Program-made: the position numbers and the translations under genes
Shown here: in pieces, positions 1-64,000 of the stretch
How the letters are laid out: each line of letters opens with the position of its first letter
Position numbering within the stretch: position 1 is the first letter of the stretch
Notes under the pieces: model-generated
What the model saw: the letters and a program-made list of their open reading frames with translations, nothing else
The model's database searches: none
Told to the model about the DNA's origin: nothing
NCBI GenBank assembly: GCA_032622095.1
Contig: CP136069.1
Location: forward strand, 33,020,194 to 33,084,193
Length of the DNA: 64,000 nucleotides
Direction of reading: 5' to 3'
Source of the DNA: Siphonodentalium dalli
Lineage: Eukaryota; Mollusca; Scaphopoda; Gadilida; Siphonodentaliidae

Positions 1-1353
1 GCAATAGGTATCCGAGGTAAATTACTGTCATGGTTTGTTAAATATCTTAATAATAGAACTCAGTCCACAGTAATTAATGGAAAAATTTCTAAGAATAGTA
101 CTATACATGCTGGTGTACCACAAGGCTCAGTACTAGGCCCCCTCCTATTTAATATTTACATCAACGATATAGTGTCGGGTATAGAATCTAACATTAGACT
201 TTATGCAGATGATACCTGCTTATTTTTGCCTGTAGACAATGAAGTTATGGCTGCCGAGATTCTAAATAGGGACCTTCTCCGTATTGGAGAATGGGCAAAG
301 AAATGGCAAGTTAATTTTAGCCCTGCCAAAACAAAAACTTTGACAATCGGAGTGGATGGTAACCATGTTAATCCAGTATTGTTCTTATGTGATCAACCAG
401 TACAAGAAGTAGATGAACACAAACACCTGGGTCTCACTTTCAGTAGGAGTGGAAATTGGGACATCCATATTGACACTATTGTCAATAAGGTTGCACCTAT
501 GATAAACATATTTAGGAGTTTTAAATATCGCCTATCGAGATCGGCCTTACTGAACATATACAGGTCTTTCATATTACCTCTATTTGATTATGCAGACTCA
601 GTTTGGGGTAATTGCTCTTTGACAAAATGTACTCAGTTGGAAAATTTACACCTTGATGGTCTTCGCACAATATGTGGTGCAGTTAGAGGTATCAGTCATA
701 ATCTAATATACACTGAAACTGGTTTTGCTCCCTTAAGTTTAAGACGAGAACGTAGAAAAACCATTATGATGTTTAAACTTGTGAATAGGCTTTGTCCACA
801 GTATCTCTATCTGAAGATTCCAAGACTTGTCTCTGATACATGTGATTACTCTTTTCGAGTGGATAAATTAATTGAATTCGAATGGAATCTGAAAAGTTTC
901 TATAACTCATTCTTTCCTTCTGGTGTGAGACTGTGGAACAATGTGGACACTGATATACTAAATACAATTTCTCTATCTAAATTAAAATTTGACTTGACTA
1001 GATTCAATACAGTGGTGCCCAAAGTCTATTATGAAGGGAGCAGATGTAACCAAATAATACATGCTAAACTGCGCCTAGGCTGTAGTGATCTGAATGCTCA
1101 TAAGTATGAAAGGTTTCTAATTGATGATCCAAGCTGTAGTTGTGGTTATGCTTATGAGGATCCTGAGCACTACATAGTCTTTTGCCCATTATTTTATAGA
1201 CAACGTGAATCCTTAGTATTAACATTGAAAGACCTAGATTGTGAAATTTGTATTAAAGATTTTCTTATTGGATCATCCCATGTTGTTCCTAATACAAATT
1301 CAACAATATGTAATGCACTTCATATTTACTTTGAATCTACTGAGAGACTGTGA
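1..1353 (+). CDS. Non-LTR retrotransposon reverse transcriptase, C-terminal part (5' end outside window)
   Basis: The reading frame is open from base 1 to the stop at 1351-1353, giving 450 residues with no internal stop. It enters the window inside the RT palm. AGVPQGSVLGPLLFN begins near residue 37, and the catalytic YADD lies at residues 68-71. The thumb and connection region follows (KHLGLTFS, then LYRSFILPLFDYADSVWG-like helices). A C-terminal Cys/His cluster starts near residue 379 (CSCG, then EHYIVFCP), as is usual in Jockey/CR1-like LINE ORF2 proteins. The enzyme would copy the element's RNA at a nicked target. I start the feature at base 1 because the frame is already coding there; the first internal Met is at 172. 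The intact frame suggests fairly recent insertion. The clade is not resolved. Confidence 0.9.
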   Translation, partial: AIGIRGKLLSWFVKYLNNRTQSTVINGKISKNSTIHAGVPQGSVLGPLLFNIYINDIVSGIESNIRLYADDTCLFLPVDNEVMAAEILNRDLLRIGEWAKKWQVNFSPAKTKTLTIGVDGNHVNPVLFLCDQPVQEVDEHKHLGLTFSRSGNWDIHIDTIVNKVAPMINIFRSFKYRLSRSALLNIYRSFILPLFDYADSVWGNCSLTKCTQLENLHLDGLRTICGAVRGISHNLIYTETGFAPLSLRRERRKTIMMFKLVNRLCPQYLYLKIPRLVSDTCDYSFRVDKLIEFEWNLKSFYNSFFPSGVRLWNNVDTDILNTISLSKLKFDLTRFNTVVPKVYYEGSRCNQIIHAKLRLGCSDLNAHKYERFLIDDPSCSCGYAYEDPEHYIVFCPLFYRQRESLVLTLKDLDCEICIKDFLIGSSHVVPNTNSTICNALHIYFESTERL

Positions 1354-1757
1354 TTACATATCAACTGCAGTACACTTTTTCTGCTTAAGTTTAACTTGCA
1401 GATTGATACATGTGGATGTGACGTATCATTCAAATTTATATTCAAATTTATATGGTATTATATCATCACAACTTTATCTGAATATTGAATCATTTTAAAC
1501 TCTAAACTCTTACTCATTGCCATCAACAGTATTTTCAGGATAACCCTGTCTTATTTAATCCTATTTAGTGACGTCATACTTAATGATTATTAGGAATTTC
1601 CATGATACAAGATATATACACCATTAAATTGTCATGTGTCCTTGTTTGTCAACTTTTTGTATTTTTCTGTTTGGACCCAATAAAATAGGCTGTGCCTGAG
1701 TTTTGGGTCCAATTTCATTCATGAGTTAATGAATAAAAATGTATTTATAAAAAAATG
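1354..1757 (+). mobile_element. 3' UTR and A-rich tail of the LINE at the window start
   Basis: Non-coding sequence after the RT stop ends in AATGAATAAAAATG and a run of seven A at about 1750-1756, a plausible LINE 3' terminus. It contains an inverted repeat with 10-bp arms, TTGGACCCAA at 1671-1680 and TTGGGTCCAA at 1703-1712. This could form a 3' hairpin of the type LINE RTs recognise. The element ends directly against a 140-bp tandem array. Confidence 0.6.
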
Positions 1758-2530
1758 GCGCATGCTTCCATCTGTGTGAGGCTCATTGTGGGTTACATTG
1801 GCTCTATTAAGCTCAGGTGCTCTGTTATGTTCGCCGTCGCGAGACCAATACAACCCATAGGGAGCCCCACATAGACTGGACCAGGCGACACTCAATAGTA
1901 CATGCTTCCATCTGTGTGAGGCTCCCTGTGGGTTACACTGGCTCTATGACGCTCATACTCTATGTTATGTTCGCCGTCAAGAGACCAGTACAACCGACAG
2001 AGACACCAACATAGACGTGAACAGACGACACCCATGGTGCATGCTTCCATCTGTGTGATGCTCATGGTGGGTTACATTGGCTCTATTAAGCTCAGTTGCT
2101 CTGTTATGTTCACCGTCACGAGATCAGTACACCCCATGGCGAGCCCCACATATGCTGGACCAGACGACAGTCCATAGTGCATGCTTTCATATGTGTGAGG
2201 CTCCTTGTGGGTTACACTGGTTCTATGACGTCCAGACGCACTGCTATGTTCGCCGTCACGAGACCAATACAACCCATAGAGAGCCCCACATAGACTGGGT
2301 CAGACGACACTCAATAGTGCATGCTATCATCTGTGTGAGGCTCATTGTGGGTTACACTGGCTCTACGACGCTCAGACGCTCTGCTATGTTCACATTCACG
2401 AGACCAGTACAACCCATATATAGCCCCACATAGACAGGAACAGGCGACACGCCGTAGTGTATGTTTCCATCTATGTGAGGCTCAGTGTGGGTTACACTGT
2501 CTATCTGCTATGTTCGCTTCACGAGACCAG
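1758..2530. repeat. 140-bp tandem array, about 5.5 copies
   Basis: The motif CATGCTTCCATCTGTGTGAG recurs at about 1760, 1900, 2040, 2180, 2320 and 2460, an almost exact 140-bp period. Units share a CGAGACCA-type block and a GAGCCCCACATAGAC block. Short open frames here are by-products of the repeat. A related diverged piece is at about 21690-21750 inside intron 3 of the vitellogenin gene. Confidence 0.9.
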
Positions 2531-3118
2531 TATATTTACCGCCATTTTGATAATGACGTCCCGGGAAAAATTCCCCATCCAACCGGAAAAAGATCGCGGT
2601 TCTTATCCGACACTTTTCAATCGTTTCAGACAGCAATAACCCGCAACTGAAATAAGCCGAAAACTGAAAACAAAATGATTGGGTAGTTTATTGCTAAAAT
2701 ATTTCGTGTAGCTTTGTGCATCACCATTAATTGTTGTTTTGTGTATAACCATTTATTATTGTTTTGTGTAGCACCATTTATTATTGTTTTGTATATAACC
2801 ATTTATTGTTGTTTTGTGTATAACCATTTATTGTTGTTTGCAAAATGGAGAACTTAGAGAGTTCAAGTTATATTGTTTACAGTCATTAGTAAAGAGGGAT
2901 TTTCACGATTTCCAGTTGGAAGTTATTACGTCACGACTCGTACTAAAAGAGCACCCATACCAATATGTTTTCGCGGCACTGAAATTGTGTATGAAATAAC
3001 TTCCTCAGAAATAAATTAAGAATGCTCTTCAATGTGTGCCTCTTTTTCGGGTATTGAAAAGATAGTCACACTTTATCACATGTAGTCATGACTGTAGCGA
3101 GATGTTACAACTTTTATT
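2531..3118. repeat. AT-rich spacer with a 25-bp tandem repeat
   Basis: Four copies of a 25-bp unit (GTTTTGTGTATAACCATTT then TATTATT-like) occupy 2736-2850. I see no exon in the rest. Confidence 0.7.
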
Positions 3119-3182
3119 AACACCTTCCATCAACACCTTCCATCAACACCTTCCATCAACACCTTCCATCAACACCTTCCAG
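3119..3182. repeat. 13-bp minisatellite, five copies
   Basis: The unit CAACACCTTCCAT is repeated about five times with almost no divergence. Confidence 0.9.
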
Positions 3183-3329
3183 TTGTGAATTGAATTGAAT
3201 TGCTTTATTTCACTCAATCATATAAATTGTATGAGATACAGAGTGAAAAACGTATATACAGAGCTATGTACACAATGTTAGTATGGCCGTTGCGTTTGGC
3301 GTTCGATGTCCGTAAGTGTCATTCGTCGT

Positions 3330-3640
3330 GTTCTACGTCATCATCATCATCATCATCACCATCATCATCATCGTCATCTTCAGCAACAATATCCTCATCA
3401 TCATCATCATCATCTTCATCATCGTCATCATCGTCATCATCATCATCATCATCACCATCACCATCATCATCATCATCATCACCATCATCATCATCATCTT
3501 TGTCGTCGTCGCCTTCGTCGTAATCATCATCCTCATTGCCATCATCATCATCATCATCGTCGTCGCCGACGTCGTCGCCATCATCATCATCATCATCATC
3601 ACCACTACCATCATCATCATCATCCTACGCGCCATCATCG
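3330..3640. repeat. Imperfect (CAT/ATC)n trinucleotide microsatellite
   Basis: About 310 bp of CAT repeats interrupted by CGT, CTT and CAC triplets. Because the unit is three bases long, several frames stay open and read as runs of Ser, His, Ile or Met. They are not genes. Confidence 0.95.
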
Positions 3641-3734
3641 TCGCGAGTGTTTCAACATCAGCATGTATATATTCATTGTCTGCCATGTGATTTCGCATTA
3701 TCGGAAGCGTCCAGCGACACTGTTGAAATGACCG

Positions 3735-3875
3735 CACTTATCACCGAGACCGAAGTATCCGAGCGACCCGGTTAAGATGACCACACGTATCACCCAGACG
3801 GAGGTATCGGAGTGACCCTAATAATAAAAGACCACACGTATCACCGCGACACGAAAGTATCCACGACGATAACAT
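3735..3875. repeat. 50-bp tandem repeat, three diverged copies
   Basis: Units contain CACACGTATCACC, then a GAC-GAAGTATCC block, near 3738, 3787 and 3839. They lie about 120 bp beyond the donor of vitellogenin exon 12. I could not match them to that exon, so their origin is open. Confidence 0.7.
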
Positions 3876-3990
3876 TACTTCGAGACAACGAACAGACGAC
3901 GCCAATACTTGGGTTCCAGCTATGTTTTGCTTCAAGGAATAAGTAACGCAAGGAACCTTGATAAATGATATGATTGTTTTTATTGCTCAC

Positions 3991-4179
3991 CTGTTGTGGC
4001 ACCTTGTATGCACATCTTCTGAGAGCGATGATGGCCTCGAGTTGGAGTTGGATAGATGCGCGCGCACTGATCAGTGGGGCAACGTGTGGAATTGCTTCTT
4101 CAAATCCAGTATTCGCGAGGGTCTTCAGAGCAAGGATCTGGACCTCGGTGTCTAGGCTCTGCAGGAGGGCGGCGACAGA
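3991..4179 (-). CDS. Vitellogenin-type gene, exon 12 (last in window)
   Basis: Residues 557-619, including LLQSLDTEVQILALKTLANT and ending YKVPQQ. These are the typical vitellogenin helical repeats (LALKTLANTGFEEAIP, then a second helix with ALRRCAYKVP). Acceptor TTTTATTGCAG, donor CAG|GTGAGC, phase 0 both sides. I found no further exon between here and base 1. Confidence 0.93.
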
Positions 4180-7100
4180 CTGCAATAAAACAAGAACACC
4201 ATAGTCAGAAATTGTAACGCACTCAAAATCATATATTATATACCCATGATTGTAATTATAGAATATAATATATATTGGTTTTGCGAATGACCAACTCAGA
4301 ATTCCGTTAAGATAACAATATCAACCAGCAACTAATTAACGAACCGGTGGCCGACTCGGCCGTCTCCGACCACAACCCCCAGTGGGCTGCAGAACGAAAA
4401 AATGTCTATAAAAGTTGAAATATAAGATATACAAATTATCTTTTTCATTTCTTTTATTTGTAATTGGCATAGCTTATCACAACCAAAACTCAACATTATT
4501 GACATAATAATGTAAAGGATAATAAACGAAATTGAAATTCCCAGCTACACCTTTTACCGGACTCGGCCTCCTGGTCGCGCAGTTCGACTTTTAAATCCGT
4601 CCCAAAAATTCCATGTTTCTATAAAAAAATAAATCCCAGCGTAAACTCCAGCGCCCAGGCGACACAAGAATATGTACATTAGTATACACGCGGCACGCGC
4701 AATAAGAGAGTTAGCGTGAGAGAGAGCGAGAGAGAGAGTAGTGAGTGAAAGGTGCCAGATTATGATGTTACGCGTAATTTACTGAAGCGGAACGGATAGC
4801 TGTAAAATCCTTTTTATTCGTGGGGGTTCATTATTCGTTGATTTCGTGGTTCGACCCAACAACGAAATCTAAACCCAACGAAATAATTGACTCAAGAGTA
4901 AATCAGTTAAAATCTCAATACATAAAATCGAAATGAATATCGGGCATGAAGTTTGTTTTCGACATGTCGTAAAATGGGTTGACAAAAAACACGGAAGACG
5001 AGATGAAACGTAATTTTCGCAACCGTAATGTGAATACTCGCCACGCTTTAATTTTTGAGATGGTCGCGGTGATCATTATTTTGCCAACAATCGTGTCGAC
5101 GCCATCGTTCGTGGCTTGCGTTGATGCAGTATGTTCTGCATCACTGATCATTTTTGGATTTGCGGAAGACCAGCAGTGTCCGGAGATCGAATTCATGTCC
5201 CCACGAAATAGCCTTTTTTATAAGAAACCACGAAAATTGAGACCGACGAAATTAAAGCCAATCACAGTAGCTGTTTCCACGAGACAGTCGGTGTGTTTGT
5301 ACTGTATGTGCTTATGCTGGATTACATACACACACACACATATCTTACCACGTTCTCGTCATGAAATGAATACACATTAACAAATGTCACCAACATGAAA
5401 GACACATTATAGTCGTGGATACATTTCCAACATCGTTACATAAATCAGTTCAGCACATTATGATTTGACAACAAAACGTTGGTTGAAAATAGCAGATGTA
5501 AAACAGAATGTGTGTCCTAAAATAGGCCGTAAATCGTTGACTCCACGTTGGGTAACGCTGGTTCGGACACAGTTTAGAGGTTTTAGAATCAGAATCATTA
5601 TTGAATCCATAACATTGTGTATGAATATAGGTATACCACAACAATTCCTAAGACCAAGCAGTTAGTGATTTCGCCTGAAAGTCTGTCGTGGGACTATTTG
5701 GTTCCTTCAAGAACGTAAGACCACAAAGCGCCGGTTTCAGCCGACGTACGGTTTTATTCCATCGTGTGCGTCCATGTCACATGACATGGCGTAAACCTAC
5801 GATACGCTATACTTCTAAGACCAGTATGCTGTATTCACGTGTCCTGCATTGATCCGCTCCACAAACTTATTGATTTGGTTGTAACTGGTCCCAATAAATT
5901 ACTCTTCAAAGACTTTCAGGCAAAATATTAACGTTCGGTTCAGTCCCGTGTTTTAGAACTTATTATCTAAACATTTCCCTCAATAAATAGAACTCGTTCT
6001 ATACATTTATTTATATGTCGTCTGCTTTTATCACCTCTCCAAATTATTAATAGACCATTCCGATGTACACTTTTTAACTGACTGGGATAATTCATTTATA
6101 ATAGACAGGGTTAATGAACGACTCAGTCGCTCGCCTACATTATTAGATATCATATGGAATCCACCCCCTCTGCGCAATTTTGAAGATTCGAGTTAATAAT
6201 AGTGCATAACATACCGCATCTTTTGATGACTGTTTTACTAACTATGAACTACTGCTTTCGAATTTTATGGTACTTTTTATGTTTCTGACATTTTTGCTTA
6301 AATTGTACATGTTGGTGGGTTAGGGTAAGTCATTTCCCTAATGTTGGGCATGCGTTTACATTTAACGCACTGAACTTTTTTCATCTTGAAGAAGTTTTAT
6401 TAAATAATAGTAATATACAACAAAATTAAACATGGATATATATTGTGGTATTTTTCAACAATTTAAATTTAAATTTTTCTTAAAATTTTTCGAGGAACAT
6501 GAAAACTAACATTGGCTGTATTCGGAGGATCGACGCGAACATGATGCCAAAGTCCGTAGTTATTCTCCTATTTGGTTGTAAAGAGTAATGGCTAAGGAAG
6601 TTAGTTTTATAAAGTATTCGGTGTATTTCATTATTGATGACTAACCATGACGATCTGTCTCTTCATGCGGCTATAGATCTCTGTCGTCTGATCAAATTGC
6701 TGCTGTTCCAATCTGAGGATGCGACGCAGTTCTTTGCGCTCGTGGTTACGGTTCGCGTTCTCAATCAGTCTCTGGATTATTGCGATCTTCTTCCTAGATT
6801 CACTGACGGTAGTTTCGTTCCATGTTGACAGCTTATGTCCCCAAATACCAATGCTAAGCCATGTAGCTCTAACACAATTTGGTGGGAGTTGAACAGCGGC
6901 TTCTGGATTGTTGACGATGGCCTGTGGAACAGTACATGTTAATCTTATATTTGAAATACAAACATCGACGGCATATATATAGTTTTAGGCCTGCGAAACA
7001 ACTTACATGTTTATTCTTGAACTCCATAAACACCCATTGGGGGTTATTATTTCGGGCCAAACTGTGTAGTTTCTTGTCATGCTTAGATGTTACCGTGGCA

Positions 7101-10100
7101 GTAGAACGCATGCGTACATCTTTTGGGGCCGAGAAAACTAGCTTATTGGCAATTAATTTTCGCATTATTATTTTTATAGCAACTTTTTAAATTCGATCAT
7201 TTCAAATTTGAGCACCCTGGTAATAATATGATGATCCTTCTATGAGGAAATACCGATATCTAATATTTCTGATTTCTTCTGCTTTCAATGCTTCGTGTCA
7301 TGGGAATGCTTTTCAAATTATTTTGAAATATATGATGCGCGTTGATTCTTTATTCCTGGAGTGAGGGCCGGGGACATACGTCACTAACGTAATTTATAAA
7401 CCGTCGTTTTAGACGTCAGGTAGCTGCTATCTGGAATCACATACATTGATAACAATTATGAGTGGTTGCGCTATAATTTACATATATTTGCCACAAGCGT
7501 TATTGTACTTACGGCTGAGCGGGTTTATGTGCATTTTACGAACACCTATTAAATAGTTGGAGCGTGTTTCATGTTCAACAACTGGACACAGTCCATGCCT
7601 ATTTTCCTTGTAAATGTAAGTTATAAATATTTTTTTAACTAGTAGCGACTTTCGCATAAGCGTTGTGTTTATGTACTAGTTTATACGTCATTTAAACGTG
7701 TATATATGTTTTAATCAAAACCGCGTTGGGTTACATATATACTTGACGTCGGGGGTCGGGGGTCGGGGGTCACAACTTGCTATGTATTTACGAAAGGGAA
7801 TTGAATCTGGTTTGCATGACATGTCCAACTTACCATGACTTTACGAAGTAGAACTGGATCTGGTTTGCATGACATCGCCAGTTTGGCCATGACCTGTGGA
7901 ACAAGGTCCATTGGGATCTGACGTTCGGCAACAGCTTCGATGACAACCTCGGCGGCTTCTCTCGTCCCAGCGGCGGCGATCGCCTGCCACATGTATGGTC
8001 TGCAACGAAATCAGAGGAGAGGGATGGATAGGGAGAGAGAAAACTCTACGTACGGTCTGTACCGAAATGAGAGGACAGGGAAGAATATGGAGACGGGCAA
8101 ACTACGTATATCGGTCTATAACGAAATGAGATGGCATAATCTCGTCTGCGCAAAGAATGCCGATGTACAATCGAGAAACAATGGACTGGCTCAAAATGTA
8201 TTTCAAAGATTGCACAGGCACCCACGAAACGCAGCGTGTTAAACCGGTTATAGATAGGTGCTGGTCAACCAACGATCATATCGGAACTTCACCTCGATGC
8301 ATTCAATTGTGAGTGCAATACAATATTTATGACTATATATTGCATGGAGATAACGTACTCTCGAGGACCGTCTTCCTGTCACATCCATGTGCAAATAAAT
8401 AATAATTATTGGCGAGAAGTCAGGTGATGATTTCATTAAACATATATACAAGTATATTAATAATGTTATATTTTTATGTCCCTGGTCCGTATATAGTGTA
8501 TATTAATTAGACATATTTACGTTTTGACGAGAACAGGAGTGTCGATTGGACTGTGGGGGTTAATTAATCAGCATTGGAGTTAGCACGGAACTGTCTACAA
8601 TCATGGCACTTGGTATTATTACATTTGAAGGATACATTTCTAACATTTATTTGATCAAAACAGATTTGAATATTATGATTCTTGATGTGAGCTTTTTAGA
8701 TTTTTGTGGATGCTAGACCAGATTTTGATGAACGAAAAAACCGGAAGTTCGGTGGAAAATGATGTTTCAGGTGTTTGACAACCGAGGTCACCGCGTTGTC
8801 TCGTTCTACTGCTTGTTGTGTGGAAATATGAGGTAAATACATTTGGTATTGCATTATAATGCCAGTCATGTATAAATAGTGAAACGCGTAGTTTATACAC
8901 ATCTTCAAATTTAAAGATGTGCTCTGATTTGAATAGTGGACTGGTGTGGCTGTTGTATTTTTTTCTGAAGATATACCAACATTATAAAGATAGAGGAACA
9001 ATTTATCATAGCAAATCACATCCAACACGAACACTGGGTAATCTGTTACTATATTTAGGACCTAATATTTGGGGTCGGGGTTTAATAGGGAGTTGACCTC
9101 CTGACGTCTATAAATTCAATTAACAATCTATCTTTCCGGAACAAAATATCATGAAATGTCACATTCTTATATATGCAGCGACCCCGTGAAACAATACAGT
9201 GGCGTAATGTGGAATTAACATTTATCAAGCGACAATGTCACTAGTCACCCTGTTAATGTGTCAATTTGACACAAACAATTCTACGACTTTCCAAAATAGA
9301 AAAACAAAACAAACAAAGACCTTGAAACACAGGGCGCAATTTGTAAGGTAAGTAAATATAAATGAGAGATATTTGCTCAAATTATTGACTTTCTGGTGCA
9401 GCTTATTCTTATATATGCACCGAATGATACTGCTTTATATAATTATAAACGACCCCGCGAAACATTAGTGGCGGAATGTGGAGTTAACATTTATCAAGCG
9501 ACAATGTCACTAGTCACCCTGTTAATGTGTCAATTTGACACATAAAATTCTACGACTTTCCAAAATAGAAAACACAAAACAATCAAAGACCTTGAAACGC
9601 AGGGCGCAATTTGTAAGGTAAGTAAATATAAATGAGAGATGCTGCATGGTTGTACATAAATGAGAGATGTTTGCTGAAACCGTTACCTTGGTGGTGCAGC
9701 TCCGTTGTATATATATATATATATAAATAAGAGATATTTGCTGGAACCATTACCTTGCTGGTGCCGCTCCGTTGTATTTCTTGACACATTCTCTGAGGGC
9801 GGACTCGCTTGCATTTCTCATCACGTGGATCAGCCTCAATACGAGTTCTGGAGCCTCCTCCAACATAGCTTCGGGTAGTGCAACCAAAGTGTCGAGAACT
9901 CCACCGATCTACATCACACAAGATACAAGAATGTATTGCAAAACACACCAATGGGCAGTTGTAAGATACTATGAGTACCATATATACATAAATAAGCAAT
10001 AGATAATAAATTAATATAACAAACACAGTTCTTATCAACATTCCCCCAACAATTTCTTCAAGTTTTATGATTCCGTCGTAGGAAGAACTGCATGCCTATG

Positions 10101-13100
10101 TATGTACAATCGTTGTTTAATTAATTTAAAAAACACATTGTCTGTCACACATGGAACCGAGTCGATTTTATAATGGTATTACTGGTTGTCGATGCCTCCC
10201 TTTTTCTATTGCCAATATATAAGGATGCGAGTTAGAAACGATAATGTCTTAGATATAAACGATAGATGAATACTAGAATCCCCAGCATCATTTTGGCTTC
10301 CGGCAGCGCAAACAAGGTGTCGATAATTAATCCGATATACATGTATGGCAGCGAGTTATATTTAGTATTATAATTACTCCGATCTACATGTAAGGCATCG
10401 AGTTAGATTTAGTATTTTATTACTCCGATCTACATGTAAGGCAGCGAGTTATAATTAGTATTATAATTACTCCGATCTACATGTAAGGTAGCGTGTTAGA
10501 TTTAGTATCGACAATTACTCCGATCTACATGTAAGGTAGCGAGTTAGATATAGTATTATAATTACTCCGATCTACATGTAAGGTAGCGAGTTAGATTTAG
10601 TATTATAATTACTCCGATCTACATGTAAGGTAGCGAGTTAGATTTAGTATTATAATTACTTCGATCTGCATGTAAGGTAGCGAGTTAGATTTAGTATTAT
10701 AATTACTCCGATCTACATGTAAGGTAGCGAGTTAGATTTAGTATTATAATTACTTCGATCTACATGTAAGGCAGCGAGTTAGATTTAGTATTATACATTC
10801 ATACGACCACGATCAAGACCTGTTTGATTTCGGATGCGGAAATCGTGGCGTATCATTGGTTGAAACAATTTGCGACGGAATCGCAGTCGTTTACACGTAC
10901 AGTTCATAGATGGAAAGATCGTGGTTTATTCATTTTCGGCGATTCCACATCTTCATCTTCGACATTCCACATTTTTATCTTCGACATAACCGTGTGAACA
11001 GTCTATCCACGTTTTTGTCGGGTCCGATTTCTTACTTACAATTTAATCGTGGTTACGTGGACGTACAGTTAAACGACAGCGGCTTCGGTTTGGCTTCGGA
11101 TAGCTAGTCAGGGTGTGGTAAGCCAAATTATACCGGTTATCCAAAAAAGGACATACCGCCGAAATAAATGATATACCGATATAAAGCTGTGGGTGAAGAG
11201 AAGAAATTAGGGAAAAACGGTGTGGTGTTTTGTGATTTCGGAAAGGTACAGGGCGAATATACTGTGGCAAATTTAGTTAATGGGCGACGGCGGAGCCGGA
11301 GCCCATTAACGGGTATTTGCCACAGTATATTTGCCCTATACCTTTCCGAAATCACAAAACACCACACTGTTATCCCCATTCTTATGCTCTTCGAACTTAA
11401 AACGTTATTTAGACAAACAAATTTCTGAAAGTGCATGTATACAGGGCGAATGTACTGACTCAAATTTCGACAAAAGCGAAGTCGCTTGTTTGTTTATATA
11501 GCAACGAGCTAGTAACGGAAGTCAGTAGCAAGGGCGCCAACTCTATACATCTACTCCGTAAAGTCGCCGGCATGTACCGCGTAAGGGTGACGTCGTGGAG
11601 AGAAACGGAACAGTGAGCGGGGCTGGATTGGGCATGGACGATATTAAGAATTCAGCTGACGGCAATATTAGCGCGTGGAATATCTAACATTGAAGCGGTG
11701 AGCCGGACTATACATTGCGACAGGTTATCGATGAATAACCCCCCGCAAATATGTCATGTTTCCGGGGGTATATTGGCCTAAGTGCACTAGAATAAATGAT
11801 ATACCGATATAACGCTGTGGGTGAAGGGAAGAAATAGTGTGTACGCGTAGTACTGTACTGTCACTCTCCTTAAACTCGTGAAAACGGGATCACGTCACAT
11901 TCAAGCAGGTGGAAAGTCGGTTTTGAGAGGATTTAATATCGCCTTCATGATTCTAAGTCCGATGTTTAACACATGCAGTCATAATTACCGGTTGTCTTCA
12001 TAACACAATAAGCATTATGACATACTTTTGGAAATTCCAATGGATCCGCATCACTAAGCAAATGTCTAATCACGCTTTAACTCTTCCGTGACAGGAGCTT
12101 TCTTAAATTTGGCGAAAACACTATGCCTATGTATTCTCTTATATATGCAAGTCTCTCATAGGGACCCTCGCATTTATACCAGAGAATGCACTGGTATGTA
12201 CCGTGACCTTGTAAGTCATGGTATTATGTTATATATGCGAGGATCAATATGGGAGACTCGCATAAATAAGAACACGCACTGGTACTGGATATTTAATGCT
12301 GCACCAGCGCAGCTCCCACAATGAACGGGTAAAAGAAAGGTAAGCGATGTTTTTTTCTGGGAGCATTCACCTTCGCGATAACGAATCCATCTCCGGTTTC
12401 TTTCTGGAGTCTAACTTTCTCCTTGAGGACCTCTGGGAAGAATGGATTATCTGGTTTATCCATCGACTCGGGAAGATCCATCTTCAGTCCACTTGGCTGC
12501 CTTGTGCTCCTGATGAGTTCTGGGATTGGGGCCACTTGTGGAATTGCATCTTCAAGTATCAGAACTTGCCTGGAAGTGGATAAGTCACGTAGTCAAACAT
12601 AATACTGGATAACTAGACGGACATATGGGACCAGATTACATTACGCTTACGTACACATGATACGTGTACATATACACTGTGGGATATACTCTTTCAATAT
12701 AGGTGGATATTAATGTGAATGCCAATTATTGATATAAACGTAGAACAACACAGTTGTGTAAACGTTATTATAAAGGTACTCAATCCAGATCGATGGTCCC
12801 CATATTATCAGATTCCAACAACACCAATGTTTTTTTTGAAATGCCGCTTCTGTTATCCGAATCAATTAATTGCCCAAACAATTATAGGGCATGGTGAGCC
12901 ACAATTTGTTCAACGAAATTTGACCCGTTTGTCAAATATCTGACAAACAAAATGCACTTGATTTTAGAGTTATCCATCTTCAATTTGGTCCGAGACCGTC
13001 TTTTCGTGGCCATTAAAAAGTACCAGTTATGAAAAATAATAGATTTCAAAAATCGATATCTGATCACTTTAAGCTTTGATGGGTGCGTTCCTCGGCTCGA

Positions 13101-16100
13101 ATCAAATAATGTTTGATAACAAGATGAATATGAATCATTATGATCTTTTATTATCTGTTTCTCTGTCTCTTTTCTGCTTTATTACCGGATCACCCATAAT
13201 AATTAAAGAGGTACTGTACACTAAATCCGGCCATTTATCTCCTTTTATACTCAACATAATATGAATGAATTAGAGCCATGGGTGAGTGAAAAATACACTC
13301 CTGTGCTGTACGAATGATGTAAAGAACATGGTGATTATAAAGAAAATGTGTTAATGACCAGAGCCATAAACTCATTTTCATTATAATTACCATGTTGTTT
13401 ACATCGTTCGTAAAGTGTCTTTTGCACTCATCTACATGTAAGACTCAAAAGCGTTCACTTATATAACATAACCAACTGTTATAGCCAAGTAAGAGTTGCT
13501 GTTTGATGGAAGTTTTCACTTTTCTCACAATTTCCGGAAATTTAACAGAATATTTCACGAAAAATCAAACCATGCATTTTGGAATTATCAGCACTCTGTG
13601 TGAACTTACCTAATAAAGATTCCGGCCACTTCTCCCTTGAGCGAGAATAGTGACACCTCGTGTCTTACCTGATAAAGGTTCCGGCCACTTCTCCCTTTAG
13701 CGAGAATGGTGACACCTCGTGTCTTACCTGATAAAGGTTCCGGCCACTTCTCCCTTGAGTGAGAATGGTGACATCTCGTGTCTTACCTGATGAATGTTCC
13801 GCCACTTCTCCCTTGAGTGAGAGTGGTGACACCTCGTGTCTTACCTGCTAAAGGTTCCGACTACTTCTCCCTTGAGTGAGAGTGGTGACACCTCGTGTTT
13901 TACCTGATAAAGGTTCCGGCCACTTCCCCCTTGAGCGATAATGGTGACACCTCGTGTCTTACCTGATAAAGGTTCCGGCCACTTCTCCCTTGAGTGAGAA
14001 TGGTGACACCTCGTGTCTTTCAACACATACGGCGCTCTTGATGACGAACTTCTTTGCGTTTCCAATGATCTCGTATGTGGCACGGGCAGTGGATGCAATT
14101 GGAATGTTCTGGAATATAGGTATTGCAATAATGACATAATTATGCTGCAAAAACATCTATAAAATCCACCAAAGAACCGTAGCAACTTGCTGAATAACCA
14201 TATCAGAAATGTTTAACTCATTTATTTGTCTTTATATTAATAGGGCTTTATACACTCAACATTTGCTTCACTATTACTAGCATACACCAATGTACGCATG
14301 CCATGCCCTGTGTTGTTTATTGTTATCTATAGATGCAGTTTATTTCTCATAACCAACAATTGTTGAAGAAACAGTTTAGCTAGATGCAGTTTATTTCTCT
14401 TGGACCAAATGAGTGCCTTTATGTTCTTTTTTTAGTTACTAATGAAAGAAAAATAACAACACAGGGAGTTCATTTCTCATAACCAACATTGGTTGAATAA
14501 ACAGTTTAGCTATAGCTAAACTGTTTATTCAACCAATGTTGGTTATGAGAAATGAACTGCATCTAGCTAAACTGTATTCAACCATTGTTTGTTATGAGAA
14601 ATAAACTGCATCCAGCTAAACTGTTTATTAAACTATTGTTTGTTAAATATGTTCATTTATGACAAAATATCAGGAAGACGACCGTCACTTGTCAAGACAC
14701 TCTGCCCAGTACCAAAACATATATTATCTGGCTGTTATAGAACGCGTTATTACTACTGGGCAGTAGATGCAGTTGGAATGTTGGGGAAACACTTATTACA
14801 ACAATGCAATAAAGTCAACAACGCGCAATGCGTACACGTAAACGTTAATATACCGTACATGAACGGATGACAGATATTAGTTTCCGTAAATCAGGAAGGT
14901 TTTAGGTCGTTGGCCCCCTTGGAATCGGTGTGAAATTTAGGTGAATTTTACTTTTCGCGATAAACCCCACGGGCCCTGGATAGAAAAACTTTCCTTCCCT
15001 GAATTCTACATTCCCCATTATGAAAGGCCTCTTCCTTCCACGAACTAGAACTCTATATTTGTTAACCCTCTCTATACTGAATGTATTCGCCCATTTTATT
15101 GTGAAGTACACATTGGAGCGGTCTATTTTTAATTTGGAGGTGTGTCCATCTAATAAAAGCTGACGACAGGGCGTGTCAGGTTGGAGATATCCAACAGTTT
15201 GAACGTTACAACACAAGGTTCAAATTGATATCCGTGAACTTTGGATTTAGATATGGTTAAATGTGGAGATGTTGGAACGTTCAAAGTGGACACCCACCAA
15301 CAGAGACCCTCTCACCCCTGGCCTGGCCTGGCCGAATCCGAAACACCCAGATGACCCTCTCGCCACGCCATTAGCCTGGCCGAATCCGAAACACTCAGAT
15401 GACCTATGTTCGACTTACCGGCTGTGGTCCACTCAGATGGTCTCTCATCGACTTACCGGTTGTGGTACACTCAGATGACCTATGCTCGACTTACCGGCTG
15501 TGGTCCACTCAGATGGTCTCTGTTCGACTTACCGGCTGTGGTCCACTCAGATGACCTATGCTCGACTTACCGGTTGTGGTCCACTCAGTTGACCTATGCT
15601 CTCGACTTACCGGTTGTGGTCCGCATTCAGGGCAAGTCCATCCCGCGGCTCCGAATCTGGTGAAGTTTGGTTTGTCTAGACATTTCTTGTAATCTCTGAC
15701 TTTGGTTACGACCATCTCACCCTCCTCAGCCTGTTCTGGTTTCGGCTGTATCTCATACATAGTCTCGCATTCACCTGCTGGTGTCGGCTACAATAAGATA
15801 CCAGAACGTTAGCGTGATCTACACAATCTGTCCAGCAACCGTCATCAACAAACAATAGCATAAGTTTATCTTGATCGTTCCCAACTGTTCATAACAACCC
15901 TCATCAATCGAGTCAAGTTCAGTCAAGCACCACTACCACATTTGTCGGCTCTAAGAAGGTACCACACTATTAACTTGATCGTTCCCAACTGTGTAGCAAC
16001 CCCCATCAATTGAGTTAACCCACAGTACCACACAGATGGTCTCCGCTTTAAGGATATATCGCAATGTCAGCTTGATCGTTCCTAGCTGTGTAGTAGCCTA

Positions 16101-19100
16101 TAGCCAACTTGTGTTTGCGGCCAGAGTTCAGGGTTAATTGAACAGTTTTAAAGACTCTAAATGAAATAGCATTGAGAACTAAAGACAGCAACAAATGCTC
16201 TAAAGTATATATCGTAAGCACACACGATGTATGGAATATGACCATACGCGAGGAATTTAGTTGACACTTGCTTTCCACTGAGGGTTACATCTGCTCAAAT
16301 TTTGAGAAATGATGAAAGTGTGCAGTAACCATCATTGGGGTGTGCGTCCTTTGTAAGTTATATGAATAGTCACCTTTCGCACAATGAACGACTACAGATA
16401 ATTATTACGAATAGCTACTTTAAGTCGTAATTTTTCCGCACGGTCCAAAAACCTTTTCGCATATTTGACGATTACGAGTCGGTTTTTTGTGAGACAATCG
16501 TGCATGCCAGTTACGTCAGGGTATTATGGTGCGTGTCGTGATTATTTTGCAATTAATTGTGCTCAAGCCTTGAAATAGGGTGACTGTCATTTGCAGAATG
16601 TGTAAGCAGAATGAGGTCCCCATAGGGTGAATTTGGTGATGCCAGCCCGCTATGCGAGGTAGCATCACTAAATTCACCCTCTGTGGACCTCATTCTGCAA
16701 ATGACAGACACCCTATTTCAAGGCTTGATTGTGCTGTTATCAGGCCATATAGCTTGACGCTTTGAGTTTCGGAAGATTCCCGATTTTCACGGTAACGAAT
16801 GATATGATTGGCACTAATAGATAAAAAGTAAGGCCGCATGGCGATCACAAATCTCAGAGTCATCTCCCACATTTAGAAGCTGAGAAATAATACGATCGCG
16901 AACTTATTACACTATGATGTATTTGTGAGTTTTGTTGAAAAACCAAAACCGTAATCGTAAAACGGATGGGGAAAAACGACAACGATTAGAACGAACACAA
17001 ATTCGAGTGACGTAGTACCCCATTCGTAATAATTACCTGTTGTCGTTCATGGTGCGAAATATATCTAATATTGGATATCTTATGAAAATAACTGAAGCTA
17101 GTGGCGTAGTACCCAAAAAATTAACTGTCTCGACATTACGAGTCGCTTACTTGTTTGATATCGTATGAAGACAACTGCAGCTTTTAGCCAAAAATTAACT
17201 GTCTCGACATACGAGTTTCTTATATGTTGGATATCTGGTGTGAAGGTAATTGAAGCTATAAGCCAAAAGTAAGCCGCATGTAAGTATGTCATGTTTTATG
17301 TGTTCTGTGTGAAGAGACCTTTTATGTGTTGCTGTCAGTCTTCAACTCATGCGTTAAGTTATGTTAAATAATTTAGTTATCCATATGACTTAACACAAAT
17401 CACTGTACTGTCAATGTCACAGTGGTAACCATAGTTATGAATGATTATGACGATTTATGGTGTATGTAAATGACCTCGAGTGTCTTGAGGAATCAGAATT
17501 TCGGTGATTGATGTGTGTTCTTGATGGTTTATGATGTATGTAAATTACCTCGATTGTCCTGAGGAATCCGAATTTCGGTGATTGAGGTGTGTTTATGATA
17601 GTTTATGATGTATGTAAATTACCTCGATTGTCCTGAGGAATCCGAATTTCGGGGATTGAGGTGTGTTCATGATGATGTTGCTCTCGTCGTCATCTAGAGA
17701 GCGCTTGGAGTCGATATTCATCTCAAACAGTCCAACGAGACCGCGTTTGATGTTCACCGACCACAGTGGATCTTCCTCCTCTGTGCGCAGGTCAAACACG
17801 TGACCGTTGACGTAGCTGAAATAAGATGTAAACTAATATAAGACTGCGTCCGCACACTCGCAAATTTTCTGTAATTATTTACATTTCGATGCCAGAAAAC
17901 AAACGGCCTGGTTGTAGTAATTCTTTCTCTGAAACATTTCACTATGTGCTCTCAAAATGCTTAGCGACATTCGCAGATCAGAATCACTGTACTTATATAT
18001 ACTATTAGTTAAACATTAAACTATTTATCTGTACCTGTTGTTTGACTGCTATATCACCTTAATTGTTATCACCCCTGTGATAACGGCATACTCCCTTATG
18101 AATTGATTTACGTGAAATCTTATGTACACTATAAATTGATATATTTTAAAGGATCAGATAAGAAATTATAATTTATAATCTGCACAACTACACGCAATGT
18201 CATGTTAGATGAAGAGCGTTGACTTAATCATTTCCGGCATCATGCCTCACAAGTTTTATATCATGGTGGACGGGGAAACCTGTACCTGTACAAGTTGGGC
18301 AACAGAACCATAAAATATCCCCATATCTTTAATATGTCTTGCAGCTACGTTCCTTTTCCACCATGATATGCATACACCTGGTTTATAAACATATCGCGTG
18401 AAAAAGTACACGTATAACGGCAGAATGGTCGACCATTTTACTACCCTACTCTACTTGCAGATAGCCGAGGGGTCACTCTCGGTTACCAGTCGATCCTTCA
18501 TACTAGTATTGTCCTGCTAGTCCGGGGGTCGGTGTGGTGCTATGTACCCAGTTTGAAGTTATTGGGTCTGACATCCCCGTTGCCATGATGGCATAAACCA
18601 TAACACAGAAAACAAACGCAAAAATATTTATTAAATTCATCTGTACAGGGTTCACGCTGTCATAGGCCAAATTGGCCGATCGCCATTTTTTTTCGAAAAT
18701 GGCCAACAAAACTTTCATTTGGCCACACTTTTGGCTTAGTTTTTTTTTATCCCAAAATCGGAAATATAATTCAAAAATCCAAATAGAATTTTATAACGGG
18801 AGTGACTTGAGAATCAAATTTATGGTATGACCATCTGCTAATTGATTAGATGATACAACTTAATGAGTAACGAAAGGCCTTCATTGCATTGCACTATCAA
18901 ACAATGGGGCAATACAGCAGTAATGATTATTAACACTAATGAATCATTTGTCTGGCATAATGCTGCATGGGAGATGGTGGGTAGTGGTATAGTGTTAAAG
19001 GGGTACTGTACATTCAATCCGGTCATTTATGGGACCATCTTCTTTTATACTCAACAGAATTATATGCAACAAATGAATGAATGTAAGCGATCGATTAGTG

Positions 19101-22100
19101 CAAAATACACACATGTATGCGCTCTGTGAACGATGCAAACAGCATAGTAATGTTGATGAAAATTAATAAATGGCTGGAGTCATAAATTCATTTTCATTAT
19201 AATTACAATATTATTTTCATCGTTCATAGAGCACATGAGCGTATTTTACACTAATCCATGGCTCAAATTCATTCATTTTTTGCATATAGTCTGTTGAGTA
19301 TAAAAGGAGATGGTCTCAAAAATGGCCAGATTTAGTGTACATTACCCCGTTAAGTAACACTGTGGTATTCACATAATTATAAGGAATGTTAGATGTTAAA
19401 TAAATACACAGAACGACACGATGTGTAAATGGGTTTGTCGAAACGGCACTCGCTGCCGCGGAAGGAATCCGTGCATTAAAAATACAGGATTAGAAATTTA
19501 TTTAAGCTCGTACAGGGCGTGTTTGTCATATGTGATGATTCTTTTATTTAAATAGTTCCAGTTTCATTGTTGATGCGAACGTCATGTACGTCATTTTACG
19601 TCAACGAGATGCGTATGGAACGTACGTTCCATACGGATTTGTAAATATGGAACAGCAATAACACCGTACTTCTAGGAACAAGCGCGTAATAAAACAAAAA
19701 TATTGATTAATTGTGAGGCCAAAAAATTAGGATTTCATTTGGCCAAAGATTTGTTTATAATTTGGTAAAAACAATCAGGATTCGAGAAAATAAATGCTAA
19801 TTTGCTATGATGTTTGTGGCTCTTGTTGATTTTCTATGACGTTGGTGGCTCCAGCTGAATGGTTATTATGCTGCTAGGGAAAATCTTTATGTTGTTAAGA
19901 AATATAAACGTTATATTTTCTAACTGTATTATTTGTGCAAGAAATTCCACGGGTCGTGAGAGGTAGTGTTTGATGAGGTGATTGATGGTACTACATGTAT
20001 AACCACTACCCCCTGGAGTCCGGAATCCGCCTTTAAAAAGGGCATGAGATCCAATATCCAGTTTAAAGAAAATATGAAATATATGTGACTATTTCATAGT
20101 GAAACATACATAATATAATTCAAACCAATTAACTGGATATTTCTTCGCAAAAATGCAATTCAAAGAGCACATTTTAACACATGATTCTACGGTGAATTCG
20201 CGTACAAAATATGAATTACAGGTCATAAATACAGGAGAGGATTTTAATGTTCGTTGTTTGTGTTTATCAAGTCATATCTACGTATTTACAGTTTCGGAAA
20301 GCATGACTTTTGTGAAAAGTATGAGAATAACAATAGCTGAATTGTGCATTTTGATGGAGACGGGATTCACTGTATACATAGTCGAGATCCAGCGAACGAT
20401 ATAGTCGGAATCCGGCTTACGATAGAGTCGGAATCCGGCGTACGGCTCCAAAACACAAGGAATCCGGCATACGAAGCAAAGGGGGTATGCTCGTGATTAT
20501 ACTTACGATATTCCGCGAGGGGTAAGGTGAGACGGCATATGCCTCACTTTATTCAGTTACACATATATTTGATGGAAAAAGTAATGTTTGTCTCTTTCAG
20601 ATCACACGTTCTTATCAGTGTATAATACACCTCACGTATAATGTTAGAGCGTCCCACACAGGACCGGTGGCATATTCTTGACACATCTTCACATAATAAA
20701 ACTGCGTCTGGTATACTTCGCCTCACATAAGAACCCCCGTGCGCAAAGATCGAATTTTGGCCGTATACTGACAGGATATTTCCATATCCGTAATCGTATT
20801 CGTGATTTTGCGAAAGGTCTCTATTATTTTATGGTTATACATGTACTTACGAGAATTCCACGGGCCATGAGAGGTATTGTTCTATGATTGCGACGTCGGC
20901 TCCCGCCATGGCGAGGAACGTTTCATCTGGAACCATCTCGTTCGTTGGGTCCCCGCTCTTGATGACGTCATTAATCTTGAAGATTCTGATGCCATCGAGC
21001 TATCAAGGGAAATAACTTCATGTTAACACACAGTAACGTGGCTATATGGTTTATTCCTTCGTTGGTGTGATATCAAACAAACTTATAGGAGATTCCGACG
21101 AGTATCTAGAGTGGCGATGGAAACACCACAGCACATATACTAGATCATGCCATGAACCTCTACTATGGCTAATGCCCGTAGAGATCATATTCCACCAGTA
21201 CAGAACCTTGGACATTTTTAAAGTTTCGACAGGGAACCTTATAAAGTAAAAATAATGACACAGGGAATATATTGATTAATGATTATTTGTTCCTTAATAT
21301 TGTGCTTCACTATATGCGAAGGTCCAAACTCGAAATTGCACTCTTTTCTGTGACTTTTGTGAGCCGATATCAAGTAAACATTCAATTAATTACCCAGAAA
21401 AAACCCCACAATTGTATGAAACGCAAAGAAAACTCGCTCACAAAGTTACCTAAATCGTGAAATTTCGAGTGAGACCTTCACCTACATTGAAGAACATTAT
21501 TAAGAAACAGATAATAACAAAGAAATATATATTCACTGTTATTTTTTTCGATTTGATAAGGTTCCCTGTCAAAACTTTGAAAAGTTCCCATATTTTGTAC
21601 TGATGGAATATGATCTCTACGGGCGTTAACCACAGTAGAGATTCGTGGCATGATCTACAGACATACATTGGTATCACCCATATGGTGCCCCTCATAGACA
21701 CGAGCAAACGACACTCAGAATATATTATTCTATCTGTGTGAGGCTCGCTACATGATTCATGGCACGATATGCAGGCATACCATTGGTATAATTTATCCCG
21801 ACAGCTGTCGCGGTTAATATATAATTGACCTTTACGTCACAATAACTTCATGACACCGACGAGCCGTCAATGGAAGCACGATTATGGTGTGTCCAATGTA
21901 TATACTGGAGGCTACCCAATATGAAAATTATGCAAACGAAAAACAGGTCCTGATAAAAAAACATCGTTTGGTCTCGCTACAGTAATGCTCTAAGTAATCT
22001 CACCGAGAGCTTTCCGATGAATGGCAACAAGCCATATTTCCGACTAAATCCTTAAAAGTTACCCATAATTCGGTTGTGGTTAAGAAGTCGATTAATTATG

Positions 22101-25100
22101 GCATTACTCTATGTATGTACAGTAAGTAGTTAAAGTTCACCTGGAGCCTGGCGCAACCTTCAGCGACTTGCACTCTGCATAGAGCCTTCAGTTTAATAGC
22201 GGACCATGTTGCACTTTCTCCAGGAAGTCCTGTCGCTATTTGCGTCTCATATCTGTAGATGTATTCACGTCCTGGCTTATAAGCTGGAACAAAAATACAA
22301 TGTACAACTATCACCAGGAACGTGACGAGAAGGTGTTCGTTGTTGGTGTCCACCTTAAAATTACTGCTAGACCGAAATTTCCTACTGCGGGAAACTGTTC
22401 GGCGATTATTGACGGAATTATCCCGTTGTCCGATTCAGATATGTTGGGTTGTCTGGCCGATAACTTGAGATGCATTAGCAATAATTTCATTATATTTTAA
22501 AATACCCAGGTCATGTCGGATTGGAATCAAAGTTTTATCCGATTATTTCTGTAGATTGATCTCTTCCTATTAGTTTAAAATAATTTTTCCAAGTAATAGC
22601 AATTTCAGTCAAAGTAATGGCCGAATTTAGAAATTGTGCAACGTTTGGCCTAAAAACGACACATTACAGTCTGAATACAGATTGATACATCAAAACATTT
22701 GACCAAAGTCGGGGAAGAGTGAGACACGAAAACCCACAGTCGCCGGATCAGCTATATATGTGTCGCCGGGTGAGCTATATGTGTCGCCGGGTGAGCTATA
22801 TATGTGTCGCCGGATGAGCTATATATGTGTCGCCGGGTGAGCTATATATGTGCGGCGTATTGGCTGCTAAATAAAATATGAAATATGAGGATATAGACTA
22901 AAACTTACCAAGTTCTCGAAGCTTCGATTCTATAAAGAAAAGAATATATTAGTAACTTAGAAGCAACTTAAAGGGATTATGTACGCCATTTGCAATAAAT
23001 TCCCGGTAATAACAACGATCTAATATCGATAGAAAATAGAACAATAATAAATTCCCGATAAAATCAACGATCTAGTATAAAAATTATGTTGATACGGGGC
23101 GTAAACTCAAGCCACTCACTGACTAGTGAAGATGCAATAACTTAAATAAGTATATGGGAGTAGTATGCATGTACTATATCATTTATTTGACACACTCTTG
23201 CTTGAAAACTGTACTCAAATTACTCGACAACCACAATTGGTATTTTCGCATTCCGGCCAATCTGCCATCCTTAACGTTTCTTTGTACTCAACATACTTTC
23301 AAATAATGGAAATCTGGTTACCTTATTCTACGACGCAGAGACTATAGAAACCAGCAACAACATTTTGAGTACAGTATCCCTTTAAACATATATGTTGATT
23401 ATTGTTTCGACGTCCGCCTTCCTCCAGGGACGTGGCTAGAGCGTCTCTGTTGGTGGTATCCCCTTGAAATTTCCAACTGCACCGCCCCCCCCCCCCAATG
23501 AACCACAAAAATACCATATGTTCCAAAAATGGCATTTGCACACTCTCTTGGGTTGGAACTTCCCAACTGGTACCACAAACTTTCTAACTGTTGGAGATTA
23601 TTTTCCATCCTGACAACCCCCTTAAGGTTGGACTTTTTCAATTGATTTCCTTTTCAGCTCAACATTTTCACCAAAAGTATAAAAATATGCTACTGTTGAT
23701 CTAAAAACAACAAACTCCCCACGAATTACTTGTTGGAAAATCAACAATGAGAACAATTTCAAGCTATATTTGGTGTAAAATTTCCAACTAATGTGTCAGG
23801 CATGAAATTTCCAACTGTTGAACATTTTTACCAATGTTGTGGGATATAGACACCCCGCACACCCTGTCGCCACGCCCCTGCCAACAGCGCCTTTATATAT
23901 GAACATGCAGTCTGTTATCGCGAAAGGTCCAGTGTTTAAAAGATGTGATCACACCCTTGGTCAAGTGGCCACGCTAATGTGCTATGAGGCGGGTGGGTCC
24001 GATAATGCTGGTAGGGCAAATTGTTGCTGTTAAGAAAAAGTTTTTTCTGAAGTTGTCAGTTTTGCGCGATTCTTTATCATTCCACTATGAACACATCAGT
24101 GGAGTGTTTCACGTCACTTTAAACGGACGTGGCTCATGTTCGATCTTCCAAAGCATGGCTATGTAATTTCGAAGGGGTTATAAGATAGATTGGCAAATAC
24201 CCAAAATATTGATATATGGATTCATATGTACTGAACAATATTTCACATGGTCACAGCCATTTTCAGTCTTCTTCATTTTGTTTCGCACAGAAGTGAAACG
24301 AACGCTCTTTATTTCTACCATATCAGGAATATAGACCAACGTGGAACGCTCATGTCTCTTCCATGCCGTGCAAATGGCGAATTCATTTATAAAAGAATAA
24401 AATTGGAATAGTATATTTTTCATAATCCCGGTGATCCCAGTCCAGTTAATAGTCCAAGGATTATTGATAAAATATAATATTCTCAAACATTCGTTGGCTT
24501 ATGAGATAGTCTTATCACACGATCCTACCCTTATTCCATCCAATAAACCCAGTCTATAAATTGTGATATTAAACGTTCGTTTAATAACAGGAAATAGTGC
24601 CAGGTGACCTTTGATTTCCGGCTTGTCGTATGTTTACATTCCGTACGCTACGTCTCAAAATACTATGGCTTCCAATATTTTTCCAACAAACTATCACTAA
24701 TAAAGAGTTTGACAACTTATGTCATTATATATACGCCATTAAATACGCAAAAGAGCATTTATGTATCTGTGACTATTTTTTTACGCGGCAAACAACCATA
24801 GTTACGTGAAACGTCATCGCATGCCTTATAGAAGCCGATGTTAGTTTCGCGTCCAATTTGTTGATTTAAGTATGTCTTGTCGAGGGTTTGGATCATGTAA
24901 TAAATATAATCTACAACTCGTCCCCAGTTTATAGCGGAATTTACAAAACTCGTCCAGTAAATTAGGCCTGGACTTGGCCAAAGGCTCGGTCCAGACCTAA
25001 TTTACTGGAATCGGTTTGTAAATTCCACTATTAACTGGGGACTCGTTGTAGATCCTCTATTTATTATATGGTTGCCTATATATATAATAGGGCAAATTAC

Positions 25101-28100
25101 CGTGACTTAGATCGTCGTATCTATCTTTTCGCAGCTAAAGTGAAATCGTGTTTTGTTATTTCACCCTAGTTATCTGACTTGAAACTAACAACTACCATGC
25201 AGGAACACACGTGCGCCAAAGGGGGGGGGGAGGCGAGTGGTCAGTGCGTGTACAATGTCCCCTAGCCAATCAAAAGAAATGAAGTTATGACGCCTCTTGA
25301 TCGATCGATAACTCTACAACGTGTCAATGTCTACTTAACATTACGAATAAGTACTGCAATTTTACCTAAATGTGTCATGTGCGGTGTTTGTGATATGCGG
25401 TGTTTGTCAAGTGTGGTGTTCGTCACGTGCGGTGTTTGGAATGGAATGCGAAAATGCGCAATACTGTCATATACAGTTGTGAAGCGTCTCAGCCAACGCT
25501 CTAAATGTATGCATTTTGCGGCTTCTTTTAAGGAATTTGATTTGTTAAAATGACATAAAGTTCTAGTTTTTTCTTCTGATATACAGGATCTTAACTCGTT
25601 GTGTTGAAATATAAGATTTTATGAAAATCGTTTGATAAATTTGATTCGAAACTCTTTGTGAATTAAATTTATCAGACTCGTTGCATAAAATCTTATATCC
25701 CAGCATAACTCATTGGAGATCCTCCTTATATTATATGCTGATGTCTTATCATAATAACAAGTGTCCATTGATTGATGGACTGCACAACACCCTCAGGGTA
25801 AGTAGTTCATACAATCGCAAATTTGCCAGACATTGTTTTGCAGGCATTTCGCAGAAAGCTACAATGTGCCAGAAATCGAATGCTAAAATCCGTATAAAAT
25901 GCATATGTATCAGTATCTGTATCACATCTAACTACATGATAAGTTAAAAATAGGTAGTTTCAATAGTAACGATTCTATCACGTTTTTCCTTTAAATAACA
26001 TGCAATTATCTCGCAAGAATCAAGTATACAAGTATTTTAAGGCAATGTGCTACTACCACCGTTACATGTTGAACTATCGAAATGTTACCTCTCATGTCAT
26101 TAGCTTTGGTAAATATGCAAAGTATATGCATGGTGTTCATATTCTGACACCATTATAGGGTTTTCTATGAGAACATGGCTGCAAAAATGCCAGTGTATGA
26201 ACGCACACAAATCCAGGACTGGTAACGGAAAATGATTTATATGTTAAAGTTTTAACAGCTATATGTATATGGCGACAATGAATGCTATCGGGACATAGCC
26301 CCTCCGACCCCTGGAAACGAGAATTATTCCGAACTGCAAACCACAATATCGATTGAAATGTTCTTAATTGCAACAACAAAAGAGTATCGTTTTTTTTTTC
26401 AAAGAATGTGTCTCTGGCTCAAGGCTTCAGCAATCTTAAATCTTCATAACAGAACGACCATAATGTAACCACCATAACAGAACGACCATAATGTCACCAC
26501 CATAACAGAACCACCATAATGTCACCACCATAATATAACCACCATGATTACAGAACAACCATAATGTAACCACCCTGATTACATAACCACCATAATGTAA
26601 CCACCATGATTACATAACCACCATAATATAACCACCCTGATTACAGAACCACCATAATGTAACCACCCTGATTACATAACCACCAGAATGTAACCACCCT
26701 GATTACAGAACCATTATAATTTAACCACCCTGATTACAGAACCACCATAATGTAACCACCATAATGTAACCACCTGATTTCAGAACCACCATAATGTAAG
26801 CACCCTGACTAATTGGCTAGAAGCTTCATAACAGAACGACCATAATGTGACCATCATAATGTAAGCACCATAACAGGACCACCATAATGTAACCACCATG
26901 ACAGGACCACCATAATGTAACCACCATAATGTAACCACCCTGATTAATTGGTTCTGCTAATTTGCAATTATGCTGTTTGGGCCTGCTGAATTACTATGAT
27001 GCTGGTAGGGCAAAATCATGCTGTTAAGAAAAAGTGCCGCTATTTATAAACGTGTCACTTTCGCGAGGTAATCCAGGGGCGTTGACGGACAATCCTTTAA
27101 CTTTTCAAGTTATGGCGTCAATGAAATGTTATCAAGGTATAGGACCCATGTCATGAACTGAATAGGGCTGTGAGAAGGGCGAGTATTATCCCATACTTCA
27201 AACCATCACGGGATTCGAAGTTTTACATTTTAACAACAAATGTGACAATAAAATACAACCATTATTCAAAGAATATATTTCGGGCTCACGGTTTCATCTA
27301 ACTAGCATCTTAGTCAACGGAACTATCATAATTTGACAAATTAAAGATGTATGGATGGTTCCATGCCGACAGTTACAACATACAATATTCAATTTGACAT
27401 CACGTTTTCACAGAAAATAAATGCTGAAAACCAATTGCGAAATCTAAACTACACTGATAAATATACAGAGTCATTTCGTTATTGAACATTTCACACAAAA
27501 TGTATTACTGTTTCAGTGACTGTTTCTGTAAAAAATATCGCAGCTATCTTGAATAATAAAACATTGAATTAAAAATCAAAAGAAAACTATAGTGTTTTCC
27601 ATGTGGTAATTATTGTTCCAAATGTGTCATGTGATAGAGTAGTAACTCAGTAAGAAGTCAGATATTTTTTTTTATAGAAATTGACCTACACGGAACCCTG
27701 AATATACATTTTTAAGTTTATCGTGTGCACTGATATGGCGACAATGGTATGCTATCAGTGCAATATACCCCCCTCCCACTCCGGAATCGGACAGGTGCGT
27801 AACAATCGCGAGTGGCGACACCACACCCACCCACCCCGGAATCGGACAGGTGCGTAACAATCGCGAGTGGCGACACCACACCCACCCAGCCCGGAACAGG
27901 ACATGGGTGTAACGAGCGCGAGCGCAATTCAGTCATTAACTATTGGCCTAAAATCACCGTCGGGATTTAATGTTACACATTTGAAAAGCGATGGCGACAC
28001 CACCCCACTCCCGGGACCGGACTGTGGTGTAACAAGCGCAGGCGTAATTCTGGTCATCAAACCAACATCGATAATCAATTTTTCAAATTTGAATGAAAAA

Positions 28101-28847
28101 AAAACAAGGAGCTACAGACATAATCGTAAACATTTTAAAGTCTGAACAGATAGCGACAGTAAACATGTATATTAGTACCACTGAATATACGACTAACCCT
28201 AGGTTTCATCTATCTAGAATCTTCATCAACGCTAATATAATAATACAATGAGCAACAGTCATAATCGTAAACATGTTCAAGTTTGAACAGCTGGCGACAG
28301 CAAACATGTTTCGTAATTATCACTGAATATACGACTGAACCCAGGTCTCAACAAGCTATAATCTTTATAAATGGAACCATCATAATGTAACGAAACAAAT
28401 AATTAAAATGTTCCAGAATCTTAATCAATGGACCATCATAATGTGACGAAAAACATAATTAAAATGTTCTGGAATCTTAATCAATGGAACCATCATAATG
28501 TGACGAAAAACATAATTAAAATGTTCTGGAATCTTAATCAATGGAACCATCATAATGTAACGAAAAACATAATTAAAATGTTCTAGAATCTTAATCAATG
28601 GAACCATCACAATGTAACGAAAAACATAATTAAAATGTTCTATACTCTTAATCAATGGAACCATCATAATGTAACGAAAAACATAATTAAAATGTTCTAG
28701 AATCTTAATCAATGTACCATTATAATGTAACGAAACACATAATTAAAATTTTAAGTTTAAACAGCTATGGCGACAATGAACTATTATCAATACAGTGGAC
28801 TTACCTGCAACAATGCAGACTAGTGCCAACACCAGAAGTTTCCACAT
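3991..28847 (-). CDS. Vitellogenin-type large lipid transfer protein, N-terminal 619 codons in 12 exons (3' part outside window)
   Basis: This is the whole traced gene part; its exons are listed separately. It is a secreted yolk or lipoprotein precursor that would bind and carry lipid; in egg-layers vitellogenins supply the oocyte. Exon lengths are 43, 21, 143, 149, 193, 177, 146, 199, 155, 166, 276 and 189 nt, summing to 1857 nt or 619 codons, with every phase matched and GT/AG at every junction. Order: signal peptide (1-14), N-terminal beta-barrel (about 22-290) with the family-typical VNIKRG at 139-144 and paired cysteines at 190, 219, 235, 238 and 270, then the alpha-helical domain (about 300-619) of repeated amphipathic helices. 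Usual family length is well over 1500 residues, so the lipid-cavity sheets and any von Willebrand D domain lie left of the window. An apolipophorin-like paralogue cannot be excluded. Many exon edges are duplicated into the introns. Confidence 0.9.
4180..6645. other. Intron 11: mostly unique, with small repeats
   Basis: A GA-rich run is at about 4719-4740. An old element-like stretch at about 4815-5290 has TTTCGTGG/CCACGAAA motifs facing inward. A CA microsatellite is at about 5330. At about 5880-6140 is a dispersed repeat that also forms the flanks of the foldback element at 56-61 kb. Frames of up to 133 codons near 4979-5380 have no recognisable domain. Confidence 0.6.
5880..6140. repeat. 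Dispersed repeat: paralogous empty site of the foldback element
   Basis: It shares TTATCTAAACATTTCCCTC, a GTCTG-TTTTATCACC block, TAGACCA and TGTACAC-TTTTAACTGA with 56170-56282 joined to 61461-61500. Here the sequence runs through uninterrupted. A partial further relative is at about 62405-62440. Confidence 0.7.
6646..6921 (-). CDS. Vitellogenin-type gene, exon 11
   Basis: Residues 465-556, the longest exon, starting AIVNNPEAAVQLPPNCVRAT. It includes IGIWGHKLSTWNETTV, with N-W-N-E-T a possible glycosylation site, and a charged helix RRILRLEQQQF. Acceptor TGTTCCACAG, donor GTCATG|GTTAGT; a stop follows in frame just after the donor. Phase 0 both sides. Confidence 0.88.
6922..7833. other. Intron 10: mostly unique
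   Basis: AT-rich with no RNA gene or further exon visible. A GGGGGTC heptamer is repeated about three times at 7748-7770. A copy of the exon 10 end lies at 7803-7822, just inside the donor. Confidence 0.6.
7803..7822 (-). repeat. Copy of exon 10 3' edge just past its donor
   Basis: GAATCTGGTTTGCATGACAT matches exon 10 bases 7856-7875 at 19 of 20 positions, 53 bp away and in direct orientation. Confidence 0.75.
7834..7999 (-). CDS. Vitellogenin-type gene, exon 10
   Basis: Residues 409-464, starting at the split Arg codon followed by PYMWQAIAAAGTREAAEVV and ending VLLRKVM. It is an alpha-helical repeat of the lipid-transport module. Acceptor TTTCGTTGCAG, donor GTCATG|GTAAGT, phase 2 in and 0 out. 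Both edges are duplicated nearby. Confidence 0.92.
7990..8135 (-). repeat. Exon 10 acceptor-edge repeat, three copies
   Basis: The true acceptor region (GGTCTGCAACGAAATCAGAG on the plus strand, at 7997) recurs at 8054 and 8113, with periods of 57 and 59 bp. The second copy still matches through GAGAGGA. Confidence 0.75.
8136..9060. other. Intron 9, middle part: no feature seen
   Basis: AT-rich sequence with short open frames only, none with a recognisable domain. No repeat shared with the rest of the window was found. Confidence 0.5.
9120..9660. repeat. 269-bp tandem duplication in intron 9
   Basis: TTTATCAAGCGACAATGTCA occurs at about 9221 and 9490, and the surrounding blocks (ACCCCG-GAAACA, CTACGACTTTCCAAAATAG, GGCGCAATTTGTAAGGTAAG) repeat in order. 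The copies differ at scattered bases. Each ends in a TAAATGAGAGAT block like that beside the exon 9 donor. Confidence 0.9.
9358..9703 (-). repeat. Two copies of exon 9 donor edge in intron 9
   Basis: At about 9655-9703 is a close copy of the exon end and donor: TAC AAC GGA GC-GCACCA-CAAG then GTAACGG on the minus strand. At about 9358-9405 is a more decayed copy (CTGGTGCAGC). The true edge is at 9754. Confidence 0.75.
9754..9908 (-). CDS. Vitellogenin-type gene, exon 9
   Basis: Residues 358-408 plus two bases, starting IGGVLDTLVALPEAMLEEAP. It is a helical repeat with leucine-rich amphipathic helices. Acceptor TGTGATGTAG, donor GCAAG|GTAATG, phase 0 in and 2 out. Both edges are copied into the neighbouring introns. 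Confidence 0.88.
10288..10345 (-). repeat. Decayed copy of exon 9 5' end and acceptor
   Basis: On the plus strand GCAAACAAGGTGTCGATAAT then CCGATATACAT aligns to exon 9 bases around 9879-9914 (GCAACCAAAGTGTCGAGAAC then CCGATCTACAT). It shares the exon start and the TGTAGATC acceptor. Confidence 0.65.
10335..10795. repeat. 47-bp minisatellite seeded by exon 9 acceptor, about 10 copies
   Basis: The unit CTCCGATCTACATGTAAGG with AGCGAGTTAGATTTAGTATT recurs at about 10381, 10427, 10474, 10520, 10568, 10616, 10663, 10710 and 10758. The CCGATCTACAT core equals the exon 9 acceptor junction read on the plus strand, and the array directly follows the decayed exon 9 edge copy. Confidence 0.85.
11217..11368. 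mobile_element. Palindromic MITE in intron 8
   Basis: Arms of about 68 bp (11217-11284 and 11300-11367) are near-perfect inverted copies around a GC-rich 15-bp loop. Sequence left of it (AATGATATACCGATATAA at 11167) recurs at about 11793, suggesting a larger repeated unit. Confidence 0.8.
12120..12290. repeat. Repeat with TCTTATATATGC motifs
   Basis: CTATGTATTCTCTTATATATGC at about 12125 and a diverged inverted partner to 12275 resemble the TIR element at 46371-46534. Small pieces also occur at about 9166 and 9407. Confidence 0.5.
12371..12569 (-). CDS. Vitellogenin-type gene, exon 8
   Basis: Residues 291-357, including QVLILEDAIPQVAPIPELIR and ending GDGFVIAK. Acceptor ATCCACTTCCAG, donor GCGAAG|GTGAAT, phase 2 in and 0 out. 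It marks the change from the beta-barrel to the helical domain. I found no duplicated edge here. Confidence 0.85.
12765..13115. mobile_element. MITE copy, AAAGGTACTCAATCC family (truncated)
   Basis: It begins TATAAAGGTACTCAATCC and stays collinear with 40899-41300 through GATGGTCCCCATATT, GTCAAATATCTGACA, GATTTTAGAGTTATCCATCT and AAAATCGATATCTGATCACT. The far end is missing. Confidence 0.8.
13202..13435. mobile_element. MITE fragment, TTAAAGGGGTACTGTAC family
   Basis: TTAAAGAGGTACTGTACACT is followed by AAATCCGGCCATTTATCTCC and TTTTATACTCAACA, matching the complete element at 18995-19353. Its right terminal repeat is lost. Confidence 0.75.
13600..14015 (-). repeat. 59-bp array made of exon 7 3' edge plus donor, seven copies
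   Basis: The donor motif CTTACC (plus strand) recurs at 13605, 13664, 13723, 13782, 13840, 13899 and 13958 (the true one). Each unit carries about 45 coding-derived bases (CACGAGGTGTCACCATTCTC, then CTCAAGGGAGAAGTGGCCGG, then AACCTTTATCAG) and GTAAG. Most copies keep a usable-looking donor. The true exon 7 end is the rightmost copy. Confidence 0.95.
13963..14108 (-). CDS. Vitellogenin-type gene, exon 7
   Basis: Residues 243-290 plus two bases, starting NIPIASTARATYEIIGNAKK. Acceptor CTATATTCCAG, donor ATCAG|GTAAGA, phase 0 in and 2 out. The 3' edge is the template of a seven-copy 59-bp array, and the first 25 coding bases recur at 14758-14782. Reading past the donor gives AGG TAA, an immediate stop. 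Confidence 0.9.
14330..14655. mobile_element. Palindromic repeat cluster in intron 6
   Basis: A near-perfect palindrome centred at about 14514 has arms of about 46 bp (GTTCATTTCTCATAACCAAC, then ATTGGTTGAATAAACAG). Partial copies of the arm flank it at about 14333-14385 and 14565-14645. Confidence 0.8.
14758..14782 (-). repeat. Displaced copy of the first 25 coding bases of exon 7
   Basis: It matches exon 7 bases 14084-14108 at 23 of 25 positions and stops matching exactly at the exon boundary, 674 bp upstream in the gene. Confidence 0.65.
14900..15230. repeat. Dispersed repeat, shared with 29.6-29.8 kb
   Basis: AACCCTCTCTATACTGAATG through GCTGACGACAG at about 15052-15172 aligns with 29682-29787 (AACCCTTTCTATACTAAATG through GCAGACGACAG). 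The AACCCTTTCTATACTAAATG end also appears inverted at about 61492-61515. A 104-codon minus-strand frame here has no known domain. Confidence 0.6.
15320..15620 (-). repeat. 38-bp array made of exon 6 3' edge plus donor, six copies
   Basis: CGACTTACCGG (plus strand) recurs at 15411, 15449, 15487, 15525, 15563 and 15603 (the true one). Each unit carries the exon end CCACAACCG or CCACAGCCG followed by GTAAGTCGA. To the left, a 58-bp unit with CCTGGCCGAATCCGAAACAC is duplicated once. Confidence 0.95.
15611..15787 (-). CDS. Vitellogenin-type gene, exon 6
   Basis: Residues 184-242, starting PTPAGECETMYEIQ and ending CPECGPQP. It carries four of the conserved barrel cysteines and a KVRDYKKC motif like the K-x-x-C element of vitellogenins. 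Acceptor CTTATTGTAG, donor CCG|GTAAGT, phase 0 both sides. Both edges are duplicated in the flanking introns, with six donors in a row on the 3' side. Confidence 0.9.
15779..16085 (-). repeat. Exon 6 acceptor-edge repeat, three copies
   Basis: The true edge (GTGTCGGCTACAATAAGATA, then GCGTGATC) has diverged copies at about 15943-15985 (TTGTCGGCTCTAAGAAGGTA, then ACTTGATCGTTCC) and 16038-16082 (GGTCTCCGCTTTAAGGATAT, then GCTTGATCGTTCC). Confidence 0.6.
16375..17060. mobile_element. Inverted-repeat element with a nested MITE
   Basis: TTTCGCACAATGAACGAC followed by AATTATTACGAAT at 16375-16412 faces its inverted counterpart at about 17015-17060. The interior shows further weak inverted similarity (ACCGTAATCGTAAAAC against TTTGACGATTACGAGTCGG). 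A hAT-like MITE is nested inside. Confidence 0.6.
16564..16727. mobile_element. Palindromic hAT-like MITE, 164 bp, with 8-bp target duplication
   Basis: The element reads CAAGCCTTGAAATAGGG to CCCTATTTCAAGGCTTG and is close to a full palindrome around CCCGCTATGCG. It is flanked by ATTGTGCT at 16556-16563 and 16728-16735. Eight-bp duplications are typical of hAT transposons. It has no coding capacity. Relatives are at about 33110-33230 and 53335-53683. Confidence 0.88.
17030..17275. repeat. About 77-bp tandem repeat, three copies
   Basis: GATATC-TATGAAAA-AACT-AAGCT and AAAAATTAACTGTCTCGACA blocks recur about every 77 bp with moderate divergence. Confidence 0.7.
17450..17675 (-). repeat. 74-bp repeat of exon 5 3' edge plus donor, three copies
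   Basis: Copies of about 74 bp start at about 17453, 17527 and 17601. The rightmost contains the true end of exon 5 (CCGAAATTCGG, then CAATCGAG|GTAATT). The middle copy is almost identical, the leftmost more diverged. Confidence 0.92.
17623..17815 (-). CDS. Vitellogenin-type gene, exon 5
   Basis: Residues 119-183. It contains VNGHVFDLRTEEEDPLW and then VNIKRGLVGLFEMN, the best family signature in the window. Acceptor TTATTTCAG, donor CGAG|GTAATT, phase 2 in and 0 out. The exon end with its donor is followed by two further tandem copies. Reading past the true donor meets a stop within eleven codons. Confidence 0.93.
17816..18994. other. Intron 4, upstream part: small inverted repeat, otherwise unique
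   Basis: ATATCATGGTGGA at 18259-18271 faces TCCACCATGATAT at 18358-18370, a likely 112-bp MITE. A TTGGCC-rich stretch lies at 18640-18735. No exon is apparent. Confidence 0.55.
18995..19353. mobile_element. MITE with TTAA ends, TTAAAGGGGTACTGTAC family
   Basis: Terminal inverted repeats of about 60 bp run from TTAAAGGGGTACTGTACATT to the complement ending TGTACATTACCCCGTTAA. TTAA flanks both ends, the usual piggyBac-type target. The interior has no coding capacity. Confidence 0.85.
19590..19695. repeat. Dispersed repeat shared with 48187-48280
   Basis: ACGTCAACGAGATGCGTATG, CCATACGGATTTGTAAATAT and GGAACAGCAATAA-AC are shared in order and orientation with 48187-48280. Confidence 0.8.
19939..19976 (-). 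repeat. Displaced, decayed copy of exon 4 3' edge
   Basis: AATTCCACGGGTCGTGAGAG (plus strand) aligns with the last 38 bases of exon 4 at 20851-20888 with few differences. The donor GT is destroyed in this copy. Confidence 0.6.
19977..20840. other. Intron 4, middle part: mostly unique
   Basis: A short repeat of GGAATCCGGC motifs spans about 20410-20475. An 83-codon open frame at 20153-20404 has no recognisable domain. Confidence 0.5.
20851..20999 (-). CDS. Vitellogenin-type gene, exon 4
   Basis: Residues 70-118 plus two bases, starting LDGIRIFKINDVIKSG and ending SWPVEFS. Acceptor CCCTTGATAG, donor TCTC|GTAAGT, phase 0 in and 2 out. It continues the N-terminal beta-barrel. A diverged copy of its last 38 bases lies 0.9 kb downstream in intron 4 (19939-19976). 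Confidence 0.88.
21135..21670. mobile_element. Foldback MITE in intron 3
   Basis: The left arm at about 21140-21335 (GATCATGCCATGAACCTCTA, then GTAGAGATCATATTCCACCA) is the inverted match of about 21465-21665. It has no coding capacity. Confidence 0.8.
21680..21750. repeat. Diverged monomer of the 140-bp array at 1758-2530
   Basis: Shares GACACTCA-AATA and CTATCTGTGTGAGGCTC with the array units, 19 kb away. Confidence 0.55.
22141..22283 (-). CDS. Vitellogenin-type gene, exon 3
   Basis: Residues 22-69, starting AYKPGREYIYRYETQIATG. This is the conserved first strand region of vitellogenin N-terminal domains (a K-P-G-EY-Y-Y-E pattern). Acceptor TTTTTGTTCCAG, donor CCAG|GTGAAC, phase 1 in and 0 out. 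Two cysteines (CRVQVAEGC) are close enough to pair. Confidence 0.9.
22738..22856. repeat. 23-bp minisatellite, five copies, next to the microexon
   Basis: The unit GTCGCCGGGTGAGCTATATA with TGT is repeated five times with one shortened copy, ending about 50 bp from microexon 2. I could not relate it to an exon. Confidence 0.85.
22909..22929 (-). CDS. Vitellogenin-type gene, exon 2 (21-nt microexon)
   Basis: Twenty-one bases lie between a strong acceptor (TTCTTTTCTTTATAG) and a strong donor (GTAAGTTTT). They encode ESKLREL, the residues just after the predicted signal peptidase cut. Entry and exit are both phase 1, so inclusion or skipping leaves the frame intact. Microexons this short are easily imitated by chance, hence moderate confidence. 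Confidence 0.6.
22968..23385. mobile_element. MITE with TTAA ends, 418 bp
   Basis: TTAAAGGGATTATGTACGCC at the left and GAGTACAGTATCCCTTTAA at the right. The interior (CGATCTAATATCGATA, GCCACTCACTGACTAG) is collinear with the longer copy at 41643-42229. Confidence 0.85.
23395..24400. repeat. Degenerate repeat region rich in GTTGGAAATTTCCAAC motifs
   Basis: Many short palindromic TTTCCAACT/GTTGGAAA motifs and the block TATCAGGAATA-AGAC-AAC at about 24325 are shared with 37.1-39.7 kb. No coding sequence is apparent. Confidence 0.6.
24500..25082. mobile_element. 570-bp element ending in a palindrome; inverted copy at 48.28-48.8 kb
   Basis: Blocks CCTACCCTTATTCCAT, TACTATGGCTTCCAATATTT, CATAGTTACGTGAAACGTC and AATATAATCTACAACTCGTC occur in the same order on the opposite strand at 48280-48800. 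The 24890-25075 end is a palindrome around GGCCTGGACTTGGCC. Confidence 0.8.
25375..25442. repeat. About 20-bp tandem repeat, four copies
   Basis: Units of GTG-GGTGTTTGT- recur with small differences. Confidence 0.7.
25575..25735. mobile_element. Short palindromic MITE
   Basis: AATATAAGATTTTATG and GTTTGATAAATTT at 25608-25640 face their inverted copies at about 25665-25705. Confidence 0.7.
26130..26260. repeat. Dispersed repeat shared with 54.9 kb
   Basis: ATAGGGTTTTCTATGAGA and TGCCAGTGTAT-AACG occur in the same order at about 54903-54968. Confidence 0.6.
26430..26945. repeat. Minisatellite of ACCACCATAATGTA and CCTGATTACAGA blocks
   Basis: About 500 bp of 14-bp ACCACCATAATGTA units interspersed with CCTGATTACAGA blocks, forming a roughly 34-bp higher-order unit. 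Confidence 0.9.
27725..27930. repeat. 56-57-bp GC-richer tandem repeat
   Basis: CGGAATCGGACAGGTGCGTA with ACAATCGCGAGTGGCGACAC occurs at about 27781 and 27837, with a diverged third copy to about 27925. Confidence 0.85.
28365..28750. repeat. 57-bp minisatellite, about six copies, downstream of exon 1
   Basis: The unit AATCAATGGAACCATCATAA, then TGTAACGAAAAACATAATT, then AAAATGTTCTAGAATCTT, repeats with over 90 percent visual identity. As 57 is a multiple of three, long false frames run through it. Confidence 0.95.
28751..28804 (-). repeat. First 50 bp of intron 1, with diverged copies further in
   Basis: AAACAGCTATGGCGACAATG (plus strand) beside the exon 1 donor has relatives near 28287, 28147, 27735 and 26266, each a GGCGACA or AGCGACA block in similar context. 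Confidence 0.55.
28805..28847 (-). CDS. Vitellogenin-type gene, exon 1 (signal peptide)
   Basis: The exon encodes MWKLLVLALVCIVA plus one base of the next codon. This is a short charged start followed by a hydrophobic core, a classic signal peptide with likely cleavage after Ala14. The start codon has A at -3 in GCCAAGATG. The donor is CAG|GTAAG. A TATA box lies about 40 bp upstream of the ATG, so the 5' UTR must be very short unless a distant non-coding exon exists. Confidence 0.88.
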
Positions 28848-28881
28848 CTTGGCGGTTTCTGTCGGATGGACCTGCCGGGAC

Positions 28882-28890
28882 CCTTATATG
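28882..28890 (-). promoter_or_regulatory. TATA box of the vitellogenin-type gene
   Basis: On the minus strand the sequence reads CATATAAGGG, with TATAAG at 28888-28883. That is 35-41 bp upstream of the ATG at 28847. A start site 25-30 bp downstream would leave a 5' UTR of about 10-15 bases. Confidence 0.55.
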
Positions 28891-28906
28891 GGACTCGAAT
28901 GATGTC

Positions 28907-28919
28907 AGGTGATTCACTT
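28907..28919. promoter_or_regulatory. Possible nuclear-receptor inverted repeat (IR-1)
   Basis: AGGTGA-T-TCACTT is an inverted repeat of two half-sites separated by one base, about 20 bp upstream of the TATA box. The half-sites differ from the AGGTCA consensus at one and two bases. Position and geometry suit an ecdysone- or FXR-type receptor, but the match is weak. Confidence 0.25.
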
Positions 28920-29640
28920 GAACTGTCTGATACTTGTCTAGATTGACAGGTGTTTATGTGAACAGTAGCTAACTTATAGCAATCTGCACCAAACCCACAA
29001 TAAAACAACCCCTACTGTTTGGTTCGAGTTCGGTTCGTGGTCTAGTCACCACGTCATTGCGGTGCAGCTGTACCAACGAAGGCCATTATGTGGATTTCCA
29101 ATAAACCAAACATGGGAACGAAAAATAGTTAAACTGAGCCAGAAAAAAAAGCACTCAAATGGTCCGTCCATATCGTTAAACATATAGTCAGAGTCCCAGA
29201 CCAAGAGTTACAACAACAACAGTTTACAATATAAAACGTGACACATATTTCTGCTTTTTTCTACTGAAAACTATTGATTCAGATTCATTTTAATTCAATG
29301 TGGCATTGCGTTCAGATTTATTAACTTTCTGAGTTGGCCTATAGATCGGAAAAAGTATTAGCCGGTCTCTGATGACTGGACAAACGCTAAATGATGTTAT
29401 ATCAGTCGATCCATTGTGATTCATGAACATATAAAACATCAGTCACATCTTATTTAAGGGGGGGGGGACGCACGTTTTGCATAAATCCAGACAAAAATGA
29501 CAAGAGATCTTCAACAAAGAATTTCTATGGATCTATCTAGCGAAAAATATTGAATTACACATATCATCATATTCATTGTATATATCTGAGCAATTATTAA
29601 GGAATTTTCAAACATTTTAAATTTCAAACAATCACCTTGA
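28920..29640. other. Upstream region of the vitellogenin-type gene
   Basis: No coding sequence. A near-repeat GGTTCGAGTTCGGTTCG lies at 29021-29037 and a run of G at about 29458-29467. A CpG-island-like composition is not apparent. Confidence 0.5.
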
Positions 29641-29681
29641 ATGGAAAAATCATTATCCTTTATAAAGTGCGTCTGACCCGT

Positions 29682-29787
29682 AACCCTTTCTATACTAAAT
29701 GGATTCTCCCACTCAGTTAATAAGTGTACATAGGAATTGTCAATTATTGTTTTACATGGGTGTTTGTATTATAAGCAGACGACAGAT
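29682..29787. repeat. Dispersed repeat, second copy of the 15.05-kb family
   Basis: Begins AACCCTTTCTATACTAAATG and ends GCAGACGACAG, collinear with 15052-15172. Confidence 0.6.
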
Positions 29788-29833
29788 AAATATAAGTAAA
29801 AAGGAGTCCTATTGATTGAGAGAAATGCTTAGA

Positions 29834-29876
29834 TAATAAGTTCAACAAACGACCTATCGTCTGTTGAACTTATTTC
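29834..29876. repeat. Hairpin-forming inverted repeat
   Basis: AATAAGTTCAACAAACGA faces TCGTCTGTTGAACTTATT with a loop of a few bases. Confidence 0.75.
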
Positions 29877-30857
29877 CTGAACATTTCCTACATGTATGTG
29901 GAAACTACTCGTCCATGATTATTTAGGGTTATCATGTAGAATATAGATGAATGGACTTATTTCACACTCAATGTGCATAACGTCAGAAGAAATGAATGGG
30001 GTTACATGTTGATATTATTCCCTTAATTTTTCGTATGGGAGTACCAAAGATTATTCAAACACGATATATGATAACGGAGGTTCAGAGATAAAAAGTTGCC
30101 TTTATTTATTAGTTTCACTCCAAGGGCCATGCATTTAGCTCTGCAAGAAATGACTGAACGAACCACCCCGTCCCCAATTCTAATCCGACCTATATGGTGA
30201 CTGGGAGCTTGAAATGTGTGGTCGTTTAAAAAAATACACTAATAATTCAGCGGAATAGCACCGATATTCCACGGAGTTCCCATATTGAGTTCCCATATTT
30301 AGTTTCAAAACAACTCATTTAAAAAAAGTTTGTTTCATAAGTTAGTTTCAAAATTTTCACAACAGTGGTACCGACTTTTCTTTCACGTACACATTCTTTG
30401 TCTCTATCGCTCTACCTTTCTCTTTCTCGTATTCCTCGTGAATATACCCCTCTCCTTATCACCCTCATAAGCTTACCTATCCTTTCAACACATATTGTAG
30501 ACTCGTATGTACATCGTAATATTAATATGCCATCATTTCTTAAACCTATTGTTTCACGAACTCGGCCACTTGCCATTCGCGCTTTCTTGATTTCTACATT
30601 CTTTCTTCGCTGAGGAGATATATAGCTCAACAAAAGCAGATATCTGCTTGCTGCTAGATCCTCTTCCCCATTTTCTATTCTACTCATGTTTCCATCATCA
30701 AAATGTTGTTCAACATAAATATAATATTAATTGGGACAAATAAAATATTGTTTAAATCAAATGTGTGGACTGACAGACGGTGGGTGGAATTTCTATATAC
30801 CCCATGACAAGTCGTTTGCGAAGGATAATAATCACAAACGCTAATTTGTGAACGTTG

Positions 30858-31273
30858 TTAAAGGGGGAGGTCAAGTGAACAATTTTAAATGGGGATTTCC
30901 ATGTAAATCTCCGGACCAAAAGTTATGTATGAAGCCGCTGTCTGGAAACCAAAGCAGGCATATCGTTGAACAGTCATAATATTTAAATGGCAGGCGCGTT
31001 TGGTAAATTATAAAAATTTTCAATAAATATATTTTTGAGAATTTGTTTCTGAAGTTACATATGATCTACATTTGAAAAATCAATATAAAATTCAAAAATA
31101 AATACACCAACATGATAATGAAACAGTTTCCAAGCGGACCCGCCAGACAAATATCTGTTGTTTCAAATACCACATCACGTCACACTCAGAAGTATGTGCA
31201 ACTCTGTAACGTTTGCTCCGCAGATTTGCATGGAAATTCTCATTCCAAATTGGTCACTTGACCTCCCCCTTAA
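30858..31273. mobile_element. MITE with TTAA ends, AGGGGGAGGTCAAGTGA family
   Basis: TTAAAGGGGGAGGTCAAGTG at the left and CACTTGACCTCCCCCTTAA at the right. Subterminal TTTGCTCCGCAGATTTGCAT matches the inverted ATGTAAATCTCCGGACCAAA. A second copy is at 32723-33254. Confidence 0.85.
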
Positions 31274-31484
31274 CCCTTCCAGAACCAAGTCCGATGTTTG
31301 TATCAACCCATATTTCCTTGATCATTTTTCAAATTTATTGATTATAATAATGTTATACATTGATGGAAAGAGCTCTAAGAGCTCTTTCCATCAATGTATC
31401 ACATTATTATAATCAATAAATATAAAAAATGATCAAGGAAATATGGGTTGATACAAAAATAGGACTTGGCACTGAAAGGGTTAA
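31270..31484. mobile_element. Palindromic MITE with TTAA ends
   Basis: TTAACCCTTCCAGAACCAAG to CTTGGCACTGAAAGGGTTAA, nearly palindromic around AGAGCTCTAAGAGCTCT at about 31378. It shares its left TTAA with the right TTAA of the preceding MITE. Confidence 0.88.
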
Positions 31485-31559
31485 ATAGCAAACATTCCAA
31501 AATCAATATCTCACCAATGGATCCTGAGTGAGCTCAAAGTTTAGATCTCATTACGTCTA

Positions 31560-31742
31560 GAATGACACAGGGCGGTGGGTGAGGGGTTGTGGGCGCGGTG
31601 AAGGGTGGCGGGCTGTGCATCGAAGGGTGGTCGGAGGTGTGACGGGCACGGTGAAGGTGGTGGGCGGGGTCAAGGGCACGGGGAAGGGTGACGTCGCGTT
31701 GAAGGGCAACGGGCGGGGTTAAGTATGGTGGGCGGGTGAAGG
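31560..31742. repeat. G-rich minisatellite-like stretch
   Basis: Strongly G-skewed GGGCGGTG, GTGAAGGGTG and GGGCGGGGT variants over about 180 bp. Many GGG runs could form quadruplexes on the plus strand. Confidence 0.7.
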
Positions 31743-31749
31743 GTTTCCG

Positions 31750-32430
31750 TTTTCTTGGATTTTACTCTTTACATGACTGAATCCTTTGGCACACCATACA
31801 GACTACATCCCTCAGTCGATCGTCACTGCTAGCAACCATCTTGGATTTGAAATTTGAATCCATCGGCACATCCTGCAGCCCGCATCTGGCATCCGATCGT
31901 CACAAACCTTCCATGGAACTTGTGGGTAACCTATAGATGGTAGCTTCCTATTTTGACCGAAATTCGTTTAAAAACACGGCCACCGGCAGCCATCTTGGAG
32001 TTCGCTCTTTGCATGACTAAATCATTTGGTACACCATACAGAATACATCCCTCATCCGATCATCATCAAACGTCATACGGATATTCGGGGTGACGAAATT
32101 CGTTAAAAAACATGGGCCCAGCAGACATCTTGGATTTCAAATTTAGATTTAATGACACACCGGCAGCCCACATTTATTGGAGCATTGTTTTGAAACTTTA
32201 CATCATGTTTATGATCACCTCTAGATGGGAGCTATCAAATTTCAACAACCGGCAGCCATTGTGGATTTTACTATTAGCATGGCTAAATCTTTTGGCACAC
32301 ATTAGATACCACATCCCTCGTCCGATCGTCCCGAAACTGCATATGGATCTGTTGGGTGACCTCCAGATGGAAGCCATCCAATGTTTATGAATTTCGTTGA
32401 AAAACGTGGCCGCCAGCATCCATCTTGGGT
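31750..32430. repeat. Diverged tandem repeats of about 110-240 bp
   Basis: The blocks GCAGCCATCTTGGA, TTTGGCACACCATACAGA and ACATCCCTC-TCCGATCGTC recur several times with strong divergence. Confidence 0.65.
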
Positions 32431-32722
32431 TTTACGTTTATATCATTATATCTCTCAATGTTGATATCTAGTATTACTTAGACATTTAAACTTCCCGCAT
32501 TCACAATCGCTCTATTGACTGTAACACTTGAAATTATGCCCCATCCAAGTTGCGCTACAGTGTCTGTGACACTTCCATTTTATTTCTTGTCCATCTGCTC
32601 ACCTTCTCTTGAACTAGCCAGGATATTTTTTAATTGACCGGGTAGAGAAGAAGGGACCAAGAGGAAATGTTTTATATCTGATCCTGAACCCTGTAAAATC
32701 CTAACGCCATGCAAATTATTCT

Positions 32723-33254
32723 TTAAGGAGAAGGTCAAGTGACCTATTTTGAATGGGCATTTCAATACGAACCCCCGGAGTAAAAGTTACAGAGTTAAAA
32801 TAGTTATGGGTTTGACTTGACGCGGCATTGCCAAGAATACATATGCATGTGGCGGGTTTCTATTATAATTATGTTTTATTTATTTTCGAGTTTTATATCG
32901 ATATTTCAAAAGTAGGTCACGTGTTGTAATTTGATAATATCGCCATGAAGATATATGCTATGGCAGTTTAATGATATGCGTGCATACGTTAATCTCCGGA
33001 CAGCTGTTTCCTATATAACGTTTGCTCCGGAGATTTGCAAAGTTTAGTTTCTCTATATCCCAAAAATTGGCAGCCGACACATTACATAATTGTGGTTCCC
33101 AAATGGGTGAACATCACACTATTCACCATTTGGGAACCGAATGAGGTTTCCAGAGGGTGACTTTGTTGGCTAGCCCGCTGTGCGGGATAGCGTCACTAAA
33201 TTCAAGCTATGGGGACCTCATTCTGCAAATGACAAACTTGGTCCTCCTTCTTAA
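32723..33254. mobile_element. MITE copy with TTAA ends, carrying a nested hAT-like MITE
   Basis: TTAAGGAGAAGGTCAAGTGA at the left; CTTGGTCCTCCTTCTTAA at the right. At about 33105-33230 lies a decayed relative of the 16564 MITE (GCTAGCCCGCTGTGCGGGAT and GACCTCATTCTGCAAATGAC). Confidence 0.75.
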
Positions 33255-34151
33255 GGACTTTGTCAACCCATTTCCCCAAAATGTTGATGGAGTAGACATA
33301 AAGGAGTCTGTTCGTTTATATTAGCAATCAAATTAACCAAGACCATGGATGCAACATTTAAGCGTATAGGTCATGATGGATTATCTTAGAAATACACAAT
33401 GTGAAATGTATAGAGGCTTAAATTTGTTTTAACCCAAATCCAACAAACACAAAATTAATTTCTGATAAAAAAAATGTGAATGTGTAGTGTACTGAACACT
33501 GTAAATAATGATGAACAATAAAAATATATTCATATTTACCATGTGTTCTTTGAAAAAAATACTTAAAACCAGTTGTTTACAAATGAGTTAAAACCCACCG
33601 GCGTGTTACCCCTTTGTCCTGACACGGCACTCATCCGGCCGAATGCTCAAGCGTTTTAATCGCATGCGTGTTATTTAACGCCGATGGTAATTCTTTTAAT
33701 AAAACACAAGGAATTAGTTGATGCCATACTCCCGTCGCGAGTCGAGAAAATATAATAAAACTATATATAAAACGTTTGTCGTAACAGGGACGTTGATATG
33801 GGGGTGGGGTAATTAGTATTCTTAGAATTTCCTACATTCGATCAAAACATTCAACGGGAATTTTCCAATCTTAGTGTCAGTTCGGAAATCTTGAGGCCAG
33901 TAAAATTAAACATTGTAATTGTTCTCCCACCTGCTAGTCACAGGTATTAGGCACAATTTTTTGTTTATTTAATAAAAATCTCGGAAAGGTATCTATCTCA
34001 TTTTTGATAGAGATCAGCATTTTTTGACTACAAAGCAACATTTTACTTTGTATGGATCTGTAATTGCAGCACTATGTGACCAAATAGTTTTTAAAACAGT
34101 TTGGTTCGCCGTCGTATTTGAGATTAGTGAACATAGAAAAACATTTAAAGT

Positions 34152-34770
34152 TGACCAAACAATCCAATCCCTAAATCACCGAAATCTATACTCTAGTCAT
34201 CAAACTAAATAGCCCTATTGTCAAACAGACGTTGTTTCACGAAGGACAGCTAATTTGGGTGTGGTACTCAACATACATCGAGTTTAATAACGAGTTTTGT
34301 GGGGGTTTTTTCCGTGAGTTTTACAGATTTATTTTCGTGGGAGGCCATTTTTAAAGTGCGAAACAAACTCGAGAAACGCTGCAGTAAATGACTCCAAAAT
34401 AAAATAATTTTACATCGATAAAAAAAAATGTTTTATCTAATTCCTTATCTAGTGGGTATTATATATCCACCGCAGGATTTTTGTCATTAAGAATGCCGGA
34501 TATCAATTAAAAGAGAGAAATTAAAATTAATTTAATAAAGTTCAAGTTAGTTTCGCTTTCAATTTTGCAAAATGTCCTCCTGCGAAAAGAAATATGTAAA
34601 ACTGACCAAAAAAAAGGACCTAAATCGTTACTAAACTCGATGTATGTTTAGTATCACCCCCAAATTAGCTGTACTTCATGAAACAACGTCTGTTTGACAA
34701 TAGGGCTATTTAGTTTGATGATTATAGTATAGATTTCGGCGATTTAGGGGTTGGATTATTTGATTTTTTT
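34152..34770. mobile_element. Foldback MITE nested in the 3.4-kb element
   Basis: Arms of about 150 bp (34152-34300 and 34620-34770) are inverted copies: CTATTGTCAAACAGACGTTG faces CAACGTCTGTTTGACAATAG. Confidence 0.85.
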
Positions 34771-36289
34771 GATTTTTCATTGGACGGACGTTTCGGGTAC
34801 CAAAAAATAAATTTCAATGACAACTTCGAATTTAAACAAAAAACAAACCGATGCCTCAGTTTTCATGGAGATATACTTGTATAGATGCTAGGATTTTGCA
34901 GTGTCCAGGCTCATATTTCAAATTATTTCATGATTCCTCCCCATAATAGGTACAGTTAGGAAATTCCAGACCATGGGGTGGAAATTACGTGACATTGCGA
35001 GCTCGGCCTGGTTAAAAGGGTCGGGATGCAGCTGGAAACTCCCCGGAGCCCTCCAGCCACGTCGCTGATGACTAATTAACTATATATTGAACGAGATATA
35101 GGCACTATTTACGCGATTGTATGCTGTTTCAACGAAAAAATAACACAGGTTATACTTTTGTGCACTGACCATTTGTTAACTTTTGGGGGTGATACTTAAA
35201 GGAATATGTAAGATCGTCGTGGTGGCGCAATAGTTGAAAAGCATGCATACACGATAGAATGATATAGAATGATACTTATAATTCAAGCTAGTACATGTAG
35301 GTGTCTTTCTGATAATAATTGGAAACCCCATACGATTGGACACTATAATACTTCTATTATTGCGTATTCTACACAAGACAACAATGAGAAAGAATTAGTA
35401 AACCCATTTCTGCAAGCTTCTTGTGTGCTTTCGACTTCTTAATAATGGGGCAGTTTTACCAGGTTTCATGGTGTTTGGCGCCAGAATATTCGAAAAATCA
35501 CAATTTATAAAGAGCGTTTTTACTTCATTACCAACCAAAGATGAAAACTGAAGAGAAAGTTCGAAAATAGGCTATTATGATCATTCTGATCACATTATTT
35601 TGGATGATTCTTGTGGTGCTTTGTTGGTGATGCATATGTATAACGACCATTATGTTTTCAGGTTTCATTGCCTGATAAATGTCTTATATGGAATGTTAAC
35701 TTATTTGATGTCGAATTGGATGGGGCATCTTTCAATAAAAACAAATTAAATAAATACAATTGGATAGAAATATATTCCTCACATACACTGGCTGAATACA
35801 TAGCGCAACGATACACTTAAGGGGAAACGTCCCTCAACTGGCGAGTCCGAATTAGAATTAAATAATAATTGAAACGTGTTGCTTTTCGCCGTTGATAACA
35901 ATAACTGTCCGCGTTGAACTGTGGGCGTATACTAAGGCAATCAAGACAGAGTCGTGGACCGGACCAAATGGATAGTTAGCTTTAAGTTAGATAATATTAT
36001 CAGCGTCGGTAATTCGGTCAAGAATCAACTCGGTGCAAGCGCCTCGTTGATTCTTTTATCGAATTCCATCTGCTTCGACGATTATCCATTACATAGTGGT
36101 GAGTTGATAAAATAATTACTTAAGCTTCAATTCAGCACACCACCCTGTAACCAATAAAATATGTCACCCTTGTCCAGCGGCCACACACTGTCACACAGAC
36201 TGATAACAATATCAGATACACTGGACACAAGGTTACCCCCAATCCACCTACCCATCTCTTCTGGACAGCATTACAGAGAAAGTAAATCT
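34771..36289. other. Interior of the 3.4-kb element: no gene recognised
   Basis: AT-rich, only short frames. A small hairpin AAGAATCAAC/GTTGATTCTT lies at about 36014-36053. Confidence 0.5.
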
Positions 36290-36530
36290 ACCATGTTTAA
36301 ATAAGTGGTTCTGAGTATTTTTTTAAAAGAAATCGTGGTATATATGAATATATTTTGAATGTTCATCATTCTTCACAGTGTTCAGTTCAAGTTCTCATAT
36401 TTAATCTTAGATATGGACGTTGTGTTTGTTGGATTTGGGTTAAAACAAAAAAATTAAACCTCTATTAAGTTCACATTTTGTTTTTCTAAGATAATCAATT
36501 TTGAATTATACTCTTAAAATGGGCATCCAT

Positions 36531-38840
36531 TGGCTTGGTTACTGTGATTACAAATATAAATGAACATTATTCTTTATTTCTACTCAATCAAATTTTTTGA
36601 GAAAATGGATTGATAAAGTCCTTAGTTGATTAGCAGTTCTCGGCTGGCCACCGATGAGTGATCAGGACCCACCTGGCCGACCAGGTTTCGATCCGGTGTG
36701 CGAACAGTGTCAAATCTGAACACGAACACTGCAAAAGCCCAGCATCTGTCCATACTCCTGGCAAATTAAGGCATTGATTTGTTTTTTTATTCAGTTCAGC
36801 AGCTTCAGCTGGCTACCCCGGGAGGGATCAGGGCCCTTGGGTTCGGTTGGAGACATTTTGAAATCTGATTTGGAACCTGAAAAATACAAAAACCTAACAT
36901 CCAGACTGGCATCCATGGGGCCCTCCTTGTGTTGAAAATGATCAACTGATGCCCATCTGAGGTTGAAAAATGCCCATCTAAAATTAATAATGTATAACCT
37001 GACACCCACCTAAGATTGAAAAATGCCTAACCTGATACCCATCTAAGGTTGAAAACTGCCCAACTGGTGCACACTTCAGACAAACAGTTTGAAACTGTGC
37101 AACTTAAAAGCAAAAATTATAACTAATTACTGATGGAAAAATCAAACTACGAGAAAGATTTCAACCTGGCGTTGGTTTGAAATTTCCAACCAATATTGTG
37201 TCATGTATGAAATTTCCAAATGTTGAACATTTTGACTGTGCGTCTTAAACGGACATGGCTCAACCGAGCTTCCAAATTCCAATAATTTGGAAGGAAATGC
37301 AAGATGCAGCAAGATAGGTTAAACAATTCACGAAATATTGATATACCTGCCTCGTGTGCTCTGAAAATCACTTGCCATCAGATATGTGGCGACAGGGGTG
37401 GGTTGTGGGGTGTCTTACCCCCCAACTTTGGTCAATATTCTCAACAGTTGTAATTTTTATACCTGACACAACATTAGTTGGAAAGTTCACACCAACAATA
37501 GGTTGAAAACGTTCTAGTATTTTGATTTTCAAACAATTTATTGGGGGGATTTATTGTTTTTGGACCAATATTTGCATATTTTCCTACTTTTTGTCAACAT
37601 TTGGGACTGAAAGGGCCATCAGTTGGACATTTTCCAACCTTAGGGGGTGTCAGGTTGGAAATTTTCAACACTTGGAAAGCTTGTGTCCTGGTCCCTCCCT
37701 CCATTGGCTTGGTTACTGTGGTCACTAATATAAGTGAACATAATTCTCTATTTCCACTCCATCAAATATTGGAGAAAATGGGTTGACAAAGTCCTTAATT
37801 GATTAGCAGTTCTCGGCTGGCCACCGATGAGGGATCACGACCCACCTGGCCGACCATGTTTCGGCCTGGTGTGCGAACAGTGTCAAATCTGAACATGAAC
37901 ACTGCAAAATCCCAGCATATGTCCTTACTCCTGGCAAATTAAGTCATCGATTTGTTTTTTATTTAGTTTAGCAGCTCAAGCTGGCCACCCGGGAGGGACC
38001 AGGACCCTTGGGTTCGGTTTGAAGACATTTTGAAATCTGATTTGGAACCTGACAAATACAAAAACCTAACATCCAGACTGGCATCCATGCGGCTCTCCTA
38101 GTGTTGAAAGTGCCCAACTGATGCCCATCTAAGGTGGAAAAATGTATAACCTGTTACCCACCTAAGGTTGAAAACTGCCCAACTGATGCCCACTTCAGAT
38201 AAACAGTTTGAAACTATGCAACTTTTGGTTTAAAAGCAACAAATTATGAACTAATTACTGATTGAAAAATCACAATACGAGAAAAATTTCAACATGCCGT
38301 TGGTTTGAAATTTCCAACCAATTTTGTGTCACGTATGAAATTTCCAAATGTTGAACATTTTGACTGTGCGTCTTAAACGGACATGGCTCAACCGAGCTTC
38401 CAAATTGTGCCCACATACATAGTTTGGAAGGAGGTGCAAGATACAGCAAGATATGTCCAACAATTCACGAAATATTGATATACCGGCCTCATGTGCTCTG
38501 AAAATCACTTGCCATCAGAGACGTGGTTACAGGGGGGTTGGTGGGGTGTCTCACCCCAACTTTGGTCAAAATTTTGAACAGTTGGAAATTTCATACCTGA
38601 CACAACAATAGTTGTAAATTTCACACCAACAATAGTGTTGAAAATGTTCTTGTATTTTGATTTTCAAACAATTTATTGTGGGGATTTATTGTTTTTGGAC
38701 CAATATTTGCATATTTTCCTACTTTTGGCCAAATTGTTGACTGAAAGGGCTATCAGTTGGAAATTTTCCAACCTTAGGGGGGGTGTCAGGTTGGAAATTT
38801 CCAACACTTGGAAAGCTTGTTTCCTGTTTCCTCCCCCGTG
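36531..38840. repeat. 1174-bp direct tandem duplication
   Basis: TGGCTTGGTTACTGTG occurs at 36531 and 37705, and about 1.1 kb follows in parallel, including GATTAGCAGTTCTCGGCTGG, CATTTTGAAATCTGATTTGG and TTTGACTGTGCGTCTTAAAC. Copies differ by substitutions and short indels. Confidence 0.92.
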
Positions 38841-38864
38841 GTCAGTCAAACACTGCTAATTAAT

Positions 38865-39240
38865 TTAAGAAAACAATATTGTCCTACATTTGGTCAACAT
38901 TGTCATTGGAATCGTCATCAGTTGGAAACTTTCCAACCTAAGTGGGGGTGTCATGTTTGAAATTTCCATCTCTAGGAAGGCTTGAGGCTAGTCTAGATGC
39001 TAGGATTTTGCGATTTTCTTGTTCAGATTTCAAAATTTTCCCACAAAATTGATAATTAGATTAAGAAAACAATATTTTACTACATTTGGGCTAAATTGTG
39101 GACTGAAATGGTCATCAGTTGGAGAATTTTCCAACCTAAGGGTGAGTATGATGTTTGAAATTTCCAACACTAGGAAAGCTTGAGGTCAGTCTAGATGCTA
39201 AGATTTTGCGATTTTCCTGTTTAGTTTTCAAAATTGTCTC
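38865..39240. repeat. About 195-bp tandem duplication
   Basis: AAGAAAACAATATT and GTCTAGATGCTAGGATTTTG blocks occur twice about 195 bp apart, related to the GTTGGAAATTTCC family next to it. Confidence 0.75.
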
Positions 39241-40394
39241 ATACCGGGCCAAACAGCCATGGTCGGCAAGGTGTTTCCTGGTCTCCTTTCCGTAGCCGTG
39301 TGCATTTGTCTGGAATTCGACCACTAGGCCTAGATTTTAGGATATATTCAATTTTCAGGTTCTAATTTTGGAATGTTGTCATACCGGGTATATGGTGGGT
39401 ATATAGAACCATGGCTTACGAATTATATAGGCGATTAGGCCGAGCACCGAGGTACAAGGGGGTGCAAATTAAATTATGCAACATTTGTGTTTGACCGATC
39501 GGATTCGATGGGGGCGGGGGGGGGGTGCAGTTGGAATTCTCCAAAGTGGACAGCCCCAACTGAGACACTCTAGCAATGTCCCAGCTTGCCATGCATGTTC
39601 ACAGCCATTTTCTTAAATTTTTCGAACTTAAGTCGAAACAACGCCTTTTATGTTTTCCAATATCAGGAATAGACTAACACGGGGCGCTCTGTTCTGTTTC
39701 ATGCCATTCGCTGCTCTATTTTTGTACGGGACCCAAACATCGTCTTCAAAGTTGTATTTTTGAGCGCAAACCGCCATGTGGTTTTAAAATTAAAAAAAGT
39801 CATAGACAAAATTTCTGTCGATAATCTGCCATTATCGATCGCCATGATATCAGAACAGAACTCGGCATATGCCATTACATATGCGTTGCGTGGTTTATCA
39901 TAGAGTACACATGACACCCATATGATTTTTAATTCAATGCATGTTCTTCTCATTTGAGGGGTCGTGTTTTCGGTATACAGTGCATGTTGCAATACGTCCT
40001 TATTCATGTTTATAGTTGTGGGTTTCGACAAACGTAAGCTGGCCCCAGTAACCTCTTGTTGTGTATATATCATACCAGCTGGTCCCAGTAACTATGGGTG
40101 GTCTGTATCGGTTACCAGTACGACTGCACCGATGTACGGTCACACCAGGACATACAGTGACGTTTCTCACCCCCACAGCGTTGGTTAAAACATTCAAAAG
40201 TTGAAAATGTTATGCCTGACCACTGGCCTAAGAAAACATGAGTTTGAAAGTTTACACCACATATAGGTTGAAATTGTTCTCATTGTTTGATTTCACAACC
40301 AGTAATTAGTGGGAACTTATTGTTTCTATACCTACAGTAGCACTGATACAAAGCTTGTCTGAAATGGCAATTAGGTAGTGGTGAAGTCGTAAAC
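39241..40394. other. Intergenic, degenerate repeat sequence
   Basis: Shares TATCAGGAATAGACTAACAC at about 39661 with 24325. Open frames of 124 and 74 codons at 39699-40188 show no recognisable domain. Confidence 0.5.
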
Positions 40395-40857
40395 TTAAAG
40401 GTACTCAATCCTAAATTACTATTTCTTTGGCGTCGGGGGTAACAAATATTTGATTCGAGTCGAGGAACATGCCCATAAAAGCTCAGAGACTAGAGTGATC
40501 AGATGTCGATTTTTGAAGTTTGTGATTTCAATTCTTTGTAGCCCAGAAACACGCCGTCAAAGGAATGGTCACGGTCAAAATTGCGACGAAGATGGATAAC
40601 TCTAAAAACAAGTGGTAATACGACCAAATTTAGAAAATAATCAATTGATAATACGGCCATATTTCGTTGAACAAAATGTTGAAAAATAACACGTTTTGGG
40701 AAATTTGATACCATAGTTGACAGAGGTTAGCATTATTGTGTTGCAATTAATCGATTCTGATAACTAACGCGTATTTTGAAGAAATGCTGTTGCTGTTGTT
40801 GTATCTTCATGATATGGGGGCACTCTGATCTGATATGGTCGAATTTAGTACCTTTAA
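40395..40857. mobile_element. MITE with TTAA ends, TTAAAGGTACTCAATCC family
   Basis: TTAAAGGTACTCAATCC at the left and GAATTTAGTACCTTTAA at the right. The interior matches 40899-41343 in inverted orientation. Confidence 0.85.
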
Positions 40858-40898
40858 ACGTGGACATTACAACGGAGATCCTCTATACTAGACTATTC

Positions 40899-41343
40899 TT
40901 AAAGGTACTCAATCCGATTCGATGGTCCCCATATTGTCAGATTACAACAACTACAATTTTTTAAATGCCGCTTCAGTTATCATAATCGATTAATTGCGCA
41001 AAACTACTGCTAACCACCGTGAACTGTAGTATAAAATTGCCCAAAACCTGTTATTTATCAACATTTTGTTTAACGAAATTTTGCCGGTTTGTCAAATATC
41101 TGACACAAAAAAAGCCACTTGATTTTAGAGTTATCCATCTTCATTAGCAATTTGGTCCGAGATCGTCTTCGCGTCGACCTTTTACTGGGCCATTATAATT
41201 ATCGTCTGTGAAAACTAATTGATTTCCAAAATCGATATCTGATCACTCTGAACTTTGGTGGGTGGATTCCTGGACTAGAATCAAATATTTCTGACCCCCG
41301 AAGCCAAGGAAATAAGTAATTTGCGAGCGTTAATTCGGATTAT
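40899..41343. mobile_element. Second MITE of the same family, inverted
   Basis: TTAAAGGTACTCAATCCGAT at the left. The right part ends CCAAGGAAATAAGTAATTT then GCGAGCGTTAA, with a diverged terminus. It lies only 41 bp from the first copy, in opposite orientation. Confidence 0.75.
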
Positions 41344-41642
41344 GCATTTTTAAGACGGAGGCATACTTTAATTAATGGGATTCGATGGCCACATATCGAC
41401 TTTCAAAAGGGAAAGTTTTATCACATTTAGGATTTTTTCATCCTGGCAAAAATTCCAATGATTGTTTCTGATAAAGAGCGTCAAAGCTTCCGTCGCATAA
41501 AAGCGGTGTATCATACAGAGCGTTGTCAGTTAAGATTGTTACGTACATTGTATGGATGCTTTTCTGGACTTTCCCGATGCCTCTGTCATACCAATAATGG
41601 TGATTGGCAGTGTTTTCCCTATTTGATATGCCTGGTAACTTG

Positions 41643-42229
41643 TTAAATGAGTACTGTACGCCATTTTCATTAAATTTCCGGTGACAACGATCTAATATCG
41701 ATAATATATAGAAACATAAGTAATTTGAGTCGAAGATGTATTCTGTAAACGCTCAGGTTAATAGGCTATCTTAAAATTTAATAATTTAAAAGTTAATAAT
41801 TTGATATAAATTGAATTTATGACTGGAGCCATAAAATGGCGTCAATTAAATTACGAATTACCGTAATCAAAAATAGTAATTGAGGGATACTGGATTTTTA
41901 AACCGATCGCACACACGATTGCTTAAAATATTATGATGATACGGGGAGAACACTCAAGCCACTCACTGACTAGCGACGATACAATAACTTAAATGATTAT
42001 ATGGGACTAGTATGCATATAATATAACTTTTATTTGATTCATTTGGTTGAAACTTTACAAAAATTACTCGACAACGACAATTTGTATTTTTGCATTCCGG
42101 TAAATTTGTCATCCGTAACATGACTTCGTACTCAACAGACTTTCAAATAATGGAAAAATTGTTACCTTATTCTCCGACTCGGAGACTATAGAAACCAACA
42201 ACAACATGTGGCGTACAGTACCCCTTTAA
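41643..42229. mobile_element. MITE with TTAA ends, 587 bp, TTAAAGGGGTACTGTACGCC family
   Basis: TTAAATGAGTACTGTACGCC at the left and GGCGTACAGTACCCCTTTAA at the right. The 22968-23385 element is a shorter relative. Confidence 0.88.
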
Positions 42230-42289
42230 GCTGATAATTAACTTTCACAATTTTGACTAAGTCGGTATCCAATCGGAGAGCGGATTTCT

Positions 42290-44325
42290 AATTATCATCG
42301 CCTGATAATCACAATGTGATAACAACCACAGCAGACTCGTCTTTATATAAGTGGTCGTATGTGGTTACCGCGATTGGGCCATGTACGGGTTTAGTGTCAC
42401 GTGATGACCCCAAACCAAATAGTTCGAGCTGCGTGTAGCAATTTTTGGGTGCGGGGTATACAGATGTACTTACATCCCAATAAATCACGAGCCAGAGTAA
42501 CCTACTGGCGAAGTGATTCGCCCTTAAGTGGACGTACATGTATATGGCTACCGCGATTTGCCATGCACGGGTTTCGTGTCACGTGATGACCCCAAAATAA
42601 ATAGTTGCCTGTGGCAATTTTCGGGTGCGCGGTGCACAGATGTACTCAGCCCAAAAAGCAGTAGCATGTGTAACATACCGCTGGTGTGAATCGTCTTTAT
42701 ATAAGTGGTCGTATATGGTTTCCGCGATTGTCCATGTACCGGTTCGTGTCACTTTATGAACCGAAACCAAATAGTTCGAGCTGCATTTGGCAATTTTTGG
42801 TGCGGGGTATACATATGTAGATACAGCCCAAAAATCAAGAGCATGGGTAGCCTACCGGTGGTGTGATTCGTACTTAAGTGATTACCGGATTCGACATGCA
42901 CGTGTTTCGTGTCACGTGATGGTCCCAAAATTAAATAATTCGAGTTGTGTGTAGCAATATTGGGGTGCGGGCTATACAGTTGTACTTACAGCCAAAAATA
43001 AGGAGCAGGGGTAACCTACTGGCGGTGTGATTCGTCCTTAAGTGGTCGTATATGGTTACCGCGATTCGCCATGCACGGGTTTCGTGTCACGTGATGGCCC
43101 CAAAATAAAGAGTTAGAGCTGACTGTGGGAATTTTTTTGGGTGCGGGGTATACCGTTGTACTTACAGCCTATAAATCATGAGCAGGGGTAACCTACCGGT
43201 GGTGTGATTCGTCTTTATACAAGCGGTCGTATATGATTTCCAAGATTGGCCATACACGGGTTTCGTGTCTCGTGATGACTCAAACTAAATAGTTCGAGCT
43301 GCGTGTGGCAATGTTTAGGTGCGAGGTATAGAGATGTACTTACAACTCAAAAAGCAGGAGCAGGGGTAACTTACCGGTGGCGTATTCGTCCTTACGCGTG
43401 GTCCTATTAGGTTATCGCGATTCACCATGCACGGGATTCGTGTCACGTGATGACCCCAAAATTAATAGTTCGAGCTGCGTGTGCCAATTTTTGGGTGCGT
43501 GGTATTCAGTTGTACTTACAGCCCAAATATCAGGAGCAGGGGTAACCTACGGGTGGAGTGATTCGTCTTTATATAAGTGATCGTATATGGTTACAACGAT
43601 TGACCATACACGGGTTTCGTGTCACGTGATGACCCCAAAATAAATAGTTCGAGCTCTTTGTGGCATTTTTTGGGTCGAGGTATTCAGTTGTACTCACAGC
43701 CCAAAAATCATGAGCAGTAGTAACCTACCGGTGGTGTGATTCGTCTTTATACAAGCGGTCGTATGTGGTTTCCAAGATTGGCCATACAGGGGTTTCGTGT
43801 CACGTGATGACCCAAACCAAATAGTTCGAGCTGCGTGTGGCAATTTTTGGGTTGAATGCATACAGACATACTTACAACCCAAAAATCAAGAGCAGGGGTA
43901 ACCTACCTGTGGTGTATTTGTCCTTAAGTGGTCGTATAAGGTTACCGCGATTCGCCATGCACGGGTTTCGTGTCACGTGATGATCCCAAAATAAATAGTT
44001 CGAGCTGCCTGTGGCAATTGTTGGGTGCGGGGTATTCAGTTGTACTTACAGCCCCAAAATCAGGAGCAGGAGTAAACTACTGGTGGTGTGATTCGTCTTT
44101 ATATAAGTGGTCGTATATGGTTACCACGATTAGCCATGTACGGGTTTCGTGTCACGTGATGACCTCAAACCAAATAGTTCGAGCTGCTTGGGGCAAATTT
44201 TGGGTGCGATATATACAGATGTACTTACAGCACAAAAATCAGGAGCAGGGGTAACCTACATGTGGCGATTCGTCTTTATATGTGTGGTAGTATATGGTTA
44301 CCGCGATTCGCCATGCAGATGTTAC
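42290..44325. repeat. 176-bp satellite array, about 11 copies
   Basis: The motif TTTCGTGTCACGTGATGACC recurs at about 42390, 42570, 42742, 42906, 43080, 43260, 43437, 43613, 43793, 43967 and 44145. Other fixed blocks are AAATAGTTCGAGCTGCGTGT, TTGTACTTACAGCCC and TATATGGTTACCGCGATTCG. Units diverge by roughly 5-15 percent by eye. Small frames are repeat by-products. Confidence 0.95.
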
Positions 44326-44741
44326 GATTTCGCAAACTGCGATCGAAATTCAAAGTTCAAATTTGAAATGCCAGTGCGAAATTCAAATACGTATTGTAGC
44401 GCATTTCGTGAGCTAACCTTTCTTAATATGCATTGCATAACCAATAAGAAAACAAGCATGGCCACAGTAGCTGAGAGAGCATCACTAAATTTAAACATGG
44501 TTCTGGTTTAGGGGTTGTAGGACATTCATATTTTCCACATATGCGCTGTTGAATGGAGTTATATAGGCCTATTCTTATAAACAGTTTCTATGGTATATTT
44601 ATGGTAGCCTATGTGTGTTGCATTTGCATATATAGGCATAGCTACTACTATATATATGTTTTAGTTTACCATAATGTTGTTGGCAAGACTGTATAGGCAA
44701 TGCAATCGATATGTGGGTGCTTGGATATAATTATATATACT
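44326..44741. other. Spacer after the 176-bp array: no feature seen
   Basis: AT-rich sequence with several TATATA stretches and no recognisable element. Confidence 0.4.
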
Positions 44742-45788
44742 ACTAGCCGATGAGCCCGACGTTGTCCGGGCTATTCAAAAACCAAATTTCAAGTCGATAG
44801 CTCCACCCGTTTCCTATATATCGTCTGCGCATGCGCGAAGCTGGCGTCGCACGGGCTCGGCGACCCGATAAAATTCGTATCCGGGGCAAGATACATTCAC
44901 ATACCAAATTTCAAGTCGATAGCTCCACCCGTTTCCGAGATCTCGTCTGCGCATGCGCTGCACGGGCGTCGCACGGGCTCGCCAATACGACAAGAACGAC
45001 CGCCTGGTCAAACTACACACACGTACCAAGTTTCGTCCCGATCGGTCGAGAATCGTAGATTTGTATAAATGACATACATACAGACAAACATACAGACAAA
45101 CAAACAGACAAACAAGCAAACAGATGTCTTCAAAATATATATGAGACTAGTCGATGAGCCCGACGTTGCCCGGGCTATTCACATACCAAATTTCAAGTCG
45201 ATATCTCCACCCGTTTCCGAGATCTGGTCTGCGCATGCGCGAAGCTGACATCGCACGGGCTCGGCGACCCGATAAAATTCGTATCCGGAGCAAGATACAT
45301 TCACATACCAAATTTCAAGTCGATAGCTCCACCCATTTCCGAGATCTGGTCTGCGCATGCGCGAAGCTGGTGTCGCACGCACTCGGCGACCCGATAAAAT
45401 TCGTATCCGGGGCAAGATACATTCACATACCAAATTTAAAGTCGATAGCTCCACCCGTTTCCGAGATCTCGTCTGCGCATGCGCGAAGCTGGCGTCGCAC
45501 GGGCTCGGCGACCCGATAAAATTCGTATCCGGTGCAAGATACATTCACATAGCAAATTTCAAGTCGATAGCTCCACCCGTTTCCGAGATCTCGTCTGCGC
45601 ATGTGCTCGGGCTCGCCAATACGACAACGTCGACCGCCTGGTCAAACTACACACACGTACCAAGTTTCGTCCCGATCGGTCGAGAATCGTAGATTTGTAT
45701 AAATGACAGACAAACATACAGACAAACAGACAAACAGACAAACAGACAAACAGACAAACAGAGGTCTTCAAAATATATATGAGATAGT
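44742..45788. mobile_element. Two tandem copies of a retroelement-like 3' end with 122-bp internal repeats
   Basis: Each copy starts CTAG-CGATGAGCCCGACGTTG and ends with an (ACAGACAA)n tail followed by TCTTCAAAATATATATGAGA. The first spans about 44742-45146, the second 45147-45788. Internal 122-124-bp units carry AAATTTCAAGTCGATAGCTC, CTGCGCATGCGCGAAGCTGG and GGCGACCCGATAAAATTCGT, two in the first copy and four in the second. The simple-repeat tail suggests a SINE or RTE-like LINE 3' end. There is no RT frame. Confidence 0.75.
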
Positions 45789-46712
45789 AAACCCATGGTT
45801 TGACTGCCGTGATCATGGAACATGCATTAATAATGATATGGTTTTAATTTACCATGTATGCATATACACTGACCATGGAATAGATATCGTTAAACCATGT
45901 TCACTGCGGGTGAATCATAGTTTATGATCACACAAATATAGAACGCTGTCACATACCACGCATATACCATGGTGTATAATAAAACATGGTACTGACATTA
46001 TGTATACCACAGTGAACTATAGTAAAGCTATAGTTGAGTGTAGAAGACATTCAGTCTGAGAATTGTTCTACCACGAAACCATGGTTAAGTCATGAACCGG
46101 ACATGAAAACTATAGTAATATCTTAGTTATCGTAGTAAAACATATTTAAAATCAACTATGGTGGGTTGGGGATTAACTAGTTCTACAAATATGGTTTAGA
46201 GAATCCGTATGGTGTATTGAAACCATGGTTACTCTAGTAAAACCATGGTATTTACTATAATTTAGTTGTGAGATTGATTACTCTAATCATAATTTTACAA
46301 CAATAGAACCATACAAATATGGATATCATTGGAACCGGCTCCTTGACCACATTGTGATGGTTACAGTTATGCCCTGTGCCAATGCATTCTCTTATGGTCG
46401 ACTCGCATATATAAGAGAATGCATTGGCCTAAAAAAAAAAATTCTTACATTCTTTAACAATTTTATAATTTTTAATGTGTTAAGCCAATGCATGGTCGAC
46501 TCGCATATATAAGAGAATGCATTGGCACAGGGCCCTTCTGTTGGGTAAAGGGTTAATTACACAAACACTATCGTAAATCCAAACATGGTGTGCAAATACC
46601 ACATAATCCATGGTAAAGCTATTCATTGTAAATTAAAACCGTGGTTTTACTGTAATGTAGTTGTGAGATTGATTACATTCACCAAATGTTAGCTACAAAA
46701 ACTATAGTTTTT
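45789..46712. repeat. ACCATGGTTTACTATAG palindrome-rich repeat, interrupted by a LINE
   Basis: Numerous diverged copies of AAACCATGGTT and ACTATAGT in both directions. The same sequence type resumes at 47875-48035 on the far side of the LINE fragment. Confidence 0.65.
46371..46534. mobile_element. Short TIR element containing CATATATAAG
   Basis: GCCCTGTGCCAATGCATTCT with CTTAT faces ATAAGAGAATGCATTGGCAC with AGGGC. Inside, GACTCGCATATATAAGAGAA occurs twice in direct orientation, around an A/T-rich middle. Confidence 0.85.
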
Positions 46713-47874
46713 TTTACTTTAAACATATTTTATTCGTATATAAATATACAAAAGGGATCGGGGCACAAGTTATTTCAACTTAGGTAGTCCCTCTCCCGTA
46801 CAAAATTGACAATACATTGTTATAAGATGACAAAAAGGCGATAACAGAAACGTTTGTACATGGTGAGAAAACAATTTGAATTTGCATTATGTCGAATAAC
46901 ATCTTTCAGCGTATGTTTATGGATTACCAATTAGAACGAGCATAAATATGTGCATATCTATATTTATTGTGATATTTAAGGAAGATGTAAATATAGATTG
47001 CGAGGCTATGTATGTATCAAACATTTGACTGTACGGTTAAGCTAAATTTGTAAAGTAGTGAATTTGGCGATTCGCCAGATGACGCCCTTGACAGTTACGC
47101 TGGAAGAAATTATCGGTGTGTATACAAATGATGCATGGATGTGGCAATCCGAATGAGGGAGGGGTGTCTAGCAATGTTTGTATTTGGTGTATATTGAGCG
47201 ATTTGTGGTTGACATTGGATTGTGGCTATATGTCAACGCAGCCAGACGTTCATGAATCGAAGCGTTTTGTCGCAGCAATATACTGTTGCACTATTTGGGA
47301 AAACCTTATATTTTCCGGAATTGAGATGTACGATATCCCGAAAAGAAACTGATCGATGTCGGTTATAATGAAGCGTTCGCGGTTTAACTTATCGTCAAGT
47401 TCCAACCGTTCATTTTGATATAAAGGGCACATAAAAAAGAAATGGTATGCATCTTCCAAAGGGTTCCCACAACTGCAAACAGGACTTTCGGCTATGTAGT
47501 TTTGATACATATCAGCACGAAGATCACTGCACCCGTTTCGAATTCGGGAATGTATCATATTATATCGTCTGAGACCTGAATAGAAATGAGGGCTCACGGG
47601 GTTTGGGGGTTGGTATACGAGTCGTAAATTGAATTTGAAGTCAGAGAAAGGGACAACGTCGGTCATTTCAGTTGGGATTTTGTTCCAATCAGCTATCGCC
47701 GAGGGCAAAAAGGACTTTTTGTAGTGCTCAGTGTGGCATCGGTAAGAATAGAATTTTCCCGGGCGTCTGAAATTATAACTTGAGACCTGGCTAGCTCTGG
47801 GTGGGAGGATGGTAAATATGTAATTTGGCGATTTATTTTTTACTATTTTGTAAATCACTTCAAGCTTGTGTAAA
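46713..47874 (-). mobile_element. 5'-truncated LINE fragment, same type as at 1-1757
   Basis: It is reversed and covers the ORF2 C-terminus plus the 3' UTR. The 3' end on the minus strand is GAATAAAATATGTTTAAAG followed by eight A at about 46716, like the tail of the first LINE. The insertion interrupts an ACCATGG-rich repeat. Confidence 0.8.
47250..47858 (-). CDS. LINE ORF2 C-terminal fragment
   Basis: About 202 residues with no internal stop, starting in the region after the RT palm. It has NGCSDLRADMYQNYIAESP, then the Cys/His cluster CSCGNPLEDAYHFFFMCPLY. The pattern matches the first LINE (CSCG, H, CP) but the sequence differs widely, so it is another subfamily. The frame has no own start; it is a truncated remnant and not expected to be active. 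Confidence 0.85.
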   Translation of the reverse strand: MIYKIVKNKSPNYIFTILPPRASQVSSYNFRRPGKFYSYRCHTEHYKKSFLPSAIADWNKIPTEMTDVVPFSDFKFNLRLVYQPPNPVSPHFYSGLRRYNMIHSRIRNGCSDLRADMYQNYIAESPVCSCGNPLEDAYHFFFMCPLYQNERLELDDKLNRERFIITDIDQFLFGISYISIPENIRFSQIVQQYIAATKRFDS

Positions 47875-48035
47875 CACTAGTTTACCACAAACATTATGGT
47901 AAACACAAAACTTGTATGCAAACACAACAAATTACTACATGTATAGTAACCATAGTAAAACCACGTTCACTATAGAATTACTATGGTTAAACCATGTTTA
48001 CTATATATTTACTACAGTAAACTATGGTAAACCAT

Positions 48036-48130
48036 GGGAAGTAGAACATTATAAAGTAGAACATGGTAAAGTAGAACAAGATAAAGCAGAACATTATAAA
48101 GTACAACATAATAACGTATAACACGGTAAA
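48036..48130. repeat. 15-bp tandem repeat
   Basis: AAAGTAGAACATTAT-like units repeated about six times. Confidence 0.8.
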
Positions 48131-48186
48131 GTGCCTGAAAATACCTGTGCAAACAAGGAGGTGGCAAAATATTGTTTTCCCGTAAT

Positions 48187-48280
48187 GTGACGTCAACGAG
48201 ATGCATATGAAACGTACCCATACGGATTTGTAAATATGGAACAGCAATAATACTGTACTTCTAGGAACACGTGTGAAATA
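48187..48280. repeat. Dispersed repeat shared with 19590-19695
   Basis: Contains ACGTCAACGAGATGCATATG and CCATACGGATTTGTAAATAT in the same order as the intron 4 copy. Confidence 0.8.
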
Positions 48281-48805
48281 AATAGAGGATCTACAACGAG
48301 TCGCCAGTTTATAGCGGAATTTACAAAAAGAGTCCAGTAAATTATAGGTCTGGAACGAACCTTTTGTGAGGTCAATACCTAATTTGTTTTACGAGTTTTG
48401 TAAATTCCGCAATACACTGGGGACGAGTTGTAGATTATATTTATTGCATGATCCAATACCTCGATACAAACATACATACGTCAACAAATAGAACGTGAAA
48501 CTAAGATCGGCTTATATAAGGCACGCGTTGACGTTTCACGTAACTATGCGTTGTTTCCCCACGTAAAGAAATAATCCCAGATAAATACACTCTTTGACGT
48601 TTTCAATTGGAATTATTTCATGAAATAACTGTTCAAACTCTTCATTCATTAGAGTTTGTTGGAAAAAATATTGGAAGCCATAGTATTTTAAGACGCAGCG
48701 TACGAAATGTAAACAGACGACAAATTGGAAGTCCAAGATCAACTGGCACAATTTATAGAATCAGTTTATTTAATGGAATAAGGGTCTTATCATGTAATAA
48801 ACTGA
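48280..48805. mobile_element. Inverted copy of the 24.5-25.08-kb element
   Basis: GAGGATCTACAACGAGTC, GTTTATAGCGGAATTTACAA, AATATTGGAAGCCATAGTAT and GGAATAAGGGTCTTATCA run in the opposite order and strand to 24500-25082. Confidence 0.8.
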
Positions 48806-50700
48806 AATTGAGATCACCATTACTTTATATAATTGGGGGGGGAATAGTGTCTGTGGCTAGAGTTGGTCTGGGACTCATTCAACCCTCGTGCTGCGATATC
48901 ACTATATAATTATATCGTTTGCATAATACTGGTAGATTCTTTAAAATAACTAACTTAAATTAAGCCCCGTGTATATGTCTTTATATAGCAGACATGACGC
49001 TCAGACTCAGTGGCGGGATTTTGCATTGCCTTTGTCGAATCTAATCTATTTTACCATACAAATCATACAACATGCTATCTACACTGGAAATGGTGACATA
49101 TTACGGTCATAATTATGTATTATAACCTAACGTTCAGGTCAAATTGCCCATATATAATATGCCGCGTACTTGCGAGTATCACAGTCAATTCAGATCAACT
49201 GAGTCCGTATTTATATGAATAATGCGATAAAATATATATTTCAGATTACATTGCTACTTTCAGTTGACACGTCTTGTCGATTTAAGGACAACAATACAAA
49301 AATTCTACTAGGGGGTTGCCCGTCAAAAATGACGGGTCACAAACATGACATGCAGGATAACCGTGTGATGAATTAGTAATTCAAAATAATTATTAGTCAC
49401 CTGAGGTAAATATCGCCTATTGCATGACACTCTCCCGATAATTTTTTTCGCTAATAATGAACGCTCTTTGTTGCTATGTGTGAGTTCACATTTAAGTCAC
49501 GCCAGGTCAACGGCACCTATCCCGTGACAATACCCGAGTCATGTTACCTATATGAGTGCACAAATTTTCCCACATATCTTCTGAGCGTTTTAACCCGCCA
49601 AAATCGTGACAGATAAACGCAGACGCGCGCCCAGACATACACTTGTATTGTATAAAGTTAGACGGAATAAACCGCTTACTGTCATAATTCTGAACTATTA
49701 TTACAGTAATTGGGGGGTGTTTGGTGAATTGGTCAACAACGCCAAACCCCGATATAGAAAGACGTAAGTCACGTAACCCAGCGGACTTAGAACGCAACCC
49801 AGCATAATCCCTACCGTTTTCTCTAGCTGGGGTTACGTCGAAGGAAACAAGAACTATATATCGTATGGGAGTACTGTTGCCGATGGACTAATTTTTGACG
49901 CTACTATATATGTATTGGACAATTTTCAACTAATGTGATCTGATCCAGCCATTTTCAATTGAATTTTGACAGCTTATATAGTTTCTCAGATTAATACAGA
50001 ACGAATGGTGGCCGACAAACTTAGGTATTTAATATTTAAAAAATTAATGTGAGAACAGCTCACACTGTGGATGTGATGGCAGCCTGTCTGTGGTCTGTGG
50101 ACTGTCAAGTGCGTTGATGGAACATAACCCCGCCTTGTAGTTTGGGTGGCATAGCCACTGACACGACGCCACGGCGTGACTAAGACAACAAACCAAATCC
50201 AATCAATAGTATTACTCGATTTAAAGGCCGCCTGTTCGTCCAGTGATCTGTTTAATTATAACACCGGATGCTTGCCAGATAATACCGTACACCAATTGAC
50301 CCGTGAATGGTTTTATCATGGGACGAATTAATTACGCTGCATGATTGTATCAAACTATCCTGATATTTCCAAGATAGCAAACTGCGGACCAATCAATATT
50401 TTCGGGAACAACCTGGAACAACGCCTCTTTTCAACCCAGAGATGAATGTTCTGTAAAACTGGGATGAGTATTGAATTGGTTGACTATGAATTGGATTGGT
50501 TAGACTCCGGGAGGGGAGGGAGTTCACTTCATACCCCATGAATCATGGCTGTCATTTAACAAAGGGGTGTGAACCCATACCCCTTGATTGCCAGTTTCAC
50601 CCTACGCCCCCTCCCGAATCATGAACATCAGCAAAACATAGGGGTCTCAAACCACACACGGAGATATGCAGGAAAACCGAATGAGGGGATACTTCTTCAT
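48806..50700. other. Intergenic stretch: nothing recognised
   Basis: AT-rich with frames under 100 codons and no shared repeat noticed, apart from short GGGGTTACGT/ACGTAACCC facing motifs near 49760-49840. Confidence 0.5.
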
Positions 50701-50739
50701 AAAAAAAAAGATTCCAGGAAATAATTCCGCTTCGATGTC

Positions 50740-53335
50740 AACAAAGCACTATGTGTACGCAACCAAGATCTTCGAGCAAAAGTCTTTAGTGCAGGAAAGA
50801 AGGGCAGAAGTATAATGTTTAACCTCACCAGAGGACAAAGAGGAAAGTCATACCAATTCATATCTCACATCCATGTCGATTGCAAAATATTTTCTGATGA
50901 TAATATAATAAACGGATGGTCGCTACACTTCAGCGAGCTGGCAAAAATAAAGGATCACGACTACAACTTTAACTTCCTCAAACAATGCCTTGATGACTAC
51001 TGCATCCTAAAGTCGAATGGCTCTCCCGACTGTGTACCACCCATTGGAGCAAACGAGTTAAGAAAGATCTTACCAACAATGAAGAAGGGAAAACACATTG
51101 TCCTGACAAAAGTGGCTTGAACATCGAACTCTTCATCTACGCCTCTGATGGCTTACTCTCTACTATTGCCTCAAGTATCAACAAAATACTGGAAGATGGC
51201 GAGATACCAACTAGCATTAAAATAGGATTACAATCCTACCAGTGATGATGAAACTAGTGGAGTACATCCTTCGGAAACATCTCAGATAAGCGACAGCACC
51301 TCGGCAGTCACCGATACAACGAGGATTCACACCTGGAGCACCCCCTCGCAATAGCGCACTACTGCTTGAGGAAGTCATATGTGAAAGTAGAGACACTAAC
51401 CATCCTATATTCATCGCATTCTTAGATGTTAAATCAGCCTTTGGTGTTGTCAATCACCAAATCATGATGACGAAAATACATCAATACAACATTGGACAGG
51501 GTGTTTGGAGCTTGATTGATGACATGCATATCAACTGCAAATCAACTGTCAAATGGAATCGGGAAGACATCTGAGGAGTTCATAACAGAACAAGGCATGC
51601 GACAACAAAATGTACTAAGTGCTGATCTTTATCAAACCTACATTGAAAAGCTACTAGGACAATTTCAAAAATCTGATTGCCGAACTAAAATTGGCAACAT
51701 CCACCTTAACGCATGTGCCGATGACATTGCAGTTTTCAGTCAAGATCGCAGTCAACTGCAAGTCCTCATCAAATGTGCGCACCACTGCAATAGCTCCACG
51801 TATATCATTTGCAACACCAGAAGAGCGTAATACGCGAAGTCAATCCAATCAACCTAGCTAAAAACAAGAGCAATTACACCTGAACTGTGCAAGGGGACAT
51901 GCTGACTGTAGAGACAGCTCCACATTTAGGAATAATTGTTTTATAGAGCCCATATACAGAATGAGCAGGTGATGCCACAGTGTCCTGGGCCCACAAACAA
52001 GGTACCCCGCCTTGCTCACCGGAAGCTTATATTATGCTAATGATGAACAGACAGTCTGCCGTAGGAGCAGTTTTAGCCAGTCAAAAATACCATGTGCCTT
52101 ACTTACTGAGTCATCGGGACGGGAACTTAAAATATTGCCAAGCATAGTGTGTGTAGAGGAGACATTGCAACATAGCCTGTGTGTTTTGTGTCCAGCAGTA
52201 TTGCGTGAACGATTCTTTTGACAAATATGTTTTAAGCCGTTTTTTGCTCTTATCCTCATTTGACTTTTCCAAAAGGCCTCTGGTCTACCTGCCGGCATCT
52301 CACTTTGACTTGTTTTTGTCATTCTGGTGTGCCAGGTTTGGTGTTCACTACGTCTCGGACAACGTGTTACCTGGTCAGACACCCACTTAGCAAATATTGC
52401 TTACACATAAAAACAATTACACCTGAACTATGCAAGGGGACATGCTGACTGTAGAGACAGCTCCACATTTAGGAATGATCCGATCCACCGTCATCGAAAA
52501 ACGGCAAGAGAAACAGTTGGTAGTAAATAAAACAGTTAGGCCAACAGCTTACAGCCTCATGCCGGTATGATCTCGCGGAGTAAATGGTCTTGGTCCCATC
52601 AGCTGTCTATATATATGTACCAGACATACATGTTTGCCGTACTGCTATATGGTTGTGAAGATCTACAACATAAAGGATCCCACCTACTTAACCTTGAGAT
52701 GTTCCAGAAAATAAAGCTTAATAGAACAATGTCTCTCACAACCAGAGCAGCTGATCTTACTACCTACATCATCTCTGGAATACTCCCTATTAAAGCACAA
52801 CTGGACAACAGGATTTACTATAACGTGTGTACACAAACTGATAAAAGCCCTGAACAACATATTTCTGAACGTCAAATTACAATCATTCTGTCGACAGCTC
52901 CAACTGGTTTGTAGCTTCAAGTAGACCGATGCTGAAATGTGACCTATCAAACGCAAAAGATTTACATCGGAGCCCATCCTCCAAATCACAATTGAAAAAC
53001 CTGACAACATATGTTGTTTCCAAATACTGGACAAACAAACTTTCTGAGCAAGCCATTATCTCTGTAAGCCTTACACACCAGCAGTCTGGTAAGCCACGTC
53101 AAATACTTAAAGCTGACATCAAGCAAGAACAAGCCGCTGTAATGCTTGTTATGCGACTACAACTAGCAACAATGACCTACAACCTAGAAAGCCGTCATTT
53201 CACCAAGACGAAGAATGAAACCGTATGCAGACTTTGTGGAGAAGAGGATGAGGACATACACCACTTCCGTCTGACCTGCTTAACTATAAAAGATACCAGA
53301 GCGAAGGTACCAACTCTGCTCACATATCAAGCCTT
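50740..53335 (+). pseudogene. Decayed non-LTR retrotransposon ORF2
   Basis: Separate open pieces in changing frames follow LINE ORF2 order. They are the pre-RT linker (50815-51120, ending in KKGKHIVLTK), an RT block with AFLDVKSAFGVVNHQIM near 51417, a block with ACADDIAVFSQ near 51713 where YADD has become CADD, a thumb-like block (FAVLLYGCEDLQ near 52630), and a C-terminal Cys/His block (VCRLCGEEDEDIHHFRLTC near 53222). Frameshifts and stops make it inactive. A duplicated 70-bp stretch flanks an insertion at about 51870-52480. The frame seems to resume at 53684 after a MITE. Confidence 0.8.
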
Positions 53336-53683
53336 GAAATAGGGTGTCTGTCATTTGCAAAATGAGGGCCCCAGAGGGTGAATTTAGTGATGCTACCCCG
53401 CATAGCGGGCTAGCATCACTATTTCAAGCCTTGAAATAGGGTGTCTGTCATTTGCAAAATGAGGTCCCCAGAGGGTGAATTTAGTGATGCTACCCCGCAT
53501 AGCGGGCTAACATAACTAAATTCACCATATGGGGACCTAATTCTGCTTACACCTCAGCAGATTGAGGTTCCCAGAGGGTGAATTTGGTGATGCTAGCCCG
53601 CTATGCGGGGTAGCATCACTAAATTCACCCTCTGTGGACCTCATTCTGCAAATGACAGACACCCTATTTCAAGGCTTGATGCT
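53336..53683. mobile_element. Compound hAT-like palindromic MITE inside the decayed LINE
   Basis: At least two joined copies of the 16564 family: TCAAGCCTTGAAATAGGG at the left, again at about 53424, and CCCTATTTCAAGGCTTGA at the right end. The CCCGCATAGCGGGC-type centre occurs three times. Unlike the 16564 copy there is no clean 8-bp flank duplication, as expected for a rearranged dimer. Confidence 0.8.
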
Positions 53684-53803
53684 ATGCCGATTTTGCCTGA
53701 CTCGACGATCAGCAGCACGATACAAGCCATCTTAGATGTCACTAAATTAGATCATTCCATCAAAACAATCGGCAGTATGTTTAACCTGGCAGCCAACCGA
53801 TAA
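53684..53803 (+). pseudogene. LINE ORF2 tail after the MITE insertion
   Basis: A frame to the stop at 53801-53803 reads LPDSTISSTIQAILDVTKLD and ends MFNLAANR, a typical LINE ORF2 end. It continues the block that stops at 53335, so the MITE split the ORF. Confidence 0.6.
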
Positions 53804-55104
53804 TGCTACCTGTTGCACTGCTCCAGATAGAAGAGATTCGTCGACATGGCCAGAGCAACACGAACTCGCGAAGGGGTTAATGGAATCCAGGCACATACAC
53901 AACCATTTCATTCAGTTATTAAAATATTTCAAGCTGGTTTCGGGGATAACTTGTACATATGAGCCCCAAATGTATGTACATATTTGACCAATTATTATTA
54001 GCGCGTTACTCCTAAAGGGGGTTGTTCACATGTGAGTATACAGACGACGTAATATTGTGTGTGGTGTAGATACTGGTAAAATAATACGGCTAAGCTGATA
54101 ATCTTAAATACAGTGATTTCATTGGCCGATGATACATCTAAATTATCCAAGAAGGTCTCCATTACATGGCATGTATCCTAATAAAGTGTGTGCGCAACGT
54201 TCGTGGTATTCGATGGACTGCTTGTATACACAACCATGGAATTACTTAAAAATCGAGTGCCATACGTAAGTTTTTCATTTTATATACACTATTTGATTTT
54301 AATATTATTTCGAACAGTCTGACCAATGACATATTTATACGTTTAAACATGTTAATCTATTTCGTAACTTGGCTTTTACATGTAATCGCCGAGCACCGGC
54401 TTCCGGTCTGGGCTTTTAGTGACAACTGAAATAAAAAATAAGTGAGAATTATTACAAAAAAAAGGGCAAATCTAGTTTCTTGACTCACACATCTTTGGAA
54501 AGATGCCAGCTTATTTTTAGTTCAACTGACCAATGAAAATGCTGAAATTGGCAGGTGGCAAATTTGCACGGTATTTTTACAGGCATTTTCTCAAATAGAA
54601 CACTCTATGGTACCATAATATGAACGGCAACATGCAAATAAAATCCCATTTATCAAAGGTAACGATATGAGAAGTGATCTATTGGTAGTCCCACAGCGTG
54701 TAAATGTGAGCTACTATAAATTATATAACGCATTGCCTTAAAATACCTGTAAAATTGATTCTTGCAGCATAACATTTACAGGCAAAATAGCGATAGCATC
54801 GCAACTAGTGGAACTGAATGGTTTTCACTTCTCGTGTAGTTAGCTGTGGTACATGCATGTATGCATTGTATATGCATGTTTCCGTTCATATTATGGCATC
54901 ATAGGGTTTTCTATGAGAGAATGGCCTTCAAAAAAATCCGTGCAAACTTGCCAGTGTATAAACGTACCCTTAGTATACTCAAGACATAATCGTTTCTCAC
55001 AAAAGAGCTCACCACTCCAACATATAATGATCATTTACACAACAGAAATAAAAAATATAGAGAGAAACTTTAAAAATATTTTACTGCATGACATGAAGAA
55101 TAGT
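53804..55104. other. 3' flank of the arylsulfatase gene: no gene seen
   Basis: AT-rich. It contains the repeat piece at about 54890-54970 shared with 26130-26200. I saw no polyadenylation signal (AATAAA on the minus strand) close to the stop. Confidence 0.45.
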
Positions 55105-55370
55105 TTACTTGACCCACGGCCCGTAGGCATTGTCATGTAGTTCTGGGTTGAACTCTGGATCTGGGTCGGGATTCACCGCCGGGACTCTCGTAGAATCGTA
55201 GTAAGCTAACCGGTCTAACATGGATTGCACTGTCTCGTGGTGTGTCCCCGATATGTCATGTTGCTCATTTGGATCAGCTGTTATGTTGAATAACCATAGA
55301 TTCTTATTGCGATGTTCACCAGCACTTACATTGCTACCATTACCTGGCAATACAACCCAGTCGCTGTGAC
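55105..55370 (-). CDS. Arylsulfatase, last exon
   Basis: 266 nt including the TAA stop at 55107-55105. It encodes HSDWVVLPGNGSNVSAGEHR, then NKNLWLFNITADPNEQHDIS, and ends NAYGPWVK. Acceptor ACATTTGTAG. Two possible N-glycosylation sites (NVS, NIT) are seen. Upstream of the acceptor, six further copies of the junction form an array. Confidence 0.92.
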
Positions 55371-58300
55371 CTACAAATGTAACATTTATTACTACCATTG
55401 CCTGGTAATACAACCATGTCATTGTGACCTACAAATGCAAAACATATTACTACAGTTACCTGGTATTACAACCCAGTCACTGTGACCTACAAATGTAACA
55501 CATACTACTTCCATTATCTGGTAACACAAAAGTCACTGTGACCTACAAATATAACACATAGTTCTACCGTTACCTGGTAACACAACCCAGTCATTGTGAC
55601 CTACAAATGTAGCACATACTACTATCATTACCTGGTAATAAAACCCAGTCAAGTGACCTACAAATATAACACATATTATTACCGCTACCTGGTAATACAG
55701 CACAGTTACTGACCTACGAATAGTACAAATAGTCACGGTCACGGACGTGGATTATTGGATAGAGGGTCTCCGTTTGGGGGGGGGGGGTCAAACTTAGAAT
55801 TTCCCAACAACAGCAACAAGTCAATTGTCAATATTTTTCCTTCTTAAATGCAGCAAATTCCAATGTGAATGTATATTCAGTTTCCTAAACTATCTATAAC
55901 AATGTAACGTTGACAACGATGTCCAAATTTATCAACACGGACTAATTTTGGAGCTGAAAACACACATACTTTATGGAGCTTTATTCGTCGAACTGTTGAC
56001 ATTTGGCTGAAGATGGGTTCACAAAGCACCTCGTGGATCCGGACTTGTGTCCGACGAAAAACAATTAATGATAAAATGTTCCTCAAAACAAACCTATCTG
56101 TTCTCTTCACTCGTGCCCGCAACGGTGTTTACTTAATATTTGCCCGCAGCGGGTATTATAGGATGACCAGCGTGTTATTATCTAAACATTTCCCTCAATA
56201 TATTGGGCGCCTTCTGCATTTTGATTTATCTACCGTCTGTTTTTATCACCTTAACATCCCTCCAGATGAATAATAGACCAATTAGTCCGGGAGCTAATAG
56301 GGGTACCCTTGCACCCCCCACCCCCCTGGGACTTAACTTCACCAAACTCATTTTGTTCCTTATTATGTCCTTCAACTTTTAAGCAATGTTAACAAGAACA
56401 AAAAGTGGCCGTGTAGACTCCAGACAAGATGGCGTCCATCATGGCCGCCCTTTTTCAGCTCAGACCTTAGGTCAGTTTTATTCAAAGTATAGCGGGAATA
56501 CTTGTAAAATGTATACAAATTTATATATTTTCGTGAAGCTAAGACATAATGACACTTTTGTGGGCCAAAATTGAAACTCACCATCCATGATGGCCGCCAA
56601 AATGGCCGCCGGAAGTTGAAAATATGACATTTTTTCACAAATATCTTCTAGATCAATTCATGCTGTTTGGAACTGTTTGAGTAATATGACTTTATTTAGT
56701 ATTTTGTATATTAACTGACCATTGGAGCAATTAAATGTGCAACTAATGGGGTCATATCCCCTTCTGATCCCTCAAAAATTCGATTTTACAGAACGCGGTA
56801 CAAAATGTTACAAAAAATCACAATTGGGATTCTAGTCATATTTCAACAAGAAATGAAAAGAACATTGTAATGTAAGTGATGCATATCATTACCAATGAAT
56901 ATTCCAACTCTCTGGAACCAAATCTTACCTTGGCTCAAAATGGCTGCGAAAATGGCCGCCAAAATATGGAAAATGGTAAATATTGTCCCAGGGTGTCCTG
57001 CAATCGCTTAGAAGTTGTGGTTGGTGTATACAATTGGCTAATCTGTATTCTATACATTGCATACTAACATGTCTAATGCACCGTGGATCATTTTTACTAT
57101 TGTCACCACTGACATCACCAGAAATATGGGATTTTTCTCTCACAAACTTGACAAAAATATTGGCAAAAATTCACTTTTCAGGGTTCGACCATTTGTTCAA
57201 GTAAAATGCAACTATCTTTGGTATCAAAGGTGTTTATTGTTTTGGTCTATCGTAAGTGTGTCACACTGTGGTGTTTAAAGACTAAAATGCTCAAGATGGC
57301 TTTCAAAATGGCAACCAAATTTGTAAAAAGTTAAAAGTTAACATATCCCGAACATTATTCTCTGCGTTATCCGAAAAAGATAGCAAATTGTGACTCACTT
57401 GGTTATTTTTACGTATTAGTTAATTAACTGACAAATACGTTCTATTATATTTGTTCTAGTTCCGTATGGGGCATGACAAATTCATTTTAAAGTTGCAGTA
57501 TGGAATTTTGCGGAAAACCTCTTTTGTGATTCTGGCCATATTATTGAAAGGAAATGGGCAGAACGTTGAGACGGAACTGAGATGAACCATCATGATATGT
57601 GGGTATTCAGGCCCATTATGATACAAATTTGTCAACTGGATACAGAGTGGAAGCCAAGATGACAGCCATGAAGTTACTCTATGATCATAGATGAGGATAA
57701 TAAGTACCCAGGGAGTTATTGTATGGTCATGAATGATGTGTGGGTATATAGGGAGTCCCCTATTGGTGACGGTGGGACCTATATTTATATATGTTGTGGA
57801 TGTGTTATCATTGGTGGTGTATGGGGAGTACATGTATGATCATGGATGGCGTGTATATAACTTATGAGTGGCAAGTATGGAACTTATGAGTGGTCGTATG
57901 TGCGGGTATTGGTATGTCTGGAAGGGCTCACCATTGGTATTGTGCATATGTATACCTGGATTGACTCTATGGTCATGTGGATGGCGAATAGGTATACATG
58001 TAGTGGCTGTATGGTCCATGGTGAGGTGAATATGTATACAATGAGTGACTGTATGATCGTGAATGTAGTGAATATGTATACATATAGTGACTTTTTGGTC
58101 ATGCGTCGGGTGTAGGTGTATACCTGGTGTTCATGCATGGCGACTCGTGGCTGTATCGTCATTTGTGGTATGTACGGGTATAACCAAGTATGGCTGCATG
58201 ATCAGGTGTACGTGTATACAGTGGGTTATTATGTTGTCATTTGTGTGGTGTGTATGTACATATGGAGTGACTTGGTGATGAGTGGATTGTACATGTGTAT

Positions 58301-61300
58301 CTTGGGTGGCTATCGCTTTCTACAATAACTCAAAGGTATGTTAATCAATAAAGAGGTCATGTCAGAGAGTTCTCCATCATGATGATGTTTATGTAGATGG
58401 GGGCGCTAAGTGTGGAAAGCGATAGCCACCCATTAGCACACAGTCATTACATATATACATAAACACCACAGACATAACAATATAGTGACCCACTGTATAC
58501 ATGTACACCTGACCCATGACCACGGATGACCATGCAGCCATGCGTCACAATACAGGCACACCGGGTATACTACTAAACATGACCCATAACCATATAGTCA
58601 CTCCTTGTATACCCATGCATCTCACCATTGGCCATAAGGTCACCCCCTTTATACCTATTCTCCAAACGCATGGTCAAATAGACAATCAATATCTACATCA
58701 ACACCACAACAATGACCATAAAGTCATTCCGGTATACATATGCACCTCACCAATGGCCATATAGCCACTAGCTTCATACTCATACTCATTCGTCTGACCT
58801 ATGGCCATATAGTCACCCCGTGTGTACCTATTCAAAACATTCATACATGATCATGGTCAATCCTTGTATACATATTCGCCTCAACATTGGCCATGTCACT
58901 CCCTGCATCCCTATTTGTCACACCATAGCCGAATAGCCACTCAAGATATACTTATACACCCCATCCATGTCACTATAGTCACTCCATGTATACATGTGCA
59001 CCTCATCCATGGCCATATAGCTACTCGCTATACACGCATATCCCTCGCCCATGACAATAAAGCAACACGTATGTATACTGGTATAACCTACACATGACCA
59101 TACCGCCACCAAACAGGAGCACCAGGTATTCTCATACGCCTGACACATGACCATTTAGTCACCCCCTGTATAGATGTTCATTACATTTGTGACCATACAG
59201 TCACTACTTGTATACCTACATGTTCTCATCTCACTATTAACCATACAGTCACTACTTGTGTACCTATTTGACACACATAGTCATATAACCACTCGATATA
59301 CATATGCAGCTCACACTAGACTATAGATTCACTACAGGTATACATCTAAACCTCACTAATGGCCATTCAACCCTTCCAGATATACAAAAAACCCGCACAC
59401 ACGACCACTCAAACACTCCATACTTGCATATACACCTCACACATGACAATTAAGCAATTCACTGCATAATCATACACGCCATCCATGATAATACAGCTAA
59501 GCCTTATACACCCACAAATGATAATACATCCACGAGATATATAAATATACATCCCAACATTACCACACGGACACTCACTATATACCCACACCCTCGATAA
59601 TGTCCACCCAGCTTACTCCAGGTATTCATATTCAATCATGACCATACAGTAATTCCATTTATACCTGTACACATTACCCGTAACCATAAAATCACTCCCT
59701 AGTTATCCACACACCCCATCCATGATCATATAGACAACACATGCACATACCACCCATGACATTACAGTCACTCCATATATACATACTCAACACATAGATG
59801 ACCATGTAGCTATATCCATACACCACACTAATGACCATACATGTACATCGGTTGCACCCGTACTGAATATACACAATCATACACCATAGAGTCACTCCAT
59901 GCATATCGATTGACCTCACACCTGACCATGGCCTCTCCCTGTATACCTATATGCATCTTACCATGGACAACCCACTAATAACCATATAGTCACTCATTGT
60001 ATACCTACTCACATCAGTCGTGACATACAATAACTCCCTGTATACCTATTCACCTCACATATGCTCATAGAGTAACTCCCTGGCTATGATCTTGGCATCC
60101 ACACTGTATCATGTTGACATTTTTTGTATCATAATGGACCAGAATAGCCAAAGAGTATGATCCATCTCAGGTCTGTATCAAAGTTCTGCCCATTTCCTTT
60201 CCATAAATGTGGCCAAAATTACAAAAGAGGTTCTCAGCAAAATTGCATACTTTAAAATGAATTTGTCATGCTCCATACGGAACTGAGACAACCAGAATAG
60301 AACATGTAGTTGTCAGTTAATTAACTAACATGTATAATAACCAAGTGAGTCACAATATGCTACCTTTTCGGATAATGCAGAGAATGTTCTGGATATATGT
60401 AAAAAATTAACATTCTACAAATTTGGTTGCCATTTTGGAAGCCATCTTGAGCAATTCAGTCTATAAACACTGTAGTATGACACATTTAAAATAGACCAAA
60501 ACGATAAACACCTTTCAATCCAAAGATAGTTATATTTGACCTGAAAAAATGGTACAAACCTGAAAAGTGAATTTTTGCCAATATTTATGTCAAGTTTTTG
60601 AGAGAAAAGTCCAATATTTTTGACGATGTCAGGGGTGACAATAGTAAAAATTAACCATGGTGCATCAGACATGTTAGTATTCAATGTATAGAATGCAGAA
60701 TAGCTAATTTTATACATCAACCACAACGTGTAAGCGATTGCAGGACACGCTGGTGTAAAATTTACCATTTTCCATATTTTGGCAGCCATATTGGCAGCCA
60801 TTTTGAGCCAAAGTAAGAATTTTGGTTCCAGTGATTTGGAATATTAATAGTTAATGATATGCCTCACTTACATTACAAAGTTCTGTTCATTTCTTGCTTG
60901 TTGAAATATGACTAGAATCCCAATTGTGATTTTTTGTGAAATTTTATACCGCATTCTGTAAAATCGAATTTTTGAGGGATCGGAAGGGGTTAGGACCCCA
61001 ATAATTGCATATTTCGTTGCTCCAATGATCAGTTAATATACAAAATACTAAATAAAGTTGCATTCCTAAATCAGTTCCAAACAGCATGAATTGATCTAGA
61101 AGATATTTGTGAAAAAATGTTATATTTTCAACTTCAGGTGGCCATTTTGGCGGCCATCTTGGATGGTGAGTTTTAATTTTGGCTCAAAAATGTGTCATTA
61201 TGTCTCAGCTTCACGAAAATATATACATTTGTATACATTTTACAAGATTTTCCCGCTATAATTTGAATAAAACTGACCCTTAGGTCTGGGCTGAAAAACG

Positions 61301-62279
61301 GCGGCCATGATGGACGCCATCTTGTCTGGAGTCTACACGGCCACTTTTTGTTCTTGTTAACATTGATTAAAAGTTGAAGGACATAATAAGGAACAAAATG
61401 AGTGGGGTGAAGTTAAGTCCCAGGGGGGGTGCAAGGGTACCCGTATTAGCTCCCGGACTAAATCAGATGTACACCTTTTAACTGATTGGTAGAATCCATT
61501 TAGTATAGAAAGGGTTTATGATACTCAACCAACATTTGTTTCAGAAGTACGTGTGCATATTTCTTGGAATATCACCGGTCGGGGACATACTTCTCGGAAT
61601 ATCACCGGTCGGGGATATATTTTCGGTTTCCGGTCGGGACATTATGTATGGGTATATCGCCGGTCGGGGACATATTTCTCGGTATATCACCGGTCGGGGA
61701 CATATGTGTCGGTATATCACTGGCCGGGACATATTTTTCGGTATATCACCGGTCGGGGACATATGTGTCGGTATATCGCCGGTCGGGGACATATTTATCG
61801 GTATATCACCGGTTGGAGACATATGTGTCGGTATATCGCCGGTCGGGGACATATTTATCGGTATATCACCGGTCGGAGACATATGTGTCGGCATATCGCC
61901 GGTCGGGGACATATTTATCGGTATATCACCGGTCGGGGACATATTTATCGGTATATCACCGGTCGGGGACATATGTGTCGGTATATCGCCGGTCGGGGAC
62001 ATATTTATCGGTATATCACCGGTCGGAGACATATGTGTCGGTATATCGCCGGTCGGGGACATATTTATCGGTATATCACCGGTCGGGGGCTCGGTATATC
62101 ACCGGTCGGAGACATAATTATGGGTACCTGGATCTCCAGTGACCAGCTTCATGTCTCCCATTCTAAGAGCAGCTCTCATTCTTGTGTCGAATGTTCCTTG
62201 ATACATCGTATGTCCCCTATGCGCATGTATCTCGTCGATGTTATGCAAAAGTTCTGTCCTAGGGCTAGCCTGTCCATTC
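55105..62279 (-). CDS. Arylsulfatase (B/I/J type), last two coding exons (5' part outside window)
   Basis: A lysosomal or secreted sulfatase that would remove sulfate esters from glycosaminoglycan-type substrates. The visible 139 residues are the C-terminal domain. PRTELLHNID in the first exon, MGDMKLVTGDPG-HSDWV across the splice, and NLWLFNITADPNEQHDIS in the last are typical of the arylsulfatase B/I/J group, as is the GPWVK ending. The formylglycine Cys and metal ligands lie in exons beyond the right edge, so catalytic competence cannot be judged. The single intron is 6757 nt, swollen by a foldback element and two minisatellites that abut the exons. The gene is on the same strand as the vitellogenin-type gene, 26 kb upstream of it. 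Confidence 0.9.
55364..55730 (-). repeat. 58-bp array made of the last arylsulfatase exon's acceptor edge, seven copies
   Basis: GTGACCTACAAATGTAAC (plus strand) recurs at 55366 (the true one), 55424, 55482, 55538, 55596, 55653 and, diverged, about 55711. Each unit includes TTTGTAG|GTCAC and about 30 exon-derived bases (TGACTGGGTTGTATTACCAG). Several copies keep an intact AG acceptor. Confidence 0.95.
56283..61460. mobile_element. 5.18-kb foldback transposon in the arylsulfatase intron
   Basis: The ends are TAGTCCGGGAGCTAAT and its complement. Outer arms of about 1.35 kb (56283 to about 57640, and about 60090 to 61460) are inverted copies. Inner arms are diverged minisatellites of about 45 bp (CATATAGTCACTCC, GTATACCTATTCACCTCA) in opposite orientation on the two sides. 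The centre is GGGTGGCTATCGCTTTC at 58303-58319 against GAAAGCGATAGCCACCC at 58415-58431. AAT flanks both ends (56280-56282 and 61461-61463). There is no transposase frame, so it is non-autonomous. The layout resembles foldback/TU-type elements. Confidence 0.88.
61560..62117. repeat. 30-bp minisatellite, about 18 copies, next to the arylsulfatase donor
   Basis: The unit is GGTATATCACCGGTCGGGGA then CATATTTATC, with GTGTC variants. It ends about 12 bp inside the intron, next to the donor at 62127. As 30 is a multiple of three, long false frames (up to 267 codons, reading GISPVGDI or similar) run through it on both strands. Confidence 0.97.
62128..62279 (-). CDS. Arylsulfatase, penultimate exon
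   Basis: 152 nt, phase 2 in and 1 out, encoding RNGQASPRTELLHNIDEIHA then the RGHTMYQGTFDTRMRAALR region and ending GDP plus G. Acceptor TTTTGTAG. The donor CCAG|GTACCC is weak beyond GTA, but it is the only one that joins in frame to the last exon and yields the conserved GDPG-HSDW. A GT 36 nt further (ACCG|GTGATA) would shift the frame. Confidence 0.82.
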
Positions 62280-64000
62280 CTACAAAACAACGGCGATCAC
62301 AGTCATCCACATGCAGATGTATACGTGTAACTCAATACACAATATCAATTCATTAAACTTTTCTTTACTGAACACCCACAGTTCCCTTGGGAAATGTTAA
62401 TCACCGTTTGTTTAACTTATCATCTAAACATATCCCGCAAATATATATACACATCGGGACTCCTGCTTCACTTGTATTATATGTTAATATGTATGTGGCT
62501 TACTGATATTTGCTGAACCCTATCCTGCAACACCCTATATTTGACCGAAATCGATCAAGGGACCTAGAAGTGGCATGGGTTTCCTAGTTTGGCCCATTTG
62601 TGTGTACGGACATAACATAACATCTCTAGTATATCCAGTACTATTGCCTATATATTACACAAATGGTGGTATTAGTAATACCGTACGCGTTAAAATTCTT
62701 TGACATATTTGTAGAACAATATAGACATATAGCTCATGTTACGAGTGTGAAGACGATTGGGTGCCGATGATGCTATTAATACCAATTACAAGATTGACTA
62801 GAATGATGTGTGTATGCTATTGCACTTTAGCGGTAAACAAAACATCAAAGTCAATTTCAAATGCCGATACTACTAAAATACATACGATCATTGGCCAGTC
62901 TTTGATTGACAATATGTCAATGTGCACAAGCCCTTACAGTGACTGATCTACAGTCTTCGGGAACATATCATCAAAATGTCTATTGCGTTGAGAATGAGAA
63001 AACTTGTTTTCCCAAGTTATAAACTGTGTCTTAATAGAACCATGCTCTGGACTGTTTGGCCTGATATGATTTATATGCATCTGCGTCTTTCGGAAATGTT
63101 TTGAACTTCGAAAAAAGTTTCCCAGAATATGTTCGCTGTCACTGTCTCTGCGAAAAAAAAAAGGATTTCGCAAGCATCTTTTAGACGCGATCTTAAATCA
63201 ATTTCTGAGTTTCAAGTTAGAGAAAATAGGATTCTAATGGTCCGTTAAATGTTAAAGCAATGCGATTTATAAGTATACAAAGCCCTGTTTTCTAGAGAAT
63301 TTCGATTTGTCGCACTATCAGAACATGTATGTAAACAGTACGTATTAAACGATCGTATTATCACTTTACCTTTTCCTATCACAGTAAATCACTGTAAATG
63401 ATATATCATTGTTAAGGCAGATTAATCGCGGCAATGTCAGCTGATTAATCACATGCAGGAGTTCAGGTGAATACTCGGGCACCAAGTGTAAATGTGGTAC
63501 GCCTTTTCAATGAAAGTCCGTTATAGCAGAGTAACGGGACGGGACTCGCTCCAAAACAGCAGCAGCCAAACCGATATCCCAAGCTATTTTTGACCGAGAA
63601 GACTTGGTCTACGGTACATTATGCAAATATCGTGCGACAAGCAAAGTATTCAGCACCGGGGGGATCACACTAAGTGAACTTTGGTTTACAACACCGTCAT
63701 AGCGATCGCTAATCCTCGCTACTCAACATTTTGGTGTTGAATGGGTCACAGTGAAAAAATCATTCAGCATTTTGCTTATCCCAAACTCGTTATGTGCTGC
63801 ATATAAACGAACGCTCGGCTCGCACAAGTGTTTTTGTGGATAATAACGTATTCATACTATCATTATACTATACTATTAGTATATAATTGAACACATTTTA
63901 TTTCAAAATTATAACCTACAACCAAGGCCATCCGTGCCATAACACAATAGATACTGAATGGCTTAAAAACTTTGAGAACAAGTCATAGTTTAACCTATTT
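62280..64000. other. Right edge: arylsulfatase intron, no exon recognised
   Basis: AT-rich. It carries a short relative of the 5.88-kb repeat at about 62405-62440 (TTATCATCTAAACATATCCC). No further arylsulfatase exon was found. A 79-codon minus-strand frame at 62934-63173 has no domain I recognise. Confidence 0.5.

Follow-up and report, generated by a model that had tools for sequence, protein, structure and literature searches.

Exon edges and splice sites repeated in adjoining introns of a vitellogenin gene and an arylsulfatase-like gene of the scaphopod Siphonodentalium dalli

How do the edges of exons, together with their splice sites, come to be repeated inside neighboring introns, and does the exon–intron junction itself attract the duplication? 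The question is raised by a window of 64,000 nucleotides (the whole stretch of DNA analysed here), which carries vitellogenin exons and the end of an arylsulfatase-like gene. Reading frame and splice sites, together with a match to lamprey lipovitellin (PDB 1lsh, E 8.5e-12), served to place the vitellogenin exons. The placed set does not include exons 1 and 3, any exon from between G and I, or any beyond the window, and a tentative exon H (about 7030–7150) was excluded from every junction count. The last exon alone was located for the second gene, whose name, arylsulfatase-like, reflects similarity of its C-terminal 88 residues. The junction set examined comprised 17 junctions, all on the minus strand: 16 in vitellogenin and one, the last-exon acceptor, in the arylsulfatase-like gene.

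Pfam scans of whole frames returned an Extensin-like match in 55–64 kb and, for two of three vitellogenin frames, a vitellogenin N-terminal match (E 3e-4) with two chance-level matches, all below curated cut-offs; the third vitellogenin frame, compared with the PDB, gave nothing above chance level. The partial vitellogenin protein had no match among 5.8 billion proteins, also when given a longer nominal length, and a protein search with a reverse-transcriptase-like piece likewise found none. Rfam and tRNA scans were both empty, and two repeat-family patterns had no match in viral_contigs, nor did one of them in genome_contigs.

A copy spanning the junction was found in the adjoining intron at 9 of the 17 placed junctions, namely at five donors (vitellogenin A, B, C, F and G) and four acceptors (C, F, G and the arylsulfatase-like last exon). 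Vitellogenin alone has such copies at 8 of its 16 testable junctions, and exons C, F and G carry them at both borders. In minus-strand orientation, the units contain either an exon end followed by GT or AG followed by an exon start. This bears out the earlier sequence-only reading, which had described exon edges and splice sites repeated in adjacent introns of both genes, although its “exon 7”, should that correspond to exon D, is not borne out. At the settings used, no junction copy was found at seven junctions, these being both ends of exons 2, D and I and the acceptor of exon A.

The donor-side copies all lie on the minus strand. At exon A (17623–17815) the array (17447..17674) has a period of 74 and three copies, each with the exon end and GT, and the second copy shows no mismatch across the 24 nt that surround the junction. 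The exon B array (15392..15622; exon 15611–15787) has a period of 38–40 and six copies, all with CCG|GTAAGT, while that of exon C (13605..14019; exon 13963–14108) has a period of 59 and seven copies, all with AG|GTAA; two of its intronic copies equal the authentic site over 24 nt, and the last reads TAG|GTAAGT. Copies of the exon F donor (exon 9754–9908) fall within 9353..9768, one at about 9686 (+67) with its GT kept and one at 9353–9403 (80% identity), whose GT is gone and which overlaps a 193-bp duplication (9179–9370/9450–9640) at its edge. The exon G donor duplication (7773..7875) has a period of 53 and 1.9 copies, and GT has become GC in the intronic copy. By eye, the A, B and C units appear to be bounded by matches of 3–6 bases (TCAT at A, TGAnTG at B and AAG at C).

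Acceptor edges, also on the minus strand, are repeated in the same fashion. The exon C acceptor edge (14084–14139) has a single decayed copy at 14758..14812, which aligns over 56 columns at 78.6% identity and has lost its AG. Copies of the exon F acceptor edge (source 9868–9914) occupy 10296..10795, and the 47-bp array (10323–10795) was traced to this edge through its outermost copy, 10296–10342, which is 76.6% identical to 9868–9914 along 47 bp (E 3e-6) and holds 41 exon and 6 intron bases. Among the eight 47-bp copies listed, ATGTAG occurs in all eight and ATGTAG|ATCGG in seven. The exon G acceptor array (7993..8131; exon 7834–7999) has a period of 57 and 2.4 copies, with AG kept upstream at -57 and -116. 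At the arylsulfatase-like last exon (start 55370), the array (55330..55711) has a period of about 58 and 6.6 copies; AG is kept in the five listed intronic copies and in a sixth at -343, and an exonic CAG|GTAA follows the AG by 26–27 nt in three of the five. A marginal similarity at the exon B acceptor (15782..16093; 15782–15848 versus 15943–16009, 73.5%) includes only six exon bases and was not counted.

Tandem Repeats Finder gave periods of 53, 57, 47, 59, 38, 74 and 58 at these arrays, a range across loci of 38–74, and unit sequences are unrelated between junctions. A shared mobile repeat is ruled out by these differences among units, as the sequence-only reading had argued from the differing periods; it had also named the exon–intron junction as the common feature, and donor and acceptor sides are indeed both involved.

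The same reading knew of no description of such systematic repeats, a point that the literature does not support. In amphioxus, “mirages” are tandem repeats at 5′ and 3′ exon–intron boundaries, with units of 10–160 bp and AG/GT in many copies, as found in the globin genes BflGb6 and BflGb9 and in Adh3 of two Branchiostoma species (PMC3087553, citing Nucleic Acids Res 2002;30:2871). A mirage has also been reported in amphioxus PGBD5, in a paper that names troponin C as well (PMC3902484). Intron gain has been proposed as one of their consequences (PMC3087553, PMC3902484), and in these two papers the name has so far been applied to cephalochordates. Length instability between haplotypes, and somatic instability at Adh3, count among the traits of mirages. 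The tie to intron gain by tandem duplication, drawn from the sequence alone, is a reasonable one. The scaphopod arrays resemble mirages in several respects: the unit spans the boundary (at nine of 17 junctions) and lies in the intron with the authentic exon edge adjoining, donors (five) and acceptors (four) are both affected, the periods of 38–74 fall within the published 10–160 bp, and AG/GT occurs in many but not all copies (28 of the 31 listed). They differ in that two further genes are concerned, one with 8 of 16 testable junctions affected and both known from a single DNA sequence, and in that one array, that of 47 bp, lies roughly 400 bp away from the edge it derives from.

Two further systems are comparable. 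Human minisatellites (internal tandem repeats) at exon–intron boundaries of segmentally duplicated genes were surveyed in 2009 and can form introns; they were sought as paralogous-exon variation with transcript support, and 27 intron modifications remained after manual inspection (PMC2812944). There, too, the units lie at boundaries and cryptic sites within them can create introns, whereas the copies described here sit within pre-existing introns and are known from DNA alone. In a potato RdRp gene, a duplication crosses an intron–exon boundary, and a cryptic GTAAG within the duplicated exonic stretch supplied the new donor (PMC4974935). The arylsulfatase-like unit, with its AG followed by CAG|GTAA, has a similar makeup, but here the coding structure seems to be intact. 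Intronic minisatellites of the ordinary kind, which are abundant throughout the window, are alike in unit size, copy number and decay but lack what sets these units apart, namely coding bases and a splice site. The class of repeat is already known from amphioxus mirages and human boundary minisatellites, and its occurrence outside cephalochordates is not new.

Does the junction matter, or is the DNA simply full of repeats? Local same-strand duplications occupy 23.0% of all window positions; with the vitellogenin region set aside, the share is 26.4%. It is conceivable, if doubtful, that plain chance overlap accounts for everything, some junctions inevitably falling inside arrays in minisatellite-rich DNA with selection and junctions playing no role. 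Such an account fits the background, since strong local copies, with a score of at least 18, exist for 24% of window positions, and it draws support from whole-window shifts (mean 3.91 junctions versus 8 of 17 observed, P 0.033), from the score test (P 0.028–0.113) and from the first rank test (50-nt windows; P 0.21, 0.24 and 0.11 for the top 5, 10 and 20%, with 3 of 17 junctions in the top 10%). It sits poorly with the locus test, where a junction lies within 6 of 12 duplicated loci against 1.64 expected (P 0.002); this test, which took BLAST matches to E 1e-3 and so missed the copies at the F acceptor and the G donor, omitted one of 13 loci, which starts outside the tested span. Circular shifts of BLAST matches (HSPs) also speak against it, with 7 of 16 vitellogenin junctions spanned versus 2.33 expected (P 0.0063 at E 1e-2, 0.0228 at 1e-3 and 0.0545 at 1e-5), as does the distribution of duplicated bases: 36.5% of 960 in the 60-nt intron flanks of these exons versus 13.4% of 16085 in the remaining gene span, which also holds unplaced exons. 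The 60-nt exon edges are duplicated over 17.4% of 960 bases and exon cores over 0 of 408.

Taken over all tests, the junction excess over randomised controls is 1.8–3.7 fold, with P from 0.002 to 0.24 in a gene picked for its pattern. Given these figures, with 8 of 17 junctions lacking a clear copy and 23% of the window duplicated, the word “systematic” was too strong. An excess of 2.4–3.7 fold, and the involvement of exons C, F and G at either end, could also reflect duplication directed to junctions, for instance by breaks or template switching coupled to transcription and splicing, or by AGGT-like microhomology at splice sites. We regard this as rather unlikely. There is no common breakpoint, the C unit having 57 exon nt in 59 bp and the B unit 12 in 38; the excess is modest and post hoc; and a copy with one arm in a conserved exon would remain recognizable for longer than one made of intron alone, a bias that would inflate the excess for decayed cases. 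More improbable again is the broader proposition that tandem duplication in this genome prefers exon–intron borders, which would make vitellogenin a live nursery of candidate introns where splicing is forced to the outermost of several identical sites, a natural test of exon definition.

The copies are rich in apparently complete splice sites. GT or AG is kept in 28 of 31 listed copies (14 of 16 donor, 14 of 15 acceptor), which is uninformative on selection because listing itself demanded at most 9 mismatches in 24. The list leaves out the exon C donor row at -59 (9 mismatches, within the exon), and the G acceptor copy at -116 and the arylsulfatase-like copy at -343 (11 mismatches in 24, AG kept) fall outside it. 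In the copy-identity alignment, the four rows for the F donor at +67, the G donor at +53 and the G acceptor at -57 and -114 were each aligned to themselves and are void; the raw tally that includes them is 26 of 34 sites kept.

What would happen if the inner sites were used? Among 32 inner copies tested, use of 31 would give a stop codon or a frameshift. Thirteen of the 16 donor copies would place a stop within the lengthened exon and two more (B +40 and G +53) would shift the frame, which leaves B +78 as the one open copy, with 26 extra codons in frame. On the acceptor side, an early stop follows from each of the 16 copies (two at G, eight at F and six at the arylsulfatase-like exon), with a preceding G assumed for the arylsulfatase-like gene, whose upstream exon was not located. 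The 32 exclude the C acceptor copy at -674 and the copy that founded the F acceptor array. Since nearly all inner sites would be damaging in this sense, splicing presumably uses the original site, which lies outermost, as deduced from reading frames and lamprey homology only. That the copies are functional alternative splice sites or microexons, diversifying or regulating the yolk protein and the sulfatase, is very improbable. The complete sites, the AG and CAG|GTAA pairs of the arylsulfatase-like array and the open B +78 copy speak for such a role, and human boundary minisatellites can yield alternative splicing (PMC2812944). Set against this are the 31 sites whose use would be damaging and the amphioxus globin RT-PCR and Adh3 data, which suggest that regular splicing is undisturbed by mirages (PMC3087553). 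A supply of alternative splice sites, as proposed from the sequence alone, is possible in principle, but almost every candidate tested would run into a stop codon or a frameshift.

An assembly artefact is scarcely credible. One amphioxus mirage was mis-assembled in a genome draft (PMC3087553), but the copies here differ by substitutions, with identities of roughly 83–96% in the A, B, C and arylsulfatase-like arrays and 77–79% in the decayed C and F acceptor copies, whereas assembly stuttering would produce identical copies.

The explanation that we favor, and consider probable, is that these are mirage-type minisatellites: local duplications straddling a junction, likely made through microhomology or slippage, then expanded and decayed like other minisatellites, with the inner copies as neutral decoys. 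The same architecture appears at nine of 17 junctions despite unrelated units and periods, the copies lie on the intron side, exon cores are free of detected duplications, inner-site use would be damaging in 31 of 32 cases, and published amphioxus cases have the same form (PMC3087553). Duplications would arise all through this repeat-rich DNA, and purifying selection would purge those that disturb coding sequence. Those straddling a junction would survive, as the outermost original site would still yield the normal exon, and the arrays are presumably tolerated because that border is still used. Splicing would keep to the outermost site even where inner copies match it over 24 nt, a choice consistent with whole exons, not nearest sites, being what is recognized. 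A purely uniform process may nevertheless not fit, given P values of 0.002 for loci, 0.006–0.055 for HSP coverage, 0.03–0.11 for score and 0.11–0.24 for rank. Neutral silence is not a given either, because human boundary minisatellites do give new introns and alternative transcripts (PMC2812944), and the inner copies may on rare occasions be raw material for new introns.

These two genes offer a dense, dissected case for a little-known repeat class, one that offers a concrete way for introns to be gained and to change in length. Moreover, several donors identical over 24 nt compete here while the reading frames favor the outermost, and such arrays would allow a direct test of exon definition.

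The minus strand of the window carries part of a vitellogenin gene, whose joined exon translation matched lamprey lipovitellin (PDB 1lsh) at E 8.5e-12 and, more weakly, the vitellogenin entry 9enr (E 2.1e-5) and one engineered protein (E 5e-4). Eight exons were placed on this strand using frame, AG/GT and phase (plus-strand coordinates): e2 (22141-22283), A (17623-17815), B (15611-15787), C (13963-14108), D (12371-12569), F (9754-9908), G (7834-7999) and I (3991-4179). Directly downstream of exon I lies a (TCA)n trinucleotide array (3338-3624) of about 96 copies with 80% matches. Another minus-strand exon, starting at 55370, reads as the C-terminus and last exon of an arylsulfatase-like gene, a putative name; a Pfam scan of whole frames gave no sulfatase match. 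Together, these exons provide 17 testable junctions; vitellogenin exons 1 and 3, and any lying between G and I or past the window end, do not enter this count.

The sequence-only reading had claimed arrays built from exon edges, and these are indeed present. Tandem Repeats Finder reported junction arrays with periods of 74, 38, 59, 53, 57, 47 and 58, and a junction-spanning copy occurs at 9/17 junctions. On the minus strand, array units run from an exon end into GT or from AG into an exon start. Registered on the authentic junctions of that strand (nt, plus for the donor side and minus for the acceptor side), donor copies lie at +74 and +148 for A, at +40, +78, +116, +154 and +192 for B, at six positions from +59 to +353 for C, at +67 and +365 for F, and at +53 for G. 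Acceptor copies lie at -57 for G, with a further one at -116, at eight positions from -475 to -851 for F, at -674 for C, and at five positions from -58 to -287 for the arylsulfatase-like exon, with a further one at -343. When exon edges were searched against their own introns with BLAST, the founder of the 47-bp array emerged as a 47-bp match between 9868-9914 and 10296-10342 (76.6%, E 3e-6) containing 41 exon bases; the B acceptor is a marginal case, with 6 exon bases in the match. At the settings used, 7/17 junctions yielded no copy: the A acceptor and the donor and acceptor sides of e2, D and I.

Copies are about 90-96% alike in the fresh arrays of A, B and C and about 83-84% alike in the arylsulfatase-like array. 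Three donor copies (A +74, C +235 and C +294) are identical to the authentic donor over 24/24 nt, and the last C copy, TAG/GTAAGT, is presumably nearer the donor consensus than the authentic site. Among copies listed with no more than 9 of 24 positions mismatched, GT is kept in 14/16 donors and AG in 14/15 acceptors; neither favourable nor adverse selection on the copied sites can be read from these counts. If the inner donor copies were used, 13/16 of those tested would extend the exon into a stop codon, B +40 would give a frameshift, G +53 has lost its GT and would also shift the frame, and B +78 would add 26 codons in frame. On the acceptor side, every one of the 16 upstream copies tested runs into an early stop (two for G, eight for F and six for the arylsulfatase-like exon, the last with the preceding base assumed). 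Judged by reading frame, the outermost site is therefore expected to be the authentic one in nearly every array, despite inner copies identical over 24 nt. Splicing may rely on recognition of the whole exon.

The window is dense in local same-strand duplication, which covers 23.0% of its positions; the share is 14.5% across the vitellogenin region and 26.4% in the rest. When the null was built by shifting the junctions circularly along the vitellogenin gene, 7/16 junctions were spanned at BLAST E 1e-2 against a shift mean of 2.33 (P 0.0063), 6/16 at E 1e-3 (P 0.0228) and 5/16 at E 1e-5 (P 0.0545). When loci were placed at random, 6/12 duplicated loci contained a junction versus 1.64 expected (P 0.002), and a whole-window shift test with 8/17 junctions gave P 0.033. 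A cruder score test returned P 0.028-0.113 within the gene and 0.036-0.101 within the window. P values in the first rank test were 0.21 at the top 5%, 0.24 at the top 10% and 0.11 at the top 20%. Given this range of P values and a gene selected for its pattern, the junction excess of 1.8 to 3.7 fold is therefore suggestive rather than firm. The spread of duplication across the gene is telling: 0/408 bases in exon cores, 17.4% of the outer 60 nt of exons, 36.5% of the first 60 nt of flanking intron, and 13.4% of the remaining gene span. Most likely, the arrays reflect tandem duplication of a slippage or microhomology type, which would occur throughout the DNA and would then be filtered by selection on coding sequence, with a modest and tentative excess at junctions.

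Other repeats are also found in the window. A 1.5-kb inverted repeat (56282-57756 and 59992-61461; 86.7% identity) encloses a 2.2-kb stretch of many diverged tandem repeats, and the structure looks like a foldback-type element. A dispersed family with the core GAGTGGGAGAATCCATTTAGTATAGAAAGGGT occurs at four places with 0-6 mismatches, at about 6080-6111 and 61484-61515 on the plus strand and about 15065-15096 and 29683-29714 on the minus strand; a search of viral_contigs with a 24-base pattern of this family gave no match. Copies of a small palindromic, MITE-like element (16600-16730, 33139-33237 and 53321-53680) are up to 96% identical, and a 20-base pattern from it matched nothing in viral_contigs or genome_contigs. 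Frames resembling non-LTR reverse transcriptase pieces by eye lie at 1-1400 and 50725-53342 (plus) and 47250-47876 (minus), the last with no relative in a protein search. About eight copies of a 178-bp unit form a tandem array at 42888-44317.

The sequence-only reading had taken such arrays to be undescribed, a claim that fails against published boundary minisatellites in amphioxus (PMC3087553, PMC3902484) and human (PMC2812944). For these "mirages", PMC3087553 describes possible duplication at both 5′ and 3′ boundaries, repeat lengths of 10 to about 160 bp, AG/GT within many copies, apparently undisturbed regular splicing and haplotypes differing in copy number; it calls the mechanism unclear, builds an intron-gain model on mirages, and cites the Adh3 minisatellite paper (2002) and two other amphioxus papers. 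A further case, PGBD5, comes from PMC3902484, which also names troponin C. A survey of segmentally duplicated human genes (PMC2812944) describes exon-intron boundary minisatellites able to make novel introns and alternative transcripts, with 27 intron modifications left after manual inspection. In potato (PMC4974935), a duplication crosses an intron-exon boundary, and a cryptic GTAAG that was copied along with part of the exon became the new donor. The arylsulfatase-like array, in which AG is followed 26-27 nt later by CAG/GTAA in 3/5 intronic copies, resembles this anatomy; what is seen here is duplicated copies, not a new intron. If the host is an amphioxus, the window would hold two further mirage genes at an unusual density; if it is not, the arrays would stand beside those of human and potato as examples from beyond the cephalochordates.
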